From Sinonovacula constricta (lineage: Eukaryota > Mollusca > Bivalvia > Cardiida > Solecurtidae), in contig CM017558.1 in the NCBI GenBank assembly GCA_007844125.1, forward strand, positions 29,025,264-29,089,263: a stretch of 64,000 nucleotides of DNA, written 5' to 3'. How positions within the stretch are numbered: position 1 is the stretch's first letter; every line of letters begins with the position of its first letter. Position numbers and translations under genes: made by a program. The notes beneath the pieces are model-generated. The model saw only the letters and a program-made list of their open reading frames with translations, did not search any database and was not told where the DNA came from. Of this stretch, positions 1 through 64,000 are shown one piece after another.

Positions 1-218
1 AGAAAGGGATGGAAGCATTGCGAATACCACTGTTATCAGTAATGCACAAAATTTCAATAAATACAACAGCTGGAAACTGTCAATACGACACAGCCCAAGC
101 CTTTAAATAAATTGCCGACTGTGTCTCTTTGGTTGTTAACAAATGTCAACTCTCCTTCCAGGGAACCATAAATAATGTTGCTGAAAGCTGAAACACAGTT
201 GGTTTCTTAACATGAGAG
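1..218 (+). other. 5' flank and probable 5' UTR exon boundary of the fucosyltransferase
   Basis: No coding signal is seen. A pyrimidine-rich tract ending in AG at 160-161 looks like a good 3' splice acceptor, so the coding exon probably begins at 162 after a 5' UTR intron. An ATG at 211 opens a different frame that overlaps the main start. It could act as an upstream ORF. Confidence 0.4.
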
Positions 219-1289
219 ATGCAGGCAATTATGAAACGGCTGTTTTACGGATTGACCATTGCAGCATTATCGCTTTTACTCATCTTGTTCAACAAGTTTC
301 CAACTCACCTTGACAGTAAGAGATTTCGAAATGTGTATTTCATCGAGAGAATTAATAATGTGACGTCGTTTTCGCTTACGCGGGATTCGCATGTCGTTAA
401 AAGTTGTATTGGCGATCCCAACACCAATTTGACAGCACTTATACTAAATAGAACAATATACGCCACAAAATCCGAGTGGCGCCGAATTAAACAGCGTTGT
501 CGCCACTTTATGATGAACGGATTTGATAGTGGTCGTACAGGCAACCATTTGTTTCAAATCGCTTCGCTTATAGGGATAGCTTATCTACACGGATATATAC
601 CAATCATCAAGAAATCCCACCCTATAAATGCATTCTTTGATTTGCCGTTCGCTGTTGATGATATCAGCATGCACAACAACAAGGTATTAAGTGTACCACA
701 ATGCGCAAGTTATGACAAACGCACTGAGGCAATAAGCCACGAACACAACTGGACACTTACAGGATATTTTCAAACTTGGAAGTATTTTAGCCACGTTGAG
801 TATATTGTGAGAGACTCTTTCCGCATCAGAAGACGGTTTCTAGATGAGGCCGAAAATTTCCTGAGAAATGTATCAGTTATGGGCGTTGCAAATGTCGGTT
901 TGCATGTTCGGAGAGGAGATATGCTGTACGGAGCTGAATCGGGATACAGTGTCGCTGATTTGAGTTTCATCGAAAGAGCTATGGAATTCTACCGCTTAAA
1001 ATACGACAGCGTTCAATTTATCATCGTTAGCGATGGAATGGAATGGTGCAAAGAGCACATAAAAAGCGTGGATGTACTGTTCAGTCCTTTTCGTCACCCA
1101 ATTTCAGATTTCGCGTTACTCTCGTTGTGTGATCACGTGATAGTGACTTCCGGTACATTTGGATGGTGGGGAGCCTGGCTAGCCAATGGAACGACAGTTT
1201 ATTTTAATGGATATCCCAAGAAAGGGACAAACCTCTATCGACAAACGAATTTGACGGAATATTACCCGAATTCTTGGATACGGCTTTAG
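219..1289 (+). CDS. Galactoside alpha-1,2-fucosyltransferase, GT11 family, single exon
   Basis: A 356-residue type II Golgi-type enzyme predicted to transfer fucose from GDP-fucose to the 2-OH of terminal galactose. Residues 7-24 form one hydrophobic anchor after a short basic N-terminus. The GT11 motifs are all visible: GRTGNHLFQIASL at 105-117 (family G-R-GN-(M/L)FQ), GYFQTWKYF at 182-190, the nucleotide-sugar motif HVRRGD at 229-234, SDGMEWCK at 271-278, and SGTFGWWGAWLA at 311-322. There are N-glycosylation sequons near 47, 70, 77, 177, 217, 323 and 344. The length matches full family members and there is no frameshift. The coding part has no intron, as is common for this family in molluscs. 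Met5 is an alternative start; both keep the anchor. No nearby canonical AATAAA was found downstream. The family is secure; linkage and acceptor specificity are inferred from it. Confidence 0.93.
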   Translation: MQAIMKRLFYGLTIAALSLLLILFNKFPTHLDSKRFRNVYFIERINNVTSFSLTRDSHVVKSCIGDPNTNLTALILNRTIYATKSEWRRIKQRCRHFMMNGFDSGRTGNHLFQIASLIGIAYLHGYIPIIKKSHPINAFFDLPFAVDDISMHNNKVLSVPQCASYDKRTEAISHEHNWTLTGYFQTWKYFSHVEYIVRDSFRIRRRFLDEAENFLRNVSVMGVANVGLHVRRGDMLYGAESGYSVADLSFIERAMEFYRLKYDSVQFIIVSDGMEWCKEHIKSVDVLFSPFRHPISDFALLSLCDHVIVTSGTFGWWGAWLANGTTVYFNGYPKKGTNLYRQTNLTEYYPNSWIRL

Positions 1290-1675
1290 CCGTCATGAAA
1301 CATAATGTTCATACGTTTATTTATCATACTGTACTGCAGTATCTTCATATGCACAACTGTCAAATATCACCTTATCAAACGCTAGCATGTAACTCACGGT
1401 CATCGTGTGTTTGTGCAGTTGGAGATAAAGATTACATGTCTTTGTGTCTTTTTTTTTAAATTCGGCTTTTATCTTTATTTAACTCTTTCTCTTGATGAAG
1501 TACTTAGAAGACAATGGTTTCACAAGGTTCGTATACGGAGTTCCCCTTATAACGAGTTAATGCACAGTCATAGGTTTAGATTTTACACCCACGCGGGTCG
1601 ATATCAATTGTTTTCATTATATCTCTTTATATATCTGGCTTATTAGAGTATGATTTTGTTATTCTTTTTTTAACA
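1290..1675. other. 3' flank of fucosyltransferase, no gene seen
   Basis: AT-rich sequence with short chance ORFs. No poly(A) signal, repeat or conserved exon is recognised. Confidence 0.4.
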
Positions 1676-2055
1676 CATACAACACAAAAAAATAACACAC
1701 ACAAACATAACACACACACACACACATAACACACACACACATTCACACACACACATAACACACACATACACTCACACACACACACACCTACACTCACATA
1801 CACACACACACGCACGCACACACACACACAAACACACACACAAACGTATAAAACACACACGTATAACACACACACACACACGTATAAAACACACACGTAT
1901 AACACACACACACACAGACAACACACACACAGCCCACAAAACAAACATATCACACACACATAACACACACACAACAGACATACACATATAACACACACAA
2001 CACACACACACACACACACAACACACACACACACACACAACACACACACACACTC
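1676..2055. repeat. (CA)n microsatellite, interrupted
   Basis: About 380 bases of CACACA with AA, CGTATAA and ACATA interruptions. Several segments such as CGTATAAAACACACA recur, so the tract expanded partly as larger units. Long ORFs here encode only Cys/Val runs and are artefacts. Confidence 0.97.
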
Positions 2056-2242
2056 AAAAGAAGGAATTTAAATGCCAGGTAAAACTTAACTTAGATAACG
2101 CTAGTACTAGTTCAAAGTACTTGTATGCAAAAAAAGAAAGTGACTACAATAATCGGCCAATCTAGAGCTCGTTAAAATTAGTATGCTTTTTAAAAAAGTT
2201 ACTGTTGAACCAGTTTACTATGCAAACACAGTATGTGTACTA

Positions 2243-2243
<1 letters not shown>

Positions 2244-2337
<94 letters not shown>
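2244..2337. repeat. (ATT)n microsatellite
   Basis: About 31 uninterrupted TTA triplets. Confidence 0.97.
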
Positions 2338-2339
<2 letters not shown>

Positions 2340-3261
2340 ATTATAAAGAGTTCATATCTTTTATGTACTAAAACATGTCTGCTTTGCTTATATTTTCCAT
2401 TTTCGAAATGAAAGAAATATTTTAGTTATCTCCCTTGTGAGATGGAATTTTCATATACTTTGTATACGAAATACAATTTAAAAAAAAAAAAAGCTCTCAG
2501 AGTTTTAATTTATTTTTATTTCAATCATTAAGTTTACATTTAATGCGCATGCATATTTTCAAATGTTTAAAAAGAGAAAATAATCTTAATGTTTCTGCAG
2601 TAACTATAAACCAAATACCTACCCACAAGGAAGGTGATAATGTAGTTTTTTAACAGATGACGTCCCTTTACATATAAAAATTAGGGGGCATCGTTAGCTC
2701 TCAGTTGTCACTGACCCATCCAAGTGAACCGGTTTGAATCGGTAAACAAGATCAGTTCAAAAGATTTTGTCGTATCAGTCTACGTTGTTGTCATATTGTG
2801 AGTTGTATTCACAACAAATGGTTCGTAGCTGGACAGCACAACATACATAAATATATGTTTATATACATATAAATCATCATACCACTTTTCTAATTTCACA
2901 TTGGTGACATTTTCTTGGCCTGGTCGTTGCAGCATTTTAGTGCAAGTATGAATGTCAACCCTTTTAATATAAATTCATTGGCTTATGTAAGATAGATAGA
3001 TTCCACAAACTCACATGTACCAAATGTTATATTTGATATTAAGATGTAATCTTGATTTTTCCCCTTTAAAACTGTATTTTATGTTTAAAACACACTGTTG
3101 ATTGTGATTGTGTGATGTTGTTGTTTTTTTAATCCGGGTGACTCAGTACTAAAATTAAGCACATTCCCTTTTCTCTTTTATCTCGTTGTAAAATTCGTAA
3201 ATCTCAACTTCAAATTAAAAATAGAAGTAGATCTGATGGTTGTAATACTTGGTATGAGAAA
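2338..3261. other. Non-coding stretch, nothing recognised
   Basis: AT-rich, with no open frame of note. If the minus-strand exons at 3289-3798 belong to a gene running left, this would be its intron. Confidence 0.4.
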
Positions 3262-3288
3262 TATTTCGAATAATATAGTTGTACGTAC

Positions 3289-3441
3289 TGTACTGGCATG
3301 CTAGTCCCATCCATCCGTGGGCACATGGCCCCGGACAATCTCCTGTTACATTGTGGCACTGAACGTCAGCCGCACAGTGGCATCGATATCTGCAGTTCTC
3401 ACCGAATGAGTGAATGGGATAATAGTCGCTGGGAGGACAGC
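3289..3441 (-). pseudogene. EGF-like exon 2 of inverted receptor copy, acceptor AG lost
   Basis: 153 nt, equivalent to exon 2 of gene B at 34537-34689. The frame is open and reads an eight-cysteine-type unit beginning CPPSDYYPIHSFGENC and ending GWMGLACQY. The donor GTACGT at the 3' end is kept. The acceptor is changed: the two bases before the exon on the minus strand are AT, where gene B has AG. The next AG downstream would shift the frame to an early stop. The exon is therefore probably skipped or dead, although a single-base read error could give the same appearance. Confidence 0.75.
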
Positions 3442-3451
3442 ATATAGAGAA

Positions 3452-3563
3452 ATCATCATCATCATGCTCCTTCTCCTCCTACTCCTACTCATAATAATAA
3501 TAATAATAATCAGCATCCTGCTCCTCCTCCTCCTCCTCATCATCATTATCATCCTCATCATCC

Positions 3564-3610
<47 letters not shown>

Positions 3611-3612
3611 GT
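3452..3612. repeat. (ATC/CTC)n trinucleotide repeat in intron 1 of the inverted copy
   Basis: Mixed CAT, CTC and ATA triplets lying immediately upstream, in gene sense, of the minus-strand EGF exon. The same repeat occupies the equivalent place in gene B (34131-34530). Confidence 0.92.
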
Positions 3613-3743
3613 TATCTACAACTACAACATCATTAACAACAATAACATTTGGTTGTATATCAGAAAACAAAAAATAAAGCTGAAACATTTAATTAAGAAG
3701 CTACGGAGGTGGTAGTTTTAAGTAAATTAATAAATGTACTTAC

Positions 3744-3798
3744 GCGAAATAACATATTCTACAAGCAACACAATATTTAAACAAGTTGTTAGCTTCAT
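3744..3798 (-). CDS. Signal-peptide exon 1 of inverted receptor copy
   Basis: 55 nt from ATG at 3798 reading down to a donor GTAAGT. It encodes MKLTTCLNIVLLVEYVIS, a short hydrophobic leader differing from gene B exon 1 (33971-34025) at several residues. It ends in phase 1 as in gene B. It may be the first exon of a third receptor gene continuing left of the window, with the fucosyltransferase nested on the opposite strand, or a relic cut off from copy A by inversion. Confidence 0.7.
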
Positions 3799-4405
3799 CC
3801 TGGTGCATCTATTTTCGCAATGACCCAGACACTATAATAGAGTGACTAAATACCCAAGCGGGAATGCGACTTATAAAACTTAATACTCTAATAGTTATCC
3901 GATGACAGTGCATGCGTATTTAATTTAATGTCCTCGTCAGTTAAAAAATACCTGTATAAAATGTCACATAATTAAAGCAATACGCAGATACTGAGGTTGA
4001 CTGGCACAGGGGTTAGAAATGCAATTTCAGAAGAATATACAGAAAACATAAGTAATAATATTAATACCAATTGAAGAAATGCTTATAAAGGATAAAACAC
4101 TTTATACAAATTGCTCGGGGCTAAGGGGACAGCATTACGCTGACTAGTCGGTATCAGTATAATGAACCGGCCGGGTTCAGACCCTGGGCACCTCATAAGT
4201 GCCCCTGTCGTTGCACAGTATCAGCAAAAATGCTGGCAAACCCCAATCCATCCTTTATTATGACTGTATTCGGTTGGGAAAATAATATTATCAATTTATC
4301 GAGACGTAAGACGAAATGAATATTTTGAAGCGAATACTATAATCTTTACCTTAATGAAAATGAATTTTAGTGCAGATAATAAAAATCAAAAACTCCACAA
4401 ACGAG

Positions 4406-4610
4406 GTTTAAGCACCCCATTCGGTCCTTTTGCCGACTGACTGTTCCAATGCTGTAACAGATGTTTATTTCTTTTTATATGTTATGTCTCGTCTCTGTGT
4501 CTTTGTCACATTTATATTTACCATGTTTGCCTTCGTCTAGAGGTAGATTAAATTTAAATATCTGTGGAAATTTTGCTAGGCCTTTTTCTTATTTACCTAT
4601 CCATTGATTC
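4406..4610 (+). repeat. Dispersed repeat family R1 (GTTTAAGCACCCC...GACTGTTCCAA)
   Basis: Shares the order TTTAAGCACCCC, GCCGACTGACTGTTCCAA, then TTTGTC-rich sequence with 19530-19735 and 32185-32345. It begins exactly where the inverted receptor copy ends, so it may mark the rearrangement edge. Confidence 0.6.
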
Positions 4611-6045
4611 AAACCTGTATATACACTCCTTAGTTGTTTCGTCAAACTCTCAACTAAATGACATCATCGAAAGCACGGGGAAATGTTTTGCGACTGGAGT
4701 CGCGAAAAAGTCGGTGTTTTTGGCTATGTTGATATGACATTGTTCATTCATAATATCTTCGTTCGAATAATAAATAGCGAATTCGTGAAAAGGATACAGC
4801 TGTATTGCCTAATGTAGATAGTGTTTTTAATAATAATAGTTTGCCTGGAGGAATGCATAAGAGAGAAAAGCCCCTTTGTTTAGTTTAGATTATAGGTGAA
4901 TCGGATCTGTGCATTAGAGAAGATGTTCAATTCATGTTTTGTAAACCATATGTAGGACAATCTTGACAAATCGTTGCCTCCCTGCTAAAATAATGAGGAG
5001 GAAGTAACTCATATTCTAATAAAATCTAACTGAAATGCAGTATATAAACGTAAGTAATAGCAGTCCATAAGAGTGCATCATTTGGCAAACATTAAACATA
5101 ATAATATATAAAATGTTCATATTAACGAAATGATTAAAATAAAAGGAATTAAACTGTAACAGGTCTTTATTTTTTACAAAAAACTATATAATATAAATTA
5201 ATGTTAGTTTCTGTCCTAGTATGTACAGACGTGAACTCGTGTTATCAAAAGTATCTGCCTAAGGACAGGACCAAATGAGACTTTACTATATTTAACTTAC
5301 CATCTCAACTACTACACTGCAACCGTCCCGCATTAGGTACAATTACGACGCTGAAAATGGTAAAATAGAAGAATAGTCTAGGGTAGCACAGTGAAGATCA
5401 AGTTTCACATGTCTCTCGCATGTGCTATAAATTAAGAAAGCACACGTAAACGAACATCGTATACAAATTCTAAAGTTTCACACCGGTATTGTATACATTA
5501 AACTGTATTCGTGTTGTCAAGACAATTCTAAATTGCAATAACCTGAAATAGTATATGTGTATCTGCATACCATTTATAATTAGATATGTTTTATTCGGAC
5601 AACGTTTTTCTCAAAAAGTGCTGCACAAAATTTTCCAAAAGAGAGGAATTTGTCACCTAAGTCCTGTTACGGTTCTTCTAAATAGGAATATCAAAACTAT
5701 GACAACGCATAATATAACACGGAATAAACCCGAGAGGTATCACATTGCAACGGACATTCGTCCAAAGGGCCTACTGGAGTAATCAAACCGAGATTAAAGA
5801 TACCCATTAGTTCGGTCGCACTAAATTAGTTGAAAACTCTAATTTAATGTTTTATGCCATAATATAATAATTAAAGCATCAACTTAAACATTCATGTTAC
5901 CAACAAGCCAAAAAAATGTCTGCAACCGGGTAATAATCTTTTACACAAATTGACAATATAAACAACAATCGACAATATAAACAACAAACGCATTTTAACG
6001 GGAAATACCGATAGTTTACGGAATATGTCGAAGCTTGGCCGAGAA
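4611..6045. other. Non-coding stretch with a 50-bp piece shared with 33384-33434
   Basis: No gene was recognised. Bases 4885-4935 (TAGATTATAGGTGAATCGGA onward) match 33390-33436 in direct orientation. That is the segment inserted in the gene B copy but missing from the inverted copy. Confidence 0.5.
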
Positions 6046-6100
6046 CCAACTACTTTACATACGAAGCCACGCCCGCCATGTTGAAAAATGTTTTGACAAG
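6046..6100 (+). promoter_or_regulatory. Possible promoter with YY1-like site
   Basis: A locally GC- and CpG-richer stretch contains CGCCCGCCATGTTG (6070-6083), whose reverse complement resembles the metazoan YY1 core (A-N-ATGGCGG-C). It lies about 20 bases before an ATG in good context that is followed 15 nt later by GTGAGT. The assignment is inferred from motif resemblance only. Confidence 0.3.
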
Positions 6101-8270
6101 ATGCCGTCTTCAACGGTGAGTATTGTTATTCTATTTATGCACATTTTCTAATGAACATGTATGATTGATATATGTTATTGATTCATTCGCTATTACGCTC
6201 CCTAGTTTGGTGATAGTTTGAACTGAATTAGCCTGTTTCCTTGACACTAGTTGACAGTACTGTTGTTGTTTTTTACCGTTCTGGTCGCCGTTCAACTTTC
6301 ACTTTTCGCTCGCCTACGGCTCCAGAGTATCGGAGAGATTATAGTTTATTTCAACGCAACCGATTTACCTTTTCTTTCAACATGTGTACATTTTACTTTT
6401 CAAATTCATTATGCTGTCATAGTTGACAGTGTTAACAACATTTTAGTATAAACGGACATTGGTCATTCGTACCCATGTATTTTCGTAATCAAATAAAACT
6501 GCCGTTTTTGGTCGTTTTATAACCGTACATTCTGGCAGGCCATTCTTTAAACAAAGCAAATTTGATAACCACAACATTCATATTTTTTTAAATATGGTAT
6601 TCACTTTATATTAGGATGCATTATATTTGTAGAGTAGCAGTCACCTTGTTACCATAGACGGTTTTAGACCATCCCACTTCTGGACCAAGCCATGGGAACA
6701 GACATAGAGAGAAAGGGAGGGACAGATTACCTCTTGTTATGCATGACAACCAGCCAAGCACCAGCTAACTAGTTGTGTAATTTGTGTTTTGAGTAAGTTT
6801 TTGAACTACATGTAGAATATGTACTACTAGAAATTTATGGTCCGCAACAAATTTATTGTCAGATCAGTTCATAAGCTCACAATGAGGCTAGCCACTTACT
6901 ATATTTTAATTATTCACATTCTTTTAACTTGAAAAATCACTACACCACACTGAAATGCTCCTTTATAATGACAAGTAGTCTATTAATTAGTGGTAATATA
7001 TTCTGTGCCCATATGCTGACTTAAATTTAAAATGAAAGTAGTGCTAGTACAACCAGTTTCAAAATTGATAGCTGATCAGTTTACTCATAAAACTTTTGGA
7101 ATGTGAGCAAGTTAATGTGTCGTCAGCTATTACTCCAGTGTCCTTGGTGGCTCACTGCGTGTTTTTAGTCCTGGTTGTAATGAAAATATTCATGTGGAAG
7201 GGTCTGTCGGCTGACCCAATCTGGGCTCTCCTTCACAGTCATAACTGAACATCACTATTGTAACTTAGTAACCATTATATGGTTGCCATGTTATATCTAT
7301 TGAAAAAACAGTACAAACAAAAGGTGTTAAAACTCAATAATGGATTATAATATCACCACCACTGAAAACATATTATTGATATGTGACTATGCTACCTTTC
7401 ATGATGTCTTCAGGTTGGGAGAATCAATATGTAGAAACAGTTTTCAAACTAGTTTCTTTTTTAGAGGCTTAATGATCTTATAAATATTATTTGTTCCATG
7501 TTTGAGCATGCAACTATGTCAACTTAATGTGTCACTCATTAATAGTACAATGTATATGTACAATAGTATATGTGCCAGACTGTTATGATGTATTTGAAAT
7601 ACATGTATGATGCATGGCTCACAAAAAAGTCTAAATGTGAATATTACTGTCACTTAACTGTGTTCAAGCCACTACCAGAAAATCAATTATTACCCATGTG
7701 AATATTTTTATACCTTTAAAATTATGACAAATTCGAAAGGATTAACTTGCCAGCCTAGGGGAATTTTTTTTTAAGGGGAATATATCTGATCAAATCCAAT
7801 TGCAAATGAATTGTTGCAGCCCTACATAGAAGAGCTTGCAACTGATATCAAGAGTACCAATTTTTTTTTTCAATTTTGACCTTTTAATTTGTGAAAGTTT
7901 TGTGTTATTTGCAGTTTTAAATTTGTAAAGATGTGTTAGGGGGGTTTTCTCCGCAAATAACCCATACTGCAAAATTTTCAATAAAAAACAAAACAAGTCA
8001 CACATAATCACATATTTAGCAAATTTATTTAAATTGCAGTTATGTGGACAACGGTCATCAGAAGGGGAGATCATTGAAACACAGACCACTAATCGGTCAA
8101 TAAATATGGTAAGAATTACATACCAGGTACACGTATTATTTTTAGATTTAATTTCTTTTAAAGCAACTTGGTCACAATTGGTGAAATTTCAGCATTTTCA
8201 GCTCACCAAACTTCCTCAGTCAGGCGCTTCAGCAGACAGAGGGAATGAAAAGTTGTTAAAAGAATATTGA
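6101..8270 (+). CDS. Possible three-exon small-protein gene (about 46-49 aa), unidentified
   Basis: Proposed exons are 6101-6115 (ATG, MPSST, then GTGAGT), 8040-8108 (after AAATTGCAG, ending ATG then GTAAGA) and 8193- or 8202-8270 (after ATTTCAG or TTTTCAG, ending TGA). All junctions are phase 0, and exon 2 is open in that phase (LCGQRSSEGEIIETQTTNRS then INM). Exon 3 reads LTKLPQSGASADRGNEKLLK then EY and stop. The polar small protein matches no family I recognise. Support comes from agreement of splice phases and a promoter-like start; weaknesses are the short exons and the absence of a clear poly(A) signal. Confidence 0.33.
6116..8039. other. Putative intron or intergenic stretch, nothing recognised
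   Basis: AT-rich, without open frames or clear repeats. If the small gene at 6101-8270 is real, this is its first intron. Confidence 0.35.
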
Positions 8271-8392
8271 TCTGTCAAAAGACATGGCAGCCAGGGTGTG
8301 TGCCATTTTCCTTATATGACTGAAGTAAACAGAAATTGAAACTGATTGTCCAAATGTTGCTTCTGTGCAATTACATAAAGTATGATTATTCT

Positions 8393-8764
8393 AGACCGGA
8401 CCTGGTAGCGTAATCATTAGAGCATAGGCACCAGGTACTGGAGACCTCTGGTTAGATTCATGGTCTGTGACATAACAAAAGTCATTAGAAATTGTAGTAG
8501 TACACGCTTCCTTGTAATGCTCAAGCACACATGGTAATTGCACAACAGGTCTGCTCAGTGTCAAGATAAGCGGAGTTTGTGTGGTTTCATACAGGTCTTC
8601 ATGGCATGCTGTATTTAAAATGGTGGATCCAGACCTTATGTCGGGTATAGTATCATGCCAGGTGTTCACAGCATGCTATACACAGTTACGGCAGCATCTT
8701 ATCTGCTTTAAGTGGACACCATCTCCAAATGACTGAATTATGTTGCTTGGACAATAAACCCAAA
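8393..8764 (+). repeat. tRNA-derived SINE, sense orientation
   Basis: It starts GACCTGGTAGCGTAATCATT, a degraded tRNA-like head with an A-box-like TAGCG..AAT..TAGAGC and a B-box-like GGTTAGATTC. The tail is shared (as reverse complement) with 19880-20200 and 12605-12776, including CCAGGTGTTCACAGCATGCT and a 3' end reading AATAAACCCAA. Confidence 0.8.
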
Positions 8765-10594
8765 AAAAAATTATTCTGGTCTGTTAAATCATTGCTGATA
8801 CTTCTTGCTCTCTATAACTTAATGTCTATGACACTCAGGTGAGCGATATAGTCATTATAGGCATCTTGTATTCTTTTTCTTCCAAACAGCAAGGCCTTGA
8901 TCAATACCAATAAATAGTGGAATAAAGTATAACCTCTGATCACTATAATATATATATATATTAACCAGCTGTCCTTCAAAATATTTCGTTGTTTGTTGGT
9001 GAGGATCAAAAGTGTTGCAGTGCTTATTTTGTGTTTGTCAGTCGCAAACAATGCACTAATTGGCATGATAGTGACACAACAATTTAAATACCTAAGTGTT
9101 GATTTTCACCCATGTGTGGTTCTGTTTGTCTGATGCAAATTTTGACTTGGCACCATTAGATGCAGCCTGTAGCTATTTCTTTTTAGAAACATTTGTATAT
9201 TTGTTATGGTAGTTTTATTAACCAACAGCCCTGTTGGCTCATGGTTCCATCATAGAACATGTCATGCCAAAGTCTTCGAAAATGTGCTAGTCCATCATTA
9301 TTACCAATGCTCGCATTATACAGGCTTTCTACTGGTCCCTACTTTTCCTATTTTTTTTCCTACTTTTTCAACGGAGTCCTACTTTTTCAGAAATAGCCCT
9401 ATTATTCCTACTTTTTGCTTTCAGAAAAGAAAATATAACATGAACTTCAAAATATTTCATTACTTGTATTTTCAGTTTCTCCATTTCTTGTGAATAGCAG
9501 TTAAGATGTGCTCGTGGGTACTCCTTGGAATGTCCATCCTATAAAGCAACATGGTCCCTTGGCCAGTCAGTCCAGACATATTGGTCAGAGGTGCCTGTCT
9601 TTCAAGCATGGACAGAACAAAGGTTTATGTTGGGCATCATGATGACAGTAACCTAAGAAATAATAGTAATTCTGAATGGAACTAGTAATAAATTCCTTGT
9701 TTAGCCCTATTTTTTTACTCATGAAATTTGCTACTTTGCCCTGCTTTTTTGTAAAAACATGCCCTACTTCTGTCTTACTTTTTGTGAAGAGGCAGTAGGA
9801 AAAAAACTATATTGTCATAAAACTTATATTCTATAAATATAGCAGATATGTATGTTATTTTTCATTGAGAGTATTTGATTTGATTGGTTTATTGTTTTAG
9901 TGATTTTGAGACAACGGTCAGAAGAAGGAATGTTGCTGACAGAGGAAGGCATGTTGCTTATGGAATGATCATTCAGGAATGACAGTAACTTTTCCCTGGC
10001 AGGCATTTTTCAGGAGAGCAATATTATGAACAAAAAACCCTGTCAACACAGAAGACTGACTTCTTGGAATGAAAACAGTTATTTGTAAAAAAAAATAAGG
10101 GACCTGTGTGTCCCTTCTACCATTGGCAAGGAAACTAATCCTGTTAAATCACATTTGTATATAACATTATACCATCTAAAGAATATTGTTAGCCTGTGTT
10201 TGGGTATCTGTGGATTTAAGTCACCATATTAATTTTGAATTATTTTACATGTTATATAAAGTATTCAGTTCCTTTTATGCGGACAAAAATACCTTTTAGA
10301 AAAAAAAAATGTCATTGTTAATTTACTTTGTTATGCAATTATTATAAGTTTGCTAACTTGTATTATTTACTTTACAAAAAAGTTATTAGACCAGCTCAAT
10401 GACTGTGTAGTACTAAAAATGTTACATTTTTCATAAATATTTCGCTAGGGATTAAAAATTGTAACTTATCTGTTCATACTTATTTATTTTTGTATTACTT
10501 TTATTATTTATTTAATGAAGCCTATTAGAGGGACACAAATATGCATTAAATCACTTTAGTTATGATTTGATTAATATAGGAAAACATGGAGAAA
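8765..10594. other. Non-coding stretch with CCTACTTTTT clusters
   Basis: No gene was recognised. Two clusters near 9335-9420 and 9700-9790 repeat a CCTACTTTTT/CCCTA motif, suggesting a degraded interspersed element. At 9899-9985 a frame echoes exon 2 of the putative small gene (QRSEEG against QRSSEG), but it has no good donor. Confidence 0.35.
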
Positions 10595-10705
10595 GTACAG
10601 ACCTGTACTGAGAGTAAAAAAAAAGATTGTTTACTGTTTGTATAAAGAATCTAGTACTGTACTGAGAGTAATAAAAGATTGTTTACTATGTTTATATAAA
10701 GAATT
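10595..10705. repeat. Two-copy tandem repeat, about 55 bp unit
   Basis: CTGTACTGAGAGTAA, a few A's, GATTGTTTACT and TATAAAGAAT occur twice in succession. The spacing differs by small indels. Confidence 0.8.
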
Positions 10706-11121
10706 TAGCGCAATGGTTTTGTTTAAATATATTTAATAATAATATTGGGTTACTTTATAAATGCTTACTTTATAAATGCTTATTTCATGTTTATGTGTAA
10801 ACATGTATTTTCTCAAAATGTTTTGATTTTCTCGTGTTAGGGTTTACAAATGCTTATTGTACCTATATTGGAAATTACAAAGTCAAGTGATTCTCATTAT
10901 TTTTTAATTTCCTATATAGGTACTATAAACATCCAGGCAAGCATTTGCAAGACATCATCCTGACTTATGTTACAACGCATTTGTATTTTAAACGTTCGTG
11001 TGTCTTGAAATAACCGTGTACAGCACCAAAAAAAGAACATTATTCAGTTATCAATAATACTATTAAAAGCTGGATAGCAGTGTAGTGTCAGTATAAGAAG
11101 ATTACGGGTAATTAAGACAAA
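10706..11121. other. Non-coding stretch with an imperfect palindrome
   Basis: Between 10848 and 10952, CAAATGCTTATTGTACCTAT is answered by ATATAGGTAC and, after a small loop, AAGCATTTG. This is a broken inverted repeat of a MITE-like kind. Short repeats of TTTATAAATGCTTA lie just before it. Confidence 0.4.
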
Positions 11122-11265
11122 ATGGCAGATTCACTTGCTTTAAACCTTGTTTACATGCCAATAGGTAAGCAGGGAGCAATAAAAACAATTTTACAGCTGT
11201 CTTTTCTATTTTCTAAACCACTATGGCAAATCAAATTCTTACATGCACATACAATATACATGTAG
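11122..11265 (+). CDS. Possible first coding exon, hydrophobic small ORF, unidentified
   Basis: The ATG sits in an excellent animal context (ACAAAATGGCA). The frame reads MADSLALNLVYMPIG and can either splice at a good donor (GTAAGC at 11165, phase 1) or run through to a stop at 11263 as a 47-residue hydrophobic peptide. The N-terminus loosely recalls the start of MARVEL-domain membrane proteins, but that is not secure. No downstream exon was found. Confidence 0.25.
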   Translation: MADSLALNLVYMPIGKQGAIKTILQLSFLFSKPLWQIKFLHAHTIYM

Positions 11266-11750
11266 TCATGATGAGGGTCAGGGCTTTAAATAAGGTTGTT
11301 CAAGAGGATTAAAATGAGTGCAAGTAGACATAAGAATTTTGTCTTCAAGTTAACGTTCTGTGTCTTGTTTATTGTCTTGTTTATATTTAGATTTTATGAA
11401 ATTTGTCATGTAATTTGTTTAATATTTATTTGATTTTCAAATTTATGTAAGATAGTAAATAGTATCTATATGAGTATTTGAGATAGACATGTCAGACAGA
11501 AGATTGAAAACTTCAGTTAGAATTTAAATATGTTTGTTTTTTAAAAACATTGCAAGTAAGTGAATATCAGGGGGATTGATTGAAGGCTTAACTAAATTGC
11601 AGTTTTAATCTTATTGTCATGTTTTAGGTTGTGCTTATTGAAAAATAAATAAAACAAAGTATTAATGTTATTGTTTTATTTTTTACAAAAGATGATTTTC
11701 ATAGTAAAATAATGTGTGTGAAATCAATGTCCATTTGATTGGGCAAGTTA

Positions 11751-11960
11751 TTAGCACACATTCAGGTTATCATTGAACTCCTCTTTTAAGACATGAACCA
11801 GTTTATTTTTTGTGGCGACCTTTTCATCCACATCAAACTTCCTTCTCATCATTTTGCCTTAAGCAGTCACCAGTGTAGAATATAGAAACAGTTTGCTGTT
11901 TTCTCTACGTTGGTATACAACCCACAATCATCGCACCAGTAACTTCTGTCTCTTTCGAGT
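11751..11960 (-). other. Possible terminal exon on minus strand, frame broken
   Basis: On the minus strand a strong pyrimidine tract ends in TTTGCAG at 11961-11966. The next bases read SYWCDDCGLYTN with a C-x2-C pair, then stop at a TGA. A second frame then opens (KFDVDEKVATKNKLVHVLKE and onward to NVC, stop at 11751-11753). The two pieces look protein-like but lie in different frames, so this may be a decayed exon. The family is unknown. Confidence 0.22.
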
Positions 11961-11965
11961 CTGCA

Positions 11966-12604
11966 AAGTAAAGAAAAGAAACAACATATTTTACATTTTG
12001 GTTCATTAAGTTAATGAGAAAAATAATAATAACTAGGCCTGTTGTTCTTATAAATCCACATTTTAATAAAATATGTGCAATGGTTGGGAGACAACACAAC
12101 TTCCATTTAAAGACAATAAAAAATATTTTTTAATTGATTATGTTATGAAGTAGTCACTTAATGGAATGCAAACCCATGCCATGCAGGATAAAGTCACGTA
12201 CTTGACCTGGGGTGCTCCTTAAGCACAACAAAATTTAAAGAAACAATGTAAAAATTTTTTTTACATTTAATCACCATGTACAGTAATGTGCCAAAATATA
12301 AGGGAATGAAATGAAAACCCAGCTGGCTATATTGGCAGCTGTAAAAAAAAAAAATTACTAATAAAACGTGTGTCAGATTTAGACTATAACCTTAGTCACA
12401 AACTTTTTTTTATTTAAGTACAAAATATGTCAATATAGTCTTCATACCATTCTTTGAGGCTATAAGACAGATGTACTGTTTTTTGTTCTCTAGTTGACAA
12501 GATGGAATCACTTTTAACATTAACATAAAATTCATTTGGGCTGCAGTACACCGGTGGCTCTACCGGGACATTTGACTAGGGTCTTACTGTACCACTGTAG
12601 CTGG
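11966..12604. other. Non-coding stretch, nothing recognised
   Basis: AT-rich sequence with poly(A)/poly(T) runs. No open frame or repeat was identified. Confidence 0.4.
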
Positions 12605-12776
12605 ACATCATTATCATGTTTATTGGGTTTATCGTCCCACCAACAGTATTTTGGTTATTTGAAGACAGTGTCCACTTGAAGCAGATATAGTGCTGCCTTC
12701 ACTGTGTATAGCATGTCATGAACGCCTGGCATGATATCACACCCAGTCACATTATCCTGACACCGGGGCATCATTA
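12605..12776 (-). repeat. 3' half of the SINE, minus orientation
   Basis: Matches 19880-20045 almost base for base, from TGTTTATTGGGTTTATCGTC to the ACACCGGGGC region. The tRNA-like head is missing, so this is a fragment or a 5'-truncated copy. Confidence 0.8.
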
Positions 12777-13138
12777 TCATGAGCACATCTGTGTCTTTGT
12801 GATGCATTTCAAAGTCAGAAAAAAATATGAGCTGTGCAGTCAGTTGCTTTTAGTGGCATATTTTAATGAAGGACTAGACTCGGGGGCCCAGTGGCAGCAA
12901 ACACTTGATCTCAGGAACAAAATTCATCCTTACCTTCCCTGATTGGTCATTGCACATTGCACACTCCGGCACTAATTTATCTCGCATTGGATCAGGTCAT
13001 CTTTTGCATCAGGCTTTCATTTCCTGTGAACACATATGAAAATTATATTAAAGCTTTGGACTTATTATGAGAATGACAATACTCTGATTTATTGAATTTG
13101 TTTATTTAATATTGTGTTTACACACTCATTTATAATGT
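12777..13138. other. Non-coding stretch, nothing recognised
   Basis: A short ORF continues out of the SINE but shows no family features. Confidence 0.4.
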
Positions 13139-13440
13139 AAAGGAGCGGAAAAAAGTGAACCACCTCAAGATTCTAACTATAGACCACCCCAACTCTAGCG
13201 GATCACAATACCAACTGAGCTAAAGAGGTTAAGTGAATAAACTACCAGCGAACAATGGATGCGGTGGGGGGGACTGCTTAGGTCGAAGATAGGGTCCCTT
13301 ACTGTGTATATACATCTAGTATTTACTGCGCTTAAGTTGAACTGATCTTGATTAAAACCCCACCCACCAAAATTTTCTGGATCCGCCCCTGTAGTGAAAC
13401 CGCTACACTTCTCTTCTAGCAAAAAGATGTTCACCCTGAA
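13139..13440 (-). repeat. Composite interspersed repeat with tRNA-like A box
   Basis: On the minus strand CTCTTTAGCTCAGTTGGTA (13213-13231) is a clean tRNA A-box sequence followed by a weak B-box-like stretch. The opposite end carries AGGGGCGGATCCAGAAAATT, a motif seen at the ends of many animal interspersed repeats. The ORF across it (GADPENFGG) is repeat-derived and not a gene. Confidence 0.55.
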
Positions 13441-13829
13441 TCACATCCCAGGTTCTACAATATACCACTGTTTAATATCACGCATTACTTGAGCTTGCAT
13501 GCATGTGTTTTTACAACTCTTTTTCCTGGTAAGTGTCGGGGATGCAAACGCCCCCCCCCCCCACCCACCGATCCATCCCAGTTTCTTTTGGTTTGATAAC
13601 CGTAGGACCTGCTAATTGTAAACAACTATTATAAAGTGGCAGTAATAAGGTAACTTGAAGTTCGAACTACATTAATAATTAGCATTTCAATTTTGCTTAC
13701 ACGATCATTTATATTTTATGAAAGATTTACGTCACAGATGTGAGCAATCATCGACATGCAATGAATACACGATTTATAATGGTCCAACAACAAAGAAACA
13801 CGTACCATTTGAAAAAAAATCGTATGCAT
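13441..13829. other. Non-coding stretch before duplication unit A
   Basis: Includes a C-run at about 13551-13562. No gene was recognised. Confidence 0.4.
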
Positions 13830-14654
13830 ACAGAAATATTTTAAAAATAAATAAAAAATTCCGTTTTCGAATAAGAACTACGTTTACGTAATTCGTTAGG
13901 GTTCGAAAATACACATACTTTACCAATGTGCAAATTTTGGTGAGCATTCAACTGTATCTAGATTTTACGCAGTAAAACTCATTAATCAACACATAAAATA
14001 TTCATTTTTTAATTACAAATAAGAACGATTGGGATTGCTACTAAAATAGACATCAACGTCACAGCGGATGAAGTGAATGAGTTAAAACATATGTGGTCAC
14101 GTGATTTTCTTAGTTTAGAAATATGTAACAGTGCAGTGTGGCTCAGATAGGAAATACATTTTTGTAATGACGATTATGTCGTAATGTTTCACTTTTCACA
14201 CATGTGTAGGGCATCCATTACCAGCATTTAATAAGATTTGTTCAGGTAACGTTTATTTTGCTGTTTAAATGCACTGAAACGAAAATACGTTTTGGTCCAA
14301 ACTCTCGTCTACCACCTTTAAGAACAAATGCAGATTCCAGAATGCGCCAAACAGGTCTTCTGGTCTATATTGTCATGAAAACTGGAAAGCCGGCTGGATG
14401 ATAGAGCATCTTTTTCAAAGAGTATGTTATTCTCATGATAAATCACAAACCTGTCTCAACAATATATTTACACCATTCACACTCTTTAATAAGAGGAAAT
14501 TACAAACTATCTTTGTGTACACTTTCATTAAGCTGGGAATTCAAACAAACGTGCTTCTACAATGACCAAATATCACAAGGGCCATAATTCCGTAATGTTT
14601 AGTGTTAAAAAAGTTGCAATAGAATCGTGAGAATGAAAACAGACTATGGAATGC

Positions 14655-14805
14655 TTATTGCTCTTTTCCTTAAATGACTCATCACAAATTTGTTCTTGCT
14701 TTTCGCTTGGCATGCATGTGAAATACCTTTGTTCTGTGCCTTTTCGGAGTTTGGTATATGTTGCAATACTCATAGGACTTTGTCATATATTCTTATTATA
14801 TAAAA
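14655..14805 (+). repeat. R1-related segment present in A, absent in B
   Basis: GCTCTTTTCCTTAAATGACT and TGTGCCTTTTCGGAGTTTGG also occur at 19605-19735. Paralogue B reads straight across this point (near 53690), so it is an insertion in A or a deletion in B. Confidence 0.6.
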
Positions 14806-15958
14806 TTCAAATGATGCAATTATCGTTTATTGCTGTATCGAAATACTGAAAGTTTGTCAACCAAAGCCTAAAAGAGCGTTCGGAAAAAAGCAAATAGTTT
14901 CTCTACCTTATATGTGCGGGATAATCCATTGGGATTATGACTCCTTAACGGGGCGTGCGTCGTTCGAATCTCGGCCGGGTTCCCGATAATTTCATTGAGT
15001 TAAAAATGCTTGAATTGTTTCACTTTCGCAGATCTATAAATGAGTCATGTGAGTGTTGTTCGAGAAATGCACATAACTTGCCAGTTGTATATGTCTAACT
15101 GCCGATACGGGATTTATGTATATACCAAATGGCCAGTAGGTACAACTGTAGAGTCTACTGAATATGACATTGTTACAAAAGTAGACAATGTACAAGACTT
15201 TTACTTTTACTTTATGCTCAAGCTTATACGTCTATTTAAATATTAAATCTGCATTTATACATTTTAAACATACATTCTTCCCCTATGAAATTCCCTTATG
15301 GAACGCACCACTAGCTAGAATTTAAGATCTGACAACTGTAGAGCAGTTTAAAACCGATATAGGGGACATCGAATTACATGAACAGGAAATAGTTTGTTTA
15401 AACTGTTTGTAAATCGTTTTTACCTTTATAAAACACAATACACTGTCGCACACGCAACTTTACAAATGATTGGAAGTACGCAGAGTGTGGTTTTATACAG
15501 GTTACGAAAAAAAAGTTGTGTGCGTTTGCCTTTCATGACCTTAACTGAAATCAGTTAAAACATTTAATCTAACGTTGATAACACTTATCAGACGCCATTA
15601 CATAAAGAAAACGACACGTCCTAAAATAAGCATTTTAAACACTTTAGTAAGTAGCCGTACCATTGTATTCCCTGACTTCTTGTGATGCAGTCCTGTACGT
15701 CGAGACTCTAGTGTATCTAAACATATAAATACATGTATTTGCTTGTTTTACCTTAAATGTTAATCCAAATGGCAATGGTACGTTGTGTTTTGGGCAACTT
15801 ACTGATTTAACTAGATAGTTTGTACGACGATGGTATGATAGTAGTTATAACAATAATACAAGGGACTGGGTCGATTATTGCACTAATGCTCTGGCAATAA
15901 TAGTCCTTACGAGTTGTCGTTGATACACTTTTAGCGAGAACATTTATGTGGTCGTTAG

Positions 15959-16135
15959 GTCAGACGAATGGCTTCACGCTGACTATTGGCAACAACATTT
16001 ACCAGGACAGCCCGACCAACAGTCCATCCGACTATCTACCTTGGACACTGGACTTAGAACAACCTGTGACTGGAAATACTGTCAAGTTAAACAGATCAGG
16101 AATTTTGACACTTTGCGAAGTAATTGTGTATGCTG
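15959..16135 (+). CDS. Gene A: C-terminal half of F5/8C or F-type-lectin-like domain
   Basis: 177 nt, phase 1-1, acceptor TTAG and donor GTAAGT. It reads QTNGFTLTIG, LPWTLDLEQP and ends LCEVIVYAG, the usual last strand of this fold. It is one codon shorter than the gene B exon at 54294-54473. The N-terminal half of the domain is not found upstream. Confidence 0.85.
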
Positions 16136-19100
16136 GTAAGTGCACTTATGCACATTAAGCATTAAATATACAATTTATAGGTGACTGTGTTATGTAATCT
16201 GTAATAATAAGGACAAGATAGGAATGTTGCGTGTGTTGTAATTTAATTTTACTTTAAATATTATCACTGATATTAAAATAAAAGATTGTAGCGTGCATTT
16301 ACAGTATATACAACTTAGATAATTCAATTTTGATGTATTCGTCGCTAATTCCTTATATCATGTAGGCATGCTTGTATTGAATGTTTAACAATTATTTTAT
16401 TTACAGAATGTCTGCCCGGCTGGTGTGGCTGGGATTGCAGTGATGTATGCATGTGTAACACCCCGCATACTGGTTCCCCAAGATTGAAAGCAGTGTGCTC
16501 CTTTGGTTGTCAAGATGGGTGGTCAGGAACCTATGGGAAGTGTGACAAAGGTACACGAATTATTGAGAAGAAGGGTATTGGAAAATGTTGCCGCTGGCAT
16601 TAAATACACGTACTTGCTGTTTTCCAGGCGGCCAGCTATGTTTCTTGTCAAAGATACGTATTTAACCTGTTTTTTTCTACATTTGCTTAAACAGGTGATA
16701 TTAAACTATAATTAATTATACGATAAACATGATACCAAACAAGTTCATTGAATGACTGTAAATGAACTTGCTGCTGTTTAAAATGTATCTTATGCGTTTG
16801 ATTCCTTTAAAATAAAAGCAAGCTCTAAGAAAGAATAGGTTCAACTATAATGTACTTTACTAAATGGCACCAATATATGGCCCTTGAACATAAATTATTA
16901 GTTGAATATAAATTGACATAAAATGCGATTATAAATAATATATACACAAAAACTTTATGATAACCAATTAATCAATGAATAAAAAATGTTGACATGCCTG
17001 CGCTACTATATATCATATGAGGTTCGTCAATTTTTCACCAAAAGGTACTACCCACATCGCGATTTTAAAGGCTTTTAAAATGAAGTAATGTTTCATGAAA
17101 TGTCTGATTGTCATACATGTGTTACATGACGCTCATTTAGTTAGCATTTCTTTCTGCAGCTTGCAATGAAGGATGGTTTGGTCATAACTGTTCAGCAACA
17201 TGTGGAAACTGCCAAGGGGGTGGAGTCAATTGTAATCACGTGACAGGAGTGTGTTCTAAAGGTTGCCTCCCTGGTTACAACAACAGTGATGTCACATGTG
17301 TGCAAGGTAACTTTCGGAAAATAATAAAATCCATAAGCCTCATTCTAATACCGTTATGTTAAATAATGGGAAACTATTATTTTAACAATGCAAAATTTTA
17401 ATATGTAAATATTAAAAATCATGACAATAACAGAACGATCTCGGTACACGGACACAGTGTGGTGTTTTGTTTTGGTCTAAGATATCAATTTACAATTTAA
17501 TGCCATATATGTGTATTCCTGCATAGTTTCCATTCGGTATAATGCAATGATGGATGGTGTGGTCAGAACTGCTCTTTAAAATGTGGAAACTGTCAAGATG
17601 GAGGAGTCAATTGCAATGACAGGACAGGAGTGTGTTCCAAAGGCTGTCTCCCTGGTTATAACAGCAGTGATGTCACGTGTGTGCAGCGTGTGTAATTGTT
17701 ATAGCTTTTTTATGTTTAAGTTATCAGTGTTGTAAAAACACAATTTTAAGGTGATATGTTAAAATGTAATTGAATATGATATAGCCAAAATGTCAGTATT
17801 GGTACCCTAAGGGAGCGCATAATTTTGTCTTGGTTTTAAGTTTAATTTGTTTCATGGAACATTAAGTGCCGGATATTTATATTGGTAAAATGATACTTGA
17901 TAAAATGTATGTCTTATGCTATTTTCCAAAAGGATCACTATGAACTATGCTTCGTGGAAAAATGAGCATATTAAAAAACTACACAAGGATTAGGAGGATT
18001 GTCCGATGTTTGGAGGAAATCGGTGCCCGCATAGCGGTTATTTAGGCCTAAGAAAGGGGGTCTCTGTTCGTGCGATTTGCATATGTACAATCACATTGAT
18101 AAAAACGCGTTTTATAAAGCTAATTTAGTATTTTATTAGTACTTTAATATTATAATTCTGCAGCTTGCAAAAATGGATGGTTTGGTCAGAACTGTTCTGC
18201 AAAATGTGGAAACTGTCAAGGTGGCGGAGTCAATTGTCATTTCGTGACAGGGGTGTGTTCTGAAGGTTGCCTCCCTGGTTACAACAATAGTGATGTCAAA
18301 TGCATGCAAGGTACATTTCAGAAAAGCATAAATCGCAGACGTTTCATACAGATATTCTTATGTTCACAATATCATTTAAGAACTGTTTTTACCCATAAAG
18401 AATATTAATATTCTATTGCAAAGATATAGCAATTTTATTGGTTTAGGTGGATAATAAAAGTTTAAATGCCATATATGTGTATTCGTATTGATAGCAGAAC
18501 TTTTGTATATCCAATACTTTTGTACAAACAAGTTATGTTTAATTATGCTTTGCCGGAAAATTAAGGTTAATTAATTATTCGTAATGAATGTCAACGGGAG
18601 TTTTGTTTTGTGAATAAATGGTAGATTGCAAGTTCGAAACTTTTAACATATAACCACTTACTAGAAGTCATAGATGCAAACAGAATTAATGTTTACAATG
18701 TGTGAAAACTGTTTTTTCAACTGTTCCTATGGAACAGAGAGAGAGAGAGAAAGAAAAAACGAGAGAAGCTTAAAAGTAGCTTAGATATATTAGTATTATT
18801 ATGTTTTATAACTTATAACTTTATAACATTTTAAAATGTGACGCTTGATAAATTATACGTGTAAAGTACATTCGGTTTGCATTCATGACTAGCAGGTAAA
18901 TATATTTTATGTAGCTTAGTTTGACTGCCTTTGATCGACCTAGACGGCTATTGTTCTGGTTTACATGCTCGGACACTTGCTTAACGTCAGATTAAAACAA
19001 CTATTTGTGATCGCTCCTTATTGCAAATATTCATATATGTTAACTTATACACATTTTTATAGACGTTGTTTTTTAGTGAGTTGAATTATTGTGTTTGTAC

Positions 19101-20780
19101 GAATTTAAATAAATAATTCAAACAATATATAGAATGTTATGACTTGAGTGGGTGAGATTTTAAATTGAGTTATGTTTAATATTCATTGAAGCTTGTAGTC
19201 CTGGGTGGTTTGGTCAGAACTGTCCTACCGAATGTGGAAGCTGTCAAGGGGGCGGAGCCAACTGTCATCACATGTCAGGAGTATGTACAGAAGGGTGTAA
19301 ACCTGGTTACAATCACAGTGACCTCACATGTATGCAATGTAGGTGATATATGTGTGCACATTTTAAATTGCGAGTACCATTTCAAATTTAGAAATAGATT
19401 TGTAATCATAATACTGTTACATTTAGAACATCAGCGCTTGGACATTTTGTATTCAAATAGATCGTTGTTGTTTTTTCATTGCTTGCATTTGAGAAACCCA
19501 TCACAAAAGTGCGAGGTTAGAGCTTTGTAAAACCGGTTTAAGCACCCCAGTCGGCTCACATTGCTGACTGACCGTTTCAAGACGTTAACTGTCGGGTTTG
19601 CTCTTTTCGTTAAATGACACATCACAAATTTGTTCTTACTTTTCACTGGGCTTGCATGTTAAATACCTTTGTCCCGTGCCTTTTCAGAGTTTGGTTAATG
19701 TTGCAATGCTCATCGGACTTTGTCGCATATTCTTTTTAATGATATGTAAAGGTTCATATCATTACTGCATGCTTTGTGTACTTTTTCTAATGTACGCACA
19801 GTTGAATGTCATGCAAAACCAACATTTCTGATCATATTAATCAAATAAACGCAATCTTAATCGATTTTAATAATTGTTTGTTTGCTTGTTTATTGGGTTT
19901 ATCGTCCCACCAACAGTATTTCAGTTATCTGGAGACGGTGTCCACTTAAAGCAGATATAGTGCTGCTTTCAATGTGTATAGCATGCCGTGAACACCTGGC
20001 ATGATACCACACCCAGTCACATTATCATGACACCGGGCCAACCAGTCGTGGAACTACCCTTATATTTGTTCGAGCGTTAACAAGGGAGTTATAACACTAC
20101 TATTTCTAACGAATTTGGTATGTCACGGCCCGGGATCGAAACCGGGGCCTCCCGTACCTGGAGCCGACGCTCTACCGATTGCGCTACCAGGTCCGGTTTT
20201 AATAATTGATATCTATGTGCAGCTTGTAGTCATGGGTGGTTTGGTCAGAACTGTTCAGCCGAATGTGGTAACTGTCATGGGGGCGGAGTCAACTGTGATC
20301 ACGTTTCAGGCGTATGTACCGAAGGTTGTCTACCTGGTTACAATGACAGTGATGTGACATGTATGGAAGGTATGTGGTATACAATAATGTCCTATCTATT
20401 AATAGAAGACATTTATGCTCATAGTTTAACTCATTTATATTTAAATATTACATAATAATTGTGTGCTTTTGAAATAAAATGTGACTTAAAGCTTACTGGA
20501 TAAGGTTCAACCACTACTTTACAAAATGTGATCTATCAAAATTTATAGACAATACCATCTTCTGGCATATTCATTACAAAACTGCGAAACATTCAATTGA
20601 ACTTCAAAATTCGTTTTCGGACATATATGTAAAAATTATAAATATGCAATGAAATTCGTAAATTAATATAGTTATCTTCACATTACGTAGAACGACAGTT
20701 AAGACAAGTTTAAAATGGAGTAGATCGGAATTCCTGCACACGTTCCTCCAAATCCTTAACCAACACAAGAATTCAGTGAG

Positions 20781-20876
<96 letters not shown>

Positions 20877-23800
20877 CACTTCTGCTCAAGAATACACAAA
20901 TATCGCAATCTGAAGAAGTATGTCGGGAATTTCCCAAATGTCTATATTACATCTGATTCTTAATTCTTAATATAGCCAAAGAAGTCAGAATACATATTCA
21001 AGAAACCGAGTAATCTTAGTTTTAGTATCGTAAAGTGTTATTTTCTTCATTCTTAGTGGATTCGCATGTTAAGGGGTCTCTCAACTGGCGAATTTGAGCC
21101 AGTCGTGACCCGGGATTTTCTTCAAGAACGTCGACGTGTTAGAAAATTGGGTTTTGTTGATTCTTCTGATGAACACTATAAGTGAAATTTCCGTATAATT
21201 TAACAAGAACCCGAGTGACATTTGGAAGCTTGAATTGCATGAAGATGCGTGACGGCATACAATTGGTCTACATTATCCGTTTGAAAGAATTCCAAAATCG
21301 CCATGGACTGGTTGGTCTTTAGATTACTGTATTTGCTAAGATTATTGTTATTTTGTGGCCAGATATTTATACATTTTGATTTGGGGAAACACCTTCGTCA
21401 TTTAGTTTCTGGATCATACGGTTGCGTGCACTTCAAAACAAACCATGACATTAAATTTTACATATTGTTTAATAATCAAAATGACATGGACATTTCTAAG
21501 GTTTAATGGGTGGAAATCTTGAGAAAATATCTTAGAATGGGCAAATGTTAAAAGTTTATTAAAATTGTGAGTCTTTACTGAAACATGCTATGTGTAGAAA
21601 AAAATGGATAAATGCAACATTTGTGTACGTTTATTAATGTTAGATTATGTGAGCATTGACCAATTGCATGTGTTTAAATTTAGGTTGTTGATATTACCTA
21701 TAAATTCTGGGATCAGCTGGAATCAATTGTTGAGGCTTCAGTTTTCAATTCGTTCATATTGTTCATTCTGTTGTATAATTTGTTTAATTCCATTTCTACC
21801 ATTATTCTTGGTGAGGCCTGCGTAGGCTCAAACGAATGCCTTTCATTGCATCCGGTCGCCTTTGCATGTACAGGTGTACTGGATGTCTAGCCGGTTCTTC
21901 TGGTATGGCATAGACCCAGGTTTATTTTGTCTGTTTGTAATACACATGTACAATGTTTTGCCGTTGTAACCTTGTTTTGAATGGTTACTATGTTCCAGTT
22001 GATGCTTACTCTATTGGTTTTCTTATACCAGTTATTCTTATTGTTTACAATTTTATAATTGGTTATATTTTTTATATAATTCGAATGTGAAAAATAATGT
22101 TAATCTGAAATATAACCAGATAGATAGTGGAAATCTTTAAAATACTCCGAAATTTTGAATATTTTTTTCAAGTTTATACCTTATGACCCGAACGTTGACT
22201 CCAGTATGGGACTAACAGTGGTGTTACCCAGTGCTAAGTTGTATATTTGCGTACCTGTTCTCATGCCATAATATGTAGCTCAAATAAATCACATTGACGA
22301 GATAACTGAGTATATAACCCCTAAAGGTGTTAGTATCGTACATCTTTTGAAAATGATCATCATAAGAACATCGGCGCTTGATAGTATGTTATCAAGACCG
22401 TGTTTGCCATTTTAATTGCCTGACAATGAATCAGAAAAAAATCTCTCAAAATTGTTGGTTCATATGTCTGCTCCTTTTTCTTTGTCAAAACAGTAAACAT
22501 TCAAATATTGCTTAATGACAAGTGCATTGTTTTTCTGTTTTCGTGGTGTTCAGTCAGATTAAGTGGTTGTTGCTGATATGCATCTCCTAGATTTTCTATT
22601 GTTAAATTTTATTTAAAATTGTTGTCCTTTCAAGGTCATCATTATAAAAACAAAACGTTCCAACTTTCCACGTCGAAGAAAGTATCAAATTTAAAATTCG
22701 TTATTTGTTCCCAAAGTTACCTGATTCTTTATTATTTGTGTTTAGGTGTTGCTTTGTTTTTTTGTGGTTTGGCAGATAGCACTATTGGTTAAAGCGATGG
22801 TAGCAATTCGGAGACATGGGCCAAGTCAAGGGAAGTAAAACCAACTGATAAAATAGATAAGACTGAACAAAGTAATTTCAGATTTTTTTTCACTGCAGTT
22901 AAAATAACCCCTCAAACTTTGCACGAAACACATAACAATATATAAAAGCTTTATTAATCACAATGTACAAATTTACAATTTATAAACTTGCAAAAATCTG
23001 AAACAAAATGTAATACAGGCACATGATTAAAACTGTTTAGGAATACAAAAAAAATCAATACGAATTTATAGTCTGCAACACTAAAACAACTGTCAAAATG
23101 TCAGATTATGTGACTTCCCGTTGTTTTGGTGTTTTTTGGTGTGAATTGAACATGATAAAGAATCGTGTGAAAACCTCAGCAGTGTTGTTGAGATGAGTTA
23201 CGGGTACTTCGAGGCAAAATTTGTCTTTAATCCTAACAATTTTGAGAAGGAAATTTATCTTGAATCTGTGACTGTCTCAGAAAGCAGCAATCTGCTGCCT
23301 AATCCGAGGACAGACCCTGATGATCAAGTAACGTTACATAATGAACATTCCAATGGTTTAGATAGATCTAAGTCTTTAGTTGAACCAAATACAACTGCCT
23401 GCACAGATCTGGACAAATGTGCTTATAAATCACAGTTTCCAAACTTAAACATGAACACCAGCACACCACGTCCAATTCCAACATTTGTCCCAAATTAACC
23501 CTGTCAAAAACACAACTATCTTCGCAATTTTATGGCGCTGTTTTCAATGTTCAGAATTTCAATATCATCAAAAATAAAATTCCACCAACAAACTGTTTGT
23601 TGCAATTACAAAAACACACAGACATCGAATGTTATTTATGCGTTTCTGAGTGTCATGCAAGTGCTTAGCAAATTTAATGTTACACGGCATTACACACTAC
23701 ATCACTACGAGGGTTTTGTGTTGTTGTTGTTTTTCCAACATTTATTTTTGATTATCGTAAATGAATAAAATTACAATCTTATGTATACTGCAAAAAAAAA

Positions 23801-24380
23801 GAAAAGAACTGACATTTTCATTGTGTTATTTTTAATTGTTAAATATAACTATTTCTTATAGTCGAATACCTCTATGCACGGGCATGAATTTCGTGTATTA
23901 CAGTGGAATGTCAGATCATGTAGGGGAGGAGCAGTAGCGGTGAATTTAAATGTTTCCGTTTTCAATCCATTTGAAACTGTTGATGGTGGGAAAAAAAGAA
24001 TAACAGGTTAGTGTTGATATAGATAAATGTTATCATACTCGGCCCAAAATTCAGAAAGCACTCGGCAGAGCCTCTGTATCAACACTAACCTTGTATTCTC
24101 TATGTATCAAATACCCTGTTAACTGCAATTATTATAATATTGTACTATTTTCACAAAAAAAAGATAATTAGAAATTTATCAGTCGAACAATTTTGTGATA
24201 TACTTTAAGTTTTTATACAGAACGTATTTGTTAAGACCATAAATGCCGTTTACAATTATGGATGACTGAAAACAGAAAACTGAGTGTGTAAATGTGGACA
24301 ATATCCAAGGGGGTAATTCAATAAGAGTGCAGTCAGATGACAATGGGTTTCCAATATGGTATGGTGTCTGTGAGAGACAG

Positions 24381-24446
<66 letters not shown>

Positions 24447-26515
24447 TTTATAAGTTTAAATGTGAAGCTTGTATACATACTGGGAATGAGTTTTAGCCAT
24501 GTTGGAACTTACATTAATTTTTTTGACATACAGTTTCAAGTCATTTAAGCATGCAAGTTTAGTTTAATTAGTGTTGCAGCTTCTTCCGTTTTGAGTCTGC
24601 AATTCCAACCTAGGTGGCCATGCAGTTTGAGGCATTTAGAGGATACTTTTTTTGGACTTGACATTAAGTATTAACCTAGTTGGGAAGTTCGTTTCAGCGT
24701 TGCTGGGCACATAGTCTAAGCCTAGTTGTGTATGTGCTTATGTATGTGTATCTAGGGTCCATAATTAGCTTCTCCTGTCACAACCTTTTAGCATGAATTA
24801 GCACGAAAGTGACGGAAACTATGACAATAACTACCATTTAAAACTGACTTAACGTTGTATTGCTTAAAGCATTCAAAATCCTAAACTTTCTGTCTATCTC
24901 TGTCCCTCTTTGTGTCTCTCTATGCCTCCCTTTGTCTCTCTCTGTCTCTCTATCTCTGCTGGAAGTGAATGTGCTAACACTGAAACATTGACTTGTAATT
25001 AGTTAGTATTCTCAAAAAGATAAAAAATTTCCACAAAATGCATTGATATAAACTCAAAGTACAATGAAAATAAATTACAACAATTCAGTTCGATGTATCT
25101 TCATAACAGCAGAACTGGCTGGGAGAACAATTATTTCGCACAGCAATTCCTGTATAAGCACTTTCTTTAATCATCGTAATGCCTGTCCCTATTAGCTGAT
25201 CACAATTCTCACAAAACCAAATCAGCCAATCAGAGATTTTCTATTAATATTTTCTCAACAACTGAACCTGTTTTTTGCGAATTACTAAATATACCCTTGC
25301 ATGTCTACCAGCTTAAACCGTTTGTTAGCCACTATTAGACAAAAATGAAATCACATGTAACGATTCGCTTATATTCTCAGCTATGTACATTGTGTCGTTT
25401 TCCAGCTGTCCAATGCCCTTTTCACACCTACGGACGTGACTGCACTCCATGTGGTCCCTGTAAGAACGAGTTATGTGACCCAGTCTCCGGAGAGTGTCCT
25501 TTCGGTTGCTATGACGGATATGTTGGCAAAAAATGTGAGACGATAATCACAAACACTGAAGTCAGTGTCGGAGGATTGACCGGAACTGGTATTGGTGTGG
25601 GTGTTGGTGTGGGTGTTGCCAGCACGTTACTTGTTGTTGGAATGATAGTTGCTGTATTTTGGGCAAAGAAACGGAGGTAATGTAAAAGGTTTGACAACAA
25701 ATACTTATTGTTCTATTTACAGACGTAGAATATGATCAACTGTTATTAAGAAATCATGTGTGAATATTAAACTGTGTTTAAAATAAGATGGTCTTTCTTA
25801 CACCTGTCTGCCGATGTATATGTTAATTCATAATCAACACGAGTTTTCTCAAACATCCTTATAAAGACTTTAATCATATCAAACTAAATACGTCTTGATG
25901 TTTATCTTTCAGAAACAATATTTACGAAGAACCTATCGTGAGATTGACAAGAGAACAAGCTGGGGAGTCTGCTTATGCTTCATTACAGGGTCAGAGAAAC
26001 CAAAGCGGTAAAATTGTGTTGTGTAAATCTAAACTAACATAAATATGTATGTTTACACACTTTTTATATAGCATTTAATATCTGCAACTTATTTCAAATG
26101 CATAAACCTGATATTTTTTGCATTATTAGCATTAAGCAGATTTAATTGTTAATAGGTAAATTGGCATGCCTAAGTTAGCCCAAAAATAAACCAAATTGCC
26201 ATTGGCAAATACAGTTATTTGTTGGCTTTAATTAAATAACTTAATCACATATAAGTGCCATATCTGAGTAAACGGTAATTGGTATTATGGTTTTCATAGT
26301 TGTATTTGTTTTTCAGCTACACAATTAGTTAGACCTTATTTTTGTATAAAAGTTTAGATCAGTTGTTTGATTGAGAAGGAAATATGTATATATAACACAT
26401 TTTTCATTTGGGTATAAATAACACACACATAATTTTCGCATTGTGCTGTTTATGTTTATTTGCAGTGGATATTAGTGGGAAAATACAAGAGTACGAAAAT
26501 ACAATGGACATGTAG
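15959..26515 (+). CDS. Receptor gene A: head-truncated lectin-like/EGF/transmembrane receptor
   Basis: Join of 15959-16135, 16407-16550, 17160-17306, 18164-18310, 19192-19338, 20223-20369, 25406-25676, 25913-26007 and 26466-26515; phases agree throughout. It encodes the second half of a galactose-binding-like domain, five eight-cysteine EGF units of the MEGF10/Draper/SREC type, a juxtamembrane EGF, a Gly/Val-rich transmembrane helix and a tail with three tyrosine motifs (YEEP, SAYASL, YENT). Unlike gene B, no signal peptide, first EGF or first lectin-like exons lie upstream on this strand, so the product as seen cannot be secreted normally. An in-frame ATG at 15946 lies in the intron and gives no leader. 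AATAAA occurs at 26947. It could be a pseudogene, or spliced to exons outside the window. Family placement rests on the cysteine pattern and domain order. Confidence 0.75.
16407..16550 (+). CDS. Gene A: EGF-like exon 1
   Basis: 144 nt, phase 1-1. Reads CLPGWCGWDCSDVCMCN then VCSFGCQDGWSGTYGKC. Acceptor TTTACAG, donor GTACAC. It is nearly identical to 54995-55138. Confidence 0.88.
17160..17306 (+). CDS. Gene A: EGF-like exon 2
   Basis: 147 nt, phase 1-1, eight cysteines: CNEGWFGHNC, CGNCQGGGVNC, VCSKGCLPGYNNSDVTC. Acceptor TTCTGCAG, donor GTAACT. The upstream side corresponds to gene B exon 56875-57021. Confidence 0.9.
17541..17687 (+). pseudogene. Gene A: EGF-like pseudo-exon (third unit)
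   Basis: The EGF frame is intact with all eight cysteines (CNDGWCGQNC to SSDVTC), but the sequence before the first cysteine is GGTATAA where the sister exons have TGCAGCT, so there is no acceptor AG. The nearest upstream AG (17525-17526) gives the wrong frame and a stop. The 3' side keeps only a weak donor (CAGC then GTGTGT). It probably no longer enters the mRNA. Confidence 0.78.
18164..18310 (+). CDS. Gene A: EGF-like exon 4
   Basis: 147 nt, phase 1-1. CKNGWFGQNC, CGNCQGGGVNC, VCSEGCLPGYNNSDVKC. Acceptor TTCTGCAG, donor GTACAT. The downstream side and following intron correspond to gene B after 57021. Confidence 0.9.
19192..19338 (+). CDS. Gene A: EGF-like exon 5 (absent from B)
   Basis: 147 nt, phase 1-1. 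CSPGWFGQNC, CGSCQGGGANC, VCTEGCKPGYNHSDLTC. Acceptor CATTGAAG has a weak pyrimidine tract. The donor is T then GTAGGT. Confidence 0.82.
19530..19735 (+). repeat. Dispersed repeat family R1
   Basis: GGTTTAAGCACCCCAGTCGG, then GCTGACTGACCGTTTCAAG, then GGGTTTGCTCTTTTCGTTAA. Related to 4406-4610, 14655-14805 and 32185-32345. It lies in an intron of gene A. Confidence 0.65.
19880..20200 (-). repeat. Full-length tRNA-derived SINE beside a receptor exon
   Basis: On the minus strand it starts GGACCTGGTAGCGCAATCGG with TAGAGCG following, and has a B-box-like GGTTTCGATCCCGGG. The body matches 8393-8764 and 12605-12776. The tRNA-like end lies only about 23 bases before the acceptor side of EGF exon 6 of gene A. 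Confidence 0.88.
20223..20369 (+). CDS. Gene A: EGF-like exon 6 (absent from B)
   Basis: 147 nt, phase 1-1. CSHGWFGQNC, CGNCHGGGVNC, VCTEGCLPGYNDSDVTC. Acceptor TATGTGCAG, donor GTATGT. The polypyrimidine tract is short because a SINE ends just upstream. Confidence 0.87.
20783..20875. repeat. (TA)n microsatellite
   Basis: About 46 uninterrupted AT dinucleotides in an intron of gene A, inside the block missing from unit B. Confidence 0.97.
20880..23192. other. Intron of gene A, first part
   Basis: No exon was recognised. From about 21566 the sequence aligns with unit B from about 58032. The stretch 19113-21565 has no counterpart in B. Confidence 0.5.
23193..23498 (+). other. Orphan 101-codon ORF inside a gene A intron
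   Basis: It begins MSYGYFEAKFVFNPNNFEKE and is polar, rich in Asn, Ser and Pro, with no signal peptide or membrane segment. No donor or acceptor fits it into gene A. The equivalent place in unit B (59673 onward) keeps the start, but TCA becomes TGA at 59758-59760 and later bases are deleted. It may be a fragment of an old transposon or retrogene. No family was recognised. Confidence 0.3.
23499..25405. other. Intron of gene A, second part, with purine and pyrimidine tracts
   Basis: Aligns with 59890-61866. It holds the (AG)n tract below and a CT-rich tract at 24888-24958. No exon was seen. Confidence 0.5.
24384..24445. repeat. (AG)n microsatellite
   Basis: Nearly pure GA run. The paralogue at 60839-60906 is longer and more interrupted. 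Confidence 0.96.
25406..25676 (+). CDS. Gene A: juxtamembrane EGF plus transmembrane exon
   Basis: 271 nt, phase 1 to phase 2. Acceptor TTTTCCAG. It encodes a cysteine-rich unit (CPFHTYGRDCTPCGPC to KKCE), a Thr/Ser/Val linker, then a Gly-Val repeat flowing into VASTLLVVGMIVAVFW and a basic stop-transfer AKKRR. The exon is 271 nt in both copies. Confidence 0.93.
25913..26007 (+). CDS. Gene A: cytoplasmic tail exon with YEEP and SAYASL motifs
   Basis: 95 nt, phase 2 to phase 1. NNIYEEPIVRLTREQ then AGESAYASLQGQRNQS. The S-x-Y-x-x-L sequence fits the ITIM consensus and Y-x-x-P fits Crk-type SH2 sites. Function is inferred. Confidence 0.9.
26466..26515 (+). CDS. Gene A: terminal coding exon with YENT motif
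   Basis: 50 nt ending in TAG: VDISGKIQEYENTMDM. Y-x-N is the Grb2 SH2-binding pattern. Acceptor TTTGCAG. Confidence 0.88.
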
Positions 26516-26946
26516 CTGCAACAGCGTTTACATATGGCTATCTCTGGGCGTTATGTTTGGCACATCTACACCTAGATGTTAAGGCAAAAATGACTATGAG
26601 TTCCGATTGAACTTTTGCAGTTTTGCTAACAACCCAGATGAGTGAAAATGAATTAACTTTGGGATTAAATCATTGATACAATGAAGTGTGATTGTTCTGC
26701 CAGGGAAATGTTTCACGGTATTGCCGAGTCATTCGGATTGAAAATATCTTAATCAACAGCAATTATATTTCTATGGATTGCTAGTAATTGTTTGTAGTAT
26801 GTCATAGGTACGGTTGTATCATTATCAAACGGTTTAGGGTTAATTAATGTACCGTACACTTCCTGTTTAATTAATGTTATTTACTTATATCTGTAACACG
26901 TTGCTCTAGATTTCTAATATCCTTCCATTGTCTGTGTTTAAATGTG

Positions 26947-26952
26947 AATAAA
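26947..26952 (+). promoter_or_regulatory. Poly(A) signal of gene A
   Basis: Canonical AATAAA about 430 bases after the stop codon. The same position in unit B reads AATGAA. Confidence 0.6.
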
Positions 26953-28670
26953 AGATAATACATTTTGTTTTAATGTCAAAGAAGTGCAAAGTTTTTCCAC
27001 TGAAAACTGTTATACTTATATTTAAATATAATTATGTTCCATCTAACTTATGGCAAATGACATTCACTCATGACGTAATTGCACCTTTTTCCATGGATTC
27101 GTAACAAGGTCAGGGCGATGACTTTTATCTGAAGAGGTATTTCAGCTTATTGAGATGCGCCGGATGCTCCAGACAGAAAATTGTTTGAGCTCGTAATTTT
27201 TGTTACAATGCGTCGTCACAACTATGGTAAAACTGGCGATGTCCAGGTAAATATTAGTAGAGAAATAATGAATCACATGTGCATAGCAGGTTAGTCGGAA
27301 AAGCCCACCGAATGAAAGTTCTCGCCCACGCAGTAAGGGGCCGATAAATAAAGTTAGCGATTCTAACCGATAGGCCAAGGGTGCCATGTTTAAGTATAAA
27401 TCATCTGAAAACAAGAGATGGTGTCATTAAGTTATTCAAATACATGTAACTAACGATTATAGAAACGAAGAACGTAAATCAGAACAGCATGTCAGTTGAA
27501 GATTGCTTCGTGTTGCACCTTAAAAGTTGTTTGTCTTCATGTGGTCAATGGGTTATTATTAACTATCAATTGTAAAGTGTCCTCTTAAAATACTTGACGT
27601 AGTACTGTTTTTAATAGTGGTCAAAATACTTGCTATTTGTATCGTATCATAAAGCTTGTATTTTACTATCTGGTGCTTTCTTAACGGCTCGTGAGGCGCT
27701 GAAATGCTCGATATATTTCTGAAAATAATAATGATAACAATTACAACACACATATTATGTATGCAATCGTGCAAGCTGTAGAGGTCGTAAATTGTCAGTA
27801 GGGAAATTAGCAAATGTTGTTTGTATAAGATAATAAAACGATAAAAAGTATTAAAGGCGACACAGCCTTAAAATGCCATCCCATTTACTGACTTAGATAA
27901 AAACAAATATATTACCTTTCACCCAAAGGAAAGTGGAAAGTCTTGTGTATTTAACAGACACTAACTGTGTTAAGTTTTTATTATTTAAAGTATATGATGT
28001 AGAATTCATAAGCCCTTTCAGATATTCGTATTCATTTCTAAATCATTGTAACTTGTTCACTATGGGTTCACAAAAATTATCCGTATGCATGTGATACGTT
28101 GTCATATAATGCATCCTTTCAGAATTGTAACATATGGGCGAACATTCAGAATTGGAAATCTAATTGTTAGCTTTCTACCTCAACGTTACACTAATCTGGT
28201 GTGTTGTCTGTTTAATCTACTAACCGGTGTGTTACTTCTCATAACAACAACGACATTTACCTTTGTTATATAAGGTGCTTCAAGATAAAGCAACTATGGC
28301 TATCTGTGATACCATTATCAGCGATGTTCCGTACAACAGGAAATTAGTGGTGATTACGTCTTCTTAAACAATCTGGCTTCACACACGCCTTTGCTCTGTA
28401 TATTTGTTTACTGTAAGGAAAATGTGTACACGTTACTATGGCACACGGGCATCTCTTAAGCTACTCAAATGCCTCACTCTTTTTCGATACCCAGACCATT
28501 CCAGCTTATACAAATTTTACACAAAATTAACCATTGGCTAGATCATTTTGTTATATTTTGCGTTTTAAAGATTTTGCCACCACTCTCGAAGGTGAAACTA
28601 ATCTGGTGGTTATACGATGGCCTATATTGAATATCTCGATGTTTTAAAATAATCTGAATTAGAATCTTTC

Positions 28671-28967
28671 CTATTTCGTGTTTCTATCCTTGGTAATCCC
28701 ATCATTGTGTGACAGCAGCATTATACAGTACAAAGCATCAGTTGCTTTATCCATGATAGATGTGTTGTAAGATTTCCCATCACGGATTTCGTTAAAGACA
28801 TGGCAACGACCAACTATGATCATTACAGCGACGCCCATCTACTTCGCTAGAGGAACATCGCGGAGGATCTCTAAGTAGAACCACGAGAAACGCCGGTCAC
28901 CTAGAAAATCTTTCCACATAAAGTTCTCTGCCCAAACAGGACAGGAACTCACGTAGGAAGAGTCCAT
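28671..28967 (-). pseudogene. Decayed unidentified coding sequence
   Basis: Reading the minus strand from ATG at 28967, a protein-like frame runs 99 codons with one internal TAG (28847-28849) before ending at TAG 28671-28673. Pieces are MDSSYVSSCPVWAENFMW, GDRRFSWFYLEILRDV, then GVAVMIIVGRCHVFNEIRDG and MDKATDALYCIMLL. The composition (amphipathic, Trp- and Asp-rich) looks more like real protein than chance. No family was recognised. It may be a retrogene or transposon fragment. Confidence 0.4.
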
Positions 28968-31900
28968 TTTTTTGATAACATTCAGGACCATTAGATCTAG
29001 TCAGCAAGCATAGCATAATGCAGTTGCCTAATGCAATCAAATTAATGTGTACATGGACCACCCACTAGCCCTTTGTTCACGTTTTTAACTATTGAAGCAT
29101 AGACACGATATTGAATTGTTTACACCAGAGTCCTTAAGCTGATTAATTTTGTAACAACCTTTACCGCACATTGAAATGGAGGCGTTTGGTACTTATCGCA
29201 CATACCGAACAATTAACTGAAATACACGATGCCAACTGGCGTAACAGTTAAATTTCCTGATCGGTCAACAGCTCGATGCATCACTGCGTATGCTCCGAAA
29301 TTGTGCGATTTAATTAAACTGTTGGAAATAACTAACTAGTACTTGTATGAGGCATTCAATAATAACGTATGTTACAAACGAAAGTAAAAACAGATGTTTG
29401 TCATATTGCATATCTTGTTTCTGATTCATTTACCTACAAACAGTTTTCGGCCAAGCCGACTGAAAACACTGAACCTAAAACCAGAATTAACGTCTGAAAC
29501 TTATGATTCCTGTTCTTCCTATTTCTGACAAATTTCCCTTTATAACCCTGTGACATTTGTATTACTTTTTTATTTTGTTCAGGCGACGCACGCGTATTTA
29601 TTATTGTGTTTTGTCTTTTCTTTTATGGAAACCTATGTCAAAAGAAAACCTAAATTTCCATTTGCGTACTCTTTCAGCTGATTAAACAATTCTCAGCGCT
29701 TGTCCATTCCAAGCGTACTGAAATACATAAATAGGGAAGACTGAAACTAGATCAGAGGTAGATTCTCGTTTAAGTCTTCAAAGAAGCCAAGTGGGTTTCT
29801 TCTGACGGACTTATAACTTTCAATGGTAAATATTTCGCCACTGAAACTTTAAAGACCGAGTAGTAGCATAAACCTAGAATACTGTTTATTTGTAAATAAC
29901 AGTTGACTGCAATTTCTTCTGATGAAGCATACATTATTTAACACATAGTCAAATTAACGCGTGTTCATTGATGCATGAATGTCCATTCTGTTGATGATGA
30001 TTTACATAAACAGACTGTTAGAAGTAGTGCAACAATTCAACTAAGAATATCGGTACTAAATATTGAAAACTTTCGATGGACGAACCTCGACTTTAGTGGT
30101 TTAGTTAAATGCATACTTCTTAAACTATTTCTATGCTATCACATCCTTTCGCGCAGTCAGTGTAAATTATTTAGAGCGACTTAACCTCCTTCATTAATAT
30201 TATTTTCTCAGCTACATATTTTGACGAAGGAAGTAACTGGGTACACTTTGACCATTTCTATAACCATGACCATGTTTAATCAAATAAATATACACTAAGA
30301 GTTACATTTACAAATAATTTCACTTGTAAGAACACATTTCCTCATATCTCTTTTTTATAACCAGCTGATTTAGAATATAATGTGTCATTGGTTAAGACAT
30401 CCTTGTTGGTTGAACATGTGCCTTTATACTGTTTTAGCTTCGGATTGAAGTTACACTTTTGCTCCCTATGTTTCTTTGGCACACATTAAAAATTAACCTT
30501 AATTAAGGTATAGGTCACTAATAAAATGACGTTGACGCTTATATACAGGATTTATATTTTAAATCGTTGTGTTTAACGATACTGAACAGGGTGAAAATTA
30601 AGTGCGAATCTTAACTGGCAGAATATTTACAGCGATAGTGAATGCCCACGCTTCAATTTTCGGATTCATTTAAATTTCAAAGTTCATTTATCAATTGGGG
30701 ATAGTAAGACTCAAGTAAATTTCTTATTCATTTAATTGAAGTGTTTGGGGCAATCGATTTTTTTAATGTCTAATACTTTTTGCAATATAAATATATTGTA
30801 ACTCTGTTTTACAGTGCCACTTAGTGCACCTGTTTATAACCAATCAGCTTCTAATTGTGTGGATTGAAGTCCCGGTTTATCCGATAACTGTTTTGCGTAA
30901 GGTCGTCCAGACGATGTACGTTTTATCTGTAGTCTTGCACAACTAAATGTATAATCTACTCTTGGTAGATTAAACTTACGTTCATCTAAGATGAACTTTC
31001 AATGAATGGCTGTAACTTTTTTGCTTTTTTTGCTGAGGTAACCCCTAAAACAACGAATGTATTTAACAGGTGAGCACGGACAGTGATGGATGCGAAAATA
31101 TACGAACATATACGAACATATAAGGACAGATTATATCTTTCATTCTCACGCTACGTTATCGTTTGAGTTGGTGTCGCTGCAGGAGGAATATAAATTATAG
31201 TTTAATTTCCCTACTTTATATTTCTACTGGTAGTTAAGTGCCACGCCCAAACTATCACTGTTAAGCTCACAAGGCAGCTAGAACAAGAAACTACAATAAT
31301 TTTATGAAAGAAGGCTGTCTTTAAACTCTTGTATCTATGCAGTTTTGCTTAAATTTATCCATGCTATTTGTTTTTACTTTCTCGTCCTTGAAAAGTATCG
31401 CTCAAGGCTAATTTCAAAACAAGGTGTTTCATATCGATGTTTGAAAGTTTACAATCAATCATTAATTTCCTTAAAGTTTTATATTCACTGTTCCTTATTA
31501 TTTACATAAGCCCACTTCTAAATGATGTTGACATAAAAGTGGTGCACATGTCCTGAGTGTTTATGTCATCGATGCATTCCTTTACAAGTTTTCAAATAAA
31601 GTAATGTATGCTCAAGCGTATGTCATAACGTTGTTAAATTCATGGAAGTAAATTATGCAACAGTTAATTGTTACCAAATGCAAACAGCACGTACTCTGAA
31701 CGTTCTCGGTTAAACACTGTAGACGCGCTCAACAAAATCAAATTACAATGCAGACATTAGCAAAAGTATAGTAAAAGGTTTTCATATACATCAAAGGAAA
31801 TTACATTTTGAAAATAATGTTTCTTTAGAAGTCGAAATTTAACTTCTATGTACTATTTAAAGATTGTGAGAACAGTATTGCCTCTTTAAGTGTTCTAATA

Positions 31901-32184
31901 AAAAATGGCCACATTTGTTATATTTTCCAACCAGGCCAAATCCTTTCCAATGATATGAATAAATTGAGAGGGTGTGTTCTTGAATAAGAAATGCGATGTG
32001 AGGTTACAGTGAAGCCAGGAACCTAGCAAGAACTTATTTCCGGCCCTTCCGAAAGCTCGGACCGTTTTTTGTCCGTGAGTGTTTTTGTCGTGACACATAA
32101 CCATTGAATATTTACGGTAATTATTTAATAACATATGCAGTGTAACGGTCATAAACATTTTCGATGTTTACATTTTGCAAACCT

Positions 32185-32345
32185 CTCAGGAAGTGCGAGA
32201 TTAGAGCTTTTCCAGTTTGCCAGTTTGCCGACTGATTGTTCCAAGCCGGTAACTGTCGGGTTCGCTCTTGCTTGTTTAATGACGAATTGAATATGCATGG
32301 GTAAACTTTTTCATGTGTCTTTTCACATTTTGGTATATGTTTATA
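32185..32345 (+). repeat. Dispersed repeat family R1
   Basis: GCCGACTGATTGTTCCAAGC then GGTAACTGTCGGGTTCGCTC and TGTGTCTTTTCACATTTTGG match the R1 copies at 4406 and 19530. Confidence 0.6.
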
Positions 32346-33970
32346 TAAAAGGTGAATAGAGTTGAGGATAAAGTTCTGTCCGTGATGTGCGGATAGTGCG
32401 AATGGTGGCAAAACGTGCAGTTAATGCACGATGCTCATACGCACGGAACGAAAAACGTAAACCTGACCCATAATCGTTCAAAAAAGTATTTCCTGTATCT
32501 GATTATTTAAGATTCAATTTATTAGATGATAGAAACATCCAAACGTCAACAACATAAACATGGAAACAATTTACTGTATAAAAAAGTGTATAAAATGACG
32601 ATCAAACTTAAATAAAGAAATTTTAGTAACATTATTCAACTTTTGTATTATTGATAAACGAAGCGTTCTTCTTTTAAAAATATTATGTTTTATAGTTTCT
32701 TTTTTTAGAATCATGTCACATTTGTTAACATTGCATTTATTTACTTTTATATTGCAGGAATGATTTATGTAAAAGCTACGACTTTGTCTTTCAATTTATT
32801 TGCATCTAAATTTTTAATTCCCGTCATTCCACAATGATAACCACAAGGATCATTTCTCGTAGAAATATATGATGTTTGGAAAATATGGTAATAAGCCGGT
32901 TTTATCCTTTAGATATCCCCAATAGTAAAGCTGCAGCCATCACAAAGATGCTTAGTCTTGATTTGGAAAGTCCAATGACTCACAAGCAAGAGCATTGTCA
33001 TTCAGTCTTAAACTGTCTGGAAAGGTATCAGCATCCTAGATGGGATTTTTGTTAATGAAAACAGTAGTTTATCGGCCGGAGAGCTTCTTAGCAATGAGAA
33101 GTTGAAAAATTGTGTCAGAACTTGCAAAAGCAAAATACAAAAACAAACTGGCCAGACTGGCAAACATGAATTTTATAACAACAGCATCGAAGTTTTAAGA
33201 AATAGGTGACTTTGTACTATAACTGGCGTGTAAGTGAGGATTGTTCTCTTTTTTTAATCACCAACAATAAAACACAAAGCTAGGACCTCAGGTCTTTACA
33301 TTTTTTCGAATCATTTTCCATGTTGAACTGTTGCCAACGTACGCCTTTTTGTGATTTTCATTATCTGCACTAAAATTCATTTTTTAAGATATAGATTATA
33401 GCTAAATCGGATACGTGCATTAAAGAAGATGTTCAGTGTTTCTCTACAATAAAATCAGTATTCGCTTCAAAATATTCATTTCTTCTTACGTCTCGATTAA
33501 TTGATAATATTATTTTCCACGCCGAAAATAGTCATTATAAGAGATGGGATGAGACTTGCCGGCATTTTTGCAGAAACTGTGCAGCGACATTTCTATCATT
33601 ATAGCACAGGGTCACTTATGAGGCGCCCAGGTTCTGAACCCGGCCGGTCCATTATACTGACACCGACGAGTCAGACGTAATGTTGTCCCTTTAGCCCGCT
33701 GCAATTTGTATAAAGTGTTTTATCCTCATACGTATCCCTTTAATTGGTATTAATATTTGTTCTTATGTTTTCTGTTGATTCTTCGTAAAATGCATTTATA
33801 ACCCCTGCACCAGCCAAACCATAGTATTTGTTTAAATGACGAGGATATAAATTTAAATATCCAGGTACTGTCATCGGATAACTTTGGAGTATTCATAAAG
33901 CGTGTGCACACTTGGGTATTTAGTCACTATATTAAAGTGTCTAGGTCATTGCGGAAATACATGCACCAGG

Positions 33971-34025
33971 ATGAAGCTAGTGACTTCTTTAAGTATTGTG
34001 TTGCTTGTAGAATATGCTATTTCGC
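33971..34025 (+). CDS. Gene B exon 1: signal peptide
   Basis: 55 nt: MKLVTSLSIVLLVEYAIS, then one base and donor GTAAGT. The hydrophobic leader fits a signal peptide. An earlier ATG at 33961 is out of frame and gives no leader. Confidence 0.85.
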
Positions 34026-37000
34026 GTAAGTACGTATATTAATTTATTTAAAACTACCACCTCCGTAGCTTCTTAATTAAATGTTCCAGCTTAATTTTTT
34101 GTTCTTTTAATATACAAACACATGTTATTGTTGATGATGATGTCGTCATTGTAGATGACGATTATGATCATTATAATGATGATGATGATGATGATGATGA
34201 TGACGATGATGCTGCTGCTGCTTCTGATGATGATGATAATGAGGATGATGATGATGATGATTTTAATGATAATGATGGTGATGATGCTAAAGATAATGAT
34301 GATGATGATTATTATTATTATAATGATGATGATGATGATGATGATGACGACGACGATGCTGCTGCTTCTGCTTCTAATGATGATGGTGATGATGATCATG
34401 ATTTTAATAATGACGATGATGATGATGATGATAATGATGATTATGAGGAGAAGCAGGATGATGATGATAATGATAATGATGCTGATGATGCTGATCATGA
34501 TGATGATGATGATGATGATAATAATAATGACTATAGGCTGTCCTCCCAGCGACTATTATCCCATTCCATCATTCGGTGAGAACTGCAGATATCGATGCCA
34601 CTGTGCGGCTGATGTTCAGTGCCACAATGTAACAGGAAATTGTCCAGGGCCATGTGCTCGCGGGTGGATGGGACCGGCATGCCAGTACAGTACGTACAAC
34701 TATATTATTTCGAAATATATCTTCTACAAGGAAGGTGATTAGTCTAAAGCGATAACGTGTTTCTAATTTATACTGTCACATAACCAAAGAGTTCGTTTTA
34801 CATATTCAAAATAGTCCGGTTCCATCTCTTTGCCTTATAAGAGTAAGACGGCTCCAGATTGAGATAACATTCTTCATTATGTATAAGATATGAAATACAG
34901 GTAAAACTTGAAATTTTAAGTGACATATCGATTCCTATTGAGTCTAACCCTATACCTAAACGCTAAACAATTTGCAATGTGCAATATTCGCATATGTATT
35001 ATTTATGCAATGAAGACTGTTGGTAAAGAATAATACCAACCCTGTGTATGACAAAATATAATATTTCGATTTCTTAGAGGGGTACAGTCCATTGGTATAG
35101 AGCAATATCTAAAAGTTCGAGTGCGAAGTTTCTTGGATCCAGACATTACTCTTAAACTGTTTCATTCGAACAATAGGTATAAATGGAAAACAAAAACATG
35201 GTACAAGCCTCTATAATCCGAAAGAGTAATGTCTTGAACGTTTAGGAGTAGTAGATAGAAAAGCAGTTAACGTTTTTAAAAACCATATGAAGGTTAATGT
35301 GTACTTAATTCAAATATTTTTCTTGAATTTAAGTTTTAGTTCTTAAAACGTATAAATATTAGTAATTGTAGCGCAGGTATGTTTTTGTCTACGTAACGCG
35401 TGAAAAAGGATATATTATACGGTATTATAGGCTTGTAGCCTTCCGTTCCTGGAGTCCGTTTGTAAAAAAGATGCATCTTGACAAACATTGACTCGGTTTA
35501 GTTAATAGTTTCATGATTTAATGCTGTGTGTTTAAAGCAAGACCAACAAGGAAGCAGGGCGGTAAAACTTATTTATTACATGCTTACTCACCGTAAAACA
35601 TTTGATAAGAAGATTGTACTCTTTACCACGAAATAATGTGTAAGTCAACACCATTGTGATACGATGCTTGTTGATCCTGAAGGTCTCCGGCATGTATCCC
35701 TTTTTGCAAGTTATCGATATGTGTATTTACATCCTGTTGTAAGTGTGCATCGAAAATAAGGCTACAAAAGAGGCATGAAATGACAGAGAGCATATGGATT
35801 AATAGCTAACAGCAGAAATGTTGCATTGTTGCACTCAAGTCTTATAAGCATTGCGACATATAACAACATTCGAAAAAGCGCATGGCAATCCAGATGTAAA
35901 ATTAAGAGTAAATCTGTGATGAATCTTTAAACAAATAGAACACACCCAAAATTACTGCCTATGAACGTTAGGCAGCAAAAGTAAGAGAGTTAGTGCTTAA
36001 AGTGGGTTTACAGAGCGCTAACCTCGTATATTCTAGTGCATTTTTCAAGTGCAAGCACTAAGGGAGAATGGATTTATTTTAATTAAAAATGGTCCAAGCA
36101 CTGACGTATCCTTAAAAAAACTTTGATGTCATGACAAGAACATTAAAACTGTTTATTTGTTATTTAGGGGAGAAAATGTATTCTTTTTTACAGGAGAACT
36201 ACAGAAAATGATGGTGAATGAAATAAAAATTTTGAATCGAAAAAGAAAGACCTGTGTAAATGGTTGTAGCATTCTGTTCATGAGTAGATGGATATGAGGA
36301 ACCAAAGCCGAATGTCCATCAAGTAATTATGCAAGTATCGGTCGTTATTGGATTCATTTGAATGACAGCATAGATTACATGCGCGGGGAGATTTTTTACG
36401 ACAGTCACATAAACAATTTATTATATAATAAATTTATGATATGGAGAAAAGTAACTGAATAATTACACGTACAAGTAAATGGTGCATCTTAATGCTAGCA
36501 AATATCGCAGTTGTCATTTGATATTGTATTTAACAGGAAAGTGTCGGGGTCATATGCCCTCAATTGCATGGGGTATGCCAGTACAGTATGTTTATGTATA
36601 ACATTTTGAACTATCTATCCCTCTGTAAAAGTGAAGCCTTGTGATCATAAGTAGCGACTGAAACTAAATAATGACCATAATAACATAAAGATTAACCGTA
36701 TACAACCATTTATTTCACGAAAAGATAATGATTTTAGATTGCAGATACATATAACAACTGAACTGGAAAATGATATATCAGGTTACCGTGTGTATAGATG
36801 CCCAAATCTAAACGCTACACACTTTGAAATTCATATTCATGCACTTATATAACTTAGCTTTATGCCTTAAGGGTAAAAAAATTAAAATAAATATTTAAAA
36901 ATATAACTGTTTAATAACAATACCAATCTTGTAAAAAAGAAGGGCTCTCAGAAATATGTGCAGATAGTTTTAAGCACGTTGATTCAGTGTCAAATAAAGA

Positions 37001-40000
37001 AGGCTGCACAAGTATACCTTGAAGGTTCACCTTTAATAGATATTACCTGCAATTAGGCTATACCATTGCAATATGTGAAGTACATACGTTGTTCTATTAA
37101 TTGTCGCTTTCTTTTAACTTATGAAAACTATAAAACATGGAACACTTTAAAGAAAAACTCTGCCTCCCCGAACAGTACATTCAAAATGATACACAGTAAT
37201 AAATGTTGTAAGGGCACATGCAAGAAGCAAATTTAATCGCAGTTTCCAATAACCAACCTAGGGCGTATATTTACCTTTCGAGCTGGTGTTATTTCCTTAC
37301 ACGACAAACATCGTTAGATTTAAAAGCATACAAATGTGATAATTTCCTTGAAGTACTTAGGTTTCTTCTGTATAAGGATACATCCTTCAAAAGTATTATT
37401 AAGCGTACTAGACTTGTTGTCTACGTCAAACGTGAAAGTGACTGTATCATGAAAATTCCGAATCAATCTTATTGTTTTGTTTTCATTTTTTATAATTTTA
37501 AAAGGCAATTATGCAGATAAAGTTAAAGTTATATATTACGTCTTATATGATAACGTCTTATATGACAGCTTAACGATTCTACAAACAGTCGAACAGACGT
37601 CTGTGTATAATGATAATATATATAATATATACTTATGACCTTTAACAGTCTGAACCAGGCAGATTAATATTTGCTGATGAAATTCTTGAAAAATAAACGA
37701 AAGGAACGTAACTACCTGTTTGCTTGCTTGTTGTTAATGTTGCTTTGTTGTTGTAGTTGTTGCTTTTTGTTTGATGTTGGGCTTATCTTCCAGTCATTTG
37801 CACTGTAGTTTTCTGGAGATCTGGAATGTGCATTTGAATCTGCTAAATGTATAACGATATCCTAACTGTGTACAGCATACCGTGAACATCTAGCATAATA
37901 CCACATTCTTGTAAAATAACCTGTCATCGGAGAGAATGGTACTTGAGCTGCCCTTATAGTTGTTTGATCGTAATCAAGAATCTAAATCACTAAAGTTTTA
38001 ACGACCTTAGTGTGTGGCACACAGGGCTTGATCCTGAAGTCGAATCTTTTAGGAGAAACAAGCCTTATGACCAGAATTGGCTTGGCTCATTTACTTGTTT
38101 ACATATTAAAATATTATTATGTCAGGTTAAGAACACCTCCAATGAAACCGGACGTTAAATTTATTTTATTATGTGTTTGCTTTACTAATTAAATACACAT
38201 CCTAATGCAGCAAAACATAATCATTCAAAATCACTGCCATAAAAGGTCGCCAAAAGAGAGTTCGGTTCAGTAAGCACCCACAGTATACTTGTTCGGTTAT
38301 CTTCGGGGTATTTCGGTAGAAATCGGAAACCTCCGGGACTAGTCGTAAGAACACGTAAAACCGCCAGGTGACACTGTATACGTGAATTGGGTCTTATAAA
38401 ACGCGAAATCCTTCTGTGCTGACTCAATCGACTGTTTAGTGCGCTTCAATTAACACATCGCTCTTAAATAAATGACCAGGTTTTCGAACAAATAAAATTA
38501 AGTTTGCGCAAATTTTCCTTTCGAGAAAGGACTGAATTTGGTCTCTGACTTCGTGCTGCCTGTGTTCCAAGGCGGTAACCATCATCAGGGTGCTATATTC
38601 TTTTGAGTGTCGGCTTAGGTAACCGTATTGTGGCATACACGGTAGTGGTTCTGGTAAATCTCTCTGTGAGCGATTATTCACGTCATGTCGGCTTAGTCGA
38701 TTCACCCTCATCTAATCCAATATGCCTGGGACAGAGGGTCTATTACTATGTCTCCAATCCAAAGGATGCACAATCTGGGAAGATGATTCAGGGCTCACTA
38801 TGAAAACTATGTCTATACTCATTGGTTGAAATAAACGATGTATATCTTATAAACCCAACATAAATGTTCATTTATCATAAGATAAAGGGTAGGGAAGGAT
38901 AATTGTCACTGGCTACGCCTAAACTCGACGGAGCTCTGTGGCATACGCTGCATGAATGTATACTGTAGACTCAGGAAGGGGCCTCACACGCGTTCGTGTT
39001 TGGAGTGTCGAATGACGTCTATATAAGATTATACCTCTGTAGTCCCTGTGGATGCATCACAGAGCAAGGCCGCGCTTCGAAAGAGTGGTTTATGGATGTT
39101 TCTCGACTCTCCACCATTCCATTTTTAAAGAAAGAACGTGCGCGCCGCACCGAACTTGCATATACTGCAGCCTCCAGTCGGTGAGACCACTCATTGAAAC
39201 TTTATTTAGAGAAGTACAGTCAGCACATACGTGTATATTCACTGAAAAAGGTCTCATGCGGATATAGCGAAATCATTGAAAAAGCAAAACCTTCAGTGAG
39301 AAGCACGTGTTGCCCGTTTAACCAAGATCGAAGGTAACGTTAAGCTGTTCTGCATTGACAGCATTTGCCAATCTAGTGTCGACGAATACCCCAAAGGCAT
39401 TCTAGATAACGGCGAGGTATAAACCAGATGTTGCAAAGCGGGCGCTGCTCATGCGGAATGGCGTGTACCCCTATAAGTACATGGACAGCTGGGATCGTTT
39501 GGCGAAGAACGCTAACCACCACCGGAATCCTTCTTGCGTACATTGGTATGCTCAGACGACTTTAGCCCCTTAGAGAAGGCATGGGAGAGGTCGACGCTAA
39601 ATTACTATCATGGTCTATACAGTCGCACTGACATCCTGCTGCTGACCGACATCTTCGAGGCATTCCATGCATGTGGCAGTACGTCAAAGGATCCTGCGGA
39701 TTACTACATGAGTTTCGGCATGTCCTGGGTACCCTCTTCAAGACAACGGAAATTGGGCTCTCTGACTACGACACCTTTCCATCGAAAATGGTCTCAGTTG
39801 CCGGGTCTCGTTAGTATCAAAGTGCTACGCCCGGGCACATGGGTTCAGAAGCTGCAATCCAGAGCAGCCCACAAGCCATATCCTGTACTTGGATGCTAAC
39901 AAGCTATACGCCTGCCAGTAATTATATCGGGGCTAACTCGACCGAGGGCATGATTCTTTACCTCGAATATCCGAAGGAGCTACACGATGGGCAAAACTCG

Positions 40001-43000
40001 TACCCGTTGGCAGCAGAGCTGGTATTAGTCGAGAGTGAGTGGATGTCACGGTCCACCGACCCTGACAGCACGACCTCCTAGGTGTTGGGCTGACACAGAC
40101 CGAGGTTCATAAGCTTGTGCTTAACCTTCGCGATAATGTCCAATATGTGAGACACTACTAGCACTTCAGCCTACCAGTAATCGGGATGACGCTGACAATG
40201 ATCCACAGAATGTTCCGATTCAGGAAGAGCACTTGGATGGAGTCCTCATTTCTACAGTCAGGCAGGAAAAAATCCACTAATGATTTTGAAGACATATGTA
40301 CAAGCGTATGAATAACAGTCTGTCCAGCAAGACGATGGAGAACTCTCGCTGCCACGTTATTGTGAATGCTCGTGCGCGCATTCGAAAAAGATAGACTCAG
40401 ACGATTGCTATCTAGCCCTTCGTTCGCGAGGGCCAACATATTCGCTGGCGACCTTGAAGCCATCTAGCTGCACAAGAATCGCCTTGTCCTGTACCGCCCA
40501 ATCTACGTGGGCGTGAGCATCTTTTGTCTGTCTAAGTCCCTCATGTATGACCTCTACTACAACCGCCTCAGGCCCAGCATTGAGATCGCTGCTGTACATA
40601 CACACGGACAGCCTGCTTCTCAAAATCCACACAAAAAAACGTACACGGCGACATAGGTAGGAATCACAACATCTTCAGCATTTTCGACCGTCTGAAAAAT
40701 AAACCCAGCATGACCAATAAAAAGTTGTAAGCAAGATGAAATATGAGTTAAAGAATGCGCCCGATAGCCAAATACTTTGGAATTAGGCCAAAGATTTACG
40801 TCATCCTGGAAAAATCAGGCGCCAACGTATAGAACGCGAATGGGAGTGAATAAGGCTGTGGTTCGAAAGAAGATCCGGCCCGAAATGTTTCAGGAGGCTC
40901 TATTCAAGAAACGGACATTCCGCTACGGCATGGATAGGCTGATGGCTGTTAAGCACTAGGTCTTCGGGCAGAACGTCAACAACATCTCAGTCTCACTATT
41001 CGACTCAAAGCGCTGGATATACGAAGGTGGTGTTAATACGCTTGCTGATGGTCAGCAATCTATGTTAGCGTCTCTATAGGACCCCATCTGGCAGCAGCTA
41101 TGTGTCTGGGGGCTCGATAAGCAGTTATTCCCTTACAAAGTCCCACTGTTGTCCATCAAGTCAGTAGTACAAGACAGGATCGCTGGGTTTTTTTCCGGCA
41201 GTCACCTACAGACGAAACGGGAACAGTCGCGCGGCGCCGCCCACCTTCCAACTCGCCTGGTTAGTAAAAGTATCGAACCCTGGCCACCGAAGGGACTTTC
41301 AGGGCTTTCAAGCCAACAGGACGGTAGGCAGGTGAGATGGTAACTTAATGTTATCACTAGGCTTCTCATGTGTTAGCCTAGTAACTTCGCTATTCAAAGC
41401 AACCATGACCCCAGGCAGCCGACCAACCAACTCAGATGAAGGCGCACCCTCAATCAGCATATCTTTGGCGTACTGGTGGCTGAAAAGACAATATCCGATT
41501 GCACCTCTCTACAATGGGCTGATTTCTGTATATGACAACGCGGCCCCGACTCATTTAGGTATTATTTTTCGCTAGCAGTTGAGAGACGGTATCCATAAAT
41601 TCACGCAGATAATCTACCTGTAGAAAATTAGGTTGCCCTAGTATCTCTCGTTTATAGATTCGCTGAAGGGTCCCACAAACCTCTTACGTTGTTCGTGTCA
41701 CTAAAAGTTCCGTCGCCTTTGACTACAAGTATCAACCAGAGTTATGGCGCATGTATACTGTTTAGGACCTACATTGTCGTGTGGTCAAAACAGGAGATTT
41801 GCATGTTGTATGTATAGACCCGACCAGACTCCAGAAGTCCATAGGGCTACAATATGTATATGAAAGACGGTCATCCATTAATATAACTTATATATTAGTT
41901 TAGAATAGCATTACAACAAAAAGGAAAGTGAAGTACACTAACAGAAACAAATAGCAAAAGAAGAAAAAATAATAATCTTGCGTATTGCTTTTGTTCCCCG
42001 GTTGCATCCAAACCCTAGCGGATATATGTATGTGTGACTTGCGAAATTGACTTTATTCATAGGTGATAAGAGTCTGATTTTGAGTTTTATTGTGAGCGAT
42101 CTTCATACGTGTGTTTGCCGTGCAGTTCTTTGGCGAGGATTATTAGTCTATTGTAATTGTAAACTGAAAAATGTGTAATACAACCGGACGTTGGAAAATA
42201 GCGTGAATAGCTGACGAAATAACACCACTGTGGTGAATACGGAAAGCGGGTTTAATACCTAGTTCAATATACACTACCCAACTCGGCTTAAACTGTTGTT
42301 GATTGACTGATGCAGCAAGACTTGTAGCCCTTATACTGCTACATTGCTTAAAAACCTCAGTCGGCCAATTGCCAGCATTGTGTAAAATCTGGGGTTAAAC
42401 TGCAGATGTCTGTCATATACTACCAAGGTTCGGATGAGAACCTATACGAATGTCTTTGCGCCAGTTTTGAAGCATCTAAGCGAGTGTGTGACTGAATGCC
42501 TAATAAGCCAATTAAACATCATCAGCAAGAAGCCATGAACCGCGTCAGTATTCATCATGTAAACTGCCCCAATGGCGTTATATATATTACCAAAAAAGAA
42601 AACTCAATAATGAATTATTGTTTTATTTTTTTTATATTAACAATTTACCCAGGCGGCATAAAGCGCCAACACGATAAACACAGTATCTCTCTATTCGGCC
42701 ATAGCCGATTCTACATCATTAAATGTTTGGATGGAGTGATCCGGTCGTCGTTCTGAAGGCACCAGCTGGACTGCCTTTTAAGGTTCACACATGTCTGCCG
42801 CTAAATGCCAGCTCACTATGTGTTTCGTTTTTCTTGGTGAACGCTTTGCACGAGCTGCAATCGTCGATGAGAGAGAGCATATTGAAAAGCAAATCGAATA
42901 GAAGAAATTCTAATAATCATGCAGCCGGTCACCAGGGTCAAGGGCGTAAATATTATCGTCGTTCCATATTCACCTCCGATTGAGATTGGACACATTATGT

Positions 43001-46000
43001 TAGGGGAAAAAGATGACTATGTGAACAAACAAGTCAAAGAAAAGAATTTAGCTTAAAGAAAAATGAACGCATAGACTTTTTTCTCACAGCTCGTGGCTTT
43101 GTAAATGATTGTTGAGTGAGGGTTCTTAAGCAGGTAAACAGATGACTAGGGCGAGCCGACCATTCTCCAGATTCAGCTGCGTATTCATAACGACGAAAAG
43201 ATACCTATTTAACAGAGGTTTCAAGCTACCAGCATGATGTCTTTAGCTGCTGCTACTTCGCGGTGTCGATTGCGGCTTCCAACGAAGAACTTTCGTGCTT
43301 CGTCCCACTGCTGATACGGAGGCCTGCCTAGAGAGTACAGTGGACTGGGGATGCCCTGCAGAGTTATCTCAATGATGGTTAATTTTAGCTTGCAGAAAGT
43401 TTCGGTTATGCAGACGAAGACTTCAACCAGATCTTCGAACAGCACTAGAATTCGCTTCATACGCCATACTTATGGCTTCCTTTGGGAGGCAGCGGCATCG
43501 CCAGTTGCCTTTATCGTAAAATGTGCGTTCCTACTCGAGGAGGTCACTGAGCCATGACATTCAGAAAGAAGAACGACAATCGAGTAACTTAAACTCTAGC
43601 GGGAATTGGAAACTGGGTTCCATAGGCCCAAGCAATGATGTTATCCCCAGATTTGGTTTATACATTATTTTCTGCACATATCTTTAGCTTTTTAACATTG
43701 CCTTGGGTTCAAAGGTCGATCCACTGGTATTGTGCACTTTTACGCCCCTGTTGTGTTTGCCATACGACATTGTATCGCTGTCATTGACTGACATTTCAAT
43801 ACCACTGATATTAATCATGGTTTTCTTTACGATGGCTCTACCAAGATTTTGGACAACGGCACGGTCGGTATCACTTGAAGTTACCGCGATTGTAAACCTG
43901 AGACGAGTTTTTTCTGGATACTATGACGTCGTGGCTCCCGAGGTTGGGGAGCCTGACCAACAGCTGCTGATTTTGGTCGGTGCATTGTTGGACACAAAAA
44001 CCGTTTGTCTAGTGACGTTCACTAAAAGGGGTGTTCCCAGATTGAGTTGTCGACCGAAACTATTGCTTGACTTCCTTATGTACAAAGTATTGAACATATT
44101 TTACCCTGTTTTTAAATCTACAGAATGGATTAGGCCATTCAGTTTGGAGAATATAGAGGTGAGGATCAGCATTTTGATGACACCTTTGATGATACGTCTT
44201 ATAGTGACCTCTTAGGCGGGTTCGCAACAGAACCCTCCATGAGCGTTGCAAACGAGATGCTACGGAACACCGTCGACGACTACTAACACAAAGTACATCA
44301 AACAGAGTGGGTGACGCCAAATACAAGGGGCGACTCACAGTTCACCTTCGACAAAAATGCATCGTCGTCTTAAGGCATAAGTCCTCGATCTCCACATCAT
44401 TCGCGATAACCCACGAGCTTTGTCAACCATAACACTTAGACGTTTTGGTAGTGAATCGTCTGAAATGAGCCTGGCTTCACAAACTGGAAGAGGGCAAAAG
44501 ATGAGGCCATCATAGCTGCTATAGCAAGACCTCTTCGAAATGCAGAGAGCAAGCAAAGGAGATGGCATTCGAAGACATTGAAATGGAAATTATTGAAAGG
44601 GTTTCATCTGAATTGTCTGAATATAAGGGAAAGGCAATAAAGCCTTTCACAACCAACCTCTGGATATATTGGACATTTAGAGAACATAACGTATGTACCA
44701 GAATCAGGAGCTCAGAATGGCTTGATAAAGCTATGCAGACTCAGCGGGGTGAGCTTCCACACAACCTAGCTCGGTTGACAGCACTGGACGATCATTTAGC
44801 AATGGAAAACAGAAAAATGTCGGAGACTGAAGACCCGGATCAGAAACGCTGCATCTTGCAATAAATACAAATAATAGAGGTCTGCGGCTAGAAGCAGCTC
44901 TAGCCAACAAGGAGGCACTCAGATAACACGTAAGCTTAATTCATAAAACAATAAGCAGGATTCTAGATGACGACAAGAAAGCTATTTGAGCGAAGTCGAC
45001 ATTTGTCCAGGGAGCCCACAAGCTACCACCCCTTTAGTGGGTAAAAACGAATCTTTAAGCCCTTGCAAGCTAACTTTGAAAGATGACAGACAAATCAGCT
45101 GTTATTTTCCGGTGATGTTTTGAAGTAATGTAAGCTGGCTGCTAAATTTCACTTGCAAACTAATGGGATAGCTTTATGGGCACATTTTTGGCCTTAATTG
45201 TGGCTGTGGTTGGGCTGTTACTAATTGCCTTTCAAAATTTGATACTGAAGTCAACGAAACCAGACCGTTGATACAGGGGCTTTCGGTGCATCTGCAGAAT
45301 GCAGTGGCACCACTGTTTGGACATGTGCAGGGTACTAGAACGATACTATTGGTATCATTGACGTTAACATTGTTCGAACCAAGTGCCATCTTCAAAATAT
45401 TGTTGTTGTAGCCTGAACTCAGACTTCGGTCGTTCGAAGGTGCTCCATGCGACATCTACAGCTGATTCCTGATTAATATAGTCTGATTTATTTTCGGGTC
45501 CAACCAGTCGCATGCAGAATGACTATCTCTATGAGATTTCTGGCTTGAACGTCGTTGAGGTTGGCAGTATTTTGATTTGCCATATGCTTGTCCAGACCCA
45601 CAAGCCGGAACTCTGTCTGTCTTAATGCGAGGAGTGGTTTCAAGATTACGCGGGTAGACGCCGCAAGACTTTATTGTTGAGGACCACTATTAACGTTGGA
45701 GAATGCTGTAATTGAATGTTTGCTGAATACGTTCCCGACATTAACAAAATATAATGCAAGGACCAACAACTTTTCAAAAGTCAATCAATAAGCGACATGT
45801 GTCGACCAGGGTCTGTCTGCGCCGGAAGGCATCACTTATCGACTATCAGATGATTGTTGACATCAACAAGATCGGTTTTATTATGGAGTCCGGATTGTGG
45901 TCTTTTGGTGTCGCGGAAAAAAGCATAGATCAGCCCGTTCTTTGAGCATCATCAAGACCTTGACCAGCTCAAAACCAGGCCACCGTCAAAGGGCTCCTAG

Positions 46001-49000
46001 CAACCGTTAAGCTGTCGTGAGCGTCGTCGGGTGTGCATTCACCCAATGTGTGAATCCAGAGTTCAAACACTTACAAGTGGGAACTAGGTCTCTCAATTAA
46101 ACGACAATCGCGATCATGCGATCACTGTTGTTCTTGATTTAAAATGAGTTCCTTTGGAGGTCGTGCTGGCGTTCGGGAGCCAAGTGCTTATCTCTCTTAT
46201 TATGCCAAATGCTCATATGTTGATAGTAGAGTATAGAAGTTAGCAGCACTTACCTTCTCTGGGTACGTTTAGGTACGTCAGGGAAACGCCAATTGGTGGC
46301 TTCGATATTGGGGGGAAATTGAGCCAAAACCGGAATTTTACAGATGCACACTCCGTACAGGTTCTTCAACAAAATGTTTCTGATATAAAAGAAAACGTTG
46401 TTCGAATTGGCGCAACCAATTCTATGAAAGGCCACTTGAATCTCAATGGACAACGGATCGAAGCCGATCCCCACATTTTGACCAATGCTGCCAATAAGCA
46501 TTACGTCGACAAAAGCCTTTGCCGGCTATTACAGTCACCGCGGAGGAACTTTGGTCTCTAACAGGCGATCGATTCCAATGGAGATTTGGATCAATTTCTG
46601 ATACGATGGCCACAAAATGAAAACTATCGATATGGCACTCTCCGCCCCAAACACAAATGAGCAATCAATAGACAAGGTCAATGCTAGAATTAGTGTCGAC
46701 GGCGAAATCAAAGTTATGTACGAAATACTTAAGGAACCAGGAAAACTCTGTGTGGTGATAACATTCCAACAGCCACTAGAACTCCAGTCGGATGACATTA
46801 TCAATTTTATTACTCGGGATTGGCAGGTAACACGAGAGCAGCAATAGTTGTTTTCATTTATGGACTAGAATTATAAAAGCTCATACATAAGACCATGAAA
46901 GAAGCCTCCGCGACGCATAGATTATATCCCTCTTTGCCGGCCATCTACGGCAACGGACAGGCTCCAGTCGATTGTGCGCATTCACGCTAGCTACGTCTGG
47001 GGCTAAAAAAGGGCTGACCTCTACAAGGAAAACATGCGTAACGTCGATGCATAAACGGCGCTGACGCAGTGTTGACTAGAATCGTTGCTGCTTTAAGCAT
47101 TGGTGGTCTTGGGCATCATCCAGTGGCGCTTTCTCGTCTCTCCACTTGATGTGGTGACAAATATGATGAACAAGTTTTCGCAGCAGGAAAACTCACACAG
47201 AATTCAACAAGACAATTGAGTAAGCCCAGAAACATATTCCCAGCTTCGAGCACAAATGCGCATCTTTTGGACTGGAGATATAATAATAGACTTTCTATCT
47301 CATGCATTTCGGCTAACCGGTGGTGATGCGACTAGGCCGAAGTGAGAAATAAATGCTCACATAGCTCTCAGTGATGTTTGTGCCAGAACACCAACTGTAA
47401 TACTGTGCTGTAAAAGGCAAGTATCAGAGTTTCTGCTTCAATGAGACAGCCTCAGCTTATCGGTATCTCAGCCCAGTTTAAGAACGAAAGGATAATATCA
47501 GACAATCAGTGTACATTCTTGAGCAGTGTATATATTGTGTAGGTTAGCTGATTGTGTTTGTTCTACATAAATTATTCTTACAATTTTGTAATAATCAGTT
47601 TGTATATGTTATCACCGTAGTACCGTGCTTGGCGCGAATGACGACAAAGTCTATATATTTAACATTAAGCATTTAAGCTTCAATAGTTTTTGCATATCTT
47701 AAAAGGCCGTGCGCGTTACTCTTACAAGCATTATAATCCTTATCAATCAAACAGTCAAAGAGACCGTCTAGCTTTAATTAAATACGGTGAAATATAAACG
47801 TTGACCTTTGACCTTGATGCACCAAAATTTATTTTACAGCGTTTGACGTAAAGCAGTAGAATGAGTTGTTTTAGTAGAAGTACTGGATATATTTGATAAA
47901 GGTTGTTATTTTGAGGGCTTTTTTCTAGAAAAGTTACAGAGGGGCTCTTTATATTTGCAGGAAATGTGGCACTCAATGCTACTAGCGTTATACAAAATGG
48001 AGTAAATGTCAACCCAGAAGCGGTCAACGACGGAAATTTGACGACGTGCAGTGATCTCAGACCATCTAATAACAGCAATGAACATTTCTGGCGAATTGAG
48101 CTCAGCAGACCTTTCTACATAGTCGGCCTTATCGTCCATACACTGTCAAGAGGTAAATATATTATCTTTAGTTTTTCAAACACCTGTATACTCCTGTCCC
48201 TCGAACACCTTTGGGGTTGATATTCTTCTTCGGTCAAACCGGGAGCTCGAGACAATGAGAAAATAATATTACGGCAAGTTCGTCAGTATTGATAAACGAC
48301 TGCAATAGTAAACCAGTGCGTTTATTTGTCTCAAGGCGTTGTTTATATCACGTTTAAACACGTTCCGGTTTAGTTTATGTGCGGAAAATTATAATATTCT
48401 TTGACTCACAAAATTTACCTCCGTCTGTCTTTATTTGTCTTTAATTTTAGTAGTAACTTGTCTTCAAAGTAAAAATAAAAGCGGCAAAAGTTTTTAAAAT
48501 TTTAGACCATATAAATCAATAATGTTTTTAATGTGTACTTGTTTTAAAATGCATTTTTCAGTCAACCAAGTTGCTTATATAAATTGTAGTTAGAATTACT
48601 TAAATGCTTAAAACAAGAAAAAAAAAACATTTAACATCGTCCAATACAACAATTAATCAATTAAGCATAAAGGTGGGATATTTTAGTGCCCGCCTTGTAA
48701 CTGACACATGTGTTGTATTTTTTTTCAAAATCTGGCTTATAATTCCTTTATATGTATGCACACAATTACACAATGAAATAAATTACAAATTGGCCCGTAT
48801 ATTGAAAGCAGTGTTAAATAATTTAAATTTGAAGGTCGTATCATTCGATTGTTCTGAAAATGGCGTCAATGTTTCTAATGGCACTGTTTTATGAAACCGG
48901 ACAGAAGAACTGTTTTCATTCATAATTCATTAAAAGACAAGTTTGTCTATTATGGTCCATTTAGGTACTTCCTGTATAAGGGCTGACATTTTGTTGGAAC

Positions 49001-52000
49001 ATCCTTATGGCTCAGATTAAGTTTATTTTTCATCAAAAATTTCACATATATATGTAAACTAACAAACGATAATTGACAATATATGCCATTTACATGGCAG
49101 TTACCTTTACCTATTTAATCATGGTTGCCGAACCTGTTCAGTCATTATTAAAGTGCCTTGTAATTTTACATGAAATGCGTTTTTACAGGACAATCAACAA
49201 CAGTTAGGATTGAGACTGCCGATGTGATTAATTTTTCAATTGGAACACAAACATGTGTCAAAGCATTTACAATTGTGGAAAATGGGAGGACTGAGGTCAT
49301 ATGCCGACAAGCAGTCGTGGCACGGGCTCTGCAGTTTGTGAACCAAGGAAACCGAAGCACAATGTCACTCTGTGAACTTGAAATCTATGGCGGTAGGCAC
49401 GTGATTAGCAGTTTGTAATCAATAACGAGTGCAGATTATACTTTCTAAATATACAAACATTTATTAAATATAGGATGAATGAAATTTTAATGAAAGTTTA
49501 TCCTTTATCCTAAAACTAAATTGTTAGGTATTAAATGTGTAGACCCAATTAAGACTGTACCAGGAAAACTCTTTTCCTTTCTTACATATAACGTGGGCAT
49601 TCCTATTGCATCATACATAGATACACGTTCTACTAAGTCGTCGAATGCTTTTGGCTAAAAAGTTTAACCAATGTCCAACGTTTTAATTTCTTCAAAATTA
49701 AAGTACTACACTGGGTCAGATTCTTTATAAAATAAGTATCAACAAATTAACGAGACAAATACATGGATATGTGAATGCATTAGCCACTTTCGAAAAACAA
49801 TATTTGAACGACTAACTGAGCCAAATGAATCTGTGATATATCTCAATGTCCAGACATTGGTCAATGTTAAGACAAAACATAACTAACACTCATCACGGCA
49901 GTAGAAAGTGTGTACATGCCGTTTGCATGGTTGAGGTGCCGTACACACAATGACTTACATGGGTGACTTAGCCCCGACAATAAACATCCATAAAACACTT
50001 GAACGCATTTTGAAGGAAGTTGACAATCTAACCATATGCAAGAATAAATAACACATTGCCTTATGAGATATTTCTTACGTAAAACTTGTTTTTTTTTCTC
50101 AATGATTCAAAGCTGCATTGGCACGTGTAACATTATGATTGAATTGTAGGGTTTCTTTTACTAGGTCGACACGTTTCGTTTAACAAGAACACATCGCAAG
50201 ATTCTACAATAAGGTATGATAATGTGGACTGGTACTCCCGTTTGGCTGTGGACGGCACTGGCGCATGGAACGGTAGCTACGGTCTTACATGTTCCGCAAC
50301 CACTAACAGTGAAGGAAACAAATGGTGGCAGTTGAACTTAGGGACCACCTACATAATTGAAGATGTTTTCATCTTCGGTCGAAGTGATAATCTAGGTAAG
50401 CGTATTTGATATTTAAATTTTCGACTGGATCTACACGTAAAGAATATATAATTTAGATTCTGTCTACTTTACATATTTGTATCTATGGTTGCATACACAT
50501 GTAAAAACCAGCTATATAGTCTGGTTAAATATGACAACAGAAGCCTTTTTCAATATGTCTGTGTAAATAAGTCTACTGATAAAACACAGGACTCCGGATC
50601 AAGGGGACATTGTTTGAGCGTTGGCAGGACCGTCGCTAATGCTATGAGAAAAGGAAATCTTAGTTGAATTGTTCCACTCAGCCCTGATGGAACAATTAGT
50701 ACCTGCGAAGATCGTTCGGGCCATGCATATGCCTTTCGAGCGCAATATATCTCCGCTGCTGAAAGGGAACTTAAGAATTTACCAAGTTATCCGGGTTAAC
50801 ATTGGCATTAGTTAAGGAGAAATGTCGTTAATGCGACGGGCCAACGTCGACGCAAAAAATGAACCATTTAAACACATTAAATCAATATAGTAACAGTAAA
50901 TAAAGTAAAAAATATATATTTGGAAGGTTATGGAATGTTTGCTCCCTCGATTATGGATTACACCGTCTAGAGGTATGAGAGTTGTATTTCAGATGCTCTG
51001 AACCGAATGTTAGTGCTGTTCCTTTTGTCCGAATATGAGCTATATTTTAAAAGAGGAGTTTTGGCTGTATACATTGCTTCTTTCCAATTTCCTGTGCGTT
51101 GTACATTTGGTTTACTACTGATTAATTATGATCATTGTTTTCGCACCTATAATCGTGTACAGGCTAAACTAACACCATCCAACATCGCTTTTGAGGGCTA
51201 TGAATATTGGAAAGTATAATATAAATCTCAAGGAAAACTGCATAATGATCTTTCTTGAGAAAATAGAATGGCTTAAAACAAAATAAAAAGCAAAACCCGA
51301 CACAATTTAGTAGGTATTCCTAAATATTACATATGTAGATGAAGAAACAAAAGTTCAGCCATCATAACAATTAACTATCAATTTAAAGTGTACAAGCAGA
51401 AATTGAACATGTACAGCATGCTCACATTACACAATTCATTAATGTTTAGGTAGTATTCTTCTGGAACATGGTTGGCCTTGTATTTCTAATTAATTTTTTT
51501 TCAAAGTGGTTTTGAATAGAAGCATTTTGGTATCTTGATTATCTGCAAAAAGAACAGTCTTCATTATTTCCTGAACTTAACATAATTCACACATACTTCA
51601 CACATACTTCATACATACTCAGTGAAATGGATGAAGATTGAGAGAAACAATAAAAACAGAACTGTCTGTTATATTCTCAATTCCGATGCAACCAATATTG
51701 TAACAAAGCAATGTTATTACGGAAGGATGCCCTACTGGCGTGTATATTTAAAACCTTAACTGATAGCAAGAATAAAATTTAATAAACGTTGCTGTCAAGT
51801 GAAATGTAGTAAGTCATTCAGTAGACACTCGAATTGCGTCAAATTGCGTATTATGAAAAGGAATATGCCAATTGTCTCCTATATGGATACTGCTATTTTA
51901 TAATTATTCGTGTAAGGAAGCAATAATTAGTCTGAACATATTCTGTGTTCAGCAAAATGTTCACGTAATAAAGTTTTGGACAAGGAGCAAATTATCATAT

Positions 52001-55000
52001 CAGGTCTATGGTTTGAACCCAAGACCCTCCTATCCCGAGTCCGTTATCCTTTTGACAAAGAACACATCAACCATGTTATAATTTTTTGTTATGCTGAACA
52101 ATTGATTTAACGTTTCTGCAATTGAACTGATTGTCCGCATCTTAAATGGTATCCTTTTGAAAACTTGTCGATACAAGACTAGAGATTGAGTTTGGAATCC
52201 TCCGATAGAGAGTTCAAAAACATCTCTTGTTTTTTGCGCGGACCTTACAGAAATCGTTTATGTATATTGTGCCAATCTTTCAACGTTGTCTAAGCATTGC
52301 ATCTAAAGTCAGACTTTACCGACATGCTCAATGGAATCTTCAGAACAAGTTTTTTTTTCTGGTTATGGACTGTTCTGGTGCTATTAAATACTCTCAATTT
52401 GTTAACAAGCGGTTTGAACCTCGAAGGACACATAGAATAGCATTCATATCTAATTTTCTCTGTAAATAAAGCTTTGGTATTTTCAATAACATGAAGAATA
52501 AACCTGAATTTCCTGTTTTATGCCATGTTTGTTAGAAAGATACATACACACAATTATTAAATAATAAATAAAAAAATATAATTATGTTTTCGAATAAGGA
52601 CTCCGTTTACAAAACACATACTTTCCTCATGTGCGAATTTTAGTAAGAATTCCATATATAGGTGTCGCGCTCCATCACAGCGTCAATGAATCAGTCGTTA
52701 CCTTTAAAGCTTACTTGAGAACAACGTGTTCAAGATGAGCTTTTCTGATCTCTCTTCGTCCGTCGTTTGGCGAGCTGCGTCAGCAATTCTAGAGGCTTCA
52801 GTTTCTATCCACTCTTACCTTACTTGGTCAGAATATGTGTCTGCACAAACAATTTCAAGAGTTTATGACTGGGTCAGGTGAGATTAAAAACTCTATCACT
52901 AGGTCAAACTTTAGACAGAAAAATATGTCCTCACAACAGAGGCCACATTTATGGCACAATCTCCACTAACATTGGCCAGAATGTTAGCCTGCATGAAATC
53001 TTGGTATAATTAATTACGGGATGACCTTTGCTTATGGTATTTGAGCAAGGTTTGTGCAGAAAGCTCATAATTTAGTCTATGCTTACAGATTTTCTACTGT
53101 ATCTCGATTTTAGGCAGTAAAACTCGTTAATCAGCACTTAAAGTATGCATTCTTTTTTAAACCTACAAAATAATAATAACGATTGGGATTGCTCCTAAAA
53201 TAGACTTCAACATCACAGCCGATGTCGTGATTGAGCAAACACATATGTGGCCACGTGAATTTCTTAGTTTAAAAATAGGTAACTGGCTCAGATATGAAAT
53301 ACATTTTTGTAATGACGATAATGTCGTTATGGTTAACTTTTCACACAGCCGCAGGACACCAATTACCAACATTTAGCGGGATCTGTACAGGTAGCATTTA
53401 TTTGGCTGTTTAAATGAAATGAAATGAACATGTGTTTTTGATCCAAACTGTCGTCTACCACCTTTTAAGAACAAATGCAGATTCAAGAATACTCCAAACA
53501 GGTCCCCTTGTCTATATTGAAATACAAAAACTTGAAAGCCGACTGGACCGTGGAGCATCTTTTTTCAAAAGGGTACGTGTAATGGTCATGATAAGTCACA
53601 TACCTGTCTATAATTCGGTTATTTTTATGTTCAAAAAGAAATTGGCAATAACATGTTCCTTAGAAGAAAAACAGACTATGGAATGCTTATGTGAAACTAA
53701 AATGATGCAATTATAGTTTATTTCTGTATCGGAATACTGAAATTCTGCCTTCCAAAGCCTAAAAGCGCCTTCGCGAAATGCCTAAAGAATCTCGGCCAGG
53801 TGCCCGATAATTTAATTGAGGAATAAAGCATCTTGACCTGTGTCAAGTCCGCAGGGGTAAAATGGTTATATGCGAAGGTTGTTCGAGAAATGCACATAAT
53901 TTCCTAGCTGTATATATCTCAGCTGCTGATACGGGACTCATGTTTATTAATAGTAATTGCCTTTTTTAGCACACAATACACTGTTAAGCCGCACCCGCAA
54001 CTCTACAAATAATTGACAGTACAGAGAGTGTGTTTTAAGATAGGTTATGAAGAAGAGGTTATGTGCGCTGGCATTTTATGACTTTAATTGTACAAACATT
54101 TGATCTAACGTTGATAACAGTTACCAGAAGCCATTACATAAAGACAATAGCACATCCTAAAATAAGCAATTTTAAAATATTCAATAGGTAGTAATAACTG
54201 GTAGTGGGTCGATTATTGCACTAATACTCTGGCCATATTGGTCTTTACGAATTGTCTTGATACTCTTCACTAAGGCAATTATGTGTTTGCTAGGTGTGAC
54301 ACGTGGCTTCACTTTGACTATTGGTGAGAACAACACTTACCAGGATACCCCTAACAACAGTCAATCTGACTATCTACCTTGGACACTGGACTTAGAACAG
54401 CCTGTGGCTGGAAATACTGTCAAGTTAAACAGATCAAGACTTTTGGTACTTTGCGAAGTAATTGTGTATGCTGGTAAGCGCACTTTTGCACATAAGCATA
54501 GCCATACAAGTACAAATACCATAATTAAGAAAATTACGCAAGTTATTTATTAGCATATTCTGAAATGTATTATTATACTTAATTAAGTCTCGTACTGTTC
54601 TGTACTATGTTGACTACAGAATTGAGGTGGCAGTGTTTTGGAACATATTATAAAGCTAAATTACAACCTTAATCTTGTTACAAAACGACATATATGAACA
54701 AAACATATAACATTTTCTGGCTTGTATTGTGTACTTATTTATGCTTGTATGGTGGACTTATTTATATGTGTCTATGTTATTTAAACTGTCATCATAAGGA
54801 CAAGATACCACTGTTGCTTGTACTGTAATTTTAATTTGACTTTAACTATCATCACATATTAAAATAAATGATGGTATCATGCATTTACAATATATACAGC
54901 TTAGAGTATTCTATTTTGATGTATTCGTTGCTAATTCCTAGTACTCTATGTAGGCATGGTTGTATTGAATTTTAAACAATAAATTTATTTACAGAATGTA

Positions 55001-58000
55001 TGCCCGGCTGGTGTGGCTGGGAGTGCAGTGATGTATGTATGTGTAACACCCCGCATACTGGTTCCCCAAGATTGAGAGCAGTGTGCTCCTTTGGTTGTCA
55101 AGATGGGTGGTCTGGAACCAATGGGCGGTGTGACAAAGGTATGAATATTTTATGTATGAATCTAGGTATCAAAAGATGTATCATTACTTCAAGACTTGTG
55201 TTCATACTACGGATTAAAGTGGTATGGCTTGACGAATATAATACCAGCGGCAACATTTTCCTTCAGTATTGAATCAGTCTATTTAACGAAATTAAACATA
55301 TTTTACATATTTCTTTTCAAATGCATTGCACATGGTTACACGGCGGTAGATGGTCCATCGGCTTATAAAATTATGATGTCTACATTCTTGCCAAATGCCC
55401 ATAAACGTACAAGCGATTTATAATACTATAGTATTGTTGTATTAAACACTAGTTATCGAAGTTCCAAATTATGTTTAATCGTCATCTAAAAGTTTATTTG
55501 GATGTAGATTTTAAGTACAATAAACGAAAGACGTGACTGTTAACCCTAGCATATACTGCTCTTTATGATCCAAACAATGTATCGAGTATTGAAAAGAAAA
55601 GTATTAGTTCCGGGATTTAACGGAAAATATGTCTTGTGTTGTTTAACTTTCTCAGGAAGAGCCCGAACAAAATATGTGATTTTGCTAATTTGCTTAATAC
55701 TAAACCGTTCAATTTGTTATTAATTTACATAGTTTAATTTTGACGTAAGACGTTGCACTTTATCCTATGCCGTTATTAACTTGTTCTTATTATACGTCAT
55801 CTCTTTTACTTTTTTCTTTCATACTACTAGATCATTTGGAATAGTTAGGTGATCGAGGCTGTTTACCGTACATATTGTACATGTGTTAATAGTTTGTTAT
55901 GATAATGAGTTTCTTGTGTTGTTGTTTTTGCATATCCCTTTCTTTTATCAGTTTTAACTCCTGATTCAGGGCCTAGTTTTTAGTTGCATCACTTTGATGG
56001 AATAGTACTAGTTAGAAAACCAAGTTTAAGCATCCATGTGTGGGTCCGTTTGCAGAATTATCGTTCCAAAGCGGTCACTGCTGTTTTTGCTTTGTGTCTG
56101 TGATATTTCCTCTTTGCGTTTTCTGTCACTTTTACTTTTACTTCGACTTTGAAGAAGTGTGCACATATTTTATAACTGTGGTATTTCTTATAGGACCGTT
56201 TATTTTTTTTCCATTCATAGCTTATATCCGTAATTAGATTTGATATCGATATCCAATTAATGTTGATTTAATTCTCATTTATAATTTGCTGTATACCTCG
56301 TCAGTTTCAACAAGTACACGTACTTGCCGTTTTCCAGGCGGCCAGCTATGTTTCTTTTCAAAGATACGTAATTTACCTGTTTTTCTAGATTTGCTTAAAC
56401 AGGTGATATTAAACTATAATTAATTATACGATGAACATGATACCAAACATGTTCATTGAATGACTGTAAATGAGCTTGCTACTGATTAAAAAGTATCTTA
56501 TGCGTTTGATTCCTTTAAAATAAAAGCAAGCTCTAATAAATAATAGGTTTAACTATAATGTACTTTACTTAATGGCACCAATATGCAGCCTTGAACATAT
56601 ATTATTAGTTCAATATAAATTGATTTAAAAAGCGATTATAAATAATGTATACACAAGAAGTGTTAACTATATGACAACAAATTAATCAATGAATAAAAAT
56701 ATATTGAAATTCCTGCGCTACTATATATCATATGAGGTTCGTCCATTTTTCAACAAAAGGTACTTCCCACATCGCGATATTAAAGGCTTTTAAAATGGAG
56801 TTATGTTTCATGAAATGCCTGCTTGTCATAAATGTGTTATATGAAGCTCATTTAGTAAGTATTTCTTTCTCCAGCTTGCAATGAAGGATGGTTTGGTCAT
56901 AACTGTTCAGCAAAATGCGGAAACTGCCAAGGGGGTGGAGCCAATTGTAATCACGTGACAGGGGTGTGTTCTGAAGGTTGTCTCCCTGGTTACAACAGCA
57001 GTGATGCCAAATGCATGCAAGGTACATTTCAGAAAAGCATAAATCGCAGACGTTTCATACAGATATACTTATGTTCACAATATCATTTAAGAACGGTTTT
57101 TACCCATAGAGAATATTAATATTCTATTGCAAAGATGTAGCAATAACAGAAAGTTATTGATACAATAAGGGAATGTGTCACGTTCTTTTGGTTTAGGTGG
57201 ATAATAAAGATTGTTATTGCATATATGTGTATTCATATTGATAGCAGGACTTTTGTATATCCAATACGTTTGTACACACAAGTCATACTTAATTATTCTT
57301 TGCCGGAAAATTAAGGTTGTTTAATCATTCTTAATGAATGTCAACGGGGGTTTTGTTTTTGAAATAAATGGTATATTGCAAACTTTTAAAATATAACAAC
57401 TTACTAGAAGTCATAGATGCAAAAAGAATTAATGTTTACAATATGTGAACACTTTTTTCAACCATTCCTTTAGAACACCGAGAGAGAGATAGAAAGAAAG
57501 AACAAAGCCTAAAAGTAGCTAAGATATCACAGTAGTATTATGGTTTATAACCTATAACTTTATAACATTTTAAAATGTGACGCTTGATAAATTATACGTG
57601 TAAAGTCTATTAGGTATGCAGTTATGACTAATAGGTAAATATATTTTATGTATTGTTGCTTAAAGTTTCAGAAAAGTTGAGAAAACTGTTTTAGCATAAT
57701 TAGGCATTCCGTTTAGTTTATTTGTAAATCCTATTTAAGCCCAGGTAGGCATACAGTTTCAAACTATTGGATACTGTAGTTGGTGATATAGTTAAAGCCA
57801 ATTAGGTATTCAGCATAGTTTTAGCATAGTTGGGCATTATACCTTTAGCTTTGTTTGATCGACCTGGACGGCTATTGTTCTTGCTACCTGCTTGGACACT
57901 TGCTTAACGTCAGATTAAAACAACTATTGTTGATCGCAAATATTGATATATGTTAACGTATACACATTTTTAAGACGTTCTTTTTTAGTGATTTGAACTA

Positions 58001-60838
58001 TTGTGTTTGCACGAATTTAAATAAATAAATTCTTTACTGAAACTTGCTATGTGTAAAAATAATGGATAAATGCAACACTTATGTACGTTTATTAATGTTA
58101 ACTTATGTGAGCATTGACCAATTGCATGTGTTTAATGTTAGCTTGTTGATGTTACCTATAAATTCTGGGATCAGCTGGGATCAACTGTTATGTCTTCAGT
58201 TTTCAATTCGTTCATATCCTTCATCCTGTTGTATAATTTGTTTTTTTTTTTTTCCATTTCTACTATTATACTTGGTGAGTCCTGCGTAGGCTCAAACGAA
58301 TGCTTTACATTGCATCAGGTCGCCTTTGCATGTAGACCGTGTACAGGTGTAATGGATGTCTTGCCGGTTCTTCTGGTATGGCGTAGACCTATAATTTTGT
58401 CTTTTGTAATTTTGTCACATGTATAATGTTTTTTGCCGTTGTAACCTTGTTTTGAATGGTTGCTATGTTTCAGTTGATGCTTATTCTATTGGTTTTATTA
58501 TAACAGTTATTCTTATTGTTCACAATTGTATAAATGGTTATATTTGTTATATAATACGAATGTGAAAATAATGTAAATCTGAAATATAACCAGATAGATA
58601 ATGGACGTCTTTAAAATACTCCTAAATTTAGAATTTTTTTCAAGTATATACTTTATGACCCGAACGTTGACTGCAGTATGGGACTAACAGTGACGTCACC
58701 CAAGTCTAAGTTGTATATTTGCGTACCTGTTCTAATGCCATAATATGTAGCTCAAATAAATCACATTGACGAGATAACTGAGTATATAATCCCTAAAGGT
58801 ATTAGTATCGCACATCTTTTGAAAATGATCATCATAAGGACATCGGCGCTTGTTGGTTTGTTACCAAAACCTTGTTTGCCATTTTAATTGCCTGTCAATG
58901 AATCAGAAAAAAATCCTCAAAGTTGTTGGTTCATACGTCTGCTCCTTTTTCTTTGTCAAAACAGTAAACATTCAAATATTGCTTATTAACAGGTGCATTG
59001 TTTTACTTTTTCGTGGTGTTCAGTCAGATTAAATGGTTGTTGCAGATATGCATCTGCTAGATTTTCTATTGTTGAATTTCATTTAAAACTGTTGTCATTT
59101 CAAGATTATTGTCATCATTAAAAGAAGTTCCAACTTTCCACGTCAAAGATAGTATCAAATTGAATTTCAAAGTCAATTTCATTATTTATTCCCAAATTTA
59201 CCTGATTCATTATTATTTTTAGGTGTTGTTTTGTTTTTTGTGGTGTGGCAGAAAACACTTTTGGTTATAACGAGGGTAGCAATTCGGAGACATGGGCCAA
59301 GTCAAGGGAAGTAAAACCAACTGATATAATAGATAAGACTGGGAAAAAGTAATATCATATTTCTTTTCACTGCAGTTAAAATAACAGCTCAATGTTATCA
59401 CGAAACACATAGCAATATATAAAAGCTTTATTCATCAAAGTGTAAACATTTACAATTCATAAACTTGCAAAACTCTGATAAAAATGTAATACAGGCACAT
59501 GATGAAAACTATATAGGAATAGAAATAAAATCAGTACGAATTTATAGTCTGCACAATAAAAACAACTGTCAAAATGTCAGATTATGTGAGTTCCCGTTGT
59601 TTTGGTGTTATTTGGTGTGAACTGAAAAGAAAATAATGAAGAATCGTGTGAAAACCTCAGCAGTGTTGTAGAGATGAGCTACGGGGATTTCGAGGCAAAA
59701 TTTGGCATTAATCCTAACACTTTTGAGAAGGAAATTGATCTTGAATCTGTGACTGTCTGAGAAAGAAACAATCAGCTGCCTAATCCGAGGATCAAATAAG
59801 GTAACATAATGAACATTCCAATGGTTTAGATAGATCTCAGTCTTTAGTTGAACCAAATACAGCTGCCTGCACACATGTGGACAAATGTGCTTTTAAATCA
59901 TAGTTTCTAAACTTAAACATGAACACCAACACACCACGTCCAACATTTGTCCCAAATTCACCTTGTTAAAACACAATTATCTTCGCAATTTTATGGCGTC
60001 GTTTTCAATGTTCAAAATTTCAATTTCATCAACAATAAAAATCCACCAACAAACTGTTTGTTACAACTACAAAAACACACAGACATCGATGCAATCTATG
60101 CGTTTCTGCGTGTCATGCAAGTGCTTAGCAAATTTAATGTTACACGGCATTACACATTTCATCATTACGAGGCTGTTTTGTTGTTGTTTTTTCCAAATTT
60201 TTTTTTGATTATCGTAAATGAATTAAATTACAATCTTATGTATACTGCAAATAAAATAAAAAAAACTAACATTTTCATTGTGTTTTTTTAATTGGTAAAT
60301 ATAACTATTTCTTATAGCCGAATACCCCCAGCACGGGCATGACTTTCTTGTATTACAGTGGAATGTCAGATCATGTAGGGGAGGAGCAGTAGCGGTGAAT
60401 TTAAATGTTTCCGTTTTCAATCCATTTGAAACTGTTGATGGTGGGATAAAAAGAATACCAGGTTAGTGTTGATATAGATAAATGTTATCATACTCGGCCC
60501 AAAATTCAGAAAGCACTCGACAGAGCCTCTATATCAACAATAACCTTGTATTCTCTATGTATCAAATACCTTGTTAACTGCAATTATTATTATAATTTTG
60601 TACTATTTTCGCAGAAAAAAATATTAGAAATTTATCAGTCGAACGCTTTTTGGGATATACTTTTCAGCGTTTTTAATACAGAACGTATTTGTTAAGACCA
60701 TAAATGCCGTTTACAATTATGGATGACTGAAAACAGAACACTGAGTGTGTAAATATGGAAAATATCCAAGGGGCTAATTCAATAAGGGTGCAGTCAGATG
60801 ACAGTGGGTTTCCAATATGGTGTCTGCGAGAGACAGAA

Positions 60839-60893
<55 letters not shown>

Positions 60894-62985
60894 TAAAGAG
60901 AGAGAATTTATAAGTTTGAAGGTGAACCTTGTATACATACTCGGAATGAGTTTTAGCCAAGTTGGCACTTACATTAAGTTTTTTTGACATACAGTTTCAA
61001 GTCATTTAAGCAGGCAAGTTTAGTTTAATAAGGGTTGCAGCTTCTTCCGTTTTGAGTCTGCAATTCCAACAGGTGGCCATGCAGTTTGAGGCATTTAGAG
61101 GATACTGTTTTTGGACTTGGTTGACATTAAGTATTAACCTAGTTGGGAAATTCGTTTCAGCGTTGCTGGGCACATAGTCTAAGCCTAGTTGTGTATGTGC
61201 TAATGTATGTGCATCTAGGGTCCATAATTAGTTTCTCCTGTCACAACCTTTTAGCATGAATTAACACGAAAGTGACGGAAACCATGACAATTACTACCAT
61301 TTAAAACTGACTTAACGTTGTATTGCTTAAAGCATTTAAAATCCTTAACTTTCTGTCTATCTCTGTCCCTCTGTGTGTCTCTCTATGCCTCTTTTTGACT
61401 CTCTCTGTCTCTCTATCTCTGCTAGAAGTGAATGTGCTAACACTGAAACATTGACTTGTAATTAGTTAGTATTCTCAAAAAAATAAAAAACAGTTCCACA
61501 AAATGCATTGATATAAACTCAAAGTACATGCAAATAAATTACAACAATTCAGTTCGATGTCTCTTCATAACAGCAGAACTGACTGGGAGAACAATTATTT
61601 TGCACAGCAATTCCTGCATAAGCACTTTCTTTAATCAGCATAATGCCTGTCCCTATTAGCTGATCACAATTCTCACAAAACCAAATCAGCCAATCAGAGA
61701 TTTTCTATTAATATTTTCTCAACAACTGAACCTGTTTATTGCGAATTATTAAATATACCCTTGCATGTTTATCAGCTTAAACCGTTTGTTAGACAAAAAT
61801 GAAATCACATGTAATGATTCGCTTATATTCTAAGGTATGTACAGTGTATATTGTGTCGTTTTCCAGCTGTCCAATGCCCTTTTCACACCTATGGACGTGA
61901 CTGCAGTCCATGTGGTCCCTGTAAGAACGGGTTATGTGACCCAGTCTCCGGAGAGTGTTCATTTGGTTGCTATGACGGATATGTTGGCAAAAAATGTGAG
62001 ACGATAATCACAAACACTGAAGTATCGGTCGGAGGATTGACCGGAACTGGTATTGGTGTGGGTGTTGGTGTGGGTGTTGCCAGCACGTTACTTGTTGTCG
62101 GAATGATAGTTGCTGTATTTTGGGCAAAGAAACGGAGGTAATGTTAAAGGTTTGACAGCAAATACTTATTGTTCTATTTACAGACGTAGAATATGATCAA
62201 CTGTTATTAGCAAATGATATATGAATATTAAACTGTGTTTAAAATAAGATGGTCTTTCTTACACCTGTCTGCCGATGTATATGTTAATTCACAATCAACA
62301 TGAGGTTTCTCAAGCACCCTCATCAAGATTGTAATCATGTCAAACTAAATACGTCTTGATGTTGATCTTTCAGAAACCATATTTACGAAGAACCTATCGT
62401 GAGATTGACAAGAGAACAAGCCGGGGAGTCTGCTTATGCTTCATTACATGGTCAGAGAAATCAAAGCGGTAAAATTGTGTTGTGTAAATCTAAACTAACA
62501 TAATATGTATGTTTACACATTTTTATTAAACATACAATATAGCATTTAATATCTGCAACTTATTTCAAATGCATAACCCTGATATTTTGTTGCATTATTA
62601 GCATTAGCAGATTTAATTGTTAATAGTTAAATTGACATGCCTAAGTTACCCCAAAAATATACCAAATTGCCATTGGCAAATACAGTTATTTGTTGGCTTT
62701 AATTAAATAACTAAATCACATATTAGTGCCATATCTGAGTAAAAGGTAATTGGTATTATGGTTTTCATAGTTGTATTTCTTTTTCTACTACCGATAAGTT
62801 AGACCTTATTTTTGTATAAAAGTTTAGATCAGTTGTTTAATTGAGAAGAAAATATGTATATATAACACATTTTTCATTTGGGTATAAATAACACACACAT
62901 AATTTTCGCATTGTGCTGTTTATGTTTATTTGCAGTGGATATCAGTGGGAAATTACAAGAGTACGAAAATACAATGGACATGTAA
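33971..62985 (+). CDS. Receptor gene B: signal peptide, EGF, two lectin-like domains, EGFs, TM, tyrosine tail
   Basis: Join of 33971-34025, 34537-34689, 47961-48152, 49189-49392, 50165-50395, 54294-54473, 54995-55138, 56875-57021, 61867-62137, 62374-62468 and 62936-62985. The 11 exons total 1722 nt, giving 573 residues plus TAA. Domains: leader 1-18; EGF-like 20-69; first F5/8C or F-type-lectin-like domain 70-202; second 203-338; EGF units 339-386 and 387-435; juxtamembrane EGF 439-479; Gly-rich transmembrane helix about 497-521; tail 522-573 with Tyr530 (YEEP), Tyr547 (SAYASL) and Tyr567 (YENT). It is probably a surface receptor that binds ligand or glycan outside and recruits SH2 proteins inside; the role is inferred from domains. 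The canonical fucose-binding H..RxD motif was not seen in either lectin-like domain, so fucose binding is unproven. Intron 2 is 13.3 kb and contains Polinton remains. All splice phases fit. Confidence 0.85.
34131..34530. repeat. (GAT)n-rich trinucleotide repeat abutting exon 2
   Basis: About 400 bases of GAT, GAC, GCT and AAT triplets running up to the acceptor of exon 2. The intron end is therefore purine-rich and lacks a normal polypyrimidine tract. Confidence 0.95.
34537..34689 (+). CDS. Gene B exon 2: first EGF-like unit
   Basis: 153 nt, phase 1-1, acceptor ACTATAG, donor GTACGT. CPPSDYYPIPSFGENC, CHCAADVQCHNVTGNC, GWMGPACQY. It is followed by the 13.3-kb intron. Confidence 0.85.
34690..37714. 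other. Gene B intron 2, left part
   Basis: AT-rich; no exon recognised other than the EGF fragment at 36534-36590. ORFs of up to 100 codons near 37218-37520 have no family features. Confidence 0.45.
36534..36590 (+). pseudogene. Fragment of EGF exon 2
   Basis: The run CAGGAAAGTGTCGGGGTCAT with GCCAGTACAGTATG following resembles the end of exon 2 plus its donor (34636-34692), with several bases deleted. It is a leftover of a partial tandem duplication. Confidence 0.55.
37715..38070 (-). repeat. Degenerate copy of the SINE
   Basis: The same order of blocks as 19880-20200 is recognisable (GGGCTTATC, GTTTTCTGGAGAT, GTGTACAGCATACCGTGAAC, TAATACCACA), with many substitutions. This is an older insertion. 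Confidence 0.65.
39320..41060 (+). pseudogene. Polinton protein-primed DNA polymerase B, inactivated
   Basis: Family blocks appear in the correct order across shifting frames: KLFCIDS (about 39341), LMRNGVYPYKYMDSWDRL (about 39448), GLYSRTDILLLTDIFEAF (about 39610, exonuclease-side block), HILYLDANKLYACQ (39877-39918, motif A region), LEYPKELHDGQNSYPLA (about 39962), PIYVGVSIF..LSKSLMYDLYYN (about 40498), LLYIHTDSLLLKI (40589-40627, motif C), IAKYFGIRPKIYVILE (40764-40811), and LFDSKRWIYEGGVNTLADG at the C-terminus (about 40996). Stops and frameshifts separate them. In motif C the first catalytic Asp of the Y-x-D-T-D-S core reads His, so the product would be dead even if reassembled. Confidence 0.85.
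41061..43125. other. Middle of the Polinton remnant, genes not identified
   Basis: Several short ORFs (for example 41149-41343, 41348-41575, 42496-42756 and 42723-42983) have ordinary composition but match no Polinton product I can name. They may be decayed protease, ATPase or accessory genes. Confidence 0.35.
43126..44010 (-). pseudogene. Polinton major capsid protein, inactivated
   Basis: On the minus strand three collinear pieces of the hexon-like capsid family can be read. The first, about 43985-43690, includes QQLLVRLPNLGSHDVIV and VVQNLGRAIVKKTMINISG, then VNDSDTMSYG. The second, about 43395-43270, reads ITLQGIPSPLYSLG and YQQWDEARKFF. The C-terminal piece ends YLFVVMNTQLNLENGRLALV and then a stop at 43126-43128. 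Frameshifts join them and the middle is partly lost. The + strand ORF at 43703-44215 is the shadow of this gene. The family match is by motif memory and is not a search result. Confidence 0.75.
44562..44864 (+). other. Polinton-region ORF, unidentified
   Basis: A 100-codon open frame starting MAFEDIEMEIIERVSSELSE, charged and probably helical. It sits between the capsid remnant and the fibre-like ORFs. It may be a piece of a Polinton accessory gene. No family was recognised. Confidence 0.3.
44865..46318. other. Polinton remnant, unassigned stretch
   Basis: ORFs at 45174-45455 (-) and 45754-45945 (+) carry no motif I can name. The region may hold decayed minor capsid sequence. Confidence 0.3.
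46319..46850 (+). pseudogene. Fibre/tail-like Polinton protein fragment
   Basis: Two ORFs separated by a frame break. The first reads MKGHLNLNGQRIEADP then TNAANKHYVDKS, a form of the G-x-L-x-M-N-x-x-R-I ... A-A-x-K-x-Y-V-D motif of phage-tail-like and Polinton structural proteins. The second (46617 onward) reads NARISVDGEIKVMYEI and is possibly the distal domain. The role is inferred from the motif. Confidence 0.5.
46851..47960. other. Right end of Polinton remnant and end of gene B intron 2
   Basis: GC-richer broken frames continue to about 47340. The sequence then returns to the AT-rich host type up to the exon 3 acceptor (ATATTTGCAG, 47951-47960). Confidence 0.4.
47961..48152 (+). CDS. 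Gene B exon 3: first lectin-like domain, N-terminal half
   Basis: 192 nt, phase 1-1, donor GTAAAT. NVALNATSVIQNG, AVNDGNLTTCSDL, FWRIELSRPFYIVGLIVHTL follow the order of F5/8C and F-type lectin domains (N-V-A-L-x; A-V-D-G-N; W-x-x-D-L). Confidence 0.85.
48153..49188. other. Gene B intron 3
   Basis: AT-rich. The ORF at 48604-48894 has no recognisable feature. Confidence 0.5.
49189..49392 (+). CDS. Gene B exon 4: first lectin-like domain, C-terminal half
   Basis: 204 nt, phase 1-1, acceptor TTTTTACAG, donor GTAGGC. TVRIETADVINFSIG, CVKAFTIVENGRTEVIC, ending LCELEIYGG, the typical last strand. Confidence 0.87.
49393..50164. other. Gene B intron 4
   Basis: Nothing recognised. Confidence 0.5.
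50165..50395 (+). CDS. Gene B exon 5: second lectin-like domain, N-terminal half
   Basis: 231 nt, phase 1-1, acceptor TTTTACTAG, donor GTAAGC. HVSFNKNTSQDST, SRLAVDGTGAWNGSYGLTC, WWQLNLGTTYIIEDVFIFGR. W-W-x-L-x-L and A-V-D-G are the family landmarks. Confidence 0.88.
50396..52734. other. Gene B intron 5, left part
   Basis: AT-rich with chance ORFs. Homology to unit A starts near 52556. A short ACTTCACACAT tandem repeat lies near 51595-51620. Confidence 0.45.
52735..53075 (-). repeat. Interspersed repeat inserted in unit B only
   Basis: GTTCAAGATGAGCTTTTCTG with TCCGTCGTTTGGCGAGC downstream, then TTACTTGGTCAGAATATGTG, resembles a repeat common in bivalve genomes. Unit A lacks it at the corresponding point (near 13930). 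Family naming is from memory. Confidence 0.5.
53076..54293. other. Gene B intron 5, right part
   Basis: Aligns with 13950-15958. No exon was seen. Confidence 0.5.
54294..54473 (+). CDS. Gene B exon 6: second lectin-like domain, C-terminal half
   Basis: 180 nt, phase 1-1, acceptor TTTGCTAG, donor GTAAGC. GFTLTIGENNTYQDTP, LPWTLDLEQPVAGNTVKLNR, LCEVIVYAG. Paralogue of 15959-16135. Confidence 0.88.
54995..55138 (+). CDS. Gene B exon 7: EGF-like unit
   Basis: 144 nt, phase 1-1. CMPGWCGWECSDVCMCN then VCSFGCQDGWSGTNGRC. Paralogue of 16407-16550. Confidence 0.89.
55139..56874. other. Gene B intron 7
   Basis: The right part aligns with the gene A intron before 17160. The left part (about 55150-56310) holds extra sequence with no counterpart in A, including a weakly R1-like stretch near 56020-56150. 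No exon was seen. Confidence 0.45.
56875..57021 (+). CDS. Gene B exon 8: hybrid EGF-like unit
   Basis: 147 nt, phase 1-1. The upstream intron and the first two thirds (CNEGWFGHNC, NCNHVTGVC) match gene A exon at 17160. The end (SEGCLPGYN, AKCMQ) and the following intron match gene A exon at 18164. It therefore looks like a fusion of two EGF exons. Confidence 0.9.
57022..61866. other. Gene B intron 8
   Basis: Aligns with the gene A intron after 18310, jumps at about 58032 from the A sequence near 19113 to that near 21566, then follows A to the transmembrane exon. It contains the decayed orphan ORF (59673 onward), an (AG)n tract and a CT-rich tract (61353-61422). No exon was seen. Confidence 0.55.
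60839..60906. repeat. (AG)n microsatellite
   Basis: Paralogue of 24384-24445, interrupted by AAAG and ATAAAG. Confidence 0.95.
61867..62137 (+). CDS. Gene B exon 9: juxtamembrane EGF plus transmembrane helix
   Basis: 271 nt, phase 1 to 2. Residues 437-525: CPFHTYGRDCSPCGPC to KKCE, a linker, then a Gly-Val repeat and VASTLLVVGMIVAVFW with basic AKKRR. Confidence 0.93.
62374..62468 (+). CDS. Gene B exon 10: cytoplasmic tail
   Basis: 95 nt, phase 2 to 1. NHIYEEPIVRLTREQ then AGESAYASLHGQRNQS. Tyr530 and Tyr547 are conserved with gene A. Confidence 0.9.
62936..62985 (+). CDS. Gene B exon 11: terminal exon
   Basis: 50 nt ending TAA: VDISGKLQEYENTMDM. Tyr567 in a Y-x-N context. Confidence 0.88.
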
Positions 62986-64000
62986 CTGCAACAGCGTTTA
63001 CATATGGCTATCTCTGGGCGTTATGTTTGGCACCTCTACACCTAGATGTTAAGGCAAAAGTGACTATGAGTTCCGATTGAACTTTTGCAGTTTTGCTAAC
63101 AACCCAAATGAGTGTAAATGAATTAACTTTGGGATTAAATCATTGATACAATGAAGTGTGCTTGTTCTGCCAAGGAAATGTTTCACGGTATTGCCGAGTC
63201 ATTCGGATTGAAAATATCATAATCAACAGCAATTATATTTCTATGGATTGTTAGTAATTGTTTGTAGTATGTCATAGGTACGGTTGTATCATTATCAAAC
63301 GGTTTAGGGTTAATTAATGTACCGTACACTTCCTGTTTAATTAATGTTATTTACTTATATCTGTAACAAGTTGCTCTAGATTTCTAATATCCTTCCATTG
63401 TCTGTGTTTAAATGTGAATGAAAGATAATACATTTTGTTTTAATGTCAAAGATGTGCGAAGTTTTTCCACTGAAAACTATTATACTTATATTTAAATATA
63501 TCTTCCATCTTACTTATGGCAAATGACATTCACACATGACGTAATTGCACCTTTTTCCATGGGTTCGTAACAAGGTCAGGGCGATGACTTTTATCTGAAG
63601 AGGTATTTCAGCTTATTGAGATGCGCCGGATGCTCCAGACAGAAATTTGTTTGAGCTCATAATTTTTTTACATTGCGTCGTCACAACTATGGTAAAACTG
63701 GCGATGTCCAGGTAAATATTAGTAGAGAAATAATGGACCACATGTGCATAGCAGGTTAGTCGGAAAAGCCCACCGAATGAAAGTTCTCGCCCACGCAGTA
63801 AGGGCCGATAATTAAAGATAGCAATTCTAACCGACAGGCGAAGGGTGTCATGTTTAAGTATAAATCATCTGAAAACAAGAGATGGTTTCAAATCTTTTGA
63901 AACTTAATGTTGATCTATATATCATTAAGCTTATTCAAATACATGTAACTAACGATTATATAAACGAAGAACGTAAATCAGAACAGCATGTCAGTTGAAG
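62986..64000. other. Gene B 3' UTR and flank
   Basis: Aligns with 26516-27501. The site equivalent to the gene A poly(A) signal reads AATGAA (63417-63422). Nothing else was recognised. Confidence 0.55.

Follow-up and report, generated by a model that had tools for sequence, protein, structure and literature searches.

An F5/8C- and EGF-like receptor gene array of Sinonovacula constricta as a possible paired-receptor-like system of bivalves

Introduction

The receptors of the Draper/CED-1/MEGF10 type are characterised by an N-terminal EMI domain, an EGF-rich ectodomain and a tyrosine-based cytoplasmic tail carrying ITAM and NPxY motifs. Another well-described organisation is that of the vertebrate paired receptors, e.g., CEACAM1/CEACAM3, which form clustered families where similar ectodomains sit on tails of opposite kinds (accessible parts of PMC5112662 and PMC3533184). 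As for molluscs, the discussion of an oyster study states that dozens of receptors of the Draper family and over 40 receptor-type PTPs are more highly expressed in circulatory agranulocytes, and several MEGF-type transcripts were assigned there to an efferocytosis pathway; in the accessible part of that paper, no connection by ectodomain is drawn between the Draper-family receptors and the receptor-type PTPs (PMC13070813). An expanded PTP-like gene family of 13 genes is mentioned in the accessible text of the Mercenaria genome paper (PMC8905726), and mollusc F-type lectin (FTL) isoforms are described as gamete-recognition molecules in what is available of a review on these lectins (PMC5712786). 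Among the literature matches listed, in several cases the best 10-20, to which subscription papers mostly do not belong, neither a molluscan paired-receptor family nor the present gene family was found.

Respective to these systems, the gene considered here resembles Draper/CED-1/MEGF10 by its probably EGF-rich ectodomain and its tyrosine-based tail, but differs by the lack of EMI and NPxY and by the presence of two lectin-like domains; membership of the Draper/MEGF10 group was ruled out for want of both EMI and NPxY. Where vertebrate paired receptors are built from Ig domains, the bivalve genes would use lectin and EGF modules, and the tail proposed as opposing would itself be a phosphatase.

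Gene structure and coding constraint

The window, i.e., the whole stretch of 64,000 nucleotides analysed, corresponds to C4:29025264-29089263 in a genome searched over 1.22 Gb. The window gene was rebuilt from 11 exons at 33971-62985 (+), giving 1722 nt with the stop codon and a product of 573 aa, with GT-AG borders at 10/10 introns and phases 1,1,1,1,1,1,1,1,2,1; the 11-exon model of the preliminary description, which totalled 1722 nt with consistent phases, was reproduced exactly. Its features are as follows, in window coordinates:

33971..34025, +, exon 1, hydrophobic leader MKLVTSLSIVLLVEYAIS, the leader being judged by eye
34154..34530, +, (GAT)n microsatellite immediately 5' of the exon-2 acceptor
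34537..34689, +, exon 2, first EGF-like module; gene model, C115 copy, pN/pS 0.13
47961..48152, +, exon 3, first half of lectin-like domain 1; exons 3 and 4 together match FBP32, E 3.9e-6
49189..49392, +, exon 4, second half of lectin-like domain 1; matches FBP32 together with exon 3
50165..50395, +, exon 5, first half of lectin-like domain 2; Pfam and solved-structure matches
54294..54473, +, exon 6, second half of lectin-like domain 2; Pfam and solved-structure matches
54995..55138, +, exon 7, Cys-rich EGF-like module, without Pfam match by itself
56875..57021, +, exon 8, EGF-like module, without Pfam match by itself
61867..62137, +, exon 9, comprising an EGF-like module, the Gly-rich juxtamembrane stretch and the membrane helix
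62374..62468, +, exon 10, YEEP- and SAYASL-bearing part of the cytoplasmic tail, both motifs in 9/9 copies
62936..62985, +, exon 11, end of the tail with YENT, and stop codon; gene model, C115 copy

A second copy of this gene is present on contig C115 of the same assembly (72025-100630), where 11/11 exons occur in the same order, with all splice sites intact and the reading frame free of premature stops. The two copies differ at 11/1722 nt, corresponding to four synonymous and six amino-acid-changing codons, and 7.66 kb at their 3' end align at 99.0%. The C115 copy is probably the other haplotype of the window gene, the alternative reading being a recent duplicate. Pooled over paralog pairs, which are non-independent, pN/pS stays under 1 in all exons (range 0.13 to 0.86), namely 0.13 for exon 2, 0.57 for exon 3, 0.32-0.40 for exons 4-9, and 0.66, 0.83 and 0.86 for the short exons 10, 11 and leader exon, respectively. 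Exon 2 and exons 4-9 show clear coding constraint, which is weak in the short leader exon and in exons 10-11; since the pairs are non-independent and exons 10-11 short, constraint on the tail is read from its retained motifs and not from the ratio. The C115 copy, the homologs and the coding constraint together rule out chance open reading frames as the source of the gene. The window gene is thus real and intact and encodes a probable cell-surface receptor, so that the complete receptor initially described, with leader, EGF, two lectin-like domains, further EGFs, transmembrane segment and three-tyrosine tail, is supported as a type-I membrane receptor gene.

A GAT-rich tract precedes the exon-2 acceptor in 7/7 complete copies inspected, and the pyrimidine stretch present at this acceptor in some other copies is missing from the window gene, the C115 copy and the next gene on C4; lacking such a tract, the splicing of exon 2 could be weak. 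Intron 2 is filled by a GC-richer block (window ~36000-48000, GC 0.39-0.44 versus ~0.32-0.36 elsewhere), 10 ORFs from which gave no Pfam match and in which no inverted repeats >=30 were detected; it is perhaps a decayed mobile element, the resemblance to a mobile-element polymerase seen by eye being unproven. Searched against Rfam, the window gave no match at the gathering score.

Lectin-like domains and EGF modules

Against Pfam, the window protein returned PF22633 (E 3.2e-10, 40.9 bits for a cut-off of 27.8) and PF00754 (E 2.7e-8, 34.4 bits for a cut-off of 28.2), and thereby scores, as a sequence-level prediction, above the cut-off of the F5/8 type C / NedA-like galactose-binding profiles, while neither a PTP domain (PF00102) nor, at E up to 10, an EMI domain was returned. 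Compared with solved structures, lectin-like domain 1 alone matches the F-type lectin FBP32 (3cqo, E 3.9e-6), and lectin-like domain 2 matches 2j22 (6.6e-8), 3cqo (4e-5) and 1k12 (0.0056). The profile search that had been proposed as a check on the lectin-like reading therefore returned a lectin-like match, from both Pfam families as well as from solved F-type lectins.

The fucose-binding motif, taken as HX24RXDX4(R/K), is absent from both domains of the window protein and from the lectin pieces of four relatives, loosened spacing included; in a fish lectin used as control, the loosened pattern matched and the strict one did not. In domain 2 (exon 5), the His of the motif is replaced by Ala and the RxD is retained. 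A classical fucose lectin is ruled out by the missing motif, and for the same reason the term F-type lectin is limited to the level of sequence and fold: to this extent the F-type-lectin-like domains proposed earlier stand, without the fucose-binding motif. Regarding the fold, the AlphaFold model of the Mercenaria relative P0001 is poor (mean pLDDT 53.2), so the evidence was taken instead from the oyster relative P0005 (mean pLDDT 79.5), where an F-type fold was observed in a comparison that speaks to the families in its match list.

None of the EGF modules of the window protein reaches the Pfam cut-off, the best being EGF_laminin (E 0.0012, 19.3 bits for a cut-off of 21), and their assignment consequently rests on cysteine spacing and relatives, which both agree with EGF. 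Taken as a separate piece, the EGF stalk gave no match among solved structures at E up to 1.

Cytoplasmic tail

Among tyrosine-based signalling motifs, i.e., ITAM and ITIM, the ITIM consensus is (S/I/V/L)xYxx(I/V/L), while YxN is regarded as Grb2-type and YxxP as Crk-type. The tail of the window protein comprises ~52 residues with three tyrosines, and contains all of the motifs YEEP, SAYASL and YENT listed in the preliminary description. In the 9/9 tail copies read, YE[EV]P, SAYAS[LI] and YENT are all retained; a genome search with exon 10 gave 11 matches, every one located on C4 or C115, of which nine close ones are these copies and two are weak (56%, E 0.22). When the window tail is shuffled, an ITIM arises in 10%, YxN in 16% and YxxP in 6% of cases, and all three together in 0.1%; single tail motifs are not rare by chance in this composition, which applies to SAYASL as well, matching the ITIM consensus and kept as SAYAS[LI] in 9/9 copies for a chance of 10% in shuffles. 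Neither ITAM nor NPxY occurs in the window tail, the first tyrosine being that of YEEP and the tail therefore not an ITAM. As it combines ITIM-type and adaptor-type motifs without ITAM, in a family whose remaining short tails are for the most part ITAM-like, this tail may belong to an inhibitory or adaptor-recruiting branch.

Relatives among bivalves

The clams Mercenaria and Mactra provide the top two protein matches of the window protein. The protein of Mercenaria mercenaria LOC123556299 (P0001) aligns lengthwise with 37% identity and exhibits a like arrangement, i.e., EGF, two F5/8C-type domains, EGFs, helix and short Tyr tail, but with one EGF fewer in the alignment and an ITAM-type YNTL ... 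YSEL in place of YEEP/SAYASL. The domain order, at first considered unlike that of known receptors, is thus also found in this clam, one EGF aside. More broadly, bivalve records named draper-like, MEGF10-like or receptor-type PTP have parts in common with the window protein, and the window gene is accordingly a member of an expanded and poorly characterised bivalve receptor family, not a lone novelty.

The oyster draper-like and MEGF10-like proteins (P0003, P0005, P0006 and others) share with it a lectin-like domain, an EGF stalk and a helix, as well as a tail with three tyrosines, SxYxxL and often YxN; they are unlike it in that a single N-terminal lectin domain precedes the EGFs, that a leading EGF is missing and that most have a true ITAM pattern. 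The bivalve receptor-type PTPs (P0002, P0012, P0022, P0029) equally combine lectin-like and EGF modules and reach 57-61% identity with short-tailed relatives but, unlike the window gene, have a cytoplasmic phosphatase domain replacing the Tyr tail.

Tandem array and mosaic neighbour

A genome search with the window protein gave at least 77 exon matches at E up to 0.01, and all but three of the exon matches listed fall on C4 or C115. Complete exon sets occur in two neighbours, one being the gene that follows on C4 and the other the gene preceding the second copy on C115; in a third neighbour, on C115, exon 5 was not detected. A further paralog lies upstream of the window gene, without any exon 3-5 match upstream of it within the window:

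15958..26512 (window), +, upstream paralog, exons 6-11, with five exon-8-type EGF exons

Exon-8-type EGF exons number five to eight in four neighbours (one with a stop), for a single one in the window gene and its C115 copy. Debris is present in the array: on C115, one exon 3 and one exon-8 copy contain an in-frame stop. At window positions 3290-3439 and 3742-3798, the minus strand carries exons 2 and 1 of a further family copy in inverted orientation (92% and 79%); with AT at the place of the AG acceptor seen in the exon 2 of other copies, this is probably a broken fragment. About 2 kb from these receptor-gene fragments, an intact single-exon ORF (window 219-1286, +) encodes a family-11 glycosyltransferase of the alpha-1,2-fucosyltransferase type (PF01531, E 1.4e-36); the adjoining of a fucosyltransferase and F-type-lectin-like receptors may be due to chance.

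The genes that follow the window gene on C4 and its second copy on C115 are unlike each other in exons 3-7, so that the array may vary between haplotypes. In another part of C4 (28.19-28.29 Mb, minus strand), array stretches match C115 at 98.4-99.7% over 3.2-3.3 kb in 3/3 pairs compared, and part of the array may hence be in the assembly twice.

Synonymous divergence between the window gene and its downstream neighbour amounts to 0.07-0.10 in exons 1-2, rises to 0.45-0.74 in exons 3-7, and is 0.10-0.14 in exons 9-10 and 0.31 in exon 11 (16 codons). Pooling the ends versus the middle gives ~18/140 versus 130/215 synonymous sites (Fisher p 5e-20, from rounded counts). The surrounding DNA of the same pair aligns over 2.68 kb at 90.6% around exons 1-2 and over 2.08 kb at 83% around exons 9-11, for just two pieces of ~207 nt around exons 3-5 (75% and 69%) and pieces of 69-283 nt around exons 6-8. 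The downstream gene is a mosaic, with common leader and tail ends and a diverged lectin core, for which the simplest cause is recombination or gene conversion. This strong mosaic concerns one gene pair; a mild trend is seen for the gene before the C115 copy (0.06-0.07 in exons 1-3, 0.17-0.24 in exons 4-7 and 0.00-0.09 in exons 9-11), and no consistent pattern of synonymous divergence for the gene after it.

Two tail types on similar ectodomains

PTP exons occur in the same C4 region, e.g., at 28165135 (-), 28327112 (-) and 28986828 (+). One PTP-tailed paralog can be delineated as follows, its exons 2-5 being placed by search matches:

C4:28972162 and C4:28976659, +, PTP-tailed paralog, genome search matches to exon 2 (85%) and exon 5 (68%), respectively
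C4:28.985-28.987 Mb, +, PTP exons of the PTP-tailed paralog

Within 15 kb 3' of these two matches are found an EGF exon (~40% identical to the exon-9 EGF), a membrane helix and the PTP exons, with a PTP active-site signature that spans an exon junction, as judged by eye; in the 8 kb carrying the PTP exons, no match to the exon-9 helix or to tail exons 10-11 was obtained. A minus-strand trio on C4 (28341477, 28336851 and 28327112) matches the plus-strand set of exon 2, exon 5 and PTP, and is perhaps a haplotypic duplicate. Genome-wide, PTP-domain exons amount to at least 172 matches, many of them clustered on C2, C16 and C17.

Among 29 homologs, 15 possess a clear membrane helix followed by a short non-PTP tail, with the ITAM consensus in 11/15, a PTP is carried by 5/29, and 8/29 either break off after the helix or show no clear helix; in P0028, the end of the tail resembles the start of a PTP. 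When tails were shuffled (n=11, the window tail and 10 homologs), an ITAM arose in 0.5-3.7%. In Crassostrea virginica, P0005 with an ITAM tail and P0029 with a PTP, the latter a predicted protein without clear membrane helix, are 57% identical over 351 ectodomain residues. P0020, with a YxxL tail, and P0022, with a PTP, are 61% identical over 522 columns and come out as sisters in the tree with a support of 100/100, this pair spanning two Mytilus species, i.e., M. coruscus and M. galloprovincialis. In the tree of 23 rows, where branches are long, 5/20 inner branches are starred as firm and P0028 is labelled PTP from its tail end, the five PTP-labelled rows need five changes, at least three of them forced by starred branches, and these rows form one group in 0/200 bootstrap trees. 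In this tree, PTP tails do not constitute one clade, and by these alignments similar ectodomains occur with either tail type in bivalves. The combination typical of paired receptors, namely similar ectodomains, two kinds of tails and linked genes, is found here, with the reservations attached to each comparison. New here are the PTP-tailed paralog in the same array, the two tail classes on similar bivalve ectodomains, and the mosaic downstream gene.

Discussion

The array looks like an invertebrate version of the activating/inhibitory paired receptors of vertebrates. The reading we favour, at somewhat better than even odds (about 0.55), is that of a paired-receptor-like innate recognition system, in which the window gene encodes a type-I receptor, the PTP-tailed members would act in opposition and lectin cores would be exchanged; the immune or phagocytic role of the window receptor is itself an inference. 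Mechanistically, the pair of lectin-like domains would bind a surface ligand (glycan or lipid), probably not via the classical fucose site, and receptor clustering would lead a Src-family kinase to phosphorylate the tail, where an SH2 phosphatase or kinase could dock at SAYASL, a Grb2/Drk-type adaptor at YENT and a Crk/Nck-type adaptor at YEEP. Such docking would steer haemocyte engulfment or activation, whereas PTP-tailed members with similar ectodomains would remove phosphates and so oppose the Tyr-tailed receptors, and recombination would exchange lectin cores between common leader and tail ends. A broader proposal, decidedly more tentative, the more so as the strong mosaic concerns a single gene pair, is that bivalves possess a large germline paired-receptor system with F-type-lectin/EGF ectodomains, whose tandem arrays would swap lectin cassettes by recombination in phase-1 introns, between common leader and tail ends, and join them to tyrosine-motif (ITAM/ITIM-like) or phosphatase tails, members of the two tail classes with matching cassettes sharing ligands and opposing each other in haemocytes.

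Different accounts of the same genes have to be weighed. An engulfment receptor of the Draper/MEGF10 type and nothing more, binding to dying cells or microbes and initiating phagocytosis, the PTP-tailed relatives being separate and non-opposing adhesion phosphatases, is the most serious of them although on balance unlikely: it would account for the many relatives annotated as draper-like or MEGF10-like, for the 11/15 ITAM-like short tails and for the oyster MEGF-type transcripts placed in efferocytosis (PMC13070813, accessible part), but sits poorly with similar ectodomains on either tail, with PTP tails outside a single clade, and with a window tail having neither ITAM nor NPxY in a protein for which EMI is not reported at E up to 10. 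The single exon-8-type EGF of the window gene, for five to eight in four neighbours, would together with the exon-2 acceptor devoid of a pyrimidine tract and the debris nearby (the inverted exon 1-2 fragment with its AT acceptor and the C115 exons with in-frame stops) suit a decaying, non-functional member of a birth-and-death array; against two gene copies that are fully open, with intact splice sites and six amino acids apart, such decay is very improbable.

In oysters, F-type lectins act in gamete recognition, and large polymorphic families are known as well. A self-recognition or adhesion receptor acting outside immunity, e.g., in gametes, larval settlement or shell-forming tissue, would be in line with the naming of mollusc FTL isoforms as gamete-recognition molecules (PMC5712786, accessible part), and the differences between the C4 and C115 arrays fit any such role; the conserved Tyr motifs of the tail and the haemocyte expression of relatives, as reported in the accessible part of PMC13070813, nonetheless fit an immune signalling receptor better, and this account is improbable.

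Under the paired-receptor-like reading, the array touches upon the open question of how animals devoid of antibodies keep recognition both diverse and restrained. If true, it would give a meaning to the many bivalve genes filed as draper-like, MEGF10-like or receptor-type PTP, and the genes described above, together with matched proteins such as oyster P0005 and P0029, make the idea directly testable. Should both tail classes bind the same ligands, bivalves would possess a counterpart to the vertebrate paired receptors that is independent of them.
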